Assembly (NCBI GenBank): GCA_029834535.1
Contig: JAQMWT010000192.1
Location: 1-64,000 of the forward strand
Length of the DNA: 64,000 nucleotides
Direction: 5' to 3'
DNA from: Chrysophaeum taylorii
Taxonomy: Eukaryota; Sar; Pelagophyceae; Pelagomonadales; Pelagomonadaceae
Below, piece after piece: positions 1-64,000 of the stretch. The notes under the pieces are model-generated. The model saw only the letters and a list, made by a program, of their open reading frames with translations, was not told the DNA's origin and ran no database searches. A program made the position numbers and the translations under genes. Position 1 is the stretch's first letter. Every line of letters starts with the position of its first letter.

Positions 1-617
1 TCAAGAGGGCCGGTGTTATATTTACGTGCAACGAGGATCCATCTTTCTCTGGCTTGATAATCTCCACACAGATAGCATGGAAATCGGTCACATATATCCA
101 CCGTATAGTGCATCGTTGAGAAGATGAGATTAGCAACTCGTATATGATCTTCATACGATGCGGAGTGTGGTGGTGTCAATTCCATGAAAAGAACAAGCGG
201 CTTTAAGAGCTCAAGTACACTTAGAGCACTTGGAAACAAGGAATCATCCATATCGCGCTCGAAGGTGGAAATGGATCTCCCATTGATTATGCTGCGATTT
301 GTGCATGGTGATGTCAATTCCACTATGTCAGTGTAATATCGTGCACGTTCAACGTCCGATGCTCGATGGAGATATGTCAAAAACTTAGGTAGGGATGGGA
401 AAACTTCGATGGAATTACCAAAACGTCTTCGTAGCATGTGCGTGATATTGTCGTCGCCCTCAACACGAACTTTAACGTTGATGTTGATTTGCAAGTCATT
501 AGAAGCGCAAGCCAAGAATGCAGGAGTGGACATCCCAGAGCAAAGTATAGTTACTGTAGTTATTCGTGGGCTAGGAGATGAAGTTACTGTATGGAGCAAG
601 CGTGTGGTAACCTTGTG
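1..617 (-). CDS. C5-cytosine methyltransferase domain of element A, partial
   Basis: The open frame follows the UGA at 618-620 directly in the same frame as the Gag-protease ORF, with no ATG before the first conserved motif. Visible C5-MTase motifs are: motif I (LLCSG/ILCSGMSTPAF type), an acidic residue after strand 2 (VEGDD), motif IV LTSPCT with the catalytic-type Cys, motif VI as FMELTPP in place of ENVPP, and motif VIII CGDYQAREKW (QxRxR-like). The C-terminal target-recognition part and motifs IX-X lie outside the window but are seen in element C. The family transfers methyl groups from SAM to cytosine in DNA. Inference: the enzyme acts on retroelement or host DNA. Activity is untested. 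Confidence 0.75.
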
Positions 618-620
618 TCA
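618..620 (-). other. In-frame UGA between Gag-PR and methyltransferase (A)
   Basis: The codon string is CCC GTA TGA CAC AAG GTT, and both sides are in one frame. The base after the stop is C, the weakest known +4 context for UGA. The equivalent UGA-C occurs in elements B (10790-10792) and C (26040-26042) in otherwise different sequence. Readthrough is inferred, not shown. Confidence 0.6.
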
Positions 621-3240
621 TACGGGAGGTGGGAAATGCTTGCGTATGTAAGGCAGCTGCGAATGCATTGACTCCAGGATGGTTTTAAGCCACGGGACGT
701 AAATTGCGCGTTCCATGAGGGTGGAATATAGTTTAAGCATTTCGCGTTGTTCGTTAAAGGCACATAGTCTGAACTGTAGTGAGCGAAGTTCCATTTTACG
801 CGCTTTTGCTTGTTGTAGCGAGTAAATTGGTAGAGTTGGTAACAGGTTACTGAGTCTAAACAAAGTAATCTTAACATTGTCGTCAATTTTGCTCTGGATA
901 GATGATTGTCCTTTAAATTCAACTCCATATAGATGTATACCTAGTTTATCTTCTCCCCATTGAGTCATACTGATGATGTGCAGATCGGGATCGTTATGGT
1001 CGTCTTGCTTGGGTAGAAAAAGCGCAACGTCTAGCTTTACATATCCCACATTTGGATGCTTTGGGAGAGCGGGAATGACGGTCCTTATAATCATAGCATG
1101 TGTGATTCTCTGCGTATCCGTAGCAGTCTGGATAGCAGGTGATAAGGACTCGGGTAGCTTTACGATGTGAATAGGATCAGCATAACGTTTAAAGTTGATT
1201 ACATGTTGAGAAGCACATGTGTTAGCATATCCTGGCGTAGTCATTAGCGGCAAATTGTACTCGTTGTACAGTTTAAGCATTGTTGCATAACAGGCATGCG
1301 CTGAGCTTTGACCAAACACGTACTGTGTCATGTAACTTTGCGTTTGTTCGGAAGGCACAACGACGAGTGTAAAACCAGTGTTTAATTTTGGTAGCAACAC
1401 AGGGGGGTCTGTGCCATCATCATTATCTTCATTGGGTAGATTATTGGAGAGCTCAGAGTGCGAGGAAGTTTCCCGAGCTTGACGGCGAACGATAGCATTC
1501 TGAGCTTTAATATTTATGTGCTGCAATAGCGGCTGAGGGATGTTATCAACTTCATCATCTTTAATGGACAGAAAAGTGTGCAACATTTTCTCTGTATCAG
1601 CAGTCCCCATCTGCTCCGCATCACTGGGGGACGCTTCAGGAGCAGATATTTCAGTTTGATACTTTTCTTCTGAAACAAGAGATTCCTTATCGGCTTCTAA
1701 GAGTTTCGATATGGTATTGGACATAGTATCAACTCGAGATAAGTAGAGATGAACTTGGGTGGCTTCGTCAGGATCTAAGGACTGTGTCGAAGCTTGAGAA
1801 GCGGTTGTCCAGAGGGTACTCAATAAGCTTTTCATTTCCTCCTGTACCATTTTAGAGTCGGTAGAAGGGCTGGGATTCGCTTCCTGTAATTTACCAAACA
1901 GGTGGCGAAGACGATCAACTTGATAAGTAGCCCGGTCCATAAGAGACATATTAGAGCGTGCATTACGGTTAGAGGAAGATGAGTAGACAGGACGATCGAA
2001 GCTGGTACCTTTGACATTATAATTTGAGGGTGGACGATAGTACGATGTGTCACGAGGTAAAATTGTCGATGCTTTATCTTTTGCATTACGAAGCTTACGA
2101 GCGTTGAAGCCAGACTGTCCAGCTACGGTGGCTAACAAAGAGTAAGCGTTGTTTAGAGAGTCGTGGGATTGATGAATAGTATCCATCAATAATACTTTAG
2201 GTGGCTTGGTAGCGGTAGTACCAGGGATGTAAGGGACCCAGGAAGCGGGTTTATCCAAGCGTCGGTTAGAGGAAAACCTTGTTTCATTGTATATCTTTAA
2301 CAAGAATTCCAATAGTGGACAAACGTCGTTAGGATCAACTAGCTTTAACAATTCGGGATCGTAACTCGAGTTGTTACCAGAGCGTGTCTCGTAGAGTTTA
2401 TACCATTCCAATAAAGATTGAGAATAGCGCTCGTGATCGGAGGGATTAGCATATAGACGGCAGATCTCCTCGTGAGCTTTAAGAGTAATTATGGAGTTAT
2501 TGAATTGGATTGATGCTTCATCATTATTTAATTGCTTTGCCTGAGATTGGAAGGCAAGGAGTTGCTCGACAAATACATAGGCATACCAATTAACATTTAA
2601 AGACATTCGATTAAACTGAGATTTAAGCTCAGTAACATCTGCACATGACACTGTCTCATAGAAATGGTAAGCGAAAAGCACTACTGCACGTAGTTTATTA
2701 GGATGTGGAGTAATTGCACAAATCTTCTTTAATTGAGGCCACATAGCGAGTGCGGGTTTTTCTTGTGACTCGAAGTTAAAGAATGCGTACAAGAAACCAG
2801 CATAAGTTTCGCAGTGTTTGATCCAGTCGGCATTAGAGAGACCTGTAAAGGATATGTTAGTTAAAGATGAATCATACACAATTTATTTAGGGAATCGGGT
2901 ATCTAATAAAGTAAGGACACGTTTGACATCCTCATTTAATTCGGGACGAACGAGATTGTACGACTCTTGGTAGTAAAGTCGTTCAAGTTTATTACGGACA
3001 TCAACTGATAGTTGATGCGACGAGTTGACGTGCCAGGTCTTTAAATGTTCGGGCAGGGCCTCTTCATTAATGCAGATGTAATTCGTTAATTTTCTCGGAT
3101 ATCCGTCTTGAAAAGATGGCATCTACTTCGTTATCAAGGATTTGATTGTATTCCGGAGCATTCCGGATATTGGTATTTTGTAGGAGAAGTATCGTGACTG
3201 ATCAAGGTAGGTTAGAGGATTGATACACAGATTCGACACA
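618..3240 (-). pseudogene. Gag-protease ORF of element A, disrupted
   Basis: The largest open part (618-2879, about 750 codons) aligns along its length with ORF1 of element B and with both ends of ORF1 of C. The N-terminal two thirds are Gag-like: helical, with a WYKLYETRS block, an arginine-rich stretch and an acidic linker. The C-terminal part corresponds to the copia protease and its tail (VGYVKLDVALFLP, then HIISMTQW). The DSGA-type active site is not recognisable here, whereas element B reads FDSCAT at the same place. A TAA at 2880-2882 replaces the Met seen in C (YPKMIIYD versus FPK-stop-IVYD), and a one-base frameshift near 3070 separates the start of Gag (near 3240-3130). It is a decayed copy. 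Confidence 0.75.
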
Positions 3241-3657
3241 TAAGAATGAAGGGTTTCTCAAGTGCGTGGGTTCTATGTACAGTACGCTATTTTAAACGTG
3301 GGCTTATTTACAAGACCAAACAAATCAGCATGCTATTTAAACAGGATGACTTGAGACTGAAGAATGGATTAATTCTCGAGCAGTCAGTCTTTTTTTGGGG
3401 GATGGGGGAAAAACCCGTACAAGTTCCCGCGGCTTGTATAGGAAAAATTTTAATTTTATTGGTTATGCGAGTGCGTATGACCAGTGACCGACCCAACTCG
3501 GTCACAAACCGAATTAACTGGCGGGCACATACCGTCACATAACAAATATGTACAGTAGACCACCGCCAAACACATTGTCGCATTGTACTCGTGATCAGGC
3601 GTAAATTGATCACTCCATTTAAACGTACAACACAGTTGGACTGACACACCTACGCAT
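3241..3657 (-). other. Element A leader between PBS and Gag
   Basis: This AT-rich stretch has no convincing ORF. It corresponds to the roughly 500-nt leader of element C (27460-27971) and shares blocks with it, such as the CGACCCAACTCG segment near 3490 (3489-3500) and 27810. Confidence 0.6.
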
Positions 3658-3671
3658 CTGGGCCCATAACC
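3658..3671 (-). promoter_or_regulatory. Primer-binding site, initiator tRNA-Met anticodon type (A)
   Basis: Read on the minus strand this is GGTTATGGGCCCAG. It is the exact complement of the anticodon stem-loop of eukaryotic initiator tRNA-Met (CTGGGCCCATAACC). Drosophila copia is known to prime from a cleaved initiator tRNA at this internal position. The site abuts the LTR end. Confidence 0.85.
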
Positions 3672-4065
3672 TGGAGAGATTTGACCCTCTCCGGGTACAT
3701 GGTAGAGGCTGCGTGCAGTCTTAGGCGTGTACAGACCATGCCGCTTGTCACATGCTACTACACAAGGTAGGGATTTAAGCCCTAACTCCTTAAGGACATT
3801 AGGTCCCATAGAAGCGTTTACACTGGCAACGAGGAACGAAGTCTCTGTTAATTGAACAGAAAACCCCGTACCTGACGGTACGCACCTGGAGGCCTACTCC
3901 ATGTTGGAAAAGAGCTTCAGATTGGGCTCTTCATAATCTGAGATAAAAGGGCGGAAGGGTAAGGAAAGAAGGAGAGATAGAAAGCCGTATTACGGAGAGA
4001 AAACCCTCGTGTAGAGATAGGTGTGAAATGCTCCAGTGTCGCACATATAATAGTGTGGCTCTCTG
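3672..4065 (-). repeat. 5' LTR of element A, outer end missing
   Basis: The stretch aligns with the LTR of element C (27987-28602) from the PBS outward to about 4065, where similarity stops inside the LTR near the CTCTCTGGA block. The inner end is ...CTCTCCA next to the PBS. The terminal TGCAGAGAAATC expected at the outer end is not present, so the LTR is truncated or rearranged here. Confidence 0.7.
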
Positions 4066-4940
4066 GACTTTAAGGCACCCGCGACAGTACCCCCGATGGC
4101 CACGACGCGCATCGCCGCCTCACAGCCGAGTTGAGCGCTGTCCATGTCGGCCATACGCGCGCGCCTGCCGATCGAGAAACCACCGTCTGGATCTTTCCAT
4201 CAACATCTGTCACAGTGGCAGACCTGAAACCTTCAAAGACTCGAGAAGACGAGGTTACAGCTAGCCGAGGATAATGCCTGGACCTCGTCGACTACAGCGC
4301 AGACTCCAACGAAGAAGGAAGCATACCCTACTTGTTGTTGTTGCCGTTTCCCGCGCACGAATGCCGTCATCCCACGCGATCGCGCCTCTTTCATGCGATG
4401 AGCGTGCTGCGATGCGAAACATCCTCCTTCGGGATACAGGATGCGGACGATACGACGCGGAGCTGACTCTATCGTGCGCACAAAAGGAGTAGAACTCCTC
4501 TGGTAGGGCCACCGTCGCTACCATTGATCGCCGCGAAGCCTATATAGAAGTGCAGAACGCCGTGCTTGTACTGCCCAAGTTCACTTTGCTTCCTGCAATA
4601 GCCCAAGCCGCTGCGTCGCCTGAACGCGCCGCCCCTCCCTCAACACCACGACTCTGGACGAGAGTGTGCGCAGCGCCAGCGTTTCCCGTTCAATCACAAA
4701 GCTGCGTACCCGTCCAACATCCATCGACCTCCAGGCTGCGCGAATCTCGACAACGACTACGATTTTGGCAGCAAGTCTTCGCTGTGATGATAGTGTTGTG
4801 TCGAAGGGGGCTCGCGCAAAGTTTTTTTATTAAGTGTTTTCGCCACGGCCATCACACCATGAAGCGTGTGAAGTTGAGGCAAAGCGTGTGAGGGTGCGTG
4901 CGTGCAACGGTCTAGCGCAGCGTACGGCTCGTGCTTAAAG
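4066..4940. other. GC-rich stretch without a recognisable gene
   Basis: Several short overlapping ORFs occur on both strands (for example 4274-4492, 4550-4891 on +, and 4261-4524 on -). None resembles a known family, and none shows a clear start with coherent codon use. Nothing firm can be called. Confidence 0.5.
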
Positions 4941-5017
4941 GTTGACGTGGCCGAGCGGTCTAAGGCGCCAGTTTAAGGCACTGGTCTTCGGGCGCGAGTT
5001 CGAATCTCGCCGTTAAC
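4941..5017 (+). tRNA. trnL-AAG: tRNA-Leu (anticodon AAG), copy 1
   Basis: The sequence folds as a class II tRNA. The acceptor stem is GTTGACG/CGTTAAC with one G-T pair. The D arm contains GGCCGAGCGGTC (box A). The anticodon stem is CCAGT/ACTGG around loop TTAAGGC, giving anticodon AAG. There is a short variable arm (TCTTCGGGC), and the T arm is GCGAG-TTCGAAT-CTCGC (box B). The length is 77 nt without an intron. The 3' CCA is not encoded, as expected for a nuclear gene. A run of T terminating Pol III follows only weakly (ATTTTAAT). Confidence 0.95.
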
Positions 5018-5164
5018 AATTTTAATGCTGAGGCTGACTCTTATGCGACGTTCGTTGTGGATTACCCGCACACAGTGTGCTTAGAATGCTTGATATCACG
5101 CTGAGGCTGATGTTTATGAGTCCTTCGGTGTGGGTTACCCACACGCAGCGTGCTTAGGGTGGTT
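5018..5164 (+). repeat. Tandemly duplicated tRNA spacer
   Basis: Two diverged copies of a roughly 70-bp unit start with GCTGAGGCTGA and end with GTGCTTAG (about 5026-5085 and 5099-5157). They lie between the two tRNA-Leu genes, so the tRNA and its flank were probably duplicated in tandem. Both units contain a GTGG(A/G)TTACCC block. Confidence 0.75.
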
Positions 5165-5241
5165 GTTGATGTGGCCGAGCGGTCTAAGGCGCCAGTTTAA
5201 GGCACTGGTCTTCGGGCGCGAGTTCGAATCTCGCCGTCAAC
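5165..5241 (+). tRNA. trnL-AAG: tRNA-Leu (anticodon AAG), copy 2
   Basis: This copy is identical to copy 1 except for compensated or tolerated acceptor-stem changes: GTTGATG/CGTCAAC, with the fourth pair now G-C and the sixth T-G. It has the same 77-nt class II fold, anticodon AAG and intact A and B boxes. It lies 147 bp downstream of copy 1 on the same strand. Confidence 0.95.
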
Positions 5242-5667
5242 ATGCATTGAATTGTGCGTTCTCTACTCCTTGTTTTAAGGAAGCCAATAGTGAGATTCCG
5301 CAGGATAGACCGACGCAATTAAGGTCCTTTGTCTGAGGGGCAGGAAAAAAGCAGCCCTTAATACCACGTCGATTTTTCAATATCCGCCCTCCAGCAGCTA
5401 TGTACCTACCTCTCTACTCACATAAGTACTGATTTTAAGTATAAGTCAGCGCTAACCCTAATCGGCTTAGCAGGGTTCGAAGGCTGGCGCTGGTCAAGCA
5501 TGCCAGATGAACGCGGAGCTGCCTTGTTGTGGTTATGCGAAGGGAACGAAGCAGGCGACGTGGCCGCCGGTGGCTGCGGGTTCAAAGTTTGTGTGGATGC
5601 GACGAAGTCGGACTCGGAAAAGGCTTGTGTGCTTGGCGCTAAACCGTAACCTTCGAAGCTACGAGTA
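5242..5667. other. Intergenic, nothing recognised
   Basis: The stretch contains a minus-strand ORF of 120 codons (5418-5780) that is Pro/Ala/Ser-rich and resembles nothing I know. No repeats or RNA genes are visible. Confidence 0.4.
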
Positions 5668-6348
5668 GTGGGGTCCGATGCTGCGAGTCCGGGTGCACGG
5701 CACGTCCAGGTGATTTCGGCGAGTCGAACGCCGCGGACGGCACCAGCACGACGGCGTCTCTGTTCCACTGCGACAAACATTTTAAGTCAAAGCACTCCCC
5801 GGCGAAGAAGACGACTGCGGTGCGCTGTGCGCTCGATCACAAGTTTCTTCCAGCGGCAACCAAAACGCCCTAAGGTGAACGAATCGACCGCAGTGAGCGA
5901 ACCGGCCACGGTTCCATTTGGTGGCGCTCGTGATGATGAGGAGATGAAGGATTTCGGGGACGACGACGACGAAGACGCCGACGACGACGACGTTCTCACG
6001 CAAGAGCGGCAGCCAGTCGCTTCCTTGTCGGGCGAAGCCCCGGCCCTGGCTGAGTCCCACGAATTCGACGACGAGGTTAAGGACTTCTTCGTCGTCGACC
6101 TCTGCGGCGACGACGACGCATTGTCGTACGGTGAGGCGGATTCGACTGCAGGCCATCCTCCTCAATATCGTGTCGCTCTTCCTGTTGCCCGCCGCTTCCG
6201 GCTCTGCTTCGATGCTACCAGCAGACTCGACAACAACGGCGGGACCGAGACCTCGTTCGCGGAAGTCCAAGGGGAGCTCCCGGCCCCGCTGACTCTGTGC
6301 GCCGGCCTCCCCTGGCCGGGTCCGCTTCCCTCCATAAGCTCATACTAA
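5668..6348 (+). CDS. Putative PIP-box protein, exon or open frame
   Basis: This 226-codon open frame has no good ATG at its start (the first codon is GTG), so it may be an exon or a chance frame. Residues 55-68 read RSITSFFQRQPKRP. This closely resembles the PCNA-interacting peptide at the N-terminus of DNA ligase I (consensus QxxIxxFF, with Val here in the Gln place), followed by basic residues. An acidic run of Asp/Glu (residues about 90-112) and a second acidic patch follow. No catalytic domain is visible. If real, it could be a PCNA-binding regulator. The opposite strand is also open, so this is uncertain. Confidence 0.3.
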   Translation: MGSDAASPGARHVQVISASRTPRTAPARRRLCSTATNILSQSTPRRRRRLRCAVRSITSFFQRQPKRPKVNESTAVSEPATVPFGGARDDEEMKDFGDDDDEDADDDDVLTQERQPVASLSGEAPALAESHEFDDEVKDFFVVDLCGDDDALSYGEADSTAGHPPQYRVALPVARRFRLCFDATSRLDNNGGTETSFAEVQGELPAPLTLCAGLPWPGPLPSISSY

Positions 6349-7182
6349 CTGCCTGGTTGTTGGCGTCCACGACGGTCCGCTGCTTGCGGTCGATGCTGCC
6401 ACTTTCTTCTAATGATGCCTCGATGTCGCGTACGGGATCATCCACCAAGTCCACGAAGTCACCAGCGCCCCGACACTCTTGGTCTTCTTCGTCGTCAGCG
6501 GTCCCGCGTCAACTCCACTCAATCTCGCAAACTCACCGAGCGGCCTGAACATGTCCACGCCGGCCGCAGCCATTTGATCGAAGTCGACATCGACTGCGTC
6601 ACAATGGCGACTCCCCAGCGTCGGCGGCAAGTAGAATTTCCGCAGCAAGGGCTGCGCCCTGGCGCCAAGTGTTCGGCACGGAGACCATGGTCACATCGAC
6701 ACGCGAGCGGCCCACTTCGTACTCTGGGCACTGCGCCATCGCGCGACCAAGCGTAAGCGCGCCGTCAGTACCACTCATCGCCTCCTAACGACCGAAATCG
6801 CTTCGAAATCGGACAAAAAAAAATTGTAATGTAAAAACTTGAATCTGGCCCTAGCGGGGGCACTTACCTACCTGCGTGGTGTCGTGGACTGCTTTTTTTT
6901 CTGCCCCTTGCCTTTGGTTGAAAAACTAGCCCTCTCGAAGAGGGGCTCGTTTGCCGAAGCTCTTCGGGTGATTAATGCGCGCGAAACCGTAGTCGCCAGC
7001 TCAGTATATCAGTACATTGCATACTAAACGGATCGCAAAAAACGGGAAGTTCAATGTGCGTCACGTCTGTGTGTGTGTGTGTGTCTCCTGTCAGTCTGCC
7101 GTATGTTCTTTTTAGTTCAAACAGAAAGAAAGAAAGAAAAGAAAGGAAAAAAAAAAGATAAAGAAAAAAGATAAGCCGTAAG
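6349..7182. other. Intergenic DNA with simple repeats next to element B
   Basis: No gene is supported. A 31-bp block at about 6907-6937 (CTTTGGTTGAAAAACTAGCC...) recurs inverted near 41780-41810. A (GT)n run lies at 7068-7083. The stretch 7120-7180 is purine-rich, and its end (GATAAAGAAAAAAGATAAGC at 7157) recurs near 47637, suggesting that element B landed in a dispersed repeat. Confidence 0.6.
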
Positions 7183-7497
7183 TGCAGAGAAATCTGCTGC
7201 CTCTTACCCTTATCCGTCCGTCGAGAACGTGATCTCTTCCTTACCCTTCATCTTCCTTTCTACACAATCAAATAGTCCTCTGATTTGTGCCTGCGCTCAT
7301 CATCATGGTCTAGCGCACCCCGAGGTATGTAGCACTATACACTTCACCTTTCTCGTGTAGTTCTAGATGCCGCCTGTCGTGTTCTGAGGATATAGGGGAC
7401 ATACCTTTTAGTTCCCCGAATTAAATACTTCCAGACGTTCATGATGAGACGGGATGGTTTCCCAGGTGACTTACCACTGCTTGCTAAATGCTCTGCA
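7183..7497 (+). repeat. 5' LTR of element B
   Basis: The LTR begins TGCAGAGAAATC and ends AAATGCTCTGCA, so the ends form the inverted pair TGCAGAG/CTCTGCA with canonical TG...CA. The 315 bp match the LTRs at 16129-16442 and 16484-16794 closely over the first 150 bp. The same first 150 bp are shared with the longer LTR of element C. The PBS follows directly. Confidence 0.85.
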
Positions 7498-7511
7498 GGT
7501 TATGGGCCCAG
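7498..7511 (+). promoter_or_regulatory. Primer-binding site, initiator tRNA-Met anticodon type (B)
   Basis: The sequence is GGTTATGGGCCCAG, a perfect complement of the anticodon arm of initiator tRNA-Met, immediately after the LTR end. Confidence 0.9.
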
Positions 7512-8017
7512 GCGGGTCCCTGAGAAATCATGTGTCAACATGCACGTAACCTATGGGTTTTGGACTGTTACCGCGCCGGTCCAGCCTCGACATGTGGACA
7601 CGCTTGTCAATATAACGCCATTACCATTGGGCTATATATAGCATACTTTGCACACGTTATCGTGTAACCTTGTGTGCACCTGTTCATAGTATCGTATTGT
7701 CATGTCAATGTTGATGTGTGTGTAAGTTGGCTAACCTGCACTCTTGCACACATGTTATGGAATATTTTGGGTACGTCCACTCTTACATTCCATGGCAATG
7801 CACCTAACAAGCTCATTGAGAGCACCAAAACTAACCAGCTGCCTGAGTGACTACGCTTAGCGACACTACTCTGGACTCACAGCTTGCACAGTCGTCAAAT
7901 AGACATCTTTCCATCGAAAAACGATGAGTGTACATAGACACCGATAGACAGACCCCTTTAGAATGTCTAGACAGTGTCAACTGCGTGACTGAACCCACAG
8001 GTTCCCCGTCAAGTGCT

Positions 8018-10792
8018 ATGGGAGAACACGCAGCACGAGCCGGACCCAAGGCGATCACAGATGCGGATGTATTGAAGCTCGAAGCTCCCGTAGTTGAGTT
8101 TCTTAACGAGGGAAATCGATTTCAGCTTCAGACCCGCAAGGTATCCTTGCAAATTAAGCATATCAAACAATTATTACGGTCCAGTCATGCCGATGCCTTC
8201 CTCGAGTACGACTCGTACGAAGCATATACTCGGTCATGCAAGGACTACGGGATCCTCCGGAATCAAATTCTCGATCGCTTTTTCCTGGAATGGAAGACCG
8301 ATAGAGCTGCTGATCTCCGTTTAGCTGTTGATGAATTGCCCCCCGAGTATCAGGAATGGCATTTCACTAACGAAGCTTTCCCCCACTTACCTGATGCAGA
8401 AGTAGCTCAGCTAGCTACTGTCTGTTACGACTATGAAGTCAAGGCATTACGTCCTGAAATCAATGCCCGTTTCTTAGAAGAGGAACGAATCTTAAATCGC
8501 GCGCACCCGAAGGCATTAGCTTTCGACACCCGTGTTCGTGCCCCTGTTACTATGTTTTCGTTAACTGCGGCTGACTGGCACACTTATCAGAACACGTATG
8601 CTACATTCTTGCATACTTACTTCAATCTCGAAAGTGTTGGAAAACCAGCACTTGCGGCCTAGCCCGCCATCAATGAGGTATGTAACAAAAGTTATTTACC
8701 CAACAAGGCTCGAGCCATTATGCTCATCGCCTTTAGTCACTACGAGTCTGTTACGACTACTGATGAGTCCTATTTGAAACAGCAATTTAACTCTGTTTTT
8801 TATAATCCTAACTGGTATGTCCATGTATTTATCGAAGCTGCCCTAGCATTTAGGCAAGTCTCTTACCAACTTAAACAGGAAGAGACTGACCTTCAATTCG
8901 ACTTTGGCACTCTTTGTAGCAAAATCTATGAAGAGATACATCGGCATTATGCCGATAATACCAGCAACAATCGTTACGATCGTGGTTGGGTAGATTTGTG
9001 TTATATGTATGAAACCCGATCTTCATCTCGGCTTGTGCCAGAAGCTGAACGATTGTGTCACCCTACCAACCCCAGCTACATTTTAGAATACGCATTAGAC
9101 TTATACAATGTAGTATCAAATGGGTCGAACAAAAGACGCTTAGAACGCCCTGTTTCTTGGCAACCCTATGTCGAAGGTTTATCATCTCAACCAAAGCCAA
9201 AGTTACTACTTACAAACACTCTGGATTCAGCAGACAAAAGTCTGACTCAAACTGCTAAAAAACTCGCCTTCATCACTTCGTCCCAACCTGGTACATCTCC
9301 CACGTTTAATGCTAGACGCCTGCGTAACTCTAATGATGCTCGCCAGCCTTTCTCTCGCAGCGATCTATCGTATTATCGTTCTGGTGATTCTTACGTCGCC
9401 AAGAAAACTGCTGGACAGTGCCATGACCGTCCAATTTACCCCCGCACTTTTGACAGGTCCTCTCGGTCTAACATGAAATTATTAGATCGAACAAATCACA
9501 CCTTAAACACCCTGCGAGAACAGTGTAGTGAACTTACGAAGCATGTGACAGATAATGATACCACGGCTCAGCTACAACAGAATATCAACAAGTTATTTGA
9601 GACTCTATTACAATCAGCTGACATTCTGTCAACGACATATACGGAGGACAACAGTAGTTTACTTCGTCTAAACGAACAGCTCATATTTGCAGAAGACATC
9701 ATTTATGATGTAGACGTTCATCTATCCTCGACCGAAAAGTCATTAAACTACGTGGAGCCACAACACCATACTGTTGTTACTGCTCCCACCCCAAAGGCAA
9801 CTCCTCCTACTACAAACACACAGGGTAATCCTTCCAATACTGTGCCTAACCTCTTTACCGCTTCCGCCATCTCGGCTTTACCACCAGCGTTATTGTCCTC
9901 GCTATCTTCACAGGTCCAATCTGCCCTCAACCTACCATCACAAGCCGAAACCAAAAGGGATGCCGATCATACTTCGCTATCGTCATTTGATGAAAAGCAC
10001 GGCATGGCTGATGAGGCTGACGAACCATCACCACCTGTTCAACCGATCATTATTCCAACGAATCTGTTATTGCTGGAGAACTTCTTCACAGCCAGCCTCT
10101 CCACTACTTGCCCACATTCGGAAAACGCCTTCCTCACCAACTACATGAAGGTAAACAGTGTCCCTCCACATTGCTCTTTTCTATATTTTGACTCTTGTGC
10201 TACCATCTCATTGATGTCCACTTGCGATTTTGCAATACCCAATCATATAATTCCACTGGACTCCAAATACGCGCCGATTGTTATTCAGACGGGTACAGGA
10301 CAACAACGTGCTTCACACATGATGTTAACACGTAACATTGTTGTTACCCTACCAGATCATCCACAAGCTGGCTATGTTAAGATCGACTTCGCGTTATGTC
10401 TTCAGCCAATGCATGACCGACATCTCGCTATCCTGAGCATGCTCGAGTGGAACCAGACGAACCTGACCACTGTGTTCAATGATCGAGCTGAGCCAAAGCT
10501 CAGCGCTGTCACGAGCCGCATAGACAAAGATGTACGTATACCCATACACTATGTCGCAGCTAATTTACCCATTCTCCCTTGTATCACTTACAACATCGCG
10601 CGCGACAAGCGGCTGGAACTTTGCTCCCTTGCATTTCCCCTCAAGCGATACCATGAAAACAGGGAGCTACTGGCATACTACAATTACCTACTCCAACGAG
10701 TTTTACCAGATCGGCCGTGGATTCGCCCTTTGGTTCTCAATCTTCGGAAACAGAACAAATTTGTTCAGCTAAATACGCAGCCATTAAGTTGA
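8018..10792 (+). pseudogene. Gag-protease ORF of element B, one nonsense codon
   Basis: I start at ATG 8018 because the protein then aligns with the Met start of Gag in element C (both reach a LNEG-RFQ motif at the same distance). The frame is open to 10792 except for TAG at 8660-8662, where B' has TGG (AAWPAINEV), a single-base nonsense change. Gag covers residues about 1-650. The protease follows with FDSCATISLM (10187 on), a retropepsin DSGA-type site with Cys for Gly, and then a copia-like tail ending AILSMLEW. About 924 codons in total. It would make the virus-like particle and process the polyprotein. Confidence 0.8.
10790..10792 (+). other. In-frame UGA between Gag-PR and methyltransferase (B)
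   Basis: The context is AGT TGA CTA CTC. UGA followed by CUA is the best-known readthrough hexamer in eukaryotic and viral mRNAs. The methyltransferase frame continues without a break. In B' the TGACTACTCGC string is conserved, but one base is missing just upstream. Confidence 0.65.
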
Positions 10793-11925
10793 CTACTCGC
10801 ACGCCCAGTGTTTCTCTCGCAAGAGTCCAATCTCCGCAAACCCTCTGTCATGTTACTTTGTTCTGGTTTGTCAACTCCGGCGTTCCTGTCTCAAGCCACT
10901 AATGACTTAGGCTTAAATATCAATGTAAAAGTTGTTGTTGAGTCTGATGATACGCTTGTTCGTATGTTACGCCACCGTTTTCCTACTGTACTATTATTTG
11001 AATCTCTCCCCTTTATTAACCATCTTCACCTAATCTCACCAGAGGAAAGGCGCACATTCTATTGTGATATAATTGAGATCACTCCTCCTGCACAACAGGA
11101 ATTTACTAAAACAGCAAAAGACAGAAGACTTACACAGCCTGCTGGACGATTTCTTTTCGACAGCATGCTGTCTGTCATCAAGCTACTCCAGCCCTTGGTA
11201 CTACTGGCTGAGATGACGCCTCCGCATAAGTACTGTCATCAAGACCACATCACAGTGGCCAACCTTATCCATACTACACTTGATTACTGTGTCGATGTTG
11301 TTGATAGGTTCCCGACCTACCTCTGTGGCGACTACCAATCTAGAGAAAGATGGATATGCATCGCACGCAGATTCTACTGGACCAATTAAACTATCATCGT
11401 GGCCCATCCTCCATCCACGCCCCTTCCTAAAGATCGTGGATGATCTACAAGCTTTCCCAAGCGCCTTTGGCTACCTAACCACTAACCAAAGACTGGATCG
11501 GGTGTTCCCGATCCTCCATACATATCCATTCCTAAAACGTTTGCACCTACTCGCACAGGTTCTGCTCAGCTTACTATGGCTGACCTTGAATCCCAAATAT
11601 GTACTACTTCGCCTTCACTCACAACAGGCTCACGACGTACTCACTCTTGTTCAATCCGAGTGTACTTATCATCAGTTGTGCTTTAAACGCTCCTCTATGG
11701 AGCCATTACCCAATGCAACACATCCTATACACGTCAAGATTTTTACAGTCCTCTATAACGTGTTTGCAAGCTTACATACTAACTCACCCACTCCTGTGTC
11801 CTATTACATAACCGTTTTCGAAACTAACCAACCGTCACACAGGTTATACTTCAACCTCATCAACATCACATAACTCCTACTTCTTAACTGGTGGCCTTGT
11901 AGGTAAGGCAGCCAGTCATCACGAA
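10793..11925 (+). pseudogene. C5-methyltransferase of element B, decayed
   Basis: The frame is open in phase with Gag-PR to 11389. Motif I is LLCSGLSTPAFL, followed by an acidic position (VVESDD). Motif VI is LLAEMTPP and motif VIII is CGDYQSRERW. The motif IV position reads ITPPAQ, so the catalytic Cys is absent in this frame; B' still encodes TPPCT there, which points to a one-base deletion in B. After 11390 the frame breaks, but homology to element C continues (FETNQPSHR, 11813 on) up to the junction near 11925. The gene is inactive as it stands. Confidence 0.7.
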
Positions 11926-12870
11926 ACGCATCTGGACAACAGGTTTGTATGGCGGTGCCATAGGTGGTAGCGGAGCCAACTTGGGGAAAGGCTTGGACTA
12001 TCCACAAGTAACCCACAAACGGCTCCAGATAAATGGACCTGTCCCGGTCGCGGGGGATGTCGGAAGCATTGAACGTATACGTGTTCCCAAAGGCGTTGAT
12101 GGGGGTCTTTTGCGAGGAAGTAAGGTGCAAACGTTTAAGGAACGGATATGTATGGAGGATCAGAACACGGATCCAGTCTTTGGATAGTGGTTAGGTAGCC
12201 AAAGGCGCTTGGGAATAGCTTGTAGGTCATCCACGTATTTAGGAAGGGGCGTGGATGGAGGATGGCGCCACGATGATAGTTTAATTGGTCAGTAGAGTAT
12301 CTGCGTGCGACGCATATCCACCTTTCTCTAGATTGATCGCCACTGGTAGGTCAGGAACCTATCAACAACATCGACACAGTAATCAAGGGTAGTATAAATA
12401 AGGTTGTACTGTGATGTGGTCTTGATGACAGTACTTATGGAGGCGTCATCTCAGCCAGTAGTACCAAGGGCTGGAGTAGCTTGATGACAAGACAGCATGC
12501 TGTCGAAATCGTCAACCGGAGCTGTGTAAGTCTTCTGACTTTTGCTGTTTAGTAAATTCCTGTTGTGCAGGGAGGAGTGATCTCAATTATATCGCAATAG
12601 AATGAGCGCCTTTCCTCTGGTGAGATTAGGTGAATGGTTGATAAGGCGGGAGAGATTCAAATAATAGTACAGTGGAAAACGGTGGCGTAACATACGAACA
12701 AGCTGTCATCAGACTCAACAACAACTTTTACATTGATATTTAAGCCTAAGTCATTAGTGGCTTGAGACAGGAACGCCGGGTTGACAAACCAGAACAAAGT
12801 CACATGACAGAGGGTTTGCGGAGATTGGACTCTTGTGAGAGAAACACTGGGCGTGCGAGTAGTCAGCTTG
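11926..12870 (-). pseudogene. C5-methyltransferase remnant of element B'
   Basis: Several frames carry recognisable pieces: motif I near 12770-12800, motif IV as TPPCT near 12565 with the Cys retained, and a downstream segment 11926-12130 equivalent to the region after motif VIII in element C (NTYTF, EPFVGYLWIVQAF). Frameshifts and an internal deletion near 12125 make it non-functional. Confidence 0.6.
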
Positions 12871-15607
12871 TGGCTGCGTATTTTGCTGAACAAATTTGTT
12901 CTGTTTCCGAAGATTGAGAACCAAGGGCGAATCCACGGCCGATCTGGTAAAACTCGTTGAGTAGGTAATTGTGGTATGCCAGTAGATCCCTGTTTTCATG
13001 GTATCGCTTGAGGGGAAATGCAAGGGGGCGAAGTTCCAGCCGCTTGTCGCGCGATGTTGTAAGTGAGACAAGGGAGAGCGGGTAAATTAGCTGCGACATA
13101 GTGTATGGGTATACGTACATCTTTGTCTATGCGGCTCGTGACAGCGCTGAGCTTTGGCTCAGCTCGATCGCTGAACACAGTGGTCAGGTTCGTCTGGTTC
13201 CACTCGAGCATGCTCAGGATAGCGAGATGTCGGTCATGCACTGGCTGAAGACATAAAGCGAAGTCGATCTTAACATAGCCAACTTGTGGATGATCTGGTA
13301 GGGGAACAACAATGTTACGTGTTAACATCATGTGTGAGGCACGTTGCTGTCCTGTAATGCGTCTGAATAACAATCGGCGCGTATTTGGAGTCCAGTGGAA
13401 TTATATGATTGGGTATTGCAAAATCGTAAGTGGACATCAATGAGATGGTAGCACAAGAGCAAATATAGAAAAGGCAATGTGGAGGGACACTGTTTACCTT
13501 CATGTAGTTGGTGAGGAAGGCGTTTTCGAATGTGGGCAAGTAGTGGAGAGGCTGGCTGTGAAGAAGTTCTCCAGCAATAACAGATTCGTTGAATAATGAT
13601 CGGTTGAACAGGTGGTGATGGTTCGTCAGCCTCATCAGCCATGCCGTGCTTTTCATCAAATGACGATAGCGAAGTATGATCGGCATCCCTTTTGGTTTCG
13701 GCTTGTGATGGTAGGTTGAGGGCAGATTGGACCTGTGAAGATAGCGAGGACAATAACGCTGGTGGTAAAGCCGAGATGGCGGAAGCGGTAAAAAGGTTAG
13801 GCAGTATTGGAAGGATTACCCTGTGTGTTTGTAGTAGGGGGAGTTGCCTTTGGGGTGGGAGCAGTAACAACAGTATGGTGTTGTGGCTCCACGTAGTTTA
13901 ACGACTCTTCGGTCGAGGATAGATGAACGTCTACATCATAAATGATGTCTTCTGCAAACATGAGCTGTTCGTTTAGACAAAGTAAACTACTGTTATCCTC
14001 AGTAGATGTCGTTGACAGAATGTCAGCTGATTGTAATAGAGTCTCAAATAACTTGTTGATATTCTGTTGTAGCAAGCGTGGTATCATTATCTGTCACAGC
14101 TTCGTAAGTTCATACACTGTTCTCGCAGTGTGTTGTAGGTGTGATTTGTTGATCTAATAATTTCATGTTAGACCGATGGACCTGTCGGGCGGGGCAACCG
14201 GGACGGTCATGGGACTGTCGCAGCAGTTTTCTTGGTGACGTCAGAATCACCAGAACGATAATACGATAAATCGCTGCGAGAGAAAGGCTGGCGACCATCA
14301 TTAGGTTACGCAAGCGTCTAGCATTGTGGAAGATGTACCAGGTTGGGACGGTGATGAAGGCGAGGTGTTAGCAGTTTGAGTCAGACTTTTGTCTGCTAAG
14401 TCCAAGTGTTTGTAAGTAGTAACTTTGGCTTTGGTTGAGATGTAAACCTTCGACATAGGGTTGCCAAGAAACAGGGCGTTCTAAGCGTCTTTTGTTCGAC
14501 CCATTTGATACTACATTATATAAGTCTAATGCGTATTCTAAAATGTAGCTAGGGTTGGTAGGGTGACACAATCGTTCAGCTTCTGGCACAGGCCGAGATG
14601 AAGATCGGGTTTCATACATATAACACCAATCTACCCAACCACGATCGTAACGATTGTTGCTGGTATTATCGGCATAATGCCGATGTATCTCTTCATAGAT
14701 TTTTCTACAAAGAGTACCAAAGTCGAATTGAAGGTCAGTCTCTTCCTGGTTAAGTTGGTAAGAGATTTGCCTAAATGCTAGGACAGCTTCGATAAATACA
14801 TGGACATACCAGTTAGGATTATAAACAACAGAGTTAAACTGCTGTTTCAAGTAGGACACATCAGTAGTCGTAACAGACTCGTAGTGACTAAAGGCAATGA
14901 GCATAATGGCTCGAGCCTTGTTGGGTAAATAACTTTTGTTATATACCTCATTGATGGCGGGCCAGGCCGCAAGTGCTGGTTTTCCAACACTTTCAAGATT
15001 GAAGTAAGTATGCAAGAATGTAGCATACGTGTTCTGATAAGTGTGCCAGTCAGCAGCAGTTAACGAAAACATGGTAACAGGGGCACGAACACGGGTGTCG
15101 AAAGCTAATGCCTTCGGGTGCGCGCGATTTAAGATTCGTTCCTCTTCTAAGAAACGAAGATTGATTTCAGGGCGTAATGCCTTGACTTCATTGTCGTAAC
15201 AGACAGTAGCTAGCTGAGCTACTTCTGCATCAGGTAAGTGGGGGGAAAGTTTCGTTGGTGAAATGCCATTCCTGATACTCAGGGGGCAATTCATCAACAG
15301 CTAAACGGAGATCAGCAGCCCTATCGGTCTTCCATTCCAGGAAAACGCGATCGAGAATTTGATTCCGGAGGATCTCGTAGTCCTTGCATGACCGAGTATA
15401 TGCTTCGTACGAGTCGTACTCGAGGAAGGCATCGGCATGACTGGACCGTAATAATTGCTTAATGTGTTTAATTTGCAAGGATACCTTGCGGGTCTGAAGC
15501 TGAAATCGATTTCCTTCGTTAAGAAACTCAACTACAGGAGCTTCGAGCTTCAATATATCCGCACCTGTGATCGCCTTGGGTGCGGCTCGTGCTGCGTGTT
15601 CTGCCAT
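12871..15607 (-). pseudogene. Gag-protease ORF of element B', frameshifted
   Basis: Gag starts at the ATG with first base 15607 (MAEHAARA), matching the start in B. It is open in pieces 15230-15697, 14368-15297, 13797-14087, 13315-13870 and 12863-13373, separated by small indels. The Trp codon that is a stop in B is intact here. The protease site has lost its Asp (ICSCAT instead of FDSCAT). Confidence 0.75.
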
Positions 15608-16114
15608 AGCAGTTGACGGGGAACCTGTGGGTTCAGTCACGCAGTTGACACTGTCTAGACATTCTAAGGGGGTCTGTCTATCGGTGTCTATGTACACTCA
15701 TTCGTTATCGATGGAAAAATGTCTATTTGACAACTGTGCAAGCTGTGAGTCCAGAGTAGTGTCGCTAAGCGTAGTCACTCATGGCAGCTGGTTATTTTTG
15801 GTGCTCTCAAGGAGCTTGTTAGGTGCATTGCCATGGAATGTACGAGTGGACGTACCCAAAATATTCCACAACATGTGTGCAAGAGTACAGGTTAGCCAAC
15901 TTACACACACATCAACATTGACATGACAATACGATACTATGAACTGGTGCACACAAGGATACACGATCACGTGTGCAAAATATGCTATATACAGCCCAAT
16001 GGTAATGGCGTTATATTGACAAGCGTGTCTGCGTGGCGAGGCTGGACCGGCGCGGTAACAGTCCAAAACCCATAGGTTACGTGCACGCAGACACATGGTT
16101 TCTCAGGGACCCGC

Positions 16115-16128
16115 CTGGGCTTATAACC
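16115..16128 (-). promoter_or_regulatory. Primer-binding site of B', two changes
   Basis: Read on the minus strand it is GGTTATAAGCCCAG, the initiator-tRNA type with GG changed to AA in the centre. It lies next to the LTR end. Confidence 0.75.
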
Positions 16129-16442
16129 TGCAGAGCATTTAATATGCAGTGGTAAGTCACCTGGGAAATCATCCCGTCTCATCATGAACGTCTGGAAGTA
16201 TTCAATTCGGGGAATGAAAGGTATGTTCCCTATATCCTCAGAACACGACAGGCGGCATCTAGAACTACACGAGAAAGGTTGAGTGTATAGTGCTACATAC
16301 CTCGGGGCGCGCTAGACCATGATGATGAGCTTGAGCACAAATCAGAGGACCAATTTACTGTGTACAAAGGAAGGAGAAGGGTAAGGAAGAGATCACACTC
16401 TCAACGGACGGATAAGGGTAAGAGCCAGCAGATTTCCTTGCA
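16129..16442 (-). repeat. 5' LTR of element B'
   Basis: On the minus strand it starts TGCAAGGAAATCTGC and ends AAATGCTCTGCA. At 314 bp it is near the length of the LTR of B. It ends 41 bp from the next LTR (16484-16794), which lies in the opposite orientation. Confidence 0.8.
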
Positions 16443-16483
16443 GAGACATCAGATTGCTTCGCACTCTAGATATCTCGAGGGGG

Positions 16484-16794
16484 TGCAGAGAAATCTGCTA
16501 ACTCCTACCCTTATTCCGTCCGTTGAGAGCGCGATCTCTTCCTTACCCTTCTTCTTCCCTTTTACACAATCAAATAGTCCTCTGATTTGTGCTCACGCTC
16601 ATCATCATGGTCTAGCGCGTCCCGTAGGTATGTAGGATCACATGTTAACCTAGGGGTAGTCCTATGTATCGTCGGTCGTGAGCTGACGCTAGGGGAAATT
16701 AACCTGTTCCCTGAACTTAACCTGCCAGACTCACACGGTGAGACAGGATGGTTCTTCAGTGACTTTATACCACTGCCTCGCGGAATTCTCTGCA
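16484..16794 (+). repeat. LTR of a lost plus-strand copia element (3' LTR or solo)
   Basis: It runs from TGCAGAGAAATCTGC to TTCTCTGCA, 311 bp, in the same orientation as the LTR of B. It is preceded by CTCGAGGGGG, which looks like a polypurine tract. No PBS follows (CGTTGTCC instead of GGTTATGG). This fits a 3' LTR with about 31 bp of internal sequence left, the rest replaced by B'. I see no target-site duplication across it. Confidence 0.7.
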
Positions 16795-18100
16795 CGTTGT
16801 CCTTAGACGTGAATGCAGTTATTACATCAGGAGGATATCCAGTCCTGTGCAGCACATTTAAGAACTGGGTTTTGTCCTCCTGAGCTAGTGCCAAATAGTA
16901 TTCCAATACTGTTGGCAAAGCAGATGAGTCGGAGGATGAGACCAAGTGTGCTGTTCGAATGCGAGTGTCACGAATGTATCAAGCATGATGTCAAGCATAA
17001 GCTTAGAATCATTGAGGACAGAACAGTTGTATTGGACTGAATATAGCACGGCCCAACACAAAACTAGATGCTCCAACCCCATTATTGTGAGGGTCGGTAA
17101 TTGCAGCAGCAATGCATTTTCGTCATCAGTATTTACTAGAAAATAGTCATCGCTTGTACTCCGAGCAGACAAACAGCGTCGCAAAGAAGTTTTTAACTGA
17201 GCGTTGATCTGGATAGATTTGCCGAAACGGATTATTATTGCACGGGTATGCGCATGATGATTATCCGCGCAAGGTAGGCAATGAGCATCCATACATGATA
17301 CAATTTTAGGGGTGCCATGGGCAGCCAGTAAACATATGATGCCAACAGAAAGAAAGACACGTTGAGAGGGGCTAAAGCGATGGCTCTGATGAGTATCAGA
17401 ACAAAGATGTTTTTTTTACTAGTTCAGTTGTCTTGTCTGAACCAAGATTTTTCTCAGGGCCTGTTGTAATAACGAGAGGCGCGCCAAGAGAGGAAGGATC
17501 AGTGGATGGACACTTGGTGCATAGCACCGATGCCTTGGACGCTACTAGAGAGGGCAGCATGATCTGGCGAATACCTTCGACAGCTGCAAGGTCATCAGAG
17601 CGTTGTAACTAGTCGAAAGTTACGCAAAAAAGCGCAGATAATAAATGAATTGGGCTAGCATCATTAGAGTCGTAAGACTCCCTGCGTACTGCTTGAAGTG
17701 GCTTGGTAGTGAAGGCGGTGCTGGTTTATAAGGATGGTCGAAAGTTAAGTTTGCCAAAGCCATCGAAGGCAGCTTGTCCTTGCAGCATGTCGACCAAATT
17801 CAAAGTACAGTATTCGTGCAGATAATTATCTTCAAACACAGCAGAGTCATTGACTACAGTTTTAAGTACAGTAGCTGTGGTAGCAGCAGAATCCGTATTT
17901 TTAGAAGTTTTAAGCTCGGAAGCATATGACGCGCGTCGGGTATTCGTAACAGAAGAATTGCGATCTTTCAACGTGGGAGACCTTGCCATTAAGACACTCC
18001 TCTACCACCGCTGTGCGAATACCGGTTCTTAGCTGCAGCGAAATGTTTGAGTGCTTCCATTCACACGAGAGAACGAGCTGGCAGAAGCAAAGGGCAGATA
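16795..18100 (-). pseudogene. Decayed retroelement ORFs of unknown function
   Basis: Minus-strand open pieces (17726-17989, 16885-17292, 16562-16945) look like fragments of one protein read in several frames. A Cys/His cluster (CLPCADNHHAH) lies near 17270. The piece starting at 17989 has an ATG and is Ser/Thr-rich. It lies just downstream of the RNase H of element C on the same strand, so it may be a 3' ORF of that element or the Gag of another. I do not recognise the family. Confidence 0.35.
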
Positions 18101-19062
18101 ACATCTTTCAGCGACGAATTTTATGAAGTACGTAGCTGCGAGGGCTAGTTTAGTGTCGTTGCGGACATAGAGAAGTGGGTAAGTTCTATGTGCCTTCTTG
18201 GACGATGGGTTGATGTAACCCAAGCAGAGTCCGGAATTTAGAAAAGAGTGGAACACCAAGGGGCTTAGTGAATCCATCTGCAGTGCTGTGGGTACCAGAA
18301 ATATGATGCAACCGTATACGTTTGAGATGGAGATAATCTCTTATACGAAACCAGCGTGTGCTGGTAGCTTTAGCTTTGGTCGCACTGTCGGGGTTATTAG
18401 ATAAATGGATAGCAAATGTAGAATCCCTAAGAATAGGACAATTGCGGATGACGGCCATATCCGACGGCAGCGGGTTATCATTAGCATCATAGTCCAAAAG
18501 CAAATCGTTACCAGAAGGTTGGCGTGAATAGTATCGCGGATTTTATAGCGAAGGCCATTTCAGTCATATGCTTGCGCAGCCAAACTACGTCATCAGCACA
18601 AGTGTTGAGCGCAATTAATTCAATTTCGCGAGTTGAGGTAGCCGCAACAGGCTGGAGTTTGGACTTCCACATTATAAGGGAGCCATACAGATAAATCGCA
18701 TAACCAGTCGCACTTTTCCTGTCATGCTCGTAGGATGGTCCATTATCAGCATCGACAAAGCAACAAGCGGATCAAAATTACCAGAATCCACCAGCTCAGT
18801 CGTATAGTCCACCATAGTAGACATGTCAGTACGGTTGCCAATGATAGATCGCAAATGGTCCATTAGTGCACTCGACTTGGAATAATACCACAGGCGCAAA
18901 TAGCTATTTTCCGGTTTCCTCGAAGAGCGAAAGGTGCCGGATAGAAGCTGGACGTGCAGGAATGACGGGCTATGCATCCCCCTGGAGCATCTGCTCAGGC
19001 TCTGGGATAAGTCTGGTCGACAAGATAGCACAAATAAATAAACGTCCGCTTACCAAGCAAAG

Positions 19063-19463
19063 CTAACTATCTAACTAACTTCAGACCTCCCCCGAGCATG
19101 AGAGCCAGGCCGGACCGGCAGGAGCCGGTACGGGATCTCAGAGGAAAATCACGCTGTTGGGGCAGAGGCGAGGGACGAGGACGGACTTGTTGATGGTGGA
19201 CCGCCACTGCTTGCAGTCTTGTGCGAGGTCGTGCAAAAGCGTCGCAGGCCGCGGACGTGTTCGTCCACGAGCAATCGACCTGTCCGTCGCGTTCTGCCCA
19301 ACCGGGCGAACCCGAGCCCAGCGCGGACTTTCCGAGTGCTTACCGGCCAGCCCGGGAAGCGAGCAGGCACCGTCTCACTCCGGGACGGCCGGGGGCGCCG
19401 CAGGGAGCAAACGTGTTAGGCGCCGTCCTCCCCCGCAACCACACGGTTAGCGATCGCAGGGTT
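19063..19463 (-). mobile_element. LINE-like 3' fragment with (TTAG)n tail
   Basis: This 401-bp insertion lies in the RNase H of element C. It is flanked by a 13-bp duplication differing at one base (TTACCAAGCAAAG at 19050-19062 and TTACGAAGCAAAG at 19464-19476). On the minus strand it ends in GGTCTGAAGTTAGTTAGATAG, a short tetranucleotide tail. An open piece (19149-19370) may encode the C-terminus of a non-LTR retrotransposon protein. The last 75 bp recur at 27196-27274 and 41653-41727. Confidence 0.7.
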
Positions 19464-19756
19464 TTACGAAGCAAAGTCGAGAAAGTTTCATGAATGTACT
19501 TGTCGGTCTCTGAAGACGGCTCTCCTGTGAGGAAGCTATGACACTTACCCCTGCACCACATCCCCATTTCAGTTCTCACATGGCAGCAGGTGTTCTCCAC
19601 GAAGTCAAGCAGAGGACTTAGGTCTTCCTCCCCCTTTGTTTAGCTAACACCCTTGTTGATCCTCATGCACACGTTTATTACTCTGCTTCCGAAGAACTGT
19701 CGCAATATTCCGACCTTGACGGATACACTATCACTTCCACCCATCTACGTGAAGCT

Positions 19757-20690
19757 TTAGCTCCGACCAATCCTGAGCGTCCTGGCTGGTTGCAAGCCAT
19801 CGCTAAAGAATACAGCTCTCTTGGTCAGCTTGGTTGCTGGGATGTTATGCGCCTTCCTTCGACGTTTTCTGGCAACATTTGTACCCTCAAGTGGATCCTC
19901 CGCAAGAAGTATGACTCTGGCCGCTTCAAATCGTACAAGGCTCGCCTCGTTGTCCGCGGTTACACCCAGGTTCACGGCATTGCTTACCACGACACGTGCC
20001 GTCCTGTAGATGTCATCTCTGCTTTCATACAAGCCCCTGTCTGGCGTTGCTGTTCATGACTGGGATTTGCATAAGTTGGATGTCAACTCCGCTTTTATCC
20101 AAGCTCTCATTGACGAAGACATCTATGTCTGGCCACCCGAAGGCTATGCTCCTCGCCAACCCACCGATGGTTCCAAAATCGTTTACAAGCTCCGTCGCTC
20201 TTGGTATGGTTGCAAACAAGCTTGTCGCAATTGGTGGCTTTATTTGGAACGCTTCCTTCTCAATGATTGTGGCTTCGTCCGCGGATCTGGTGACACTTGC
20301 CATTACAAGCTCGTGCTCAATTCTACCGTGGTCCTCCGTCTCGTTTTAGTCGTTGATGATCTTCTTGTGGCGCACCCTCGTCATTGCATTGGCCATTACC
20401 AAGCCTTTTTCCTCCATATCCGCGCTTTCACTGACGTCAATGAACTTGATCTCACCTCTTACGTTGGCTTTTGAAGCTGAATTGCTCGCTCTTTACGCCG
20501 CTACTGCTGAGCTCTATTGGCTTCTCCAACTTTTTGATGACTTTGATCTCCCTCGTCACACGGTACCAATGTATGTCGATAATAGCACCACCGTCACCCA
20601 AGTCCGTCTCCAATGTCTCCCGCGGCGCACCCGCCATATTGATATTCGCTTTTACCGCCGAATATCATCGCAACCACATCATTGACCTCC
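19757..20690 (+). pseudogene. RT-RNase H fragment of element E
   Basis: The piece reads in three frames. 19790-20059 holds the start of a copia RT (CTLKWILRKKY, KARLVVRGYTQVHG). 20010-20474 continues with DLHKLDVNSAFIQALIDEDI, KLRRSWYGCKQA and catalytic VVDD. 20460-20690 is RNase H (AFEAELLALYAATAELYWL, YVDNSTTV). The first two pieces overlap a short duplicated stretch near FIQAP/FIQAL. It is a different copia lineage from element C. Confidence 0.7.
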
Positions 20691-20835
20691 AACATAGCGA
20701 TATCTTCACCCGCAGTACGGAAGCTCCTTCCTTCCTCCGGCTTCGTGCTCGTTACCTCACCTCGCGACTTCGCCCTGATATCTCCTGTCTCTTTCTGCCA
20801 CACTGCCTCTCCTGACGTCTTCCTTCAAGCTTCTC

Positions 20836-21001
20836 CTCTGTGAGCGTCTCACTTACCCCCTTCCCTTCTTCCTTTTCTTTCTTTTCCAGCACCTGTGTGA
20901 GGACCTCACTTACCCCTTTTTCCTTTTCTTTCTTTTCCAGCACCTGTGTGAGGAAGCTATGACACTTACCCCTGCACCACATCCCCATTTCAGTTCTCAC
21001 A
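20836..21001 (+). repeat. Tandem LTR-like units at the 3' end of element E
   Basis: Three consecutive units of 51-57 bp each start with TGTGAG. The first two carry TTCTTTTCCAGCACCTG at the end, and the third is the terminal LTR. The pyrimidine tract plus CAG resembles a 3' splice site. Confidence 0.65.
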
Positions 21002-22019
21002 TCTCCAGTCTGATAAGTAGCCGACGGCGACATAGGGGTTAAGGAGGGCTTTAGCTTCTGAAGAACAGGATGATCTTCAAAGACGGCGTCAATTTTAGCT
21101 CGACAATCCAGTGAAATGGAGCCATCTGAAGTTCTCGTAACGCGCTTACCAAGTAGGGTTTGAGCTTCTTCAAACGACTCCACAGAGTATTCCTTCTTCA
21201 TGGCACGTTGGAACTCAAGACGAAGTACTTCAGAAGTGCAGATGACGACAACGTCGTCTACAGATAAAGTGCACAGAAGAAAAGTAGCATCATCGCGGAC
21301 TTTGGCGTAAATACACGAATCTTTGCGAAAGCGACGATAACCAAGAGAGTCAAAGAAACCGCTGATAGTCTGGTTCCAAAGGGCGGGGCTCTTCCGTAGT
21401 CCGAATAGTGACCGCAGCAGCTTAGGAAGGCGACGACCCTTATACTTAGCATCGTCAGGGTCGAGAAGACAAATACCTTGTGGAAGCTTGACATAGACGT
21501 GGGAGTCGATGGGCGACTGGACGAACGCGCTGAGCGCGTCTAGCGCTGGGCGCGTCTAAATGATAGATGGGAAGCCGGAGGTATGCAGCAACGGCCACCT
21601 AGCAACGAATACCTGTGAGCTGCGCCATGGGGCTTAACGTGTTGAAGAAGTCGGTGCCGAGGGAAGCGAGAAACCCCCTCAGCACCAACCTTGCCTTGTG
21701 CTTGACGTACTCGCTGGCAGCGTTGGTCTTGATGCGCAACACGAACCTGGTGTCGATGGGCTTGGAGTTAGCTATCGGCAGCGATAGCTTGAAGCAGGCA
21801 AACTTGACTATGTCGAAGATCTCCTTGGAAATAGCGGCCATGAGTGCCTTGCGATCTGATTCTGAAAGCCCTTTGCGGCATGTCAACTCATACTCATCGA
21901 TCTTGATTTCCTTGGCTTCGATTTTATACTCCTCAGGGCCAGCAACACTTGGATCTTGATATTGTGTCAAGTCGGTGATAGAGTATGCATCAGCATCTAA
22001 ATCCGCGGGGAGCATAATC

Positions 22020-23063
22020 AGGAACTTCGACTAGTTGAATAACGAGTAGTGGCTCAGCATGTAGACAGGACTCAATATAGCGAGCCTGCACAGTGATGTA
22101 GTCTTCTATGTCGGAGATGTGGGGGTCGGAATCACCACAGATGGCATCATTATGTGCCATAGTCGCGTGTGGTGCAAGTAGAGCATAGGCATTTTGAGCG
22201 GTAGGAACTTGAAATACATCATGATCGGAGATCATATGAACGAGAGCACGAGGTAAATGGAGATCCTTGAGGCTGGAGGTGTCAATTAACTGAACAGGAA
22301 GGGCGGACGAATGGGGTATATGGCTGCTCTTGTCCACATCACTAGAGACATCAGAAAGTAAGCGGGGAGTGTGAGAAAGAAGATGATGTACATGATGGTA
22401 AAGGGGTGTGGAGAATCCCCCCGCTGGAGTTATAGACTCCCAGTGGATGCCATGATTGGTGTGAAGGGAGTGGAGGGTGGGGTCGGAAAAGGTGATGTGA
22501 TGTGGTGCTTGGTGATATATCATATTTGAAGTCGGCGAAGGTGCCACCAACGCGCTTGTAATCACCAATAGTGGGCGAAGCAAGCCGAGCTTGGACATCT
22601 TTGAGATTGGTTTTACGCCGAGGGTGAGGTTCATTAGGACCTTGAGTGAGGCGTGTGTCATCTTTTCTGAAGAGCTCGCGAAAATTAAAAAAAAATTAAT
22701 GTCGGCATGAAAGGCAGAGCATGTGGCGAAGCATCAGACGTAGTAGGTGGAGCGACGGGAGCAGCAGAAGAAGAAGTGGTAGGAGAAGAAGAAGCTGGAG
22801 CTGGGGACGGAGCTGAAGTAGTCCCCCTTTCGTGTTCAGTGTCAGTAGACACAGCAATCCCCCTCTGCAACGCATCACTGGGGGTGCTTTGAACGGAAAA
22901 GGGCACTTCAGGAGAAGGTGCAGGAGGTGGGGGTTGCTCATAGCCCGGAGGAGGTTGAGCAGTGAAGTAAGGAAAGTAAGTTTAGAAGAAACACGGACTT
23001 GGCCGTTGTCCGGATTAAGGACAACATATGCGAAATGATTAACATGTGGAATTATGAGCGGGT
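22020..23063 (-). pseudogene. Integrase C-terminus and linker of element C
   Basis: Just after the integrase core, the string YVVLNPDNGQVRVSS (about 23000) matches the copia block where the integrase C-terminus precedes RT. A Ser/Pro/His-rich linker of about 900 bp (22020-22700 open in one frame) then leads to RT. The frames are broken by indels. Confidence 0.6.
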
Positions 23064-24081
23064 TTATAGCATAGCGCCACATACGTAGATGTAGGGTCGA
23101 CATCGGGGTTCATACTTGTGATACTCATTGGGTTCTAAGCGTAAGTAACAGACAGAACCAAACTGCTTAAGATAGTCTTGCTGCGGAACATTACATTGGT
23201 CCAACAACATTTGGTGGGGACTAAGAACTTTAATATAGACTCGCTCGAGGGAAATATTAGGAGGGAGATTATACGATTGGACAGCATGGATTACGGCCCA
23301 AGGGAAGTGGGGGGCAGGGTCAGTTATAGGGTGGCCCTTGTACGACACATTTAACAAATTCCTGAGCCTAGTGGACGCAGCAGTTGCAATACGACCAACA
23401 GCAGCTTCTACCTCATGATAAAAAACATGCAGGCAAGGCGGGGAAGCAGAAATGTTTATACCATGTTCAACGCGATAGGGAGTTGTAACATGGGCCAAAT
23501 CGGGTTTAAACGAGTCACAGTAGATTTGTTTCAATTGCACATGAACATAAGCAGCACAAAAGTTACGAACAAAGTCTAAGGCGTTACAAAATTCGGAAGC
23601 ATTAGTAGTACGACAAAAACACACTAACAGAAATTTAGAAATGAGACACTTGAAAACCAAAAGGTGGTGAAGGTGGCCCCATTCTGATAGAATAGAAATG
23701 TAGCCGCCATCATATGCCCGATTGAAAAGCTTTTTCGAACGATGGTTGCTTTTTGAGAACACGAGAGCGTGGAAATTTCTTCTTGTGCAAAGTGCAGTCA
23801 ACGCATAATTTACGATACGGAACATCAGAAGGACTATGTCCTGGATTCGCAATTACCCGAACAACCTTTATGGCTTGTGAATCACTGGAATGATGTGTTT
23901 CGTGGAAAATGGTTGCGCGTCTCTGCGCGTCGCGAAAAGCGAGTGTACCACGAGAATGTACCTTTCTGTCAAACGAAGCATACTTTTCATGTTGTTGACG
24001 TGGGGTGATTAGAGGAATATGTTTCTCTGTGGTTTTGGAGGTGGACGGTGATGTATCATCTAGAGACGAAACGTGAGACAT
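23064..24081 (-). pseudogene. Integrase of element C, frameshifted
   Basis: Two overlapping open pieces cover a copia integrase. 23710-24081 carries the zinc-binding CVDCTLHKKKF region. 23064-23852 carries the core: a region with IYCDSF, then SPPCLHVFYHEVEAAVGRI (catalytic Glu), then HQMLLDQCNVPQQDYLKQFG. The equivalent of the first core Asp is not clear. It lies directly downstream of the methyltransferase, which places the MTase between protease and integrase. Confidence 0.75.
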
Positions 24082-24352
24082 AAATACATGTACGACAGAG
24101 TCAACTTCAAATTGGGGTTGATCGCGACTATTAACAAGTTGTCACATCACTTGAAGGGCTCAGAAGATAAATGCTGTGAGACGAGTAGACTCATGGTAAT
24201 AATGAGGTGTGATCTGTGGAGAATATATTGGTGAAGCAGGTGGACCTAAACGTTTTGGTTAGTTTGGCATGATCGGGATCAAAAGAAGGGGGTAAGGGCA
24301 ATTTACGTAGATCATAAATGATTTTACGAAAGTGACTGTACAGCACATTTTA

Positions 24353-26039
24353 AGTGCCAGCTGGGATAGCATTGGAGATCATGTCACAACATAAATCAGG
24401 AGACAAAGACAAGAGAAAATTGGTTTGGTGCGCTGTGAAGTTATTGGCGCGAGCCAATTCTCGTTGAGAATAATGCCCTAGGCGACCAACGCGAGGATCA
24501 AAGATTAGCATATTTGAAGATCCTCTGATGGTGGGAGTAGGAGAGAAAATGGAGTGCACCTTAGCACCCATTTTCCTGTCACTGGAAGTGATGTAACCCA
24601 AATATCTGCTTTGAGACAAATGCATATAACTCAATGCGAAAGAGCCGTCGATAAATTCAAGGTAATTAGCCCTGGGATGGTGGATAAGTGAATCTTGCGA
24701 GGCATGTGAACTGCGTGAAACAAGCGTGCCGATTAAGCGGCGAGAATCCACCTGTTCAGTAGTGTGATGATAGGCCTGACAGACCCAAATAAAACCTGTA
24801 GTTGGTTCCAAAACGGCAGTTTTCTCGACTGACTTTTCGCGTAATTGGAGCATGTAGGTTTCGCCAAAAGTGTTAACCGTTGCATAAAAGTTGGAAGAAG
24901 GGTTGGTGACAGTAAAGTCACCTGTATGTCTTCCACCTGTGATGTAGTAGATGTGGGTTGTTGATGATGTATTGAGGACTAACCTGTGTGAGGGTTGGTT
25001 AGTTTCGAAAGTAGTAATGCGAAAAGACACAGGTATGGTGGTTGAATAAGGGATCAGACGTCCAAGGGCGTTAAAAAGTAGAACGAATGCCTTGACTTCA
25101 ATTGGAGAAGTCATGCAAGATAGAGGTTGTCTGGAGTTCGTATCAAACCCAAGCGGAAATAAGAAACGCAATCCATATCGTCTCGCGAAGGCTGTTCCAT
25201 TGTTTTCTGAGAATGAAGCCGTAAGAAGAGCATGGTCAAACTCTAATTCGACCACAGTCAAACGAACAGATCCGGCGAGATTAAGGGACCGTAGGTTTTG
25301 CGGTTTGTACATGGCACACGTCGGGAAAAACTAGAGTCCAGTCAGTCTTGTGATTGACAGAGTTGCTATTATCAGCAATGTCAATAAATGAAGTGAGATG
25401 TTTATTTGGCCAAGAGAGCAGATCGAGAGGTCCGGAGTCATATCCGGGTTTGACAAGTATACATCTTGCCCGGGCTTGATAATCTCCACAGAGATAGCAG
25501 GGAAATCTATTGCAAACATCAACGGAATATTGCATTGATGAGAACAGTAGATTGGCGATCCTGACGTGATCTTCATATGAAGCAGAATGAGGCGGCGTCA
25601 TTTCCATCAGAAGAACAGGGGGTTTAATTAGTTCCAGCACACTTAAAGCACTTGGAAACAACGAATCGTCAATATCTCGCTCGAAAGTCGAGGTGGCTCT
25701 CCCGTTGATAACGTTCCGATTAGTACACGGGGAAGTCAATTCCACAATATCCGTGTAATATTCTGAACGTTCCTGCTCTGAGGCTCGGTGCAGATAGGTC
25801 AGATATCTAGGGAGAGATGAGAATATCTCTATGGAACTTCCAAAGCGAGAACGCAGCATATGTACCAAGTGGTCATTGCGCTCGACGATAACTTTAACGT
25901 TGACGTTGATATGCAAGTCATTGGTGTTACATGCTAGGAATGCAGGGGTAGACAAACCAGCACAATGCAGAGTCACTATGAGAACACGAGAGCTGGACTC
26001 AGAAGTGACAGTATGTAAACGACGCGGATTAAGTTTGCG
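24353..26039 (-). pseudogene. C5-cytosine methyltransferase of element C, one frameshift
   Basis: This is the only copy of this lineage with both ends, about 560 codons. It starts in frame after the UGA at 26040-26042. In order: motif I TLHCAGLSTPAFL, VIVERND, motif IV LTSPCTNRN with Cys, motif VI LLMEMTPP, motif VIII CGDYQARARC (25480 region), a long target-recognition region, then GRLGHYSQRELARANNF and MISNAIPAGT. The last two correspond to the R-containing motif IX and the GNAVP motif X. A one-base frameshift near 25330 joins the two open pieces (25281-25976 and 24350-25312). Motif order and spacing match DNMTs. Motif VI lacks the usual Asn, so activity is uncertain. Confidence 0.8.
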
Positions 26040-26042
26040 TCA
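26040..26042 (-). other. In-frame UGA between Gag-PR and methyltransferase (C)
   Basis: The context is TTG TGA CGC AAA CTT. The same frame is open on both sides, and the first downstream ATG falls inside the methyltransferase domain, so re-initiation would give a broken enzyme. The +4 base is C, as in A and B. Confidence 0.65.
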
Positions 26043-27459
26043 CAAAGGCGGTGACAGTCTCTTACGAATGTGCCAATGTTGAGAGTGCATGCTCTGAAGG
26101 ATGGCTTTATACAAAGGAACATATAACACAGACTCAAGGAGTTTGGCGTATAGCCCTTGCATTTCTGTTTGCTCATTGTCAAGACAAAGTTTTAATTGCA
26201 ACGATCGTAGCTTCATCTTTCGCGCTTTGGCTTGTTGAAGCGAGTATACTGGCAGAGTTGGAAGCATACTTTCCAATCTACAAGGAGTGATGAGCACATT
26301 ATCGTCCAGATCACTGGCGATGGTAGATTTTCCTTTATATTTTCGATAATGAAGGTGCATGGCCAGCTTATCCTCGTTCCACTGCGGCATACTAATGATA
26401 TGCAGATCAGGATCGAGATTCTGGTTCCGCTTAGGAAGAAACAAGGCAACATCGTACTTAACATACCCAACTTCAGGATGTTTAGGAAGAGCTGGGATCA
26501 CGATACGGATGATCATAGCATGAGTTATAGCATGCGTATGAGTAGCAGTAAGTATTGTTGGCGACAGCGAATCTGGCAACTTTATGATATGAAGCGGATC
26601 GGCATATGGACGAATATTAATAACACGATGTGGTGCATCAGTTGAACTGACTAACTCGTAGTAGTAGAAGGCTAGAAGCATGATAGCCCTACATTTGTTT
26701 GGAAGGGCATTCATGGCATAAAGCTGTTTCAGCTCTGCCCATATGGCGAGAGCTGGCTTGTCAGCCCCCTCCAAATTGAAGAAGGTGAAAAGGAAACCAG
26801 CATAAGTTTCCGTGTACCTTGTCCCGTCTCCTTTGGAGAGGCCGGAATGATTGACATCTGTTAAGGTCTGATCATAAATTATCATCTTGGGATATTGTGC
26901 GTCAAGATCGGTTATGACTTGTTTAACCCGCGTGTTAATTTCAGGACGAACGAGATTTAATTCGTTGCGAAAGAACAGTCTTGTTAAGGCATTGCGCTCC
27001 TCATTATCAAGAACGTGATAATCTGGAACATAGTGCCATGTTTGGAGATGTTCCGGTAGGGCCGTGATGTCCGGAAGATGCAAGTCACTGACATTCCGGT
27101 TTTGCCAGTTAATGAATACCTCGTCAACGGCGGCATCCAAGAAAGTATTATAGCTCGGAGCATTTCTGATAAGTGCTTCACAAGAGTCGTGATGACTAAC
27201 TAACTAACTTCGGACCTCTCCCGGGCATGGGAGCCAGGCTGGACCGGCAGGTGCCGGTCCAGGATCACAGAGCAGAGTCGTCATCGAAAATTGCATCGGC
27301 ATGGGCAAAAGTGAAGTGCCTACGAAGCACATCAAATTGAAGACTCACTTTTGTGGAGTGGTCTTGAAAGCGCAAGCCTTCGTTTAACTTGTCCACAATT
27401 TGTTGTTCCAACTTTGGAATGTCGGTCGTAGTGACCGGTTTTGATTTTGAGCTTGACAT
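26043..27459 (-). pseudogene. Gag-protease ORF of element C, deleted and interrupted
   Basis: Gag starts at the ATG with first base 27459 (MSSSKSKPV). It is interrupted after FDDDS by the 79-bp insertion at 27196-27274 and resumes at CEALIRNAPSYN. Relative to A, about 1.1 kb is missing inside Gag: YYYELVSSTDAPHRVINI joins the N-terminal part straight to the protease tail (near 26630). The remaining C-terminus ends RKRLSPPL before the UGA. It is non-functional. Confidence 0.75.
27196..27274 (-). mobile_element. Short SINE/LINE-tail insertion in Gag of C
   Basis: This 79-bp piece has a (CTAA)n start on the plus strand, that is a (TTAG)n tail on the minus strand. It is flanked by imperfect 13-bp duplications (AGAGTCGTGATGA at 27183-27195, AGAGTCGTCATCG at 27275-27287). 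It is the same family as 19063-19463 and 41653-41727. Confidence 0.75.
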
Positions 27460-27971
27460 GCTTGTAGCATGTATTTTGGGTTTGAATTGAAATATGACGT
27501 GTGACGGTTGGTTAGGGAAAGGATTCACAAACAAAAACAACACATATGAAAGAAGGGATCGCATGTGCGAGTTGCGCATGTACAGTATGCGTTGAGTAGA
27601 AACTCTTAAAAGCGCGAAAATATATGCAAGACCAAACAGTTCACAATGTCAATAAACAATATAACCTGAGGCTGATAAGAAATACATATTTTCTTGTCAG
27701 ACGGTCCTTGGTTGGGAATAAAGGGGAAAACCCTTGCTCGTTTTCCGCAGACAGGCAATGGAAAAATTAGTTTTATTGTGTCAAACGAGTGCATGTGTCC
27801 AGCGAGCGACCCAACTCGTTCACTTGCCAATTACTAGTGGGCACGCACCATCGCATGACAAATATGTACAGAAGACCAGCGCCAACACTTGTCGTTTTGT
27901 ACTTGTAACCAGGCGTGTAACTGATCACATCGTTAAGCGCACAAAACAATTGGACTAGCACACCTACGCGT
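27460..27971 (-). other. Element C leader between PBS and Gag
   Basis: The stretch is non-coding apart from short ORFs and is homologous to 3241-3657 of element A. Confidence 0.6.
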
Positions 27972-27985
27972 CTGGGCCCATAACC
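27972..27985 (-). promoter_or_regulatory. Primer-binding site, initiator tRNA-Met anticodon type (C)
   Basis: On the minus strand it is GGTTATGGGCCCAG, perfect. One base separates it from the LTR end. Confidence 0.9.
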
Positions 27986-27986
27986 T

Positions 27987-28602
27987 TGGAGAGATTTGAC
28001 CCTCTCCGGGTGTACGGTAGAGACCGCTTGCGGTCTTAGGTGTGATTAGACCAACCCGCATGTTACGTGCGACTACACAAGGTAGGGATTAAACTCCTTA
28101 CTTCCCAGGGACAATAGATCCCGGAGAAGCTTTCACACTGACAACGAGGGACAGAGCTACTGCTATTTAAACAATAGACTCTGCACCTTACGGCAAGCAC
28201 GGGTGGATTTCTCCTAAGGTCGGATGGAAGAACTAGACGATCTTGGTGTCATGGTGAATTAAAAGCGGAAGGGAAGGAAGGGCAAGCATGAGGGAAGGCC
28301 GTGATTAGCTCGGAGAGAAAATCCTCATCAGAAAGTTGAAAGGGAGTGTGGTGTAAGAGTACCAGAGAGTCGTGTACGATGTGGGTCAACTCTCTGGAGC
28401 CTCAGCACACGACAGACGACACGTAGAACTACCTCTGTGAACATGGAAGTCTACGTACCTACGGGACGCGCTAGACCATGATGAAGAGCGTGAAGCAAAT
28501 CAGAGGACTATTTGATTTGGTGAAAAGGGAAGAATACGGGTAAGGAAGAGATCGCGTTCTCAACGGACGGAATAAGAGCGAGAGTCAGCAGATTTCTCTG
28601 CA
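27987..28602 (-). repeat. 5' LTR of element C, 616 bp
   Basis: On the minus strand it starts TGCAGAGAAATCTGCTG and ends CTCTCCA. The first 150 bp match the LTR of B; the rest matches only that of A. Thus A and C share a long LTR form, and B and B' a short one. Confidence 0.8.
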
Positions 28603-28640
28603 TGTGAAAATTAGGAGCTCTCTTTGCTCACGATAGTAGC

Positions 28641-29035
28641 ATGTGGCGAGGCGGATGGTCTAGTCCCATCTTAGGCCGCACGCGGCCTCTACCCGCTTCT
28701 CTGGATGTTGTGGTCGAGAGCGATGCAAATCTTGTGAGAATGTTGCGTAGACGCCTTCTCTTTGTGTTAATGTTTAAGTCCCTTCCTCCTTTCATTAATC
28801 ATGTGCTCTCCATATCTGAGAGTGAAAGACAGCAACTTTATTGAGATGTTGTTGAAACACGCCCCCCCCATGTATTAACAGGCATTTGATTAAGTCATGT
28901 AAATCAGACGATTTTTTTTTTAACCAGCTTGTTAGGCGATTCGTTGTTCGAAAGCACCCTGTTTCCTTAGATCGACAAAGCCTCTTGTTCTGCTCGCTGA
29001 AATGACACCTCCTCACGAACATGCCAATAACCACC
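28641..29035 (+). pseudogene. Orphan C5-methyltransferase fragment of the B type
   Basis: Plus-strand pieces read VVVESDANLVRMLRRR, then INHVLSISESERQQ, a degraded motif IV region (VVETRPPHV) and LLAEMTPPHEHA (motif VI). These align with the methyltransferase of element B but have stops and frameshifts. No LTR, Gag or PBS is linked to it on this strand. It lies 39 bp outside the LTR of element C. Confidence 0.65.
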
Positions 29036-30074
29036 AAACTTCGCAACTTTCGGTCTCTCTGAATCCACCGAATGCGCGCAAAGTCACCGATTCACACAAA
29101 GTAAAGCGAACCGCGACGTAGTATACCGGGTCACCAAAACGTGGGCCCGGTGGGTGACCTCCACCAATGTAGGGGAAATCACTGCACCCGCCCCCCCTTG
29201 ATTCGTCCGGCAGTCCCTACGTGACCTTAAAAAATCGACCGAGCTCGCGGATGTCCAGCTACAGGCCAACCCAACGCTTCCTTGAGGTTGACGCTCGGAA
29301 TGTTATTCAGAGGGGAATGAAGAATCAAGCGAATCTGGGAAATCCAAGCAAGATATGCTTGGATATGCGGGTGTGCAGGAGTCGCGAGTGTGTGAGACTC
29401 AAGGGAAAGGCAACAGGAGGTTCTTCGTGGGATCTCCAGGTTCAAGGCAAGAGATGCTCACGATAAGTGCATTAACTAACTAACTAACTATAAGGGGAAA
29501 TGAATTGTTGGGGAATGGCGTTACCGCCACACGCCCCGCAACAAATTCCCCGCGGGAATCACGCCCCGCCCGCCGCGGATGAGTGTCATTGTTTCTGCAA
29601 TCACATTATCCCACGCAGGACCCTTCTTGGTCTTCACACGGCGCTCTGCTGCTGCTGTTGCTGTTGCATCTTCGTCTTCTTCTTCTTCTCCGCTGAGTGG
29701 CCTGCTCGAGGAGAGACCGGTGGAGCACCTGTCTGCGTTGGCGTCAGGTGCAGGGGCTGGCGTTCAGCCTCTTCCGTCACACAACTGTTCTTCTTAGTGT
29801 GATAATTACTGTTGAAAAAGTATGTATTACTGTACAATAGTAATATGTGTTTACGAGACAACAACAAAAAGAAGAAACGGACTTGAAGTTTCATTGCCAT
29901 TAGGGTTTTGGTTTTTAAATACTAAAATTCCGACGACCAAAAAAAAAAAAGAGCGGAAAGGGTATCTCAACGGACCGAGGGTGAGGCTTACGTGGGGTGA
30001 GTCAGCTAGTGTATTATGGTGGTGCCTCCGATTGCGGCGCGAAGGAGGCGAGGGTTGTGGTGGTGGTGAGGTCG
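29036..30074. other. Intergenic between retroelements and the CHD gene
   Basis: No gene is supported. There is a (TAAC)n run at 29473-29487, as in the LINE-like tails. The 150 bp before the CHD ATG are purine-rich with an A11 run (29940-29950). Short ORFs at 29500-29800 lack similarity. Confidence 0.5.
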
Positions 30075-32538
30075 ATGAAGCGGCGCGCAGAGGCGTTGCG
30101 ATCCGCGAGTCCGAAGAGGGCGTGCCACGGGCACGAGCGCGGGAACTGCGCCGCGTGCGCGGTGGAGTGCGACGATGTGGACGAGTTCGTGTGCGGCGTG
30201 TGCGGGGGGCGGTTCGAGGGTTCGGCGTTGGTGGCGGCGGGGCAGCTCGCGCCGTTTGGGGTGGTACAGAAGTTGTGGCGGTGCTACGCGTGCGAAGACT
30301 CGCGCGGCGTGGACAGCATCGTAGCGTCGAAGGTAGTCGAGGCGCGGTCGTGGTACCTAGTCCGATGGAACGAGAGCGGGGAGTGGCACGCGTCGTGGTG
30401 CTCGGAGGAAAGGTTGTCGCGGCTGTCGCCCATAAAGCTGCGAAATTTCGAGCGTCGCGACGCAAGTCCCGATGTCGGAGACGAGGCCGTGGAGGTCGAC
30501 GAGGCGTGGCGCGGCGCGGACCGCGCGCACCTCGAAGAGCTGTGGGGCTACGGCCTGCGCGCGACAAAGGTCCATCGCGTCATCGCGATCGAGCACGAGG
30601 CGAACGGACGTGTCTGGTTTATGGTCAAGTGGGACCGGTCGCCCTACAACGAGTGCACCTGGGAGCTCGGAACGGACGTCGAGTTCGCTGCCGCGAAGGA
30701 GGTCCGCGCGTTCGAGGCGCGCGAGGCTCGAGGCGTCGCGACGATCCGCGACGACTGGGAGAGCGCGACGAGAGGCCCCGACGCGACCGTGGGGACACCC
30801 CTCGACGCGCAACCCCCCTGGCTCGTGGGCGGCACGCTCCACGGCTACCAGCTCGAGGGTATCAATTGGCTGCGGTCCAAGTGGTTGGCGCGCCAGAACG
30901 TGATCCTCGCGGACGAGATGGGGCTCGGGAAGACGATCACGAGCGCTGGTCTCTTGGCGAGCGTCGCGATCGAGCACTACGGCGGCGCCGAAGACCCCCG
31001 GCTGCCGTCGGCACACTTCAAGCCCTCGCTCGTCGTCGCCCCCCTTTCGACGCTCCAAAATTGGGAACGCGAACTCGGCAAATGGTGCCCGACGTTAAAC
31101 GTCGTCGTGCTCCAGGGGAACCAGGCCGCGCGCGCCGTCATCCGCCACCGCGAGCTGTTTTCGCGCGCGACTCCCCCCCAGGTCCCCAAATTCCACTGCC
31201 TCGTCACCTCCTTCGAGGTCGCCTGCAGCGAGAGCGCGACGCTTCATAAGTTAAAGTGGGCGGCCCTCGTCGTCGACGAAGGCCACCGCCTCAAATCGGG
31301 CGACGCGGGAAAGTTATTCCAGGAACTCGTCACGCTGTCGTGCGACCATCGCGTGATCCTGACCGGCACGCCGCTCCAAAACTCCCTCCAGGAACTCTTC
31401 CACTTGATCAAGTTCCTCGACCCGACGGCCCACGAGGCGCTCCCCCCCGCTTCGGACGTCGACGGAAACCACCTCGAGAGCCTCAGGGCTGCCTTGGAGG
31501 GACGCATGCTCCGCCGCCTCAAAGCCGACGTCCTCCACACGGCCCTCGTCCCGGCAAAGCGCGAGCTCGTGGTCCACGTCGAGCTCACGCCCTCGCAGCG
31601 GGCCGTCTACAAGGCCGTCCTCACCAACAACTACGCGACGCTCGCGACCTGCGACTCGCTCTCTTCGTCGTCGGACGACGCGCCCGGCGCGTCCGCCGCC
31701 GACCACAACCAGCACCACCACCGGAAGCGACCACGCCTCCTCGACTCGAGGACGGGCTCCTCCGCGAGCGCGTCCGTCCCCAAGCTCCAGAACATCGTCA
31801 TCCAGCTCCGCAAGGTGTGCAACCACACGGCGCTCATGGCGCCGCTGCTCGGCGAGGACGTCCTCGTCGCGGCCGCCGCCGCCGCCGCCACCGAACGGTC
31901 GCCGCTCGACGTGCTCCTCGAGGGCTCGGGAAAGCTCGCGCTCCTCGACAAGATGCTCGCGCGTTGGAAGGCGTCGGGCCACCGCGTGCTCATCTTCAGC
32001 CAGATGACGACCATGCTGACGGTCCTCGAGGAGTACCTGAGCCTCCGCAACTACTCGTACGAGCGCCTCGACGGCTCGACGGCGACGCGCGACCGCCAGG
32101 TCCGCATCGACCGCTTCAACGCGCCCGGCTCGGACATCTTCGTCTTTTTGCTCTCGACCCGCGCGGGGGGCCTCGGCATCAACCTCGCGACGGCAGACAC
32201 GGTCGTCATCTACGACGTCGACTGGAACCCCCACAACGACCTCCAAGCCCTCGCGCGCGCCCACCGAATCGGCCAGACCCAGCGCGTCGCGGTCTACCGC
32301 CTCGTTTCGCGCGCCTCTGTCGAGGAGCGCATGATCCATGTCGCGAAGCGCAAGCTCTGCCTCGAACACGCCGTCGTCGCCCGCGGCGGCTCGAACAAAG
32401 CCGCCGTCTCGCGCAAGGAGCTCGACGACGTCCTGCGCTACGGTGCCGAGCGCCTCTTCAAGGACCAAGACGACGACGATGATGCCGACGGTTCCCAATA
32501 CATAACGTGGGACGACCGCGCCCTCGACGCGCTCCTCG

Positions 32539-32569
<31 letters not shown>

Positions 32570-35159
32570 CGCCGCGACCAACGGCGGGGCGCTCTCGAAC
32601 GACGAGGCGCGAGGCGAGAAGACTTCTTTTTTGTCGTCCCTCATGGACTCCTTCAAGGTTGCCAAGATCTCCTTTGCCACCAAGGCGGCCGCCGCCGCCG
32701 CCGCCGTCGTCGAGGCTTCCCCCAACAACAACGAAAACGATAACTATGAACACGACGCGAACAACAACAACAACAACAACGAGAACAAAGACGAACCGGA
32801 AGACGCCTTAGACGAAGAACGCGGGGCCGAGCCGCCGCGGCCGCCGGCCGAGGTGGAGGACGAGGAGGAGGCGGCCGTGCCGGCAAAGTTCCAGTGGCGC
32901 GAGCTGATCGAGGCGAGCTACAAGCAGCAGTGCGAGGAGCGGTTTACGCGGCTCGGAAAGGGCAAGCGCGAGCGGAGGACGCGGTCCTCGACGACGACGA
33001 CCTGCCAGTCCTCGACGTCGCAGGTCGTCGAGATCCCCGACGCGATCGAGGAGCTGCCGCGACGGCGGCGCACGTCCGCCGCGCTCGCGCTGTGCCACCT
33101 CGCCAACCGGATCGTGGCGCACGGGCTCGTCGGTGCCGTCGGGGGGCGCTGGGATACGACGCACGAGATATTGGGAGCTTGCGAGAGCATCGAGGAGACG
33201 CGCGCGCGGTGCCTCGAGGTGCTCGAGCGATGCCTCGAGAACGACGACGGCGCCGTCGGTCAGGACGCCGCGCGCGTGCTCTCGCGGATCGGCTTCTTCG
33301 CGCTCGTCGAGCGATGCCTCGTCCGCTCCTTCGAGTCGAACGACCTCGTCGTCCGCGGGGACTCCTCGATCTGGGAGCCGCGCGCCGCCGGGGGCAAGTG
33401 GACTCGGCACCACGACCGCCGCCTCCTCGCGGCCGTGTGCTGCCACGGCTACGGCCGCTGGGAGCGGATTCTCGCGGGCGACAGGTTCGGTATTGCGAGC
33501 GAGATATACGCCGAGCTCGACGCGCGCCAGCGCCGCCGTCGCAGGCAAAACGACGAGGACGAGGTCGTCGACGTCGATTCGCAAGCAGACGAAAAGCAGC
33601 GCAAGATCGAAGCGTCGTCCTTCCTGCGCGAACGCGTCAAGGCGCTCGAGAAGGCGCTGGTCGCGATCGAGCGTCCGCCGTCAATCGGCGCGACCCGGGT
33701 GCTCCAGGCGTCGCTCGACGATTGGACGGCGCAGATATCGTGCCTTTTGCCTCCGGACCGCGCGACCGTCGTTGGCGCCCAAACGGAAAAAAGTCGCCTC
33801 GAGACGCAGACCGGCGCGCAAGCCGACTCCGACGCCGCCGCGCTCGCCGCGCACTGCGCGCGCCTCTTCCATGCCCACGACCACGTCTCGAAAGCCGAGC
33901 GGAACGCCGAGTCCGGCATCAGGTTCTTGCAGATCGTCGCGGCCGACGTCTCCGTCGACGCCACCGAATCCAACTGGCATCTCGGCGCCGAGGTCACCGA
34001 CTCCATCGGCAAGCAGCTCGCGCATTGCCGCGACGTCGTCGACAACGCCACCAACAACGTCAATATCATCGCCGAGAAGAACCGCCTGCTCGTCGACCTC
34101 ACTACGACCGACCTCTTTGGCGGTGGCGACTCCTCGCCGCGGCCGCTCCTCGACGACGCGGAACTACAAGACAGCCACGACCGATGGTCGCGCCACGAGT
34201 GGCGCCAGAACGACGCAGTCATCCGACGTCGTACGAACGTGGTCAACGCCGCGATCGAGCGCTGGAGACCTTACGCTCGCCAACAAAGAATCCTCGACCC
34301 GAGCCCTACGGTCCCGCCTCCGCCTCCGGCTCCGGCTCCGGCGGCAACTCCTGACGTGCCGCGGAACAAGTTGGGCCCCCCTCCTCTCACCGCTGGGACG
34401 GCGGCACCGCGACAAACATACAATCTGCACCAGCACCAGCACCAGCAGCAGCAGCAGCAGCTCCCTCCGTGCCCGCAGCGGCAGGCTCCTGCTGATATAG
34501 TGGCGACGCAACAAACTCCGCAGCAGCAACAACAGCAACAGCAGCAGCACCAGGAGCAACAGCAGCAGCAGGCCGTTCCTCGCCCACAGCCCCAGGTAGC
34601 ACCTCCTCAAAACGCTGGGGCGCCGCAACAAAGCCAGCAGGAGCAGCGGAACCCTCCGCGGCCACAACAACAGGCCCAATCTCCTCGCGCTGGGACGACA
34701 ACGGGACCGCATCAAAACCAGCAGCAGCAGCAGCAGCAGGCCCCTCCTCCGCGGGCGCAGCAGCAACAGCGGCAACAGCGGCAGCAACAGCAGGCGATGC
34801 CACGGTCGCAGCAGCAACAGCAGCAGCACTACGCATGGCCGCCGCCGCCAGGGGTGCGTCCGGCACAGCAGATGCAGATGTCCCCGCCACCCGCGCACGC
34901 GACGACGGTTTCACCGCCTTCGTACCTGCTCCACCCGCAACACCCGCGCATGAACCCGCATAGCCAGACAGGGTACCCCATGGGGCCGGCGGTACCTCAG
35001 ATGTTTCAACCACGGAACCCCCCTCAAGAGCACTTCGCGCAGGCTCAGGGCATGGCGCCCCAGCCGTGGCCTGCTCCCGCGTACCACCCGCCACCCCCCA
35101 CCGATAGCCACCAAAATGAGTTTTTGCCGTCAGCGTCGATGGCCCCTCCGTATTACTAA
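30075..35159 (+). CDS. CHD-family chromatin remodeller (Mi-2/PICKLE-like)
   Basis: This is a single-exon gene of 1694 codons. I start at ATG 30075 (MKRRAEALRS); the open frame upstream has no ATG. Domains: an N-terminal Cys/His-rich PHD-like finger (residues about 17-75, CAAC...CGVC...CYAC); chromodomain 1 (about 78-125, WYLVRWNESGEWHASW); chromodomain 2 (about 163-220, VWFMVKWDRSPYNECTWE); SNF2 ATPase with DEMGLGKT (Lys286), DEGH (Asp401) and LTGTPLQN; helicase C domain (from about 636, ending in ARAHRIGQTQRVAVYR); acidic and Asn-rich linkers; a SANT-like block near 1105 (GKWTRHHDRRLLAAVCCHGYGRW); and a Gln/Pro-rich tail from about 1440. The order PHD-chromo-chromo-SNF2 is that of CHD3/Mi-2/PICKLE. 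It slides nucleosomes in the nucleus. The GC-rich codon use differs from the flanking retroelements. Confidence 0.93.
34420..34830 (+). repeat. CAG/CAA-rich tract encoding polyglutamine
   Basis: Repeated interrupted CAG/CAA runs lie in the 3' end of the CHD gene. They give several Gln tracts of up to 10 residues mixed with Pro. Confidence 0.9.
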
Positions 35160-35170
35160 TAATCCGCCCC

Positions 35171-35202
35171 GAGCGAGCGAGCGAGCGAGCGAGCGAGCGA
35201 GG
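35171..35202. repeat. (GAGC)n microsatellite
   Basis: Eight GAGC units start 11 bp after the stop codon of the CHD gene. Confidence 0.95.
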
Positions 35203-35236
35203 CCGAGGCACCAGTCGCGTCTCCACACATAGTCTA

Positions 35237-35493
35237 CAGGGTCGGATAAGAAAGTTCGTACGAGCCGTTAACTATGTTTCAGTTTGTACTAAGACATACT
35301 CAACGGATCGCTGAGCTATGTTCATTTGTACTCAAGCAGTATGTGCCGCCACGCCGCGAGATCGTCGCGATGGAACCAGTCCCCATAGTGAAGTCGGCAT
35401 TCTTTCGTCCCCTCACGCAAAAAAAGGGGAAAGCCCACGCGTTGTAGGACCCGTCGTTGCGGCGCAGGCTAGTCTCGTTTTCTTATCCGACCC
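35237..35493. mobile_element. MITE-like inverted repeat
   Basis: The 257-bp segment is bounded by near-perfect inverted repeats (CAGGGTCGGATAAGAAA at 35237-35253, and TTTCTTATCCGACCCT at 35478-35493), with TA next to each end. It has no coding capacity. It resembles a small non-autonomous DNA transposon; the superfamily is not determined. Confidence 0.6.
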
Positions 35494-35610
35494 TATCTAT
35501 GACATAGACCCCCTACTACACCGTACAACTTTTAGACGCACCAGCAGCAGCGTTCTCTCACTTTTTGCACCCTGGCCTTGAACCTTCAAAAACCTCCCCG
35601 AAAAAGAAAG

Positions 35611-36885
35611 ATGGGTCGACGACGAGTGGTGGTCGCGTTGATTTCGGCGGTCGCTGGGGCGCTCCAAGGGCGGGGGGTCCCGCCGATCCAGATGGTGTTC
35701 GTTAACCCATACTTGGAGGCGCGAGAGCTATACTGGATTAGTCCGGGGGGAGAAGTGTCGTTGATGGGGTCGCTGGCGGGGTCCTCAGGTGAGCTGAGCA
35801 TGACGACATACGCTGGGCACGAGTTTGGGTGGCGCGTGGCGTTGGGTGCCAACGAGTGCTCCGCAGAGGAGCTCGAGGGACGCGTAGTCATCGACAAGCG
35901 CGCGACGCGGTACGTACTCGGGGAGAAAATGGAGACGTCGGTCGACGAGAGCGAGAGCTTCGAGCCGTTTGAGTGCGCGTTCGTCAACCGCAGCCCGCGG
36001 CCGATGATGGTCAACGAGACCGTTGTCCCCCCCAACGGAAATACGACGGTGGTGGTGCGACGAGGCGAGACGTTTGACTGGACCGACGCTGCGACGGGCG
36101 AGCTGCTGTACCGGTCCGTCGTCGAGCGGCGCGGCCAGACGCCGCAGACGTTCCGCGTCGAGGACCACACGACGCTTTGCAGCGATGCGACGCCCCCGAG
36201 CCTCGGGAGACGCCGCACGACGTACGCAGATGTTACCGAGGGCCGAGATATAGACGTCGACGTCCTCAGCGAAGACCCGTGGATCGTTCTCTTGCGCAAC
36301 TGGACGAGCCGCGAAGAATGCGACGATCTCGAGCGCCAGGCCCTCCGCACGGGCCTCTCGGGGGCGCAGGTCTTCGGAGCCACCTCTATCATCGCGGATC
36401 GCCGCGCGCTCTCGGCGAACTTGTACTGGAACGAGCGCGACGACTCGGACGTCGCCAACAGACTCATCCGCCGCGCCTTCGACCTCGCGAGGCACCAGCA
36501 AGGCTACGATGTCGTCGCGGGACCCGCGCAAGAGCCCTTGAATTTTATCCAATACGCCTACGCCGAGGAGTACCGCCCGCACTGCGACGGCGTCTGCCGC
36601 CGTAAGCCGTATGCCCGCGGCGGCCGCGTCGCCACCCTCATCCACTACTGCAAGGCCCCCACCCTCGGTGGCGCGACCGTCTTTCCCAAGCTCAAACTCA
36701 AGGTGATTCCCAATGATGACGACGCCCTCCTTTTCGCCTACAAGAGACCCCAAGACGGTTACATGGATGACGGGTTCACCCTCCACGCCGGCTGCCTTCT
36801 AAAGTCCGGCACCAAGCAGATCGTCACCATGTGGATGCGCGAAGACGTTCACCCCGGGGAGCCCTGGTCCGACTTTCTTTCTTAA
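35611..36885 (+). CDS. Prolyl 4-hydroxylase with N-terminal VHL-like beta domains
   Basis: A 424-codon intronless gene starting at ATG 35611. Residues 1-25 look like a signal peptide or anchor (RRRVVVALISAVAGAL). Residues about 28-85 (VFVNPYLEARELYWISPGG ... TYAGHEFGWR) resemble the VHL beta domain, which has an FxNRSPR-LYW-GxxxxY-TYxGHxW pattern. A second copy-like block (residues about 120-175, CAFVNRSPRPMMV) follows. Residues about 230-420 are the 2-oxoglutarate/Fe(II) oxygenase: His324 and Asp326 (YRPHCDG), His392 (FTLHAG) and Lys402 for 2-oxoglutarate (SGTKQIVTMW). It would hydroxylate prolines in proteins, probably in the secretory pathway. The VHL-like assignment is by motif only. Confidence 0.85.
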   Translation: MGRRRVVVALISAVAGALQGRGVPPIQMVFVNPYLEARELYWISPGGEVSLMGSLAGSSGELSMTTYAGHEFGWRVALGANECSAEELEGRVVIDKRATRYVLGEKMETSVDESESFEPFECAFVNRSPRPMMVNETVVPPNGNTTVVVRRGETFDWTDAATGELLYRSVVERRGQTPQTFRVEDHTTLCSDATPPSLGRRRTTYADVTEGRDIDVDVLSEDPWIVLLRNWTSREECDDLERQALRTGLSGAQVFGATSIIADRRALSANLYWNERDDSDVANRLIRRAFDLARHQQGYDVVAGPAQEPLNFIQYAYAEEYRPHCDGVCRRKPYARGGRVATLIHYCKAPTLGGATVFPKLKLKVIPNDDDALLFAYKRPQDGYMDDGFTLHAGCLLKSGTKQIVTMWMREDVHPGEPWSDFLS

Positions 36886-36900
36886 ACAACTCGTTGCTGC

Positions 36901-37094
36901 AACCCGAGATAGAGCAGCATCTTATTCGGGACCAAGATAGAGAAGCACGTCATCTCAAAACCGAGATAGACCAGCAGACAGATCAGCATGTCATCTCGAA
37001 ACCGAGATAGATCAGCCTGTTATCTCGGGACACCCGAGATAGACCAGCACGTTATCTCGGAACAGCATGTTATCTCGGGACCGAGATAGATCAG
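36901..37094. repeat. Array of short hairpins after the hydroxylase gene
   Basis: Five to six imperfect units of about 30-35 bp are built from CCGAGATAGA(C/T)CAGCA followed by GTTATCTCGG. Each unit is itself an inverted repeat (CCGAGATA/TATCTCGG). The array begins about 16 bp after the stop codon. Confidence 0.8.
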
Positions 37095-38036
37095 ACCGAC
37101 ACTTTACCGAATGGAACGAGAACGACCGCCGGATAGAGTAGATGCCCACTCTATGATGAGGTACCCCGGTCATCGCTGACGACGGCATCCGCGTTGTTTG
37201 CTCACTGGCAGCATATAGATCGCGAACGAACACAAAAACTCGCGGAGGGTCCGGGCGCGAGATGGGTACCAGCAAAAATATCTATCGAAAACATCAAAAT
37301 CGAACCCGCGTCCACAACCCGCCGCGCGAATTGATTGGTTGATTGAGTTGATTGGCCACGTGTTGCTTTGCGCCGTTGGTATACCACAGCGCTGCGCACA
37401 CTTACCCAAACGACGACGCAAGCGAGGCGGCACTCACCCCGCTGTTCGTCGACAGCTCAGCCATCTCCACCTCGCGTTATTGGCTCCGCGCGCTCGCTTA
37501 TCGCTCCCGATCCGCTTACGTTTCGGACGACCCTTGCCAGAACCAGCCCGCCGCCTCCGTCGCGAGCGTCTTCTTGGGACGGCGCGTCTACGTCGTCGCA
37601 GACGCGACCTCCATGACCTCCACGGGCGCAGCGTCAAAAAAAGACGCCGCCGGCAGTAGACGGTCTTGCTCGAGGATTCCGGTCCAGGCTTCTGCGATGC
37701 CCCGGCGCCCACCTATCGAGAGTACCGGGTTGTTTGTCGAAGCACGCGTTGCCGCAGCCACCAGTGGAGCTCGAGGCCGCCTACGCGCCGGTTTTAGATG
37801 ATCCCTCGGGCGCCACGCCGGTCGCTTGTTGATCCAGAGCCGCCAAGCGCATACGGGTCGAGACCTGGCATCATGCAGAGGGAGCCCGCATTCGTCTGCG
37901 CAGCAGAGGAAGCAGCGGCAGCTACAAACACGGCGCTGCCTCTACCGTACAGTATCAATTGCCTCCCACCGCGGGCGGCCCGCCTCACGCTGCAGCCAGC
38001 GGGCCTCCAGCGCCTGAGAGATAGATAGATAGATAG
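37095..38036. other. Intergenic, no supported gene
   Basis: Overlapping ORFs occur on both strands (for example 37352-37801 on +, 37434-37712 and 37794-38084 on -) without a recognisable family. A run of GATA units lies at 38019-38039, just before the next ORF. The 37352-37801 frame has even composition and might be an exon, but I cannot support it. Confidence 0.4.
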
Positions 38037-39306
38037 ATGACCGTGTTTGCGCAGGGCACCACCATGCCGAAGACGCAGTATCATTCATATAGGCGCAAAC
38101 ACTACTGCTCCGCACGAGTGGCAAGGGACCTTGCCCGCGACCGTGACGCCAACGGTCGTCGCGCCCTCACTGCAGTCCCCACTTCTCCGAGCTCGCGAAA
38201 CCCGCACGAGCCGCGCCTATACCCTCCTCCTTGTCGTTTTCGCCTGATACTTAACCCCTCTCTTGACGTGGTAGATCTCGGTGCGGCGTTTCCGCACCAA
38301 TCCCTTGCCGAAAAGTTCGCCGAGGCCGGCGCCTACACGGAGTACGGGGAAGACGACGTGTATGGCGTCGGCGAAGGGCTGCAGAGGCTGGAGCGCGATG
38401 TCGCTTCGCACTGGGGGTGCGAGGCAGGGCTGTTTTGCGTCTCGGGCGTGATGGCGCAGCTTGTCGCGCTCTGCGCGCACCGCGAGACGACGGGAAGGAA
38501 CGTTGTTGTTTTGCACTCGACTTCGCACTTGCTGCTGCACGAGCGTGACGCGGTGAAGGTTCTCTGCGGTTTCGACGTGCGCGTCGCTGGCGACGCGTCG
38601 AGACCGCTCTCGGCAGCGGACGTCGTCGCGGACTATGCGGTACTCGCCGTTATCGTCGAGTGCCCGCACCGGGAGCTCGGCGGCGCGGCGAGATCCTTGG
38701 CCGACTTCAAGGCGATGCGCGAGCAGTGCGAATCGCACGGCGTCATCTTGCACGTGGACGGCGCGAGGCTCTGGGAGGCGAGTCCGTACTACGAAACGAG
38801 CATTACGGTTTTCTTCAATTCGATATATGTTTCGTTTTACAAGGGGCTCGGGGCATCGGCAGGGGCGATGCTTCTGGGCCCCGACGACTTTGTCGCGAGA
38901 TGCCGCCCGTGGCTCCGCCGTTTCGGGGGCAACCTTCACGCCACGGCTCCCTACGCTCTGTCGCGCGCGCGGGGCTTCCGCCTCTACAAGGACGACTTCG
39001 ACGACCGCTTCGCCAAGCTCAATGATATCGTCCAGGCCCTCCGCGAGGCGCGGCTTGTTGGCTCGGGAAAAAGACTCAGTCTTGTTCCCGAGGAGCCACA
39101 GTCCGCGATGATCCACTTCGTCGTCCGGGAGTCGCGTCGAGCGCGCCTTTGAACAAACTGCGGCCGCCACCGGCATCCGGGTCTATGACAAGCTTCGGTC
39201 GCAGGCGAAGGTGAGCCTTTATTATTGCGAATTCAAGCTGGGTCCGGCGAATACGCGCATACCGACGCACCGTTTTGTGACTGGCTGGGCAAAATTTCTC
39301 GAGTGA
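38037..39306 (+). CDS. Threonine-aldolase-like PLP enzyme, +1 frameshift near the end
   Basis: The frame from ATG 38037 (or 38064) runs 371 codons to 39152. It matches the beta-eliminating lyase/L-threonine aldolase fold: YGEDDVYGVGEGLQRLE, LFCVSGVMAQLVAL, VLHSTSHLLLHE, ILHVDGARLWEA (the PLP-facing Asp), and SFYKGLGASAGAML with the Schiff-base Lys269. The frame then ends early. Shifting by one base at about 39135 opens 56 further codons (from 39136, VERAFEQTAAATGIRVYDKL ... FVTGWAKFLE, stop at 39304-39306), which read like the normal C-terminus. This is either a sequencing error, a real mutation or a tiny unseen intron. The likely reaction is cleavage of threonine or a related beta-hydroxy amino acid to glycine and an aldehyde. 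Confidence 0.8.
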
Positions 39307-39327
39307 CTGGCTGGGCAAATTTTCTCG
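39277..39327 (+). repeat. 26-bp tandem duplication at the 3' end of the aldolase-like gene
   Basis: GTGACTGGCTGGGCAAA... is present twice in a row (39277-39302 and 39303-39327). The gene's in-frame stop falls at the start of the second copy. Confidence 0.85.
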
Positions 39328-40854
39328 AGTACCTCGAGTAGAAAAGAAATTTCCGCCGCACCTCCTCCAGCTTCCGGTATTATGATGATGCTCGCACATA
39401 CGCCCGACTCCTGGCTTTTGACCGTAAGGGAGCTGGGCGACCTCGATCTTTCTCCTAGCCCTTGTCGGATACGAGGTGGCGAGCTGTATTGTTGACGCCC
39501 GCGGTCACCAGCGATGCTGAGACACACGAGCCGACCTTTTATCTGGAATTTTCTAATGCGCGAAGCGATGGTGTGGAAGAAAGAATGGAATGGGGCTCCA
39601 AGCTCGCCGGTTTCCAGGGTGTATTTTTTTTGGATGAACCCGCGCACGACCGACCGACCGACCGACCGACCGACACAGCGGTCGACTTTTTTCGAGTGCA
39701 GCGCGCACTCGGACAAAATCCAAAGAGGCCAATGTACCATCAGGACCGGCAAGTATGCCACCTAATGCGGCCGGAGTGCCTTCAAAACCGACCGATGTGC
39801 GACGCCTAGTTGTTACCTCCCAAACTGGCCAGTGGGCCTTCAGAACCGGCCGGAGTGCCAACTATACTACCAAAGAACCCCGAACAACCAAAGAAAGAAA
39901 AAAAAAAGCAGAGAGAGGGAAAATGATCGCTGGCCGATGTGCCGGCATAGAATCAAGGTTGCCATCTCTAAAAAAAGCATGTACCGAATCGGCCGTCGGA
40001 CATATGGGCGGACAGACCTATGGCAATAGACACCCGATTTGTCGTTAGGCCCATTCTAAAATTGGAGGCTGTGTTCTGCCGAATGGCCAGTCATCACAGT
40101 TTTCGAGGCCGGTGATAACGCTCTGTGGACACTGCGGATCGGGGCATACATCTCCTTTTGGCTTTGGGTGGAAGTTGCACGGCTACATCCCCGACCCCCA
40201 GGAACGCAAGATGCGGGGTAAATGAAAAGCCCAAGCCTAGTATGGAGACGAAGTGTCGTGTACGGGACCCGAGTCAAGGCGCATATTGGTATATGTGTGG
40301 TTGCGTGTAGAATAGTTGCATTAGGCAAGTGTGCTCTGCTCAACCACGGCGCGAGCCACGAAAGATATGACTAGAGGCGCAAATGATCTGTCTCTCCCGC
40401 TACCAGGCGCGAGTCTGATGCGAGCGAGGGGCATGTGCATGAAAAAGGTGATGAGTTGCTGGCTTCGGTCAATTTTTTTCAAGAGCGCGTTCATCATATT
40501 AGTGGCCGGGGCGACAGGGCATTTGGTTGAAAGTACGTAAGAAACTATATAACACAGCGTTCAAGTCAGAAGCACTCTGAGGTCAAGGTTCGCCTGCGCA
40601 GGCGATGGCGACACCTTCGGCGTGGCGGAACGCAAGCGGGACGGCGAGGCGCGGGTTCGGGTCGGCGATGGGCGGCGAGTGGTCTCCCGCCTCGCTGACC
40701 GCCGGACGGTTTGTCTCGTCATCCCGAGCCGCGTGGCGGTCCGCCGTCGCTCGCCACGAAAGCGCGACATGACGGGGTTTATCGCAAAAAAACCGAAAGA
40801 CGTCCGAAGCAGTCTTCTATAGGTAAAACAAGTGCAGGCCAGTAAGTTCACCTA
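39328..40854. other. Intergenic with simple repeats, no supported gene
   Basis: It holds (GACC)n at 39647-39674 and imperfect repeats of a GGCC(A/G)GAGTGCCTTCA-like unit between 39725 and 39860. The stretch 40640-40830 is an inverted relative of 47690-47830 (shared GACGAGGCAAACCGTCC/GGACGGTTTGTCTCGTC). No coherent gene is seen. Confidence 0.5.
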
Positions 40855-41420
40855 GGTTGCGAATACTTTAAGCTCGCGATCAAAGTCAGCATGCCGTTGG
40901 TTGTCAGGGAGTCGAAAACTCGACTGTAAAGAGCGAGGCGTCGTCTTCCGACCCAACCTAGTCTGCCGAAAAGAACTCCGATGCCTCGTCTCCGGGAAAA
41001 AAAGGCCGCGGTCATGCGCGCGTTGTCAGCATCGACAACATCGTTTCGACGGGGCGTGAGAATGGCGCGCCGAAAGAGCCGCCGCGGGTCGTGAAAATAG
41101 TCTGCGAGGTCGCCGTAGACGGCTTGGAGGATCACTGTCTGTCTTTAAATGTCGACTGCTAAGAGGGGGGGGTGTGTGTGGGGAGCATGAAGGATGTGGG
41201 TGGGTTTGTGGGGTATGAGGGATGTGCCTGACGGGCGGAGATAAGTACGCGGGACCTAGTCGGGGTCATCGCCGAGGCGTGGGGCAGGCGAAGAGAGGAC
41301 GGGCCCCGCCCGTAGGTCGTACACTGTCTGGCTCGCGGGCCAAACTGATCCTTACCCTAAATCGGGGGACAAACAAACAAACAGACAGACAGACAAACAT
41401 CTGTCGATTAGTAGTAAGGA
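40855..41420 (-). mobile_element. Helitron-like helicase fragment, copy 1
   Basis: A minus-strand open piece (40848-41135) reads ILQAVYGDLADYFHDPRRLF, RRAILTPRRNDVVDADNARM, and later SRVFDSLTTNGM. These are the Pif1-type helicase blocks RAILTPxNxDVDxxN and the following region as found in Helitrons. It is a truncated relative of the two copies at 45890-47635. It is split by a 180-bp insertion at 41142-41321 flanked by CACTGTCTG on both sides, then ends with (GACA)n and ATCTGTCGATTAGTAGT. Confidence 0.7.
41142..41321. mobile_element. 180-bp insertion in Helitron copy 1
   Basis: It is absent from the two related copies at 46470 and 47510. It is flanked by a perfect 9-bp repeat CACTGTCTG (41133-41141 and 41322-41330), which fits a target-site duplication. 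The interior is G-rich, with no obvious terminal inverted repeat and no ORF. Confidence 0.55.
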
Positions 41421-41652
41421 CTTCTCTTTCTAGCAAGCCGGCGTAGGTTGGCACCTATTCGACTCCCGGGCGGGCCGGTTGGCAGCCGGAACGTTCGCAG
41501 TGGGACGGGGTATGGCCGGGGGGCGAAGACGGAAGGTTATCGACGAGTTGGTTGTCAGTCACATCGCGGTCTCCTCGTCGCATGGCGACAAGCTTGATGG
41601 TCACTCTCCGCCGACCGACCTTTCGGCACTCCTCGTCTACAGGCCCGTGATT

Positions 41653-41727
41653 CCGGACTGGCTCCTGTCGGTCCGGCCTGGCTCCCATGCTCGGGAGAGG
41701 TCTGAAGTTAGTTATTTAGTTAGTTTC
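41653..41727 (+). mobile_element. SINE/LINE-tail copy in plus orientation
   Basis: CTGGCTCCTGTCGGTCCGGC through GAGGTCTGAAGTTAGTTA matches the ends of the insertions at 19063-19463 and 27196-27274, with the same (GTTA)n tail. Sequence upstream of about 41650 does not match the longer copy. Confidence 0.65.
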
Positions 41728-41885
41728 TAGCAAGCAAAAAGAAAATACGGAAGAACATCGCGATTTACCGCGGCTTCTCTTCGAGAGGGCTAGTTTTTCA
41801 ACCAAAGGATTAAAATTCTTTGACAGTCGCCTTGTAGAAGATTTTCCGGCGTGTATTTTCATCGGCAGCGAGCCTGGTAGTGATC

Positions 41886-42607
41886 ATGCCGCTCGAAATC
41901 CCGCCGCCCGACGAGACGACGCTGGGAGACATGAAGTTCACGTGGAAGGCAACAGCCGAGCAGCGGACGATCGAGGAGGGCAACGTCGTCACGGTGAGTG
42001 CGGTCATGATCCTCGTGACTCGATGTAGATCTACAAGTACGAGATTTCGCACGAAGACGGCACGGTCACGTTCCGCACGGTCACCGATACGAACGGCGAG
42101 AAGTCGACCGAGGAGCGGCGCGAGAGGAGGGGAGCGGCACCCGAACCGGCGAAGAAACCGATCGAGCCGCCGCGGGGAATGCCAGAGCACGGCACGTTCG
42201 ACGCTAAACGCGTCGTATTCACCGACGAAGAAAATGTTGTGACGACCACCATCAACTACACGGTCTACACGGAGGACGGAAAGTGGTGGCAGAAGGAGGT
42301 TCACAAGGACGGCCAGCCGATCGACGTGACAAAAGGACCTATCGAGCCACTATCGGAGGAAGATATCAAGGCGCTCACGGAATCGCCGGCCACCGAGCCG
42401 GCCACCGAGCCTGCGCCGCCACAGCCAGACCAGGCCCCAATGACTATCGTGATCCCACCCCCGCGGCCTGCGGTCAAGAATCCCCCGGGAGACGAGCCCG
42501 TCATCGAGACACGAGCCCCAGAAGAGCCTCCTCCGCGCAGGACTTCCAACTACGGCATTAGGTCCCGCGGCAGCGTCGCCGAACGCTACTTGAAAAATCT
42601 CAAGTAA
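41886..42607 (+). CDS. Unrecognised 228-residue protein, two exons with a 35-nt intron
   Basis: Exon 1 is 41886-41993 (36 codons from ATG). An intron at 41994-42028 begins GTGAGT and ends TGTAG. Exon 2 is 42029-42607 in phase 0, ending TAA. Without splicing the frame meets a stop. The protein has two related segments, each with NVVT then a Tyr-rich strand and a DG turn (residues about 33-60 and 102-130), an Arg/Glu-rich middle, and a Pro-rich acidic C-terminus. There is a faint resemblance to the N-terminal region of translation factor eIF3g, not enough to name it. It lies in the host-gene island with matching GC-rich codon use. Confidence 0.65.
41994..42028 (+). other. 35-nt GT-AG spliceosomal intron
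   Basis: The donor is GTGAGT and the acceptor GATGTAG. An internal CTCGTGACTC may hold the branch point. Removal keeps the frame. Confidence 0.7.
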
Positions 42608-43366
42608 TATGTCTTTTCTCCTCCTCCACTGAAGACACGTTCTTCTTACAAGCATATTAAGCGACTCCAAGTTCGCACTTCTTCGTGCGATAGGTGAGTT
42701 GTGTAGTACAGTAGACTGCGCCCGTTGAAATAACGAGAGGGTCGCCAGATGAGGATTGAGATGCCTTCGAGTGAAAGTGCTATATGGCGCGACCGATTCT
42801 CGGCATCACGCTGTACGTGATGTGCACTATTTCGTGCAACATTAATATAGCCCATCCTATGTACTCTTGCTGGTTACTTGTTTCCTTGCGCTCATCCATT
42901 CTGGCTCTTTGAGCCAGCCAGCCAGTTGCAAACCACAATAATAACAATAATATAGCACGCGCGTCGCTTACGGTTCACATGTCCGATGATCGTGTAAGGG
43001 TTGCGCATCATGATTATTGGTAATACACTCTCGATCCGCATTCTTCCCCAAAAAAGCTACCGATGAAACGTGACGAGATTTCGACGTGATTCTCGAGCAT
43101 CTATTGGATGGATGCGCAGTTGATTTTTTTTTTGGTTATCTTGCGCGCACCACCTCTTTAAAAGTTGCGTGGTACCATTCGAGGTTCTCCTCTGTCTGTT
43201 TTAGCTGACTGCGACGGGGGGGCGGGAGGGGGTTGCCTATTGCTGATGTCACAGTGTTTTGTGGGCTCAATGCATACACCAATAACTCCTACTATTGCAG
43301 GCAATTCTCTGGCTTAAATTATTGTGGCCGAGCTTCCCGTGATGGCATACAACGGGAGTGCCGCGC
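42608..43366. other. Intergenic, no supported gene
   Basis: The stretch is AT-richer than its neighbours. It has a short GCCAGCCAGCCAG run (42913) and no coherent ORF. Confidence 0.5.
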
Positions 43367-43540
43367 ATGGCCGTAGCATCGTGCCTGGCGCTTTTTTTTG
43401 GCCTTAGTGTTACGCCGCTCGATCCGAAGCCGATCGAAGCTTTCGGGACGCTCAACGCGACCAGCTCCGCTCCAACAAACCTAGGAGCTGGCTCGGTCGC
43501 GAAATACGTGGCAGCAGTTCTTGTAGGTTTTTTATAAGAC
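43367..43540 (+). CDS. Small membrane-anchor ORF or first exon
   Basis: A 57-codon ORF from ATG 43367 starts with a hydrophobic segment (ASCLALFFGLSV) and ends with another (YVAAVLVGFL). It may be the signal-bearing first exon of the gene that follows at 43622, since GTAGGT near its end could be a splice donor. No homologue is recognised. Confidence 0.3.
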
Positions 43541-43621
43541 GCTTGTTAAAACAACGGGGTGCGTGTGGGTGCTTGCTCCTCGATCGTCATCGCGGTTATC
43601 GGAGAAGAGCGCGCCGCCGAG

Positions 43622-44406
43622 ATGGAGCTCCCGTCCTTACGTTTCGTCCGCAATCTGCGAAGCGAGATGGGACATCTCCACGAGCTTCTCTTAGCCCTCG
43701 ACCTCAGCGAGGGCGAGGTGCGCGCGTTCCAATCGGACGCGTCGCCGCTCGACGGCATGGAGCTCATCGGCACGCAACTCCGAATCGACGGCGACCATGG
43801 AGTTCGAGACTGGACCATGGGCGCCACCGAGCTCGCCGACCAGGCCGCTCAAGGCGAATCCCAGGCTATTGCTGCCCGCTTCAGCGACATCCAGAGCGCC
43901 CTCGATCAGTTTTGTGGGGTGTGCGCGAAGGTTTATGGTCCGGCGGGCGGAATTTCAGCGATTGGTGACGTCGGCGTTCGCAGTCTTGTAGGTGCTGTCG
44001 TGACGACCGACAACGCAGCGGCGGCCGTGGCAAGCGTCCGAGAGCGGGCCGATGCGCATGTCGTCAAGCGTCAGCGCCGAGCCACCGCCGCTGCCGAAGG
44101 AAGACAGACAAAGATAATATTGGTGGAAGGAAATCCGCCCCCGGTCGTCTCGACCAGCACGACGGCAAGACTGTCACGGCCGTGATTGAAGCAGCACGAA
44201 TGGGGCGGCTGGACTTCAAGGCGAAAGCCGACGCTCGTCGCCAAGCAGCGATCGATCGGCACCGTGCGCGAAATGCCGAAACGATCGCGGCGGCGCTCGA
44301 TCGACGCGTAAACGATATGACGAGGGCCATGGATGCCATCGAGAATGTGCCCCTTGTCAGCAACCAGGAGCTGGAGGGACAAACCACGCTCGCAGAGTTT
44401 GAATGA
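43622..44406 (+). CDS. Unrecognised helical protein, two overlapping frames
   Basis: The first frame runs from ATG 43622 to 44185 (187 codons). It is rich in Leu/Glu/Ala helices (MGHLHELLLALDLSEGEV) and has a basic stretch (KRQRR). A second frame (44182-44406) continues with Arg/Ala-rich helix (DARRQAAIDRHRARNAET) and ends at GAATGA. The second frame extends upstream without a start of its own, so the two may be one protein split by a frameshift or a small intron near 44110-44180. The family is not recognised. Confidence 0.45.
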
Positions 44407-44613
44407 AAGTTCGACGCCGAACTCCGTTGCAACAGTGGTCGATGCAAGATGCTCGTCAGCAACATTGTTCGCTAAACCCACGGAATGGGCATGGGTGACC
44501 TCAAGCCCAAGTCCTTCACTTCGACAAAGGACGCACTGGTCGGCCAGTCTGGTTCATAAGCAAATGTTGCCTTTTTAACCTAGCATCTCAAGCAGATCTA
44601 CCGCAAGATCAAA

Positions 44614-45121
44614 ATGGAGAGGCGGGCGTTGATGGATGAGCCTGTTGTTCCGCAGCGACGACCGCCGCCGGTGCTTGGTGCGGCAACACAGGAGCGCAGG
44701 GCCCTGGACGCTCGGCGCCTTGTGAGCGACGCTGAGCTCAAGGAAAAAGCAGGGGCTGCTTTGGCCACAAAGCGAGCAAAGCGCAAGCGAGTGGCGAAAC
44801 GAGACCAGGTGCCTTCGATTGTCGACTCTCTTGTTGGCCAGCGAGTCGAGGTGTTGTGGGAGCTCGAGGGAGAACCTGGGGCCCATTGGATGATGCCAGG
44901 CGAGATTGAGGCCGTCTCGGATGCGAATTCAAAGGATGGCCGCGGAAAACTTGGGACTGGGTGGATATTCGTCGGCTACGACGACGGCTCCTTCGGTTGG
45001 CTCAAAGCAAATCGTCCGACGTTTTTTTCAAGGCACCAAACCTGGCTCCTGGCGCTTCGAGCTCGACACCAACGGACACGACGAGGATTTGGATGAAACG
45101 GCGGGAGGCACCTTTTTTTAA
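44614..45121 (+). CDS. Tudor-like domain protein, frameshift at a T7 run
   Basis: The ATG is at 44614. Residues 1-65 are Arg/Ala-rich and charged. Residues about 70-130 (VGQRVEVLWELEG, WMMPGEIEAV, FVGYDDGSFGWLKANRP) form a Tudor/agenet-like beta barrel of the kind that binds modified histone tails or DNA. The frame then shifts at GTTTTTTTC (45019-45027). The zero frame ends at 45096, while the alternative frame gives QGTKPGSWRFELD and ends at 45121, which looks more natural. This is a homopolymer error or a real mutation. Confidence 0.5.
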
Positions 45122-45544
45122 GAGGACATGGGCGTTTTCTTTCACCGACGAGCTCGCCGATTGACGGGCCGACTGTCGCCAACGGCCAACCAGCCGCCCA
45201 CATGGTCGACTTCGCGCCGTGTGCTGGTCATGAATTCTTCGGAGGAACCACATTGTCGAGTGGATTCGCTTTCATGCGTCTTTATCTGGATTTCCACGTA
45301 AACTCGAGCACCCGGTTCCTGCTTACGCTCATCAGCGGGGTTCTAGGAAATAAAGCAGCATAGAATCACGAGTGCGGGAGCTACGAGGGTGGCCTCAGGA
45401 TCAAAGTGGCCAGTTGGAAGCCCCTTTCGACGTCTATCGACTTTCCCTGGGCATTCAGTGGCAGGGGGGGGCTGCGCGCATAACCACCTGGTTCCTTAAC
45501 CCACCCTACCTATAGGACGCAAGACTGTCTTCCAAACAAGGAAA
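45122..45544. other. Intergenic, nothing recognised
   Basis: No coherent ORF, RNA gene or repeat is seen before the minisatellite. Confidence 0.5.
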
Positions 45545-45885
45545 GACAAGTGCAGGCCAGTAAGTTCACTTACTCCAAATCTCTAACCCCAGTAAGTTCA
45601 CCTGGTCCCAGAAAGTTCACCTAGTCCCAATCTCTAACCCCAGTAAGTTCGGCGTAAGCCCACTCGTGCTCACATCCACTCACCCCACTCTCCTTCGAGC
45701 CCGTCGCTCTCACCTCCGCCAATCTAAGCTGCTTTGATCCGTACACGCCGCTAGCATTTGCGTTCACTCTAAAAACCCCAGTAAGTTCACCTGGTCCCAG
45801 TAAGTTCACCTGGTCACTCAGCTCACCTAGTCCCAATCTCCAACCCCAGTAAGTACACGTGGTCCCAGTAAGTTCACCTACAGTG
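45545..45885. repeat. Minisatellite of AGTAAGTTCACCTGGTCCC-like units
   Basis: Irregular tandem units of about 19 bp (CCAGTAAGTTCACCTGGTC and CCTAGTCCCAATCTCTAACC) lie beside the Helitron helicase copy 2. The same array recurs at 46573-46920, and one unit at 40836-40853. Confidence 0.85.
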
Positions 45886-46565
45886 CGCGTGTAGACGCCG
45901 GGAGGGGGCTTATCGGTATTGCGCAGCACGTGTGGGGTAGGGTGGAGTCGTCGACCCAGATGAGTATATCCTTGGGGATGCCGATCGACAGAGAGCCACG
46001 TAGAGCTGGACGTGGCAGAAGACGGGCTTGGGAAAGAGGACGCCGACCTCGCGGGGCGTCTGGCCCTGGCTCTTGTTGATCGTTTGGCGTAGGCGGGCCT
46101 TAAGCGATACAGGTTGGAGGAGCCTCGGTGACAACGACACGATCGATCATGTATCTGGTACCGTTGCAGTGGCCGTGCGACGGGTCGAGGTTGCGAAGAC
46201 ATTAAGCTCGCGATCAAAGTCAGCATGCCGTTGGTTGTCAGGGAGTTGAAAACTCTACTGTAAAGAGCGAGGCGTCGTCTTCCGACCCAGCCTAGTCAGC
46301 CGAAAAGAACTCCGACGCCTCGTCTCCGGGAAAAAAAGGCCGCGGTCATGCGCGCGTTGTCAGCATCGACAACATCGTTTCGACGGGGCGTGAGAATGGC
46401 GCGCTGAAAGAGCCGCCGCGGGTCGTGGAAATAGTCTGCGAGGTCGCCGTAGACGGCTTGGAGGATCACTGTCTGGCTCTCGCGCCTACCTGATCCTTAC
46501 CCTAAATCGAGGGACAAACAGACAGACAAACAAACAGACAAACATCTGTCGATTAGTAGTTAGGA
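45886..46565 (-). mobile_element. Helitron-like helicase end, copy 2
   Basis: Read on the minus strand and across small frameshifts, it carries AVYGDLADYFHDP, AILTPRRNDVVDADN, then CNGTRYMIDRVVV (the CNGTR block of Helitron helicases) and TINKSQGQTPREVGVLFPKP, VFCHVQLYVALCR. These correspond to the terminal TINKSQGQTLxxVGxxLPxPVFxHGQLYVALSR motif of Pif1-like Helitron helicases. Near the right end there is (GACA)n followed by ATCTGTCGATTAGTAGTTAG. No Rep/HUH domain is present, so this is an end fragment. Confidence 0.75.
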
Positions 46566-46572
46566 AAGAAGA

Positions 46573-46920
46573 CAAGTGCAGGCCAGTAAGTTCACCTACT
46601 CCCAATCTCTAACCCTAGTAAGTTCAGGTCTGGTCCCACTAAGTTCACCTGGTCAGTTAGTTCACTTAGTCCCAATCTCTATCCCGGCGTAAACCCACTC
46701 GTGCTCACGCCCACTCACCCCACTCTCCTTTGAGCTCGTCGCTCTCACCTCCGCTAATCTAAGCTGCTTTGATCCGCACGCGCCGCCAGCCTTTGAGTTT
46801 GAGTTGTCAAAAAACTCCAGTAAGCTCACCTGGTCTAAGTAAGTTCACCTGGTCACTCAGTTCACCTAGTCCCAATCTCAAACCCCAGTAAGTTCACGTG
46901 GTCCCAGTAAGTTCACTTAT
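46573..46920. repeat. Minisatellite, second array
   Basis: The same AGTAAGTTCACCTGGTC units as at 45545-45885, with the same internal order. Confidence 0.85.
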
Positions 46921-47635
46921 AGTGCGCGTGTAGACGCCGGGAGGGGGCTTATCGGTATTGCGCAGCACGTGTGGGGTAGGGTGGAGTCGTCGACTCAGAT
47001 GAGTATATCCTCGGGGATGCCGATCGACAGAGAGCCACGTAGAGCTGGACGTGGCAGAAGACGGGCTTGGGAAAGAGGACGCCGACCTCGCGGGGCGTCT
47101 GGCCCTGGCTCTTGTTGATCGTTTGGCGTAGGCGGGCCTTAAGCGATACAGGTTGGAGGAGCCTCGGTGACAACGACACGATCGATCATGTATCTGGTAC
47201 CGTTGCAGTGGCCGTGCGACGGGTCGAGGTTGCGAAGACATTAAGCTCGCGATCAAAGTCAGCATGCCGTTGGTTGTCAGGGAGTTGAAAACTCTACTGT
47301 AAAGAGCGAGGCGTCGTCTTCCGACCCAGCCTAGTCAGCCGAAAAGAACTCCGACGCCTCGTCTCCGGGAAAAAAAGGCCGCGGTCATGCGCGCGTTGTC
47401 AGCATCGACAACATCGTTTCGACGGGGCGTGAGAATGGCGCGCTGAAAGAGCCGCCGCGGGTCGTGGAAATAGTCTGCGAGGTCGCCGTATACGGCTTGG
47501 AGGATCACTGTCTGGCTCTCGCGCCTACCTGATCCTTGCTCTCGCGCCTACATGATCCTTACCCTAAATCGAGTGACAAACAGACAGACAGACAGACAAA
47601 CAAACAAACAGACAAACATCTGTCGATTAGTAGTT
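46921..47635 (-). mobile_element. Helitron-like helicase end, copy 3
   Basis: It is nearly identical to copy 2, base by base, with only scattered substitutions and a longer (GACA)n. Together with the minisatellites, the 45545-46565 unit of about 1 kb has been duplicated in direct orientation. Confidence 0.8.
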
Positions 47636-47911
47636 AGGATAAAGAAAAAAGATAAGCCGTAAGTAGCTTGCTAGAAAGCGAAATTGCCTATAGGACGCAA
47701 GACTGCTTAGGACATCTTCCGGTTTTTCTCGCGGTATACCGCGTCGTGGCTCGCCCCTTCGTGGAGAGCGACGGCGGACCGCCGCGCGGCCCGGTATGAC
47801 GAGGCAAACCGTCCGGCGCTCGGCGAGGCGGGAGATCGTGCGGGAAAACGAAAGAGGCGCAAGTTCCTTTGAAAAGGAACTGGTACTCGAGTGTCCTCGC
47901 CCAGGAGTGGA
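47636..47911. other. Intergenic mosaic of dispersed repeats
   Basis: It starts with GATAAAGAAAAAAGATAAGC (also at 7157). It then has a segment related, inverted, to 40640-40830. No gene. Confidence 0.5.
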
Positions 47912-48496
47912 ATGGTTCTCGAGCGCGAACCTGCGGTCCGTTGCGACAAGATGGGGCGCTTGCGGGCCGCTCGTCGTGAAGCTCTTGCCGCCGGCGACAA
48001 GGATGCGGCGATGCTGCTTGAGCGTCAACGCAAGGCCAAGCATATTACAATTGCACAGAGGCGTGATGATCGTCTAGAAGAAGCGCACGCCGGCGACGAG
48101 GACGCGATGCGCGCGCTCGAGGACGAACGCGAGGCTCATCGTCTGCGCCACGTCGCAAGGCGCGACAAACGTTTAGAAGAAGCGCACGCCGGCGACGAGG
48201 ACGCGATGCGCGCTCTCGAGGACAAACGCGAGAGTGATCGTCTGCGCCACGCCGTATGCGGCAATCGTCGTAGTCACGAGCACCGCTCCTCGCCCTCCCC
48301 TCTTTCTAACTTTCATTTTTTTTTTCAACTAAAGCCCTGCCGCGCCGGCCCTAATCGCTGTGTCGAACACCGCGCCGCTCTTTGCGTCGTTAGAGGACAG
48401 GGCGTTGAAGACGGCGCTACCACTGCCATCATTCTCTACCAGAGGCACAGTGATTTTTACTGTTCTCTAGGTTTGGACCCAGTCGGGTACTGGTAG
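47912..48496 (+). CDS. Charged repeat protein, unrecognised
   Basis: The ORF runs from ATG 47912 to TAG 48494-48496. It has two near-identical 37-residue repeats (LEEAHAGDEDAMRALEDERE, residues about 50-120) and a more diverged first unit (REALAAGDKDAAMLLERQ). These are Ala/Asp/Glu/Arg-rich helices, likely coiled coil. The C-terminal third runs into the LTR-like sequence of element F and is probably not genuine. Function unknown. Confidence 0.35.
   Translation: MVLEREPAVRCDKMGRLRAARREALAAGDKDAAMLLERQRKAKHITIAQRRDDRLEEAHAGDEDAMRALEDEREAHRLRHVARRDKRLEEAHAGDEDAMRALEDKRESDRLRHAVCGNRRSHEHRSSPSPLSNFHFFFQLKPCRAGPNRCVEHRAALCVVRGQGVEDGATTAIILYQRHSDFYCSLGLDPVGYW
48359..48469 (+). repeat. LTR end of element F
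   Basis: The last about 110 bp align with 55605-55709 (shared GTTAGAG, CTACCACTGC and TGTTCTCTAGG). The outer limit is uncertain; similarity may extend further left. Confidence 0.55.
48470..48483 (+). promoter_or_regulatory. Variant primer-binding site of F
   Basis: GGTTTGGACCCAGT replaces GGTTATGGGCCCAG directly after the LTR end. It is a diverged initiator-tRNA anticodon site. Confidence 0.55.
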
Positions 48497-48689
48497 AGAA
48501 ACGTCCCTCCGAATGATATCGATCTCGATCGACGTCTCGGACAAAGACCAGGATTTCCAGGTAAGAGCAATCTCCTGAAGTTCCTGAAGTTTCTAAGACC
48601 GTAGTCAAGTCTCATCGCTTGCTACTGGTGAAAAGGTGTGAAAAAATGTGAAAGGCCACTAACAACGCGCAAAAAGCAACCCCAAAACG

Positions 48690-51133
48690 ATGGTGACTCA
48701 CGAAATGCAAGCCCCGAGTCTGGCATTAGCGACGCAATTCGCTACACCACAAGAACCACAAGGACAGCAACCCGACCAGGACGAGCAACTCGAACAGGCT
48801 TCCCCACCAACTGTTCATACGGCACCCCCCCCCAAGCAGACTTCTCTCGAAGTCGCGACCCAAGACCCGATCATCTCGATGGTCACCCCCCCTCCTGCTG
48901 TTCAACACGTTCTCGAACACGGACAAAAACCACCTCCTGCCGTCCACCCCGCCGGATGTCAAACACCCCACGGCCAAGTCTCGGACCCCGCTGCCTTCCC
49001 TCCGGACCCTGGCATAGCCAAGGTTACTCCACAACCTGGCACACCCCACATTCACGAAGACACTCCACCTTGTTCGAATAGCACCAGCGATGTTGAACAC
49101 TCCACCATCACCACCATTCAACATTACTCCCTTCGCTCCCCCAACTCCACCGGAGCCTCCACCTCCTTCACTGGAGACTAACTCCCCACCGTCGGACCCT
49201 CCTGTCCAATATCCATCATCTTCCGCAAGTCACTCTCCTCAAGACTTTCATCTCCACCCACAAGACCATGCCACCTACGGCCACGACGGCCCCGGCACTT
49301 CCATTCCTACCCAAGCTCCTTCCGCGGCTCAAGCTACTGCCGCCCAACCATCGGACCCTCCTGACCGATCTTCATCACCTTTCGAAAGTCGCTGTCCCCC
49401 CGATTTACATCTCCACCCGCGTGATTACGCACTCCACGGCAACGACCCTTCTCCCGTCTCCACCCAAGCATCACTCCACATCCTTTCTCCAAGTTCCAAT
49501 GCACCTCCGTCTGCGCTCCAACGCGAGTTGGCCACCACCCTGGTTGCACTCCTCTCCCAAACCGCCGAATTGGCCGCAACCAAGGCCACGCTCACTCTCA
49601 AGGACGACGCTTTGTCTTCCACAGCCGCCAAACTCGCCATAACCGACGCTGCTTTAGCCTTCGTCACAGCCAAGCTCGCCACCCAAGCCGACGAATTGGT
49701 CTCCACCCACGCGGAACTCCATCTCACACACACCCAGTTCAAGGCACTCGAAACTGCCCACGCTGACATCCGCAACTCCCACTCCGAAACCAACGCCGTC
49801 CTCCACACCATTCTTGCCTCCTTACTTGGATGCCACCTACCCCACGCAAGATGCTGCATCGCATCTTTTACCTCCTTTCCCCATTCACCACCTATCTTCA
49901 TCCCCTTCCGAACCAACCTCCGATGCCTCTCTCCCGATTCTACCCGAGTATCGTCACCACCTCCACGGATGCCCCGGACCCGGTTCTCCTGGTTCACCAC
50001 CCGCTCCGCCTATCTGCTCTCAACCCCCCGCCATCTCTGGCCCCTTCTCCTCTGCCACATCACTCTTCGCCTCTCTGGCACCCCCTGAACCCCTTTGCAC
50101 CCGCTCGCCTTCTCAGCCACCTGGTTCATATCAACTCGATCACATCCCCGCGTCCGAGTTGCGAGGGCGTACATCCAACACCGGCGACCGTACCCCTGCC
50201 ACCGGCGACGTTCTCAACGTGCAAAGTCACACCAAGAAACAAGACCACCAACATCAAGATTCGACAACTTCGGAATCAGGAACAGACAGCTCTATCTACG
50301 ACCATCAAGCTGCCACAGCATGCATAAAGACTTCCTCTCTCTTTGGGCACAACGGTCCAGACAGCAGTCCTGCCGACGTGCAAAGCGAAACCAAGAAGCA
50401 CAACAACGTAGATCAAGAGTCGACAAATTCCGAATTATCAACAGACAGCTCTCTCCCTGATGGTCATGATCACCATCATGCTGCCAAGACATGCACAGGG
50501 GCTTCTTCTCTCTTCGGGCACAACTGCCCAGGAAGCAGTCTTGCCGACGGAACGCCAAGCCGCCTCGTTCCCACGTTCGACAAGTCACAGAACAAGACAC
50601 CTCGAGATGTTCCCGAGTATTACGCCTACATCGACTATGGCAACCACACTCAAGGACCCATGGCTCCACCGTATTCAATGCCCCAGGCACCAGAGCCGCA
50701 GGCTACTGACAACATCCCCTCGGATTCAGCCCCCCGGTCTGGCGCATACAGTGAAGAAGCAAGACCAACTTCACTAGCCTCGAAGATGGTCTCCCCGACC
50801 ATTCCAGATCAGCCGCCTGATCCAAACGCCATCATCAATGCCCCCGCAATGCCGTATCCACAAGGACAAGACACGCTGTCAACGGTCACACGGTCACCAT
50901 ATTCGCAGGAACTCACCGCACCTGCAGGTATCAGCTCAGATTCACCAGGCACTCCCGCCTTGTTCGATATCTCTCGATCAGCCGCTCCCGATCACTTCGA
51001 AGCTGGTTCCACCTCGCTGCCTTCTTTCCCCAAAGACAGGCGCACGCTGCCGCTCACCGGCGCTCACTGCTGCACCCACCATCCACCTTCTCGGCCGGAT
51101 GCACTGGATGACACTGCTCAGCAGGTTGTATAG
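48690..51133 (+). CDS. Element F low-complexity ORFs (possible Gag)
   Basis: Overlapping frames cover this stretch: 48690-49181 from ATG, 49090-50088, and 49814-51133. The first two are Pro/Ser/Thr/Gln/His-rich. At 49500-49800 there is a regular heptad-like Ala/Leu/Thr helix (AELAATKATLTLKDDALSST), probably a coiled coil. The third holds two 50-residue repeats (TTSESGTDSSIYDHQAATAC ... SSLFGHN; second copy STNSELSTDSSL ... SSLFGHN). The frame changes suggest decay. By position after the PBS it would be Gag, but no sequence match supports this. Confidence 0.35.
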
Positions 51134-54100
51134 ACCCATCTGCGATCACCATGTCACGATTCGATGGATGTCATCGCACGAGCATCAGTCGCAGCACATG
51201 ATCACCCGCTCTTCAACTCTCAGTCAGAGGACGCACTCCTTTCGGCTGCCGACCCGTGTCTCACCGCGACCAAGCTTCTGGCAAGCCTTCCCCATGACCG
51301 CAGTAACTGACATAGATTTCGAGAGTTCTGAACGCCCCGATCAGCCGCAAACTATGCACGCTTCTATTGCGACCACTTCGGTCCTTTATGTCCCCTTGCA
51401 TAGCTCTCTTCTGGACGCCACACGCTTGCGCTGCCTCCGGAAAATCGATGTTGCGCTCTCAGGAGACATTCTCTGCGCGCACTGCACAGACTCGCTCCAC
51501 CTGAACCGCTTCTGCCAGCATTTTTGCATAACTGGAATGTACGACGAATGTTCCAAGCCAGCTGCCGGCTCCACCGCAAACATGTACCCTAGTCACGCTC
51601 GCTGCCTCCCTCAAAAGCGTCTTATCGCTCGGCACGTCACTCCTCATTCGAGGACGGATGTCACATGCCCGCACCCTCGAATGCACTACTCGCCTATGGG
51701 CAACCCTGGTCACTACGGCACTCGCTGCGATGGTCCCCGCATCTCCGCCATTGAGGATGCACCCAACATGACTGACCCTTCCATCGCCCGCATTTTCCAT
51801 TTCCCGCACTGGACTCCACGCATTCCAGGCCGGATATTCTCCACCACGGGATCTCAGCTCACGCGCCCATCCGCACTACCTTGCAGACAGGTCAGCCGCG
51901 AACAACGCCCCTTTTGGCACTGACTTCGGACCACCCGCATCACGCGCTTTTGCTCTTGGAGCATGACACGCTTCTCGATGCTCTCTGCGTCACCGCCTTA
52001 ACACCAAGACACTCGTCATTTCCACCGACGCTCCGCGCCGCCACGTGTCTCACGACCTTCCGATCACCAACATAAGTCCATCGCGCCCGCACCACGTCGC
52101 GCACGCCTTACGAGGGCGTATTTCAATTGGTGATCTCACAGTTCTTTCGATGCATTCTCCGACGTCCGACTTTGAACTTACGAGTCACTTTATGGCAATC
52201 TCCAATGCCAAGACGTCTGACGCCGCGCAACCATGTCTCTGGAACTCCACGGCCACAGAAACTACCAGACAAGAAAGCACTCAGCTCTCCACAGCTGCTC
52301 AACAGCTACTTCTAGTCTCGCACATAGCAACGAGTACTATCTCGCAGTCTCTCTTGGATGACAAGACGAAAAATAAGACCACAACGGCTTGCTACACCAG
52401 TCAGCCCATTGATGTAGCAGACGAGACAATGCAAACCAAATGTACAGCACGGTTCCAGACTATGCAGACGATGCCCAGGTCCAACGCTCAATTGCTCGAC
52501 CACGCACATGTTCTGTCACCCGACCTTGCACTGCTACTGGCTCCTGTCTCATTCATAGCTGATGCACCCCATCCAATGGATCAGTCCTTCAGATATGTCC
52601 CGCTCGCAGAAGCACCACCGCAGGACGCACAGGTACATCATGAAGATACAGGTAAGCACACCACTATTACGCGCACTAGCTCATTGAGCATATCTGATCA
52701 CGATGAGATGAAGCTACAGCTTCGCTTGCTCCCTTCATCTCTGGAAGACAAAGGCCGCCTTCCAGCCTCCCAGACACCTGAACCGCCCCTGTCGCCGCAA
52801 TCCGCACCAGCACAGGCGATCTCGCCTCCCTACACGACGGCAGATCAGGCACTAGCCAATGTCGGCACTCGCCAGAGTTATGCGCACCCGCTGGAATCTT
52901 ACCAGCGGCTACCTCAGCCAGACAGGTCACTGCACCACCTCGGTCTCCCCTGACACCAGGTCGACGCATCGCTCATTCGCGACCACCTCATGTCATCCAT
53001 TGGACGACTGTGATCTCGAGCACGAACAAAACTCATCGCAACACTCGAGTCATACCCAAAAAGGAATCATACTTTGGAGTCACCTCAGCCAATCCCACAG
53101 AAACTTTGGCCACCAGACGCCACCCATGTGCTCATGGTTTCTCCATTGGTTTCCTCCAGAGCTTTTGACGGCAGCAGAGACAAAATTCAACCTCCCCATG
53201 CGACTATACCCGCATTCTCGTTTGGGACACAAGCATTTCCTTCATGTCAGATGTTTACGCTCATATTACCGCCACATACGGCAACCAAGATAGACGTGGA
53301 CTGCGTTCCACCCTCATCTCTGAGCGTTACCCCCGACATGCTGCTCCCGGCACTACTAGCCAGTCCCATCACGTCTGATTCAGCTCCCATCGCCTTGTAT
53401 GACGTCATACGTCATATTCCGATTACAGCCCAGACACCGCACAGGCTCCTATGCACTCGCGACGGCACGTTCACCGCCCCTCTCGGTTTAGACTTCCAAC
53501 ATTGCGCCATCCCCATGGTACACTCACAGTCAACTGAGATGCACGCTCGCTTGTCGCACAGTACGATGCCCGAACACCTTTTGGTTCAGGATAAGCAGAA
53601 CACTGTCATCTGAGTCACCGCTGACGTGCCCACTTCGACCGCCGCCCGGCTCTGCGCTCGTTCCGCAACCACGGTCTCTCCGGCTCACCGGCAATTCGAA
53701 AATTTCACACAGTTCGAATTACGAGGGCGCATTCGTATGATGCCCGAACACCTTTTGGTTCAGGATAAGCAGAACACTGTCATCTCCGTCACCGCTGACG
53801 CGCCCACTTCGACCGCCGCCCGGTTCTGCGCTCTTTCCGCAACCACTGTCTCTCTGCCTCACCGGCAATTCGAAGATTTCACCCAGTTCGAATTACGAGG
53901 GCTCATTCGTTTTCCACCGCCGACAAGATCTGTTTCGATTCGTATCAGTCACGTCTCCTATGGCTATTCAGGCTACATCGGAACTCACTTCAAGGCACTT
54001 ACCGAAGTCCCTCTTCCTAAGGACCTCTGTTACACGACAAGGCCTGATGAGCACTCGTCGTTTCTCCCCGCTTCGGCACGACTCCCGACGATCCAAGTCC

Positions 54101-55300
54101 CGACGATTTTTCATGACACTAAGTTCCGTCATCAATGCAATTCCGAGCCTCCCACGCTCTTCCGTCAGTCTCTTGCAGGTCACGCCTCTCAAGTTTCAGC
54201 TCGCTCGATTCCATCCTGCATGCTGCCATATGCAAATGAAGTTCTGTCATGCCAACGCAACATGTCGCAGTTATCGCCAGTCTCGCGCAACAAATGCCCG
54301 CCACTAAATGATAGCCGCGCGCAGTGTCCTTTGCTCGCCCCTTTTAACGTCCCTCCCAGCACTATGCTTGACGTTTAAGCTCTGCACCACTATCGTTCGG
54401 TTACAACACGACTTCACGCGGCATCCTCGCCCAGTTCTGTTCACGTTTCGCATCTGTCAACATTACTGTCAGAATTCTGCTTCGGACACAGCTCAGACTG
54501 CACTCGCGTATTACGCTCTTACGACGTTCGCTCCTCTCCGTTCACACTGCAGGTTCCATCTTGCAGAACTCTGAGCCCAACAGCCGCCATTGCGATTCGC
54601 ACCCAATCGACATTTTCCGTAGCACCCGCGAGGATAATCCCAATCTCCACAGTTTGGACACGCGCTCTGCTCTCAGCATTCCACCGAATGTCACTGCCGC
54701 ACACCGCTAGCCCCACCCAGTTGTGTTACGAATCAAGGGAAGTCAATTGCCATGCCTATCTCTTCCTTCATTCCCGCACACTCGCTGTTAGCCACAGTCT
54801 CGCATGACTCCTTATTGGACAGTCCTCGCATTATGGATATAACCTCACATCATGTTCATTCTTCGGACATCCCCCGTCCTCACATTAATCCTCTCTTGAA
54901 ACGTACGATCCCTACACGGTGTATACTGTACAGCTCTCGCATATCGACAACACCCTTCTGTCGAATGTCTCACCTTTCAGTCACTGCACGATTCACCAGG
55001 GATGCACCACGCTCTCTCGCGCTTGTGCATCAAGGGAAGTTTGATTATGGTGAAAACGACTCCGGACATGAAATGAATACTGGATCAGTCGATTGTCACG
55101 ACTCAGGATTACTTTGCCGAATAGAACACGAAAGATGCGATTCCGACCATACCTTCGAAGTCAGCTCTCCCCCAGGCAAGGACAAAACCTCAGTCTCAGT
55201 CCAATCATCTTTCGATGATAGCAAATGGCAACCTCCACCAGACCACAACTCCAGCTCTGCAGCAAATTTATAGTTTTCATATTTATGGCCACCCGCAGAC
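51134..55300 (+). other. Element F downstream ORF region, unrecognised
   Basis: Pieces of ORF (52045-52953, 53074-53613, 53626-54378, 54752-55273) are rich in Ser, Thr, Pro, His and Cys. A short motif LRGRI or LRGLI recurs at about 50160, 52110, 53710 and 53895. A 174-bp in-frame tandem duplication lies at 53566-53739 and 53740-53913; the first copy has TGA at 53611-53613 where the second has TCC. I recognise no domain. Confidence 0.4.
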
Positions 55301-55604
55301 TACTTTATCCCGATATCAATATCACACTATGAATATCCGCATATTATTTGCACGCTCATAGTTTAGCTTCAGCTGCCCCACGCTACACTCAGGACGACAG
55401 CTTCGACACGTATGTGACAGGCAACTATGGCTCTCTCATCTTCCAGGAACAACTCCGCCTTACTCGCTGCCGCTACGACGATTACCTTACCATGTCGAAA
55501 CCGATTCGGTTAAATGGTCTAGAGATAGAAAATTTGATTTAGGGTTAGTACCCCACTATCCTAGGATTAGCTCTTCTATTCTAGCACCTTTTAATTACTA
55601 ACAG

Positions 55605-55709
55605 TGTTATTCACGCCGTGCTGTCCTCGTTGTTAGAGACAGAACGAGGGCAGACTACCACTGCACTCACTCTGGTGAAGGGTAACACAGTTGAAATGAC
55701 TGTTCTCTA
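55605..55709 (+). repeat. LTR end adjoining element G
   Basis: It starts near TGTTATTCACGCC (outer limit uncertain) and ends TGTTCTCTA before the PBS. Confidence 0.55.
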
Positions 55710-55723
55710 GGTTATGGGCCCAG
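55710..55723 (+). promoter_or_regulatory. Primer-binding site, initiator tRNA-Met anticodon type (G)
   Basis: GGTTATGGGCCCAG, a perfect complement of the initiator tRNA-Met anticodon arm, directly after the LTR. Confidence 0.9.
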
Positions 55724-55868
55724 TCCCGGTATCAGCAGAGTATCAGGATTTCCACTCGAGTTCCGCCCCCCGACGCTCCTGAACCAAAACAAGAAGACGC
55801 CGACAAATCAAGAAATCCAAAAGGAGATAAAAGATCAAGAGGCAAGGCATCAAAAAGAGATAACCAAC

Positions 55869-57410
55869 ATGCAAGCACAAGCAGCCAACCAACAACAAGA
55901 CATTCAAGACCTTCGCGACATGATGAGGCAAATGCAAGCTACACAAGGAGCAACACCACCTGCTGTCGCCGCTGCGACTGCTCTTCCCACAGTTCAACAA
56001 GACCCCCAAAACAAACCCAACACCTTCAGTGACCCGCCCAGCTCTGTCCTCAAGTCCATGGACGGCGCTCAAGTCACCCGCAAATGCTCTCGTTTCGCGT
56101 TGCGCAGTTGTTCGTTGAACATCTCGTGCCCGAAACCGGTATTACATAATACTTCCTGCAAGGCTTCTAGAGGTGGGAATCCGTCTTACGCTGATCTAAC
56201 GATCTAGCAGACTCTCTCCTAAGCCACTGCAACAAGGAGTACGACAATGACCCCGACACCTATGCCACAGCCGGCAATACTCAAGATTTCCAAGGCCGCT
56301 TCGTCTACTACAAGGGCGTCTACCGCAAGTTCGGCAAACACTTCCTTGAAACAATTTACGAACCAAAACTCCAAGAACTCAAAAGACCAAGACAAAGATG
56401 CGACCGATACAACAAAAGGGAAGTTGTATCCGATCACACAACCACATCTTCAAGAAAAAGAAGCCGACTTCATTGTGTATCTTCGCGAGACCGTACACCC
56501 CCTCTTTCGCCGTTTCCTTCACGCCGGCAGCGACTCCGTCAAGCACCCGGCATACGACGAGATAGATGCACTCGGATCCTCCCATCCGATAGGACTCGAA
56601 TTCGTACTACAAGTCCGTCTCGCACTTGACAAGCACACGGGCCAGAACCACGTCCGTTGTGCGCATTATGTCTTCAATACCTTTCTGGACACGCCGTTCA
56701 ACCCAGAGGTCCATGAACCAGCGCACCAAATAGATTATATGCGCCACGTTCAACAACAGCTCCGTCAAATCACCGACGACCCTTCTCTCCAACTCAGCGA
56801 CAAAACGATACAACAAGAAACCCACAAGATGCTCCGTTTTAAATATCCCCCAAGCTTACTTGACTCGCGCGCCCCAACCCATATCAAAGGTTTTGCACGT
56901 CTTACCAACTGCCTTCGTACCTCCAGCGACTCGCTGTTACTCGACGAAGACAAAGAAGCGATAAACAATTTGCCCAAGCTGATCGCCCGCATCACGGTTA
57001 TCTCCACCTTTGAGCGCAACTTTTGGTCTAACCTCAAGCCTCACCCCACCCTGAATTTCAAACCGTTGCGATTCGTCACTGACTTCGGTCGTCTGCCGAC
57101 CAAAGATAAAGACAATCCACGTTTTCGCTCCCGCCGTCATGGCCTCCACCTCACCGAAGATGATGACGACACCTCCCCCTCTGAAGATGATATCCCTCCA
57201 GATCCTGATGAAGCATCCCCTGAAGACACCGACCCTGTTGCCGTTTTTCTCACGGAAGCCAACCTCGATCCAGATGACGACACCGATCTCATCCAACATC
57301 TTCACGCTTACCGAAAGAAGCAACTCTCCCGCCACCAAAAGAAACCCCCACCGAAAAAGCCTCCCAATCCTCGTTCACCGTCGTACTATAACATCAACGA
57401 CAGGCCTTAA
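55869..57410 (+). pseudogene. Gag of element G, frameshifted
   Basis: It begins with a Gln-rich helix from ATG 55869 (MQAQAANQQQDIQDLRDMMR). A middle block (56180-56390: GRFVYYKGVYRKFGKHFLET) is in another frame. The main part from about 56390 to 57410 contains DFIVYLRETVHPLFRRFLHA, HTGQNHVRCAHYVFNTFLD, an acidic stretch and a Lys/Pro-rich end. No zinc knuckle is visible. By position and composition it is Gag. Confidence 0.55.
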
Positions 57411-57467
57411 CCCAAACCCACCCCTGTCACCCCAACAAGGAACAAACATTCGAAAAACACCACGCCC

Positions 57468-58475
57468 GTGCTTCTCCTGTCCACCCCAGACAAGCGCGAG
57501 CACCCGCACCTCTGCAAGGTCACTTTTCCCACTCAAACGCACCCCCCAAAGCCGTCCACTCCTGATCAACGGGTCAAGGTCCCCCTCGGTGATGTTCGTC
57601 GCAAGCTCCAGACCATCCGGAACCTTAGTCAAGCCGGCCGCCAACACACCTCCAACTCGGAACGCATGACCAAGCTCATCAACCTCATTACCACTATCTC
57701 CGACGAGATACTCCTCTCCGAGGCTGATTCCGACGCCGCCGAGTTTCTTCAGGTGTTATCATCCGATCCCCTGGATGATCCACCCGATGAGGGCGCAGCC
57801 GACGCATGACCAAGGCCACCTCAGTTTTTACGATGATCACGGACAGCTATGCCTTTACGACGATCAAATCCCCGAAATAGAAGATGAAGACGACTGCGCC
57901 GAAAACTACGCACAACGTCACAGCGACTATATGCGTGCTCTACACAAGAGCCAGCTTTTTCGATGACGGTTGACGACGACGCCTGTGCCGCCAACCAAAC
58001 TTTACTAAATCAGGCACCAAGCCTCACGATGAAAAATTTCCCAACATCATCGACACTTTCCCCCAGAGTCGCAGAATTTCTTTGTGCCACTTACACTACA
58101 GGAAAGGCCCCCACAAAAACTAACTCTCTACTCGGATGCAATGGACCCGGCACAGAAGTTTCTTTAATTGACGGTGGCGCATCATTTTGCTTCGCTCGCA
58201 CTATACAACACTTTGTTCCCGAGTCCATACGCAGGATTCCCGAACATACCAGCCGCATGGGCAGAGGCACCTTAACCAGCCATTTCATCGGTGTCAAACC
58301 GCTGTATTTGCAGGCTGCAGGTCTCTCCTAAAAGGATATCAAAGACTCCACGGGCTACGCATTATACTTAGTCTTTTTGGTCGTCCCGGGTTTACAGGTT
58401 ATAGCGACCTCTCAACTGAAAGCTCTGAACGTACAGGCAACAGACCCACCGCTGCCGCACGAACCATACTTGTAT
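57468..58475 (+). pseudogene. Protease region of element G
   Basis: After a linker in changing frames (57468-57966), the frame 57963-58331 holds VSLIDGGASFCFA (58157 on), a retropepsin D-G-A type active site. A TAA at 58329-58331 interrupts it. In the same frame the protease end follows as LVFLVVPGLQVIATSQLKAL, equivalent to the copia LLSVSQL tail. The frame then runs directly into the methyltransferase. Confidence 0.65.
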
Positions 58476-58937
58476 GAACTTCTGAAAAATTCCACTTCAG
58501 ATCCTCACGATTACAAAAAGCTTCTAGGCACGACCGCAGTAGTTCTCGCCAATCGCCAAACCAATGGTCTCTTGTCACTGCTATCCCATCCAAAGCAAAC
58601 ATTCCGCGCTGTGATCAGTTTCCACACCGGAACGAAAATGTCCCTCAAGGATGAACTTGCAAACATAACTCAGAACGTCGCAAAGACGCGCTCACAATCT
58701 CACCTCCTCGATTTCGCCAAACTGCAGAACCATTCTGCATTCCTGACGGACTTAATAGGACTGCCGCGTACTGTCGTCCAATATGCATTCACTGGCACAG
58801 CGGACCTCTCTGTGCAAGCACAGCCCCCTCCGCAACACACATCCATTATGGCAGGTGGACTGCACCAAGAGGGTTTCGCCTCTTTTCGCACACGCTTCGA
58901 CCAACGCATCATTGTCGTTGCCATCTGCGAAATAAAC

Positions 58938-61830
58938 CAGCGTTGGGAATTCACTTCAGCAAGTGAACATGAACCACTTCACCAGCCACGCAATATTGGT
59001 GAAGTGATTTGAAGTGAACACGTCACCCTACGAAGCCATCGTGAGCCTTTGTGAAGTGAACGCCACATTTTTTTTTTAATTTATTGCCAGCGCCGGTCCC
59101 TGCCGCGCCCCGTCAGTTCCGTGCACCCCGCGCGCTATTGCCTAGGTCTGGTGCTCGTAGATTCATTCGCGTTTCGGGGCGAAGGAGGAGTTACCGTGGA
59201 TGGGGTTCAGTGTTTCTTACTTTAGGCGATGTGAACGACCTCTGTATCTTCGTCTGGTTCTTCCTCATCAACCTCCATCTCCGAAGAGTCTTCGGGGATG
59301 GTGCTCTCGGCGTTTTTGAAAAACTCGGTTTCGTGTCCGAGGTCCCTGTACTTAATCCGGGCCGCCGCAATGAATTTCCTGTTCATGCGCAGTGGGGCAA
59401 CTTTGTCCGTCTCGTCCGCGCTGAGCAACGTGTTTCCCTCGGTCAGGACAAGATTTCCAATGCTCAGGCAGCGCTCACAGTAGCTCTGCGCGCCATGTGT
59501 ACCAATTGAACCCTTAGAGGCTCTCGCCATGTGCTGAAGGAGCCCATACTGCTCCTTGGTGAGCGGTCGAAACAGCTTTCCTACGTCGAGCACAGCCAGA
59601 TCTGCGACGCCGACTTCATCCGTCTTCTCAAGTTCAGGATAATGCTCTTTCCAATTGAGCGATCTCGACAGCGTGATCCACTGAGTGAAGACCTGTTCAA
59701 ACTCCACATTGAAATCGGGCATCTGGTTCTCAGGCATAGCAAAAAGAAGGCACGTCGCCACTAATGTCGTCCCAAGCGTCGGATGCGTCGAGTGCCGCCA
59801 AGAGATTGCGGGCAGGCGCAGGCTCGGAGGGCGGCGCAAGCTCGGAGGAAGTCTTTGCCTTTCGTGGTGGAATGCAGTCCGTGCGTAAATCACATATTCT
59901 TGCTTGAGCAACTTCCTGGCCCGAGCTCTCTGATTGGACGACAGGTGCCGGCAGTTGATAGTCCTAAAGTCAAGAAGGAAGGCAATCAGCTCGCGATCGT
60001 TGAATTCGTAGTCGAAGTGACGCACGTAGTTTCATTATTCCCGCAAAAACCAACGCTCACATTCGAGAATAGCCCGCTCAAGACAGATTTGGCCGGTCTC
60101 GCTGAGGTCGTCAACATCGACAGTCTTACGTGGCATGGATTTCGCAGTTATGTTCGGGAGATCAATGACTTCTAGCGTCCCAGCTCGCAGAGACTCGATC
60201 ATGTTGTGCTTGATCAATGCGGTGCACGCCCCCAGGTATAAGTGTTCATGTTGCACGAAAACAACGGCCGCATCCGTTATAGCAAAAATCGCCTCGAATT
60301 CAGCCAACGCCGCCCATTGCTCATCACTGATTGTCCAGGGGAGTCCAATGTTGGTAGCCGCGTACAGTTTGGGCACGTGGTGCATACGCAGCAAGGAACG
60401 AATAAGTTGGTATCGCGCCCGAAACCTCGTCTTATTGATGTCGAGCTAGAGCTTGAGCTTCGGTGATTTCCCCGACTGTAATGGCAAAAGCGCATGCAGA
60501 TCCTTCAAGCGTGTGCCGTAAGAAAAGAACTTGGCTCCATCGTGGGCATTGTTCAGCGGCTCCTGGCCAGCTGGGAATGGATTGATCACCTGCTTGCCTC
60601 TGGATCGTGTCAAGTTGCCACATGCCGCTGCCGAGATTTTTGAGATATCATGCATGTCACTCACGCTTCGACCTCAACAACAAATTCTTCGGCGACGCCA
60701 ATTGCAGCCCGGTCTTGAACAATGGTTGCGCCCGCCAAATCGATATCGATTCCCGCACGCTCCGCGACCACAGAACGGAGCAGAGAAGCCGTGCCGGAAT
60801 CGGTTCCGTCGTCAGCTGGAACGAGGCCCACGCACACCGTCTCAACGCCACTCCAATCGGGCCAGGTGAAGGATAGGCCAATGGCCTGTCGCTTGAACTT
60901 ATCCTTGAGTGTCCGGCCGTCATGCAGCACCTGGCCGAATGGAATGCCGAAAGCCGCTTCATAACACTCCGCAACGACGTGCTTCAAGATTCGAACAAAG
61001 CAACGATATTCAGCGTCCACCCATTCAAACAGCGCCTTTCGAGTCATGAACGGGCACTTGCATTACCTGCCACCGCCGCGGTAATACGCCTCAATTAGGT
61101 TGCGATGATCTTCGTCGTCAAAGGTGCGCTTGGAAATCCGCTGCGACGTGTACACGTAGTGCCGAGCCGAGAACGCCATCAGGGAAGAGTGCTTTGCCTG
61201 GCTGGGCATGGCCATGAAGTATCTCGTAATATCCGATTTACCCTTCGAGGCTGCCACAACGCCCACGGCCGTCATAACGCCCTCCTTTTCTTGGTCTGTC
61301 TTCTGTTTCTTGGTGAGCTGTTGACGTCCCAGCTCGTCCTCCGGATGCGCAGACTTGAAGTGGGCCCCAAGAGGGCTTGGTCGTCTGCCATGTGCCTTTC
61401 TTGAAGTCTCTCGTCACCTTCAGGCGCTCCCAGCACCGGATACACACATGCGTCGCCTTCCCACTGACGGGGCCAGGATGATTTTCTTCCTTCAGTCGAC
61501 GCACGCAGTCCCACACCTTGGACCTGGTTGATCTTCCACTTTTATTGCCGGGTGTGTTCCACGTCACAACATCGACGTCGCAATCGGCTCGTTCTTGTGA
61601 ACTTCCTCCTTCTGTTCCGCGTATTCCTGCTCATCATCAACATTATCCTCCACCTCCAGGTAGCGCGGCTCGACTTCGCTCATCAGACGGGTTCAGGGTC
61701 AGGCCATCAAAAAGCGAAAGTGAATGAACGTGAAGTGAACGTTGGACTTCGGACGGTGTGTGTGAAGTGAAGTGAAGTGGAGCAACTTCAGTGAACCTAG
61801 TGAATTGAGCCCAGTGAATTCCCAACGCTG
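58938..61830. mobile_element. Complete hAT DNA transposon inside the methyltransferase of G
   Basis: Terminal inverted repeats CAGCGTTGGGAATTCACT lie at both ends (58938-58955; reverse at 61813-61830). A perfect 8-bp target duplication AAATAAAC flanks them (58930-58937 and 61831-61838). The element is 2893 bp. Both ends carry many subterminal GTGAAGTGAA copies, typical of hAT transposase-binding sites. The transposase is on the minus strand. Confidence 0.93.
59222..61567 (-). pseudogene. hAT transposase, read in several frames
   Basis: From the N-terminus: a BED-type zinc finger (61238-61567: RSKVWDCVRRL, HVCIRCWERL); a linker (61063-61275: SDITRYFMAMPSQ); a catalytic-domain piece (60661-61047); 60035-60394; and the C-terminal dimerisation part (59222-60025: ARASKGSIGTHGAQSYCERC, NLVLTEGNTLL). 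The end is acidic. The pieces are not in one frame, so there are short introns between them or the gene has decayed. Its job would be cut-and-paste movement of the 58938-61830 element. Confidence 0.65.
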
Positions 61831-63335
61831 AAATAAACCCCATTATGCGCGCCCGCGCGCAGCAACTTTTCCCGCGCGCTCTGCATTATAAGGATCTCAG
61901 AAAGCTCACCGACGCATTGCAAGCCGGCAAAATACGACAACCTAAACTTGACCTGGCTGTTTTTACTTTGCCTTGTCAACACCTGAGCGTAATGAAAGAC
62001 TATGACGGCTATGCCACTCCGGCAACCACCGACCTCTTCGTCAAAGAAATATTCGCTTTGTTCGTTGCACGCTCCCGACATACACCATTGTCGAGAATGT
62101 ACCACCAAACCCGCAAACCCACCACGAGTACGCCCAGGTCGCCAAATGCTATCAAAGCATGGGTTACTTCAGACACTCCGGTGTATACAATGCCTCCGCC
62201 TTTGGCGACGTCATAAGCAAGAACCGCTACCTCGCTGTCTTCGCACGACACCCGCTAAACGGCTACAACCTCGAGAATACCGCTTCTCCCTGGTTAATAT
62301 CTCCTCCGAGCATGGTTCCCCTCCTGGACCCAAGTCACACTATCCCCGACGATCTCAGGATAGCCAACCCCGCTCTTCGCGCCACAGTGACCCGCTCCAC
62401 CTTGGATTACTATCAGGACAACGCCACTTTCTCATATGCACCCGCCAATGCTGCTCAACTCTCGATTTCCGAGAATGCACGCATCTGCCAAATGCTTGCA
62501 CGCTCGAAGAAGCCCTCCACGGATCTAGGACTGGACGCCGACGGCACCCCCTATGCATCGATGACCACCATCCCACATCTCTTGGTATTTATATTGCGCA
62601 CAGTCATTTGTCGCAACACCCTTCGCCGCCCGGAACACACTCCGCTGCTTTCACGCCTCAGAGTCTCAATGTGCTTACTACCTGGATGGAGCCATCTCCG
62701 GCACTGCCGCCACCGCCGTCGCATGTGGCTACTTCCCGCGCGCATCCCTCACCTGGCATTCACGCTCCCCTCGGATATTGGACTGCTCACACCAACCCGC
62801 AGTCTTCTCCCCAACGCACACATTCTCCCTGAATGTTCCCAAAGGCACCGCCTTTCTGGTCGTCGTCTACACCAACTCCTTGGCAGCCGCTCACAGCTGC
62901 TCGCGCCGCATTCACGTGGGTCCACTACATGAATCGCTCGCATCCCGGATGTGCTGCGATCAACTCACAAGGGCGGATAATCCTCGATGACCCTACGGGA
63001 CTCATAATGTCCGAAGCACGTCCCACCTACGCGGACTATGTTGGCCACATCGGCGACACACTCCAGAAAAGCACCAAGTGCTACTCGGTCACTGGCTCGT
63101 ACCCAACCAACACGAGCTACTCCAACGCACTACTGCTGATCTCTCCCGAACACATCCGATACGCGACTCTCAACGAAATCGCAAAGTTTGGACACCACTC
63201 GGACCCGGAACTGCTTCGCTTGTTCCAACAGCATCCGCCGTACTTCGCGTTTAAGACACTTGCCAACGCCGTCCCGCACAACATGTTGCAAGCTAGTAAT
63301 GCGCTGTCCTCACACTCCAAGAATCGCATCACCAC

Positions 63336-64000
63336 TTGAATCTTCACATCGAATGGGCAACCATACGCAACGGCATCCCCAGTCCCGGAGACATCGCTCA
63401 GGTTGCAGAATTCTTCTTGAACATCTCCAGCCGTCTCTTAGCAGTGGAGGACCTCCACCTCACCTCCCTCTTCAATGCTGTTGCAGATGCTCACCATGCT
63501 GCGATCCGTAAGCCACGCAAATCGAAAAACCTCGAGACGCTACTTGCCGAGGCCACAGTTGCTAAAGTCCGAGTGGACAAGCGACCCAGCCCCCCTAGCG
63601 CTTCGACTGCCGCTCTACCCCCCTTGCACAAGCCCGGCACCACTCAGCACGCGAAAAGAGTGCTTTTTGTCACTCGCTGGCACCGCATACACCACCAACA
63701 ACCCGAGATTCTTCGCCGCACGATTGCCGCCAACGTAACGAATCTCCGCCCAGGTGATGATTGATATCTGCAAGAGTGCAGCGAATGCAAGCGCTGTCAA
63801 TCGCATGACAGCTTCAGTCATAAGAACACTTCCTGGTGACAGGATGAACTGGCCTACACTCCTGGCCAACATCTCCACATGGATGTATCCTACCCGAGCA
63901 TCAGTAAATGCTATGGTGGATTCCGCTACATAAAGCACTTCGCGTGTGTTATTTCGGCATACAAATGGGTATACTTCCTGAGGAAACTGGACGCGCAGGA
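63336..64000 (+). pseudogene. Pre-integrase and integrase start of element G
   Basis: 63336-63764 encodes a helical linker ending NVTNLRPGDD. After a stop the same region reads LQECSECKRCQSHDSF (zinc-binding HHCC remnant) and HMDVSYPSISKCYGGFRYIK, which matches the first core Asp block of copia integrases. The rest is beyond the window. It fixes the order protease-methyltransferase-integrase in G. Confidence 0.65.

Follow-up and report, generated by a model that had tools for sequence, protein, structure and literature searches.

The window, that is the whole 64,000-nucleotide stretch of DNA analyzed here, contains the copia elements A, B, an inverted copy of B (B′), C and G (Table 1). In all of them a C5-cytosine methyltransferase (MTase) domain sits after the protease region and before the integrase, as the initial annotation had described, and this membership of the domain in the elements was confirmed genome-wide. 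The window copies are all broken or cut off. The 316-nt repeat at the ends of B and B′ is also present in loci L017 and L029. A protease-like FDSCAT motif was recognized by eye in the B ORF at 8663-10792, and the MTase pieces of B gave no Pfam match. A reading in which B has lost its catalytic cysteine was rejected, since DNA comparison showed that B′ keeps the motif IV Cys codon.

Table 1. Copia elements and associated features in the window
Feature	Position	Strand	Basis or remark
Element A (copia family 1A), truncated at window start	1..3513	-	81-91% DNA identity to loci L030/L031
A: MTase motifs I-VIII (SPCT, ELTPP, CGDYQARER), continues past window edge	3..617	-	translation
A: in-frame TGA ahead of MTase (TGA CAC)	618..620	-	DNA
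A: gag and protease-region ORF	621..2882	-	protease assigned by position only
Element B, family 1B copia, ends inside MTase	7182..11870	+	316-nt repeat 7182-7497
B: in-frame TGA then CTA, ahead of MTase	10790..10792	+	DNA
B: MTase pieces spread over several frames	10793..11870	+	similarity to window C; DNA
Element B′, copy of B in inverted orientation, likewise ends inside MTase; inner end approximate	12000..16442	-	inverted repeats I1-I8; DNA
Element C, diverged family 1 copia, interrupted; outer end approximate	18140..28300	-	~69% DNA identity to 1A
C: RT piece (SVDD)	20752..21555	-	translation; DNA match to L029-L031
C: integrase piece	23064..23852	-	PF25597 E 4.9e-4, below cut-off; DNA match
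C: C-terminal half of MTase, with target-recognition region and SNAIP of motif X	24353..25330	-	genome-wide matches
C: MTase motifs I-VIII	25284..26039	-	genome-wide matches; fold; profile comparison
C: in-frame TGA (TGA CGC) ahead of MTase	26040..26042	-	DNA
C: gag/protease-region ORF	26043..27203	-	translation
Element G (copia family 2), 5′ part with gag, protease region and MTase start (~58773)	55520..58937	+	91% DNA identity to L017
hAT-like insertion inside G	58938..61830	+	8-bp target duplication AAATAAAC, 17-bp inverted ends
G: remaining MTase in several frames (ENVPP, FGD, NAVP)	61831..63297	+	PF00145 below cut-off
G: start of pre-integrase/integrase region	63300..64000	+	match to L019 integrase side; DNA match

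A genome-wide search of the kind proposed at the outset found at least ~370 MTase-bearing copia copies across the 70.8-Mb genome, one of which has a PF00145 MTase, a weak rve integrase and an RVT_2 reverse transcriptase (RT) in a single open frame of 1952 residues. Both lineages first distinguished in the window are real, although the genome shows three families rather than two: 1A (A, with C as a divergent relative), 1B (B/B′) and 2 (G). Genome-wide spacing places an MTase upstream of RT in 87 of the 150 RT matches, versus 2.7 expected from density. The piece of the C MTase with motifs I-VIII matches 150 places in the genome, and its C-terminal half 123. The median dN/dS of the MTase is 0.072 in 1A (90/91 pairs) and 0.173 in family 2 (28 pairs). 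The MTase is a lasting part of copia elements throughout the genome.

The scanned 1A and family 2 ORFs that reach RT match RVT_2 with E values of 1e-27 to 5e-43, and upstream of RT lies an integrase whose rve matches (E 0.0009-0.067) are below the cut-off but in the right place; the L030 integrase reaches 43.1 bits with PF25597 (cut-off 27). Pfam matched no protease in the ORFs scanned. By eye, protease motifs were found in P0002 (DSGAT), L019 (DGGAS) and B (DSCAT), and none was recognized in 1A. Read by eye, the relative P0002 (2396 aa, RVT_2 by Pfam) has the DSGAT protease together with MTase, integrase and RT in a single ORF. A scan of seven 10-kb stretches detected no clear LTR pair.

In family 1, the MTase ORF begins right after a conserved in-frame TGA-C, and the TGA followed by C is found at the same site in 19 of the 21 copies examined. 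Leaky reading of this TGA-C after gag-protease would produce a Pol that starts with the MTase; in family 2, Pol would follow a gag stop that overlaps an ATG. Four of five folds of the RNA 3′ of the TGA gave no structure signal (z -0.15 to 0.39), and the window C fold had a z of -2.62.

The family 1 and family 2 domains are C5-MTase domains with a putative 5mC-forming activity. The PF00145 profile, suggested initially as a check, was matched above the cut-off of 22 by family 2 (34.7 bits), but none of the family 1 pieces scanned reaches it. Family 1 is placed among the C5-MTases because of a profile comparison of the window C MTase (E 2.4e-6), a transcript relative, P0003, that passes the Pfam cut-off (41.8 bits), and a low-confidence predicted fold of window C, for which C5-MTases are 46 of the 50 PDB matches listed. 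Another relative, P0001, scores 20.2 bits with PF00145; in the PDB its matches are chiefly designed ankyrin proteins, with a single C5-MTase (E 0.49), and P0002 has no PDB match. P0003 is 24-27% identical to plasmid C5-MTases. Relatives were also sought by pattern in IMG/VR (25 matches) and GTDB genomes (19 matches), and in phage records; none was confirmed in any of the three.

The motif order I, IV (PC), VI (E), VIII, X and the Rossmann-type fold are shared with C5-MTases (PF00145). Unlike these, the copia MTases carry additional sequence behind motif I, read E[N/M/L][V/T]PP at motif VI and have a long C-terminal half (~300 residues), and family 2 partly lacks QxRxR. Of the motifs initially reported for lineage 1 (SPCT, EMTPP or ELTPP, CGDYQxRxR, SNAIP), window A shows SPCT, ELTPP and CGDYQARER, and window C shows SNAIP. 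Those of lineage 2 (PCQ, ENVPP, NAVP) were recovered as well, PCQ and ENV in 10/10 family 2 ORFs, ENVPP and NAVP in G. The motif IV Cys and the motif VI Glu are both present in all 14 open 1A ORFs and all 10 family 2 ORFs. Pro-Cys is found in 13 of the 14 (L038 has RC), and for family 1B the motif IV Cys is known only from the DNA of B′. Motif VI reads ENV in family 2, EMT in family 1 and ELT in window A. The QxRxR of motif VIII is kept in family 1 (CGDYQARER), and family 2 and P0002 retain just its final R. The change of ENV to EMT, the loss of QxRxR in family 2 and a rewritten motif I could point to a domain that is now non-catalytic, or to an RNA-directed SAM-domain protein, acting as a nucleic-acid-binding or structural part of Pol. 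However, the catalytic Cys and motif VI Glu are kept in the open copies counted and in P0001, P0002 and P0003, and we consider this reading unlikely.

Self-methylation of the elements had been put forward as a possible role. CpG observed/expected ratios are 0.85-1.09 in elements and 1.26-1.46 at host-gene loci, and the TpG/CpA ratios 1.09-1.20 and 0.70-0.90, respectively. C-to-T changes at CG relative to other C amount to 0.94-1.28x in nine family 2 comparisons and to 1.37x and 1.44x in two family 1 comparisons. These mutation patterns contain no strong indication of durable CG methylation, and self-methylation in the form of a clear, lasting CG footprint was not borne out, although mild contrary signs exist.

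The cellular C5-MTases detected in the host genome are DNMT2 and a DNMT5-like protein that combines MTase and SNF2 domains; no other was detected. DNMT5 maintains methylation rather than starting it. The MTase could methylate CG in the cDNA and the host DNMT5-like enzyme keep the mark, which would silence new copies and limit harm to the host. The presence of this host protein, the lower CpG and higher TpG/CpA of elements and the C-to-T excess in family 1 are consistent with such heritable self-methylation, as is the reported de novo CG methylation by two SymbioDIRS DNMTs in yeast (PMC5890265, available part). Against it, element CpG is near 1 and not depleted, C-to-T at CG is close to that at other C in the family 2 comparisons, and the CpG gap may reflect base composition because the host loci are much GC-richer; we regard it as improbable. 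It appears very unlikely that all de novo cytosine methylation in the host comes from the hundreds of copia MTases, with retrotransposons writing the methylome and the host copying it.

The initial annotation had raised the question of one capture or two. In an MTase tree built without eukaryotic DNMT1/3/4/6, family 1B and two of the phage loci (L058, L059), the 10 element or relative rows, from 1A, C, 2 and three relatives, fall into a single clade (97/97). The MTase grouping is congruent with RT and integrase: P0002 is closer to family 2 than to family 1 in RT (45% versus 32-33%), integrase (28% versus 21-22%) and MTase (30.5% versus 23%). The element MTases share the PP that follows motif VI and an extra stretch lying between motif I and motif II. 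The clade, in this tree lacking DNMT1/3/4/6 and 1B, and the congruence favor probably one old capture of the MTase by copia. Two copia lineages might instead have captured related C5-MTases independently at the same position: MTase identity between families 1 and 2 is just 17-18%, their direct profile match is not significant (E 0.34, from shallow alignments of near-identical rows), and other eukaryotic DNMT families are absent from the tree. The single clade, the common PP and extra stretch, and the agreement of RT, integrase and MTase all argue against this, and we hold two captures to be most improbable.

On balance, we lean towards a copia ancestor that took one C5-MTase and kept it as a Pol subunit with a role in a short step of the cycle. 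The MTase would have stayed ahead of the integrase while this ancestor split into 1A, 1B, 2 and the relatives in other species. Inside the particle, alongside RT and integrase, it would modify cytosines of new cDNA, or act jointly with integrase at the target, in a single brief step. The copy would thus be marked or protected while the integrated element is left without dense, lasting CG methylation. Family membership, the single ORF with integrase and RT, the one clade among the rows tested, the congruence and the low dN/dS are direct observations; transient action is the reading that we infer to fit best from the sequences. The EMT/ELT in place of ENV in family 1 and the missing QxRxR in family 2 and P0002 count against this model, as do the family 1 scores below the Pfam cut-off and the lack of a strong CG deamination footprint and of an RNA structure signal in four of the five folds.

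The host had been proposed to lie possibly outside dinoflagellates and charophytes. It looks like an alga with a red-derived plastid, hence not a charophyte, but a dinoflagellate is only unlikely. The peridinin entries 8jjr, 8jw0 and 8jze contribute no chain to the 60 PDB matches listed for psaB. If the host inference holds, this is a third algal lineage with such mobile DNA. A single old capture was seemingly kept in three families and across species, so its role is open to comparative study; in this simple host (~71 Mb, few detected DNMTs of its own), the question of transposon methylation is directly measurable by long-read methylation maps. The alga offers a new setting for the question of what mobile DNA gains from methylating DNA.

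Retrotransposon DNMTs have been described as SymbioLINE-Dnmt, SymbioDIRS-Dnmt3 and KnitGypsy-Dnmt3 (de Mendoza et al., 2018; PMC5890265), and the available part of that paper reports Symbiodinium Copia without any DNMT. One sentence in the available part of PMC12344493 puts DNMT3 in "LTR Copia and DIRS", citing the 2018 paper, which says Gypsy. That sentence aside, no report of copia with a C5-MTase was found in the literature searched, part of it available as partial text and subscription papers mostly outside it, and within this literature the copia form looks new. After LINE, DIRS and Gypsy, copia would be the fourth retrotransposon class with a cytosine methyltransferase of its own. The alga's elements share with Ty1/copia (RVT_2) the order of a putative protease, integrase and RT. 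Unlike Ty1/copia, they have an MTase of ~530-560 codons ahead of the integrase and an apparent TGA readthrough or stop-start overlap before Pol. Like the SymbioLINE, SymbioDIRS and KnitGypsy DNMTs, as far as the available text of PMC5890265 describes them, they carry a C5-MTase in retrotransposon polyproteins or ORFs in many copies, and the low ratio in the copia MTases parallels a Ka/Ks mostly < 0.2 in those elements. According to the same text, the known carriers belong to the LINE, DIRS and Gypsy classes, and their MTases are Dnmt3 or DNMTs restricted to Symbiodinium, whereas those of the alga are copia with an RVT_2 RT and an MTase between protease and integrase.

The C5-cytosine methyltransferase (MTase) domain noticed between protease and integrase in the window elements proved to be an element part throughout the genome (70.8 Mb, 697 contigs). 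Among the 150 best matches to the copia-type reverse transcriptase (RT) profile RVT_2 (1670 candidates), 87 have an MTase upstream vs about 2.7 expected from density; none was seen upstream of the remaining 63 among the matches listed. A same-strand MTase of family 1A (element A, with C as a divergent relative) lies 2.8-5.2 kb upstream of 33 of the 49 matches of one RVT_2 class, and of 0/91 and 0/10 of two other classes. These two have the MTase of family 1B (B/B') 2.1-4.4 kb upstream in 48/91 and 6/10 matches. At least 150 places hold the N-terminal half of the 1A MTase (best 150 of 905 candidates scored) and at least 123 its C-terminal half (best 123 of 1035), while the 1B C-terminal half occupies at least 149 (best 144 of 1046) and the MTase domain of family 2 (element G) at least 90 (best 80 of 770). 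The scored loci (150 + 144 + 80) thus give at least about 370 copies, many of them fragments or carrying stops, and the haploid number may be lower because some contigs look like mutual duplicates (C10/C297, C25/C521).

Features of the window elements and of loci fetched from the same genome (window positions unless a locus is named)
Feature	Family	Position	Strand	Basis
Element A	1A	1-3513	minus	
Inverted pair B/B'	1B	7182-16442		
Element C	diverged family 1	about 18140-28300	minus	
Element G	2	55520 to window end	plus	
hAT-like insertion splitting G		58938-61830		ends and 8-bp duplication
In-frame TGA then C, exactly before the MTase ORF	1	618-620, 10790-10792, 26040-26042; L030-L048		
TGATGG	2	L019 4134-4138		

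The initial annotation expected the MTase translations to match a C5-MTase profile. This held for family 2 genome-wide but not for the window: a Pfam scan gave no C5-MTase match in the pieces of A, C, B and B', and that of G fell below the cut-off. The genome search with PF00145, which intron-split genes could have escaped, returned at least 57 matches (best 123 of 474 candidates scored), including a DNMT2 and a DNMT5-like protein with a C5-MTase domain followed by SNF2 (L010 5468-10000). Among the matches listed, 33 of the other 55 coincide with or border on family 2 places, and a further 17 do so with family 2 places recognised at the DNA level; 2 more were assigned to family 2, and those on C193, C114 and C573 were left unassigned. 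A single 1952-aa ORF in L019 combines PF00145 and RVT_2 with a weakly matching integrase, and an 1868-aa ORF in L020 combines PF00145 and RVT_2. In family 1A, the MTase continues into integrase (L031:2478-5027) and its C-terminal half is followed by integrase and RT (L030:4172-9331). The sequence that revealed family 1B is a 1.5 kb part of contig C42, where 500 open aa run from the MTase C-terminal half into integrase (rve E 0.067).

Within the window, B and B' both end inside the MTase, with a junction near 11.9-12.1 kb that may be a rearrangement or an assembly join. The Pfam scan found no transposase match in ORF 59222-60031 of the hAT-like insertion. A tandem pair at 45543-47565 (units of about 1 kb) resembles, at about 89-90%, DNA flanking the family 2 element of L020, and a CHD-type chromatin remodeller occupies 29985-35159 (open frame 1724 aa, GC 0.67).

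Among sequences picked for being open, the median dN/dS of the MTase was 0.072 in family 1A (range 0.02-0.184; 90 pairs, 14 sequences) and 0.173 in family 2 (0.105-0.605; 28 pairs, 8/10 aligned sequences; the family 2 rows L018 and L020 hold divergent stretches).

The MTase ORF begins directly after an in-frame TGA-C in 19/21 family 1 copies, counted over 18/20 fetched 1A loci (L029 and L033 outside the set) plus window A, B and C. In the two exceptions, L042 and L045, an open frame in another register reaches further upstream. B and B' have the stop context TGA CTA, a strong readthrough context. Family 1 Pol is probably made by stop readthrough at TGA-C. The gag stop TGA of family 2 shares bases with an ATG (TGATGG), which is in the pol frame in L019, where checked; CTTTTTC precedes it in 13/14 loci found by pattern, and 5/19 sources scanned gave no match to the TGATGG pattern. 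Reinitiation or frameshifting at this site could account for family 2 Pol expression.

Whether the domain was captured once or twice had been raised by the initial annotation. Our MTase tree, built without family 1B and DNMT1, 3, 4 and 6, has 19 rows: ten from the elements and their relatives (1A, C, family 2 and P0001-P0003 from other species), seven bacterial or phage C5-MTases, and the host DNMT2 and DNMT5-like proteins, both long branches. A branch with 97/97 support separates the ten from the other nine. The element MTases share the PP that follows motif VI and an additional segment separating motif I from motif II; those of window B and C are 46% identical. P0002 is nearer family 2 by RT, integrase and MTase alike. 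Judged from these sequences, a single capture is probable, which a wider tree with DNMT1, 3, 4 and 6 could change.

A role in self-methylation of cDNA had also been proposed, and the footprint at CG is mild at most. CpG observed/expected was 0.85-1.02 in family 1 loci and 1.02-1.09 in family 2, vs 1.26-1.46 in four host-gene loci, and TpG/CpA observed/expected was 1.09-1.20 in elements vs 0.70-0.90. These differences point mildly towards CG loss in the elements, whose GC content differs too (0.41-0.54 vs 0.60-0.63). The ratio of C-to-T changes at CG to those at other C ranged from 0.94 to 1.28 across nine family 2 comparisons; the two made for family 1 gave 1.37 and 1.44. In the MTase domain itself, changed sites amounted to 0.219 (CG) vs 0.152 (CHH) in family 1 and 0.134 vs 0.100 in family 2; a count by carriers showed no excess there (0.394 vs 0.415; 0.171 vs 0.166). 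Such a CG excess, mild at most, is unlike the expected trace of long dense CG methylation. The mutation pattern is compatible with methylation that is transient or in another context, with efficient repair and with no methylation at all.

The suspicion that the host belongs to another lineage than dinoflagellates or charophytes is probably correct. psaA and psaB lie on one 103.6 kb contig, and the PDB chains nearest to psaB are 9ygv and 9m4f, then 7y7b. The genome has 84 light-harvesting matches, and the one compared with PDB is nearest to VCPI, FCP and PCPI chains. From these nearest chains we infer that the host is an ochrophyte or haptophyte alga whose chlorophyll-c plastid is red-derived.

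In the available part of the literature, Symbiodinium LINE and DIRS elements and Klebsormidium nitens Gypsy are described as carrying DNMTs (PMC5890265), Ty3/Gypsy and DIRS are named (PMC6338049), and one sentence names LTR Copia and DIRS with DNMT3 (PMC12344493). The available portions of PMC9998398, PMC3145265, PMC12477816 and PMC12730594 make no mention of a copia element with a C5-MTase. The Copia elements of Symbiodinium are described as lacking a DNMT (PMC5890265); the copia elements studied here carry a C5-MTase. Set against this literature, they are a variant form of the known association between retrotransposons and DNMTs.
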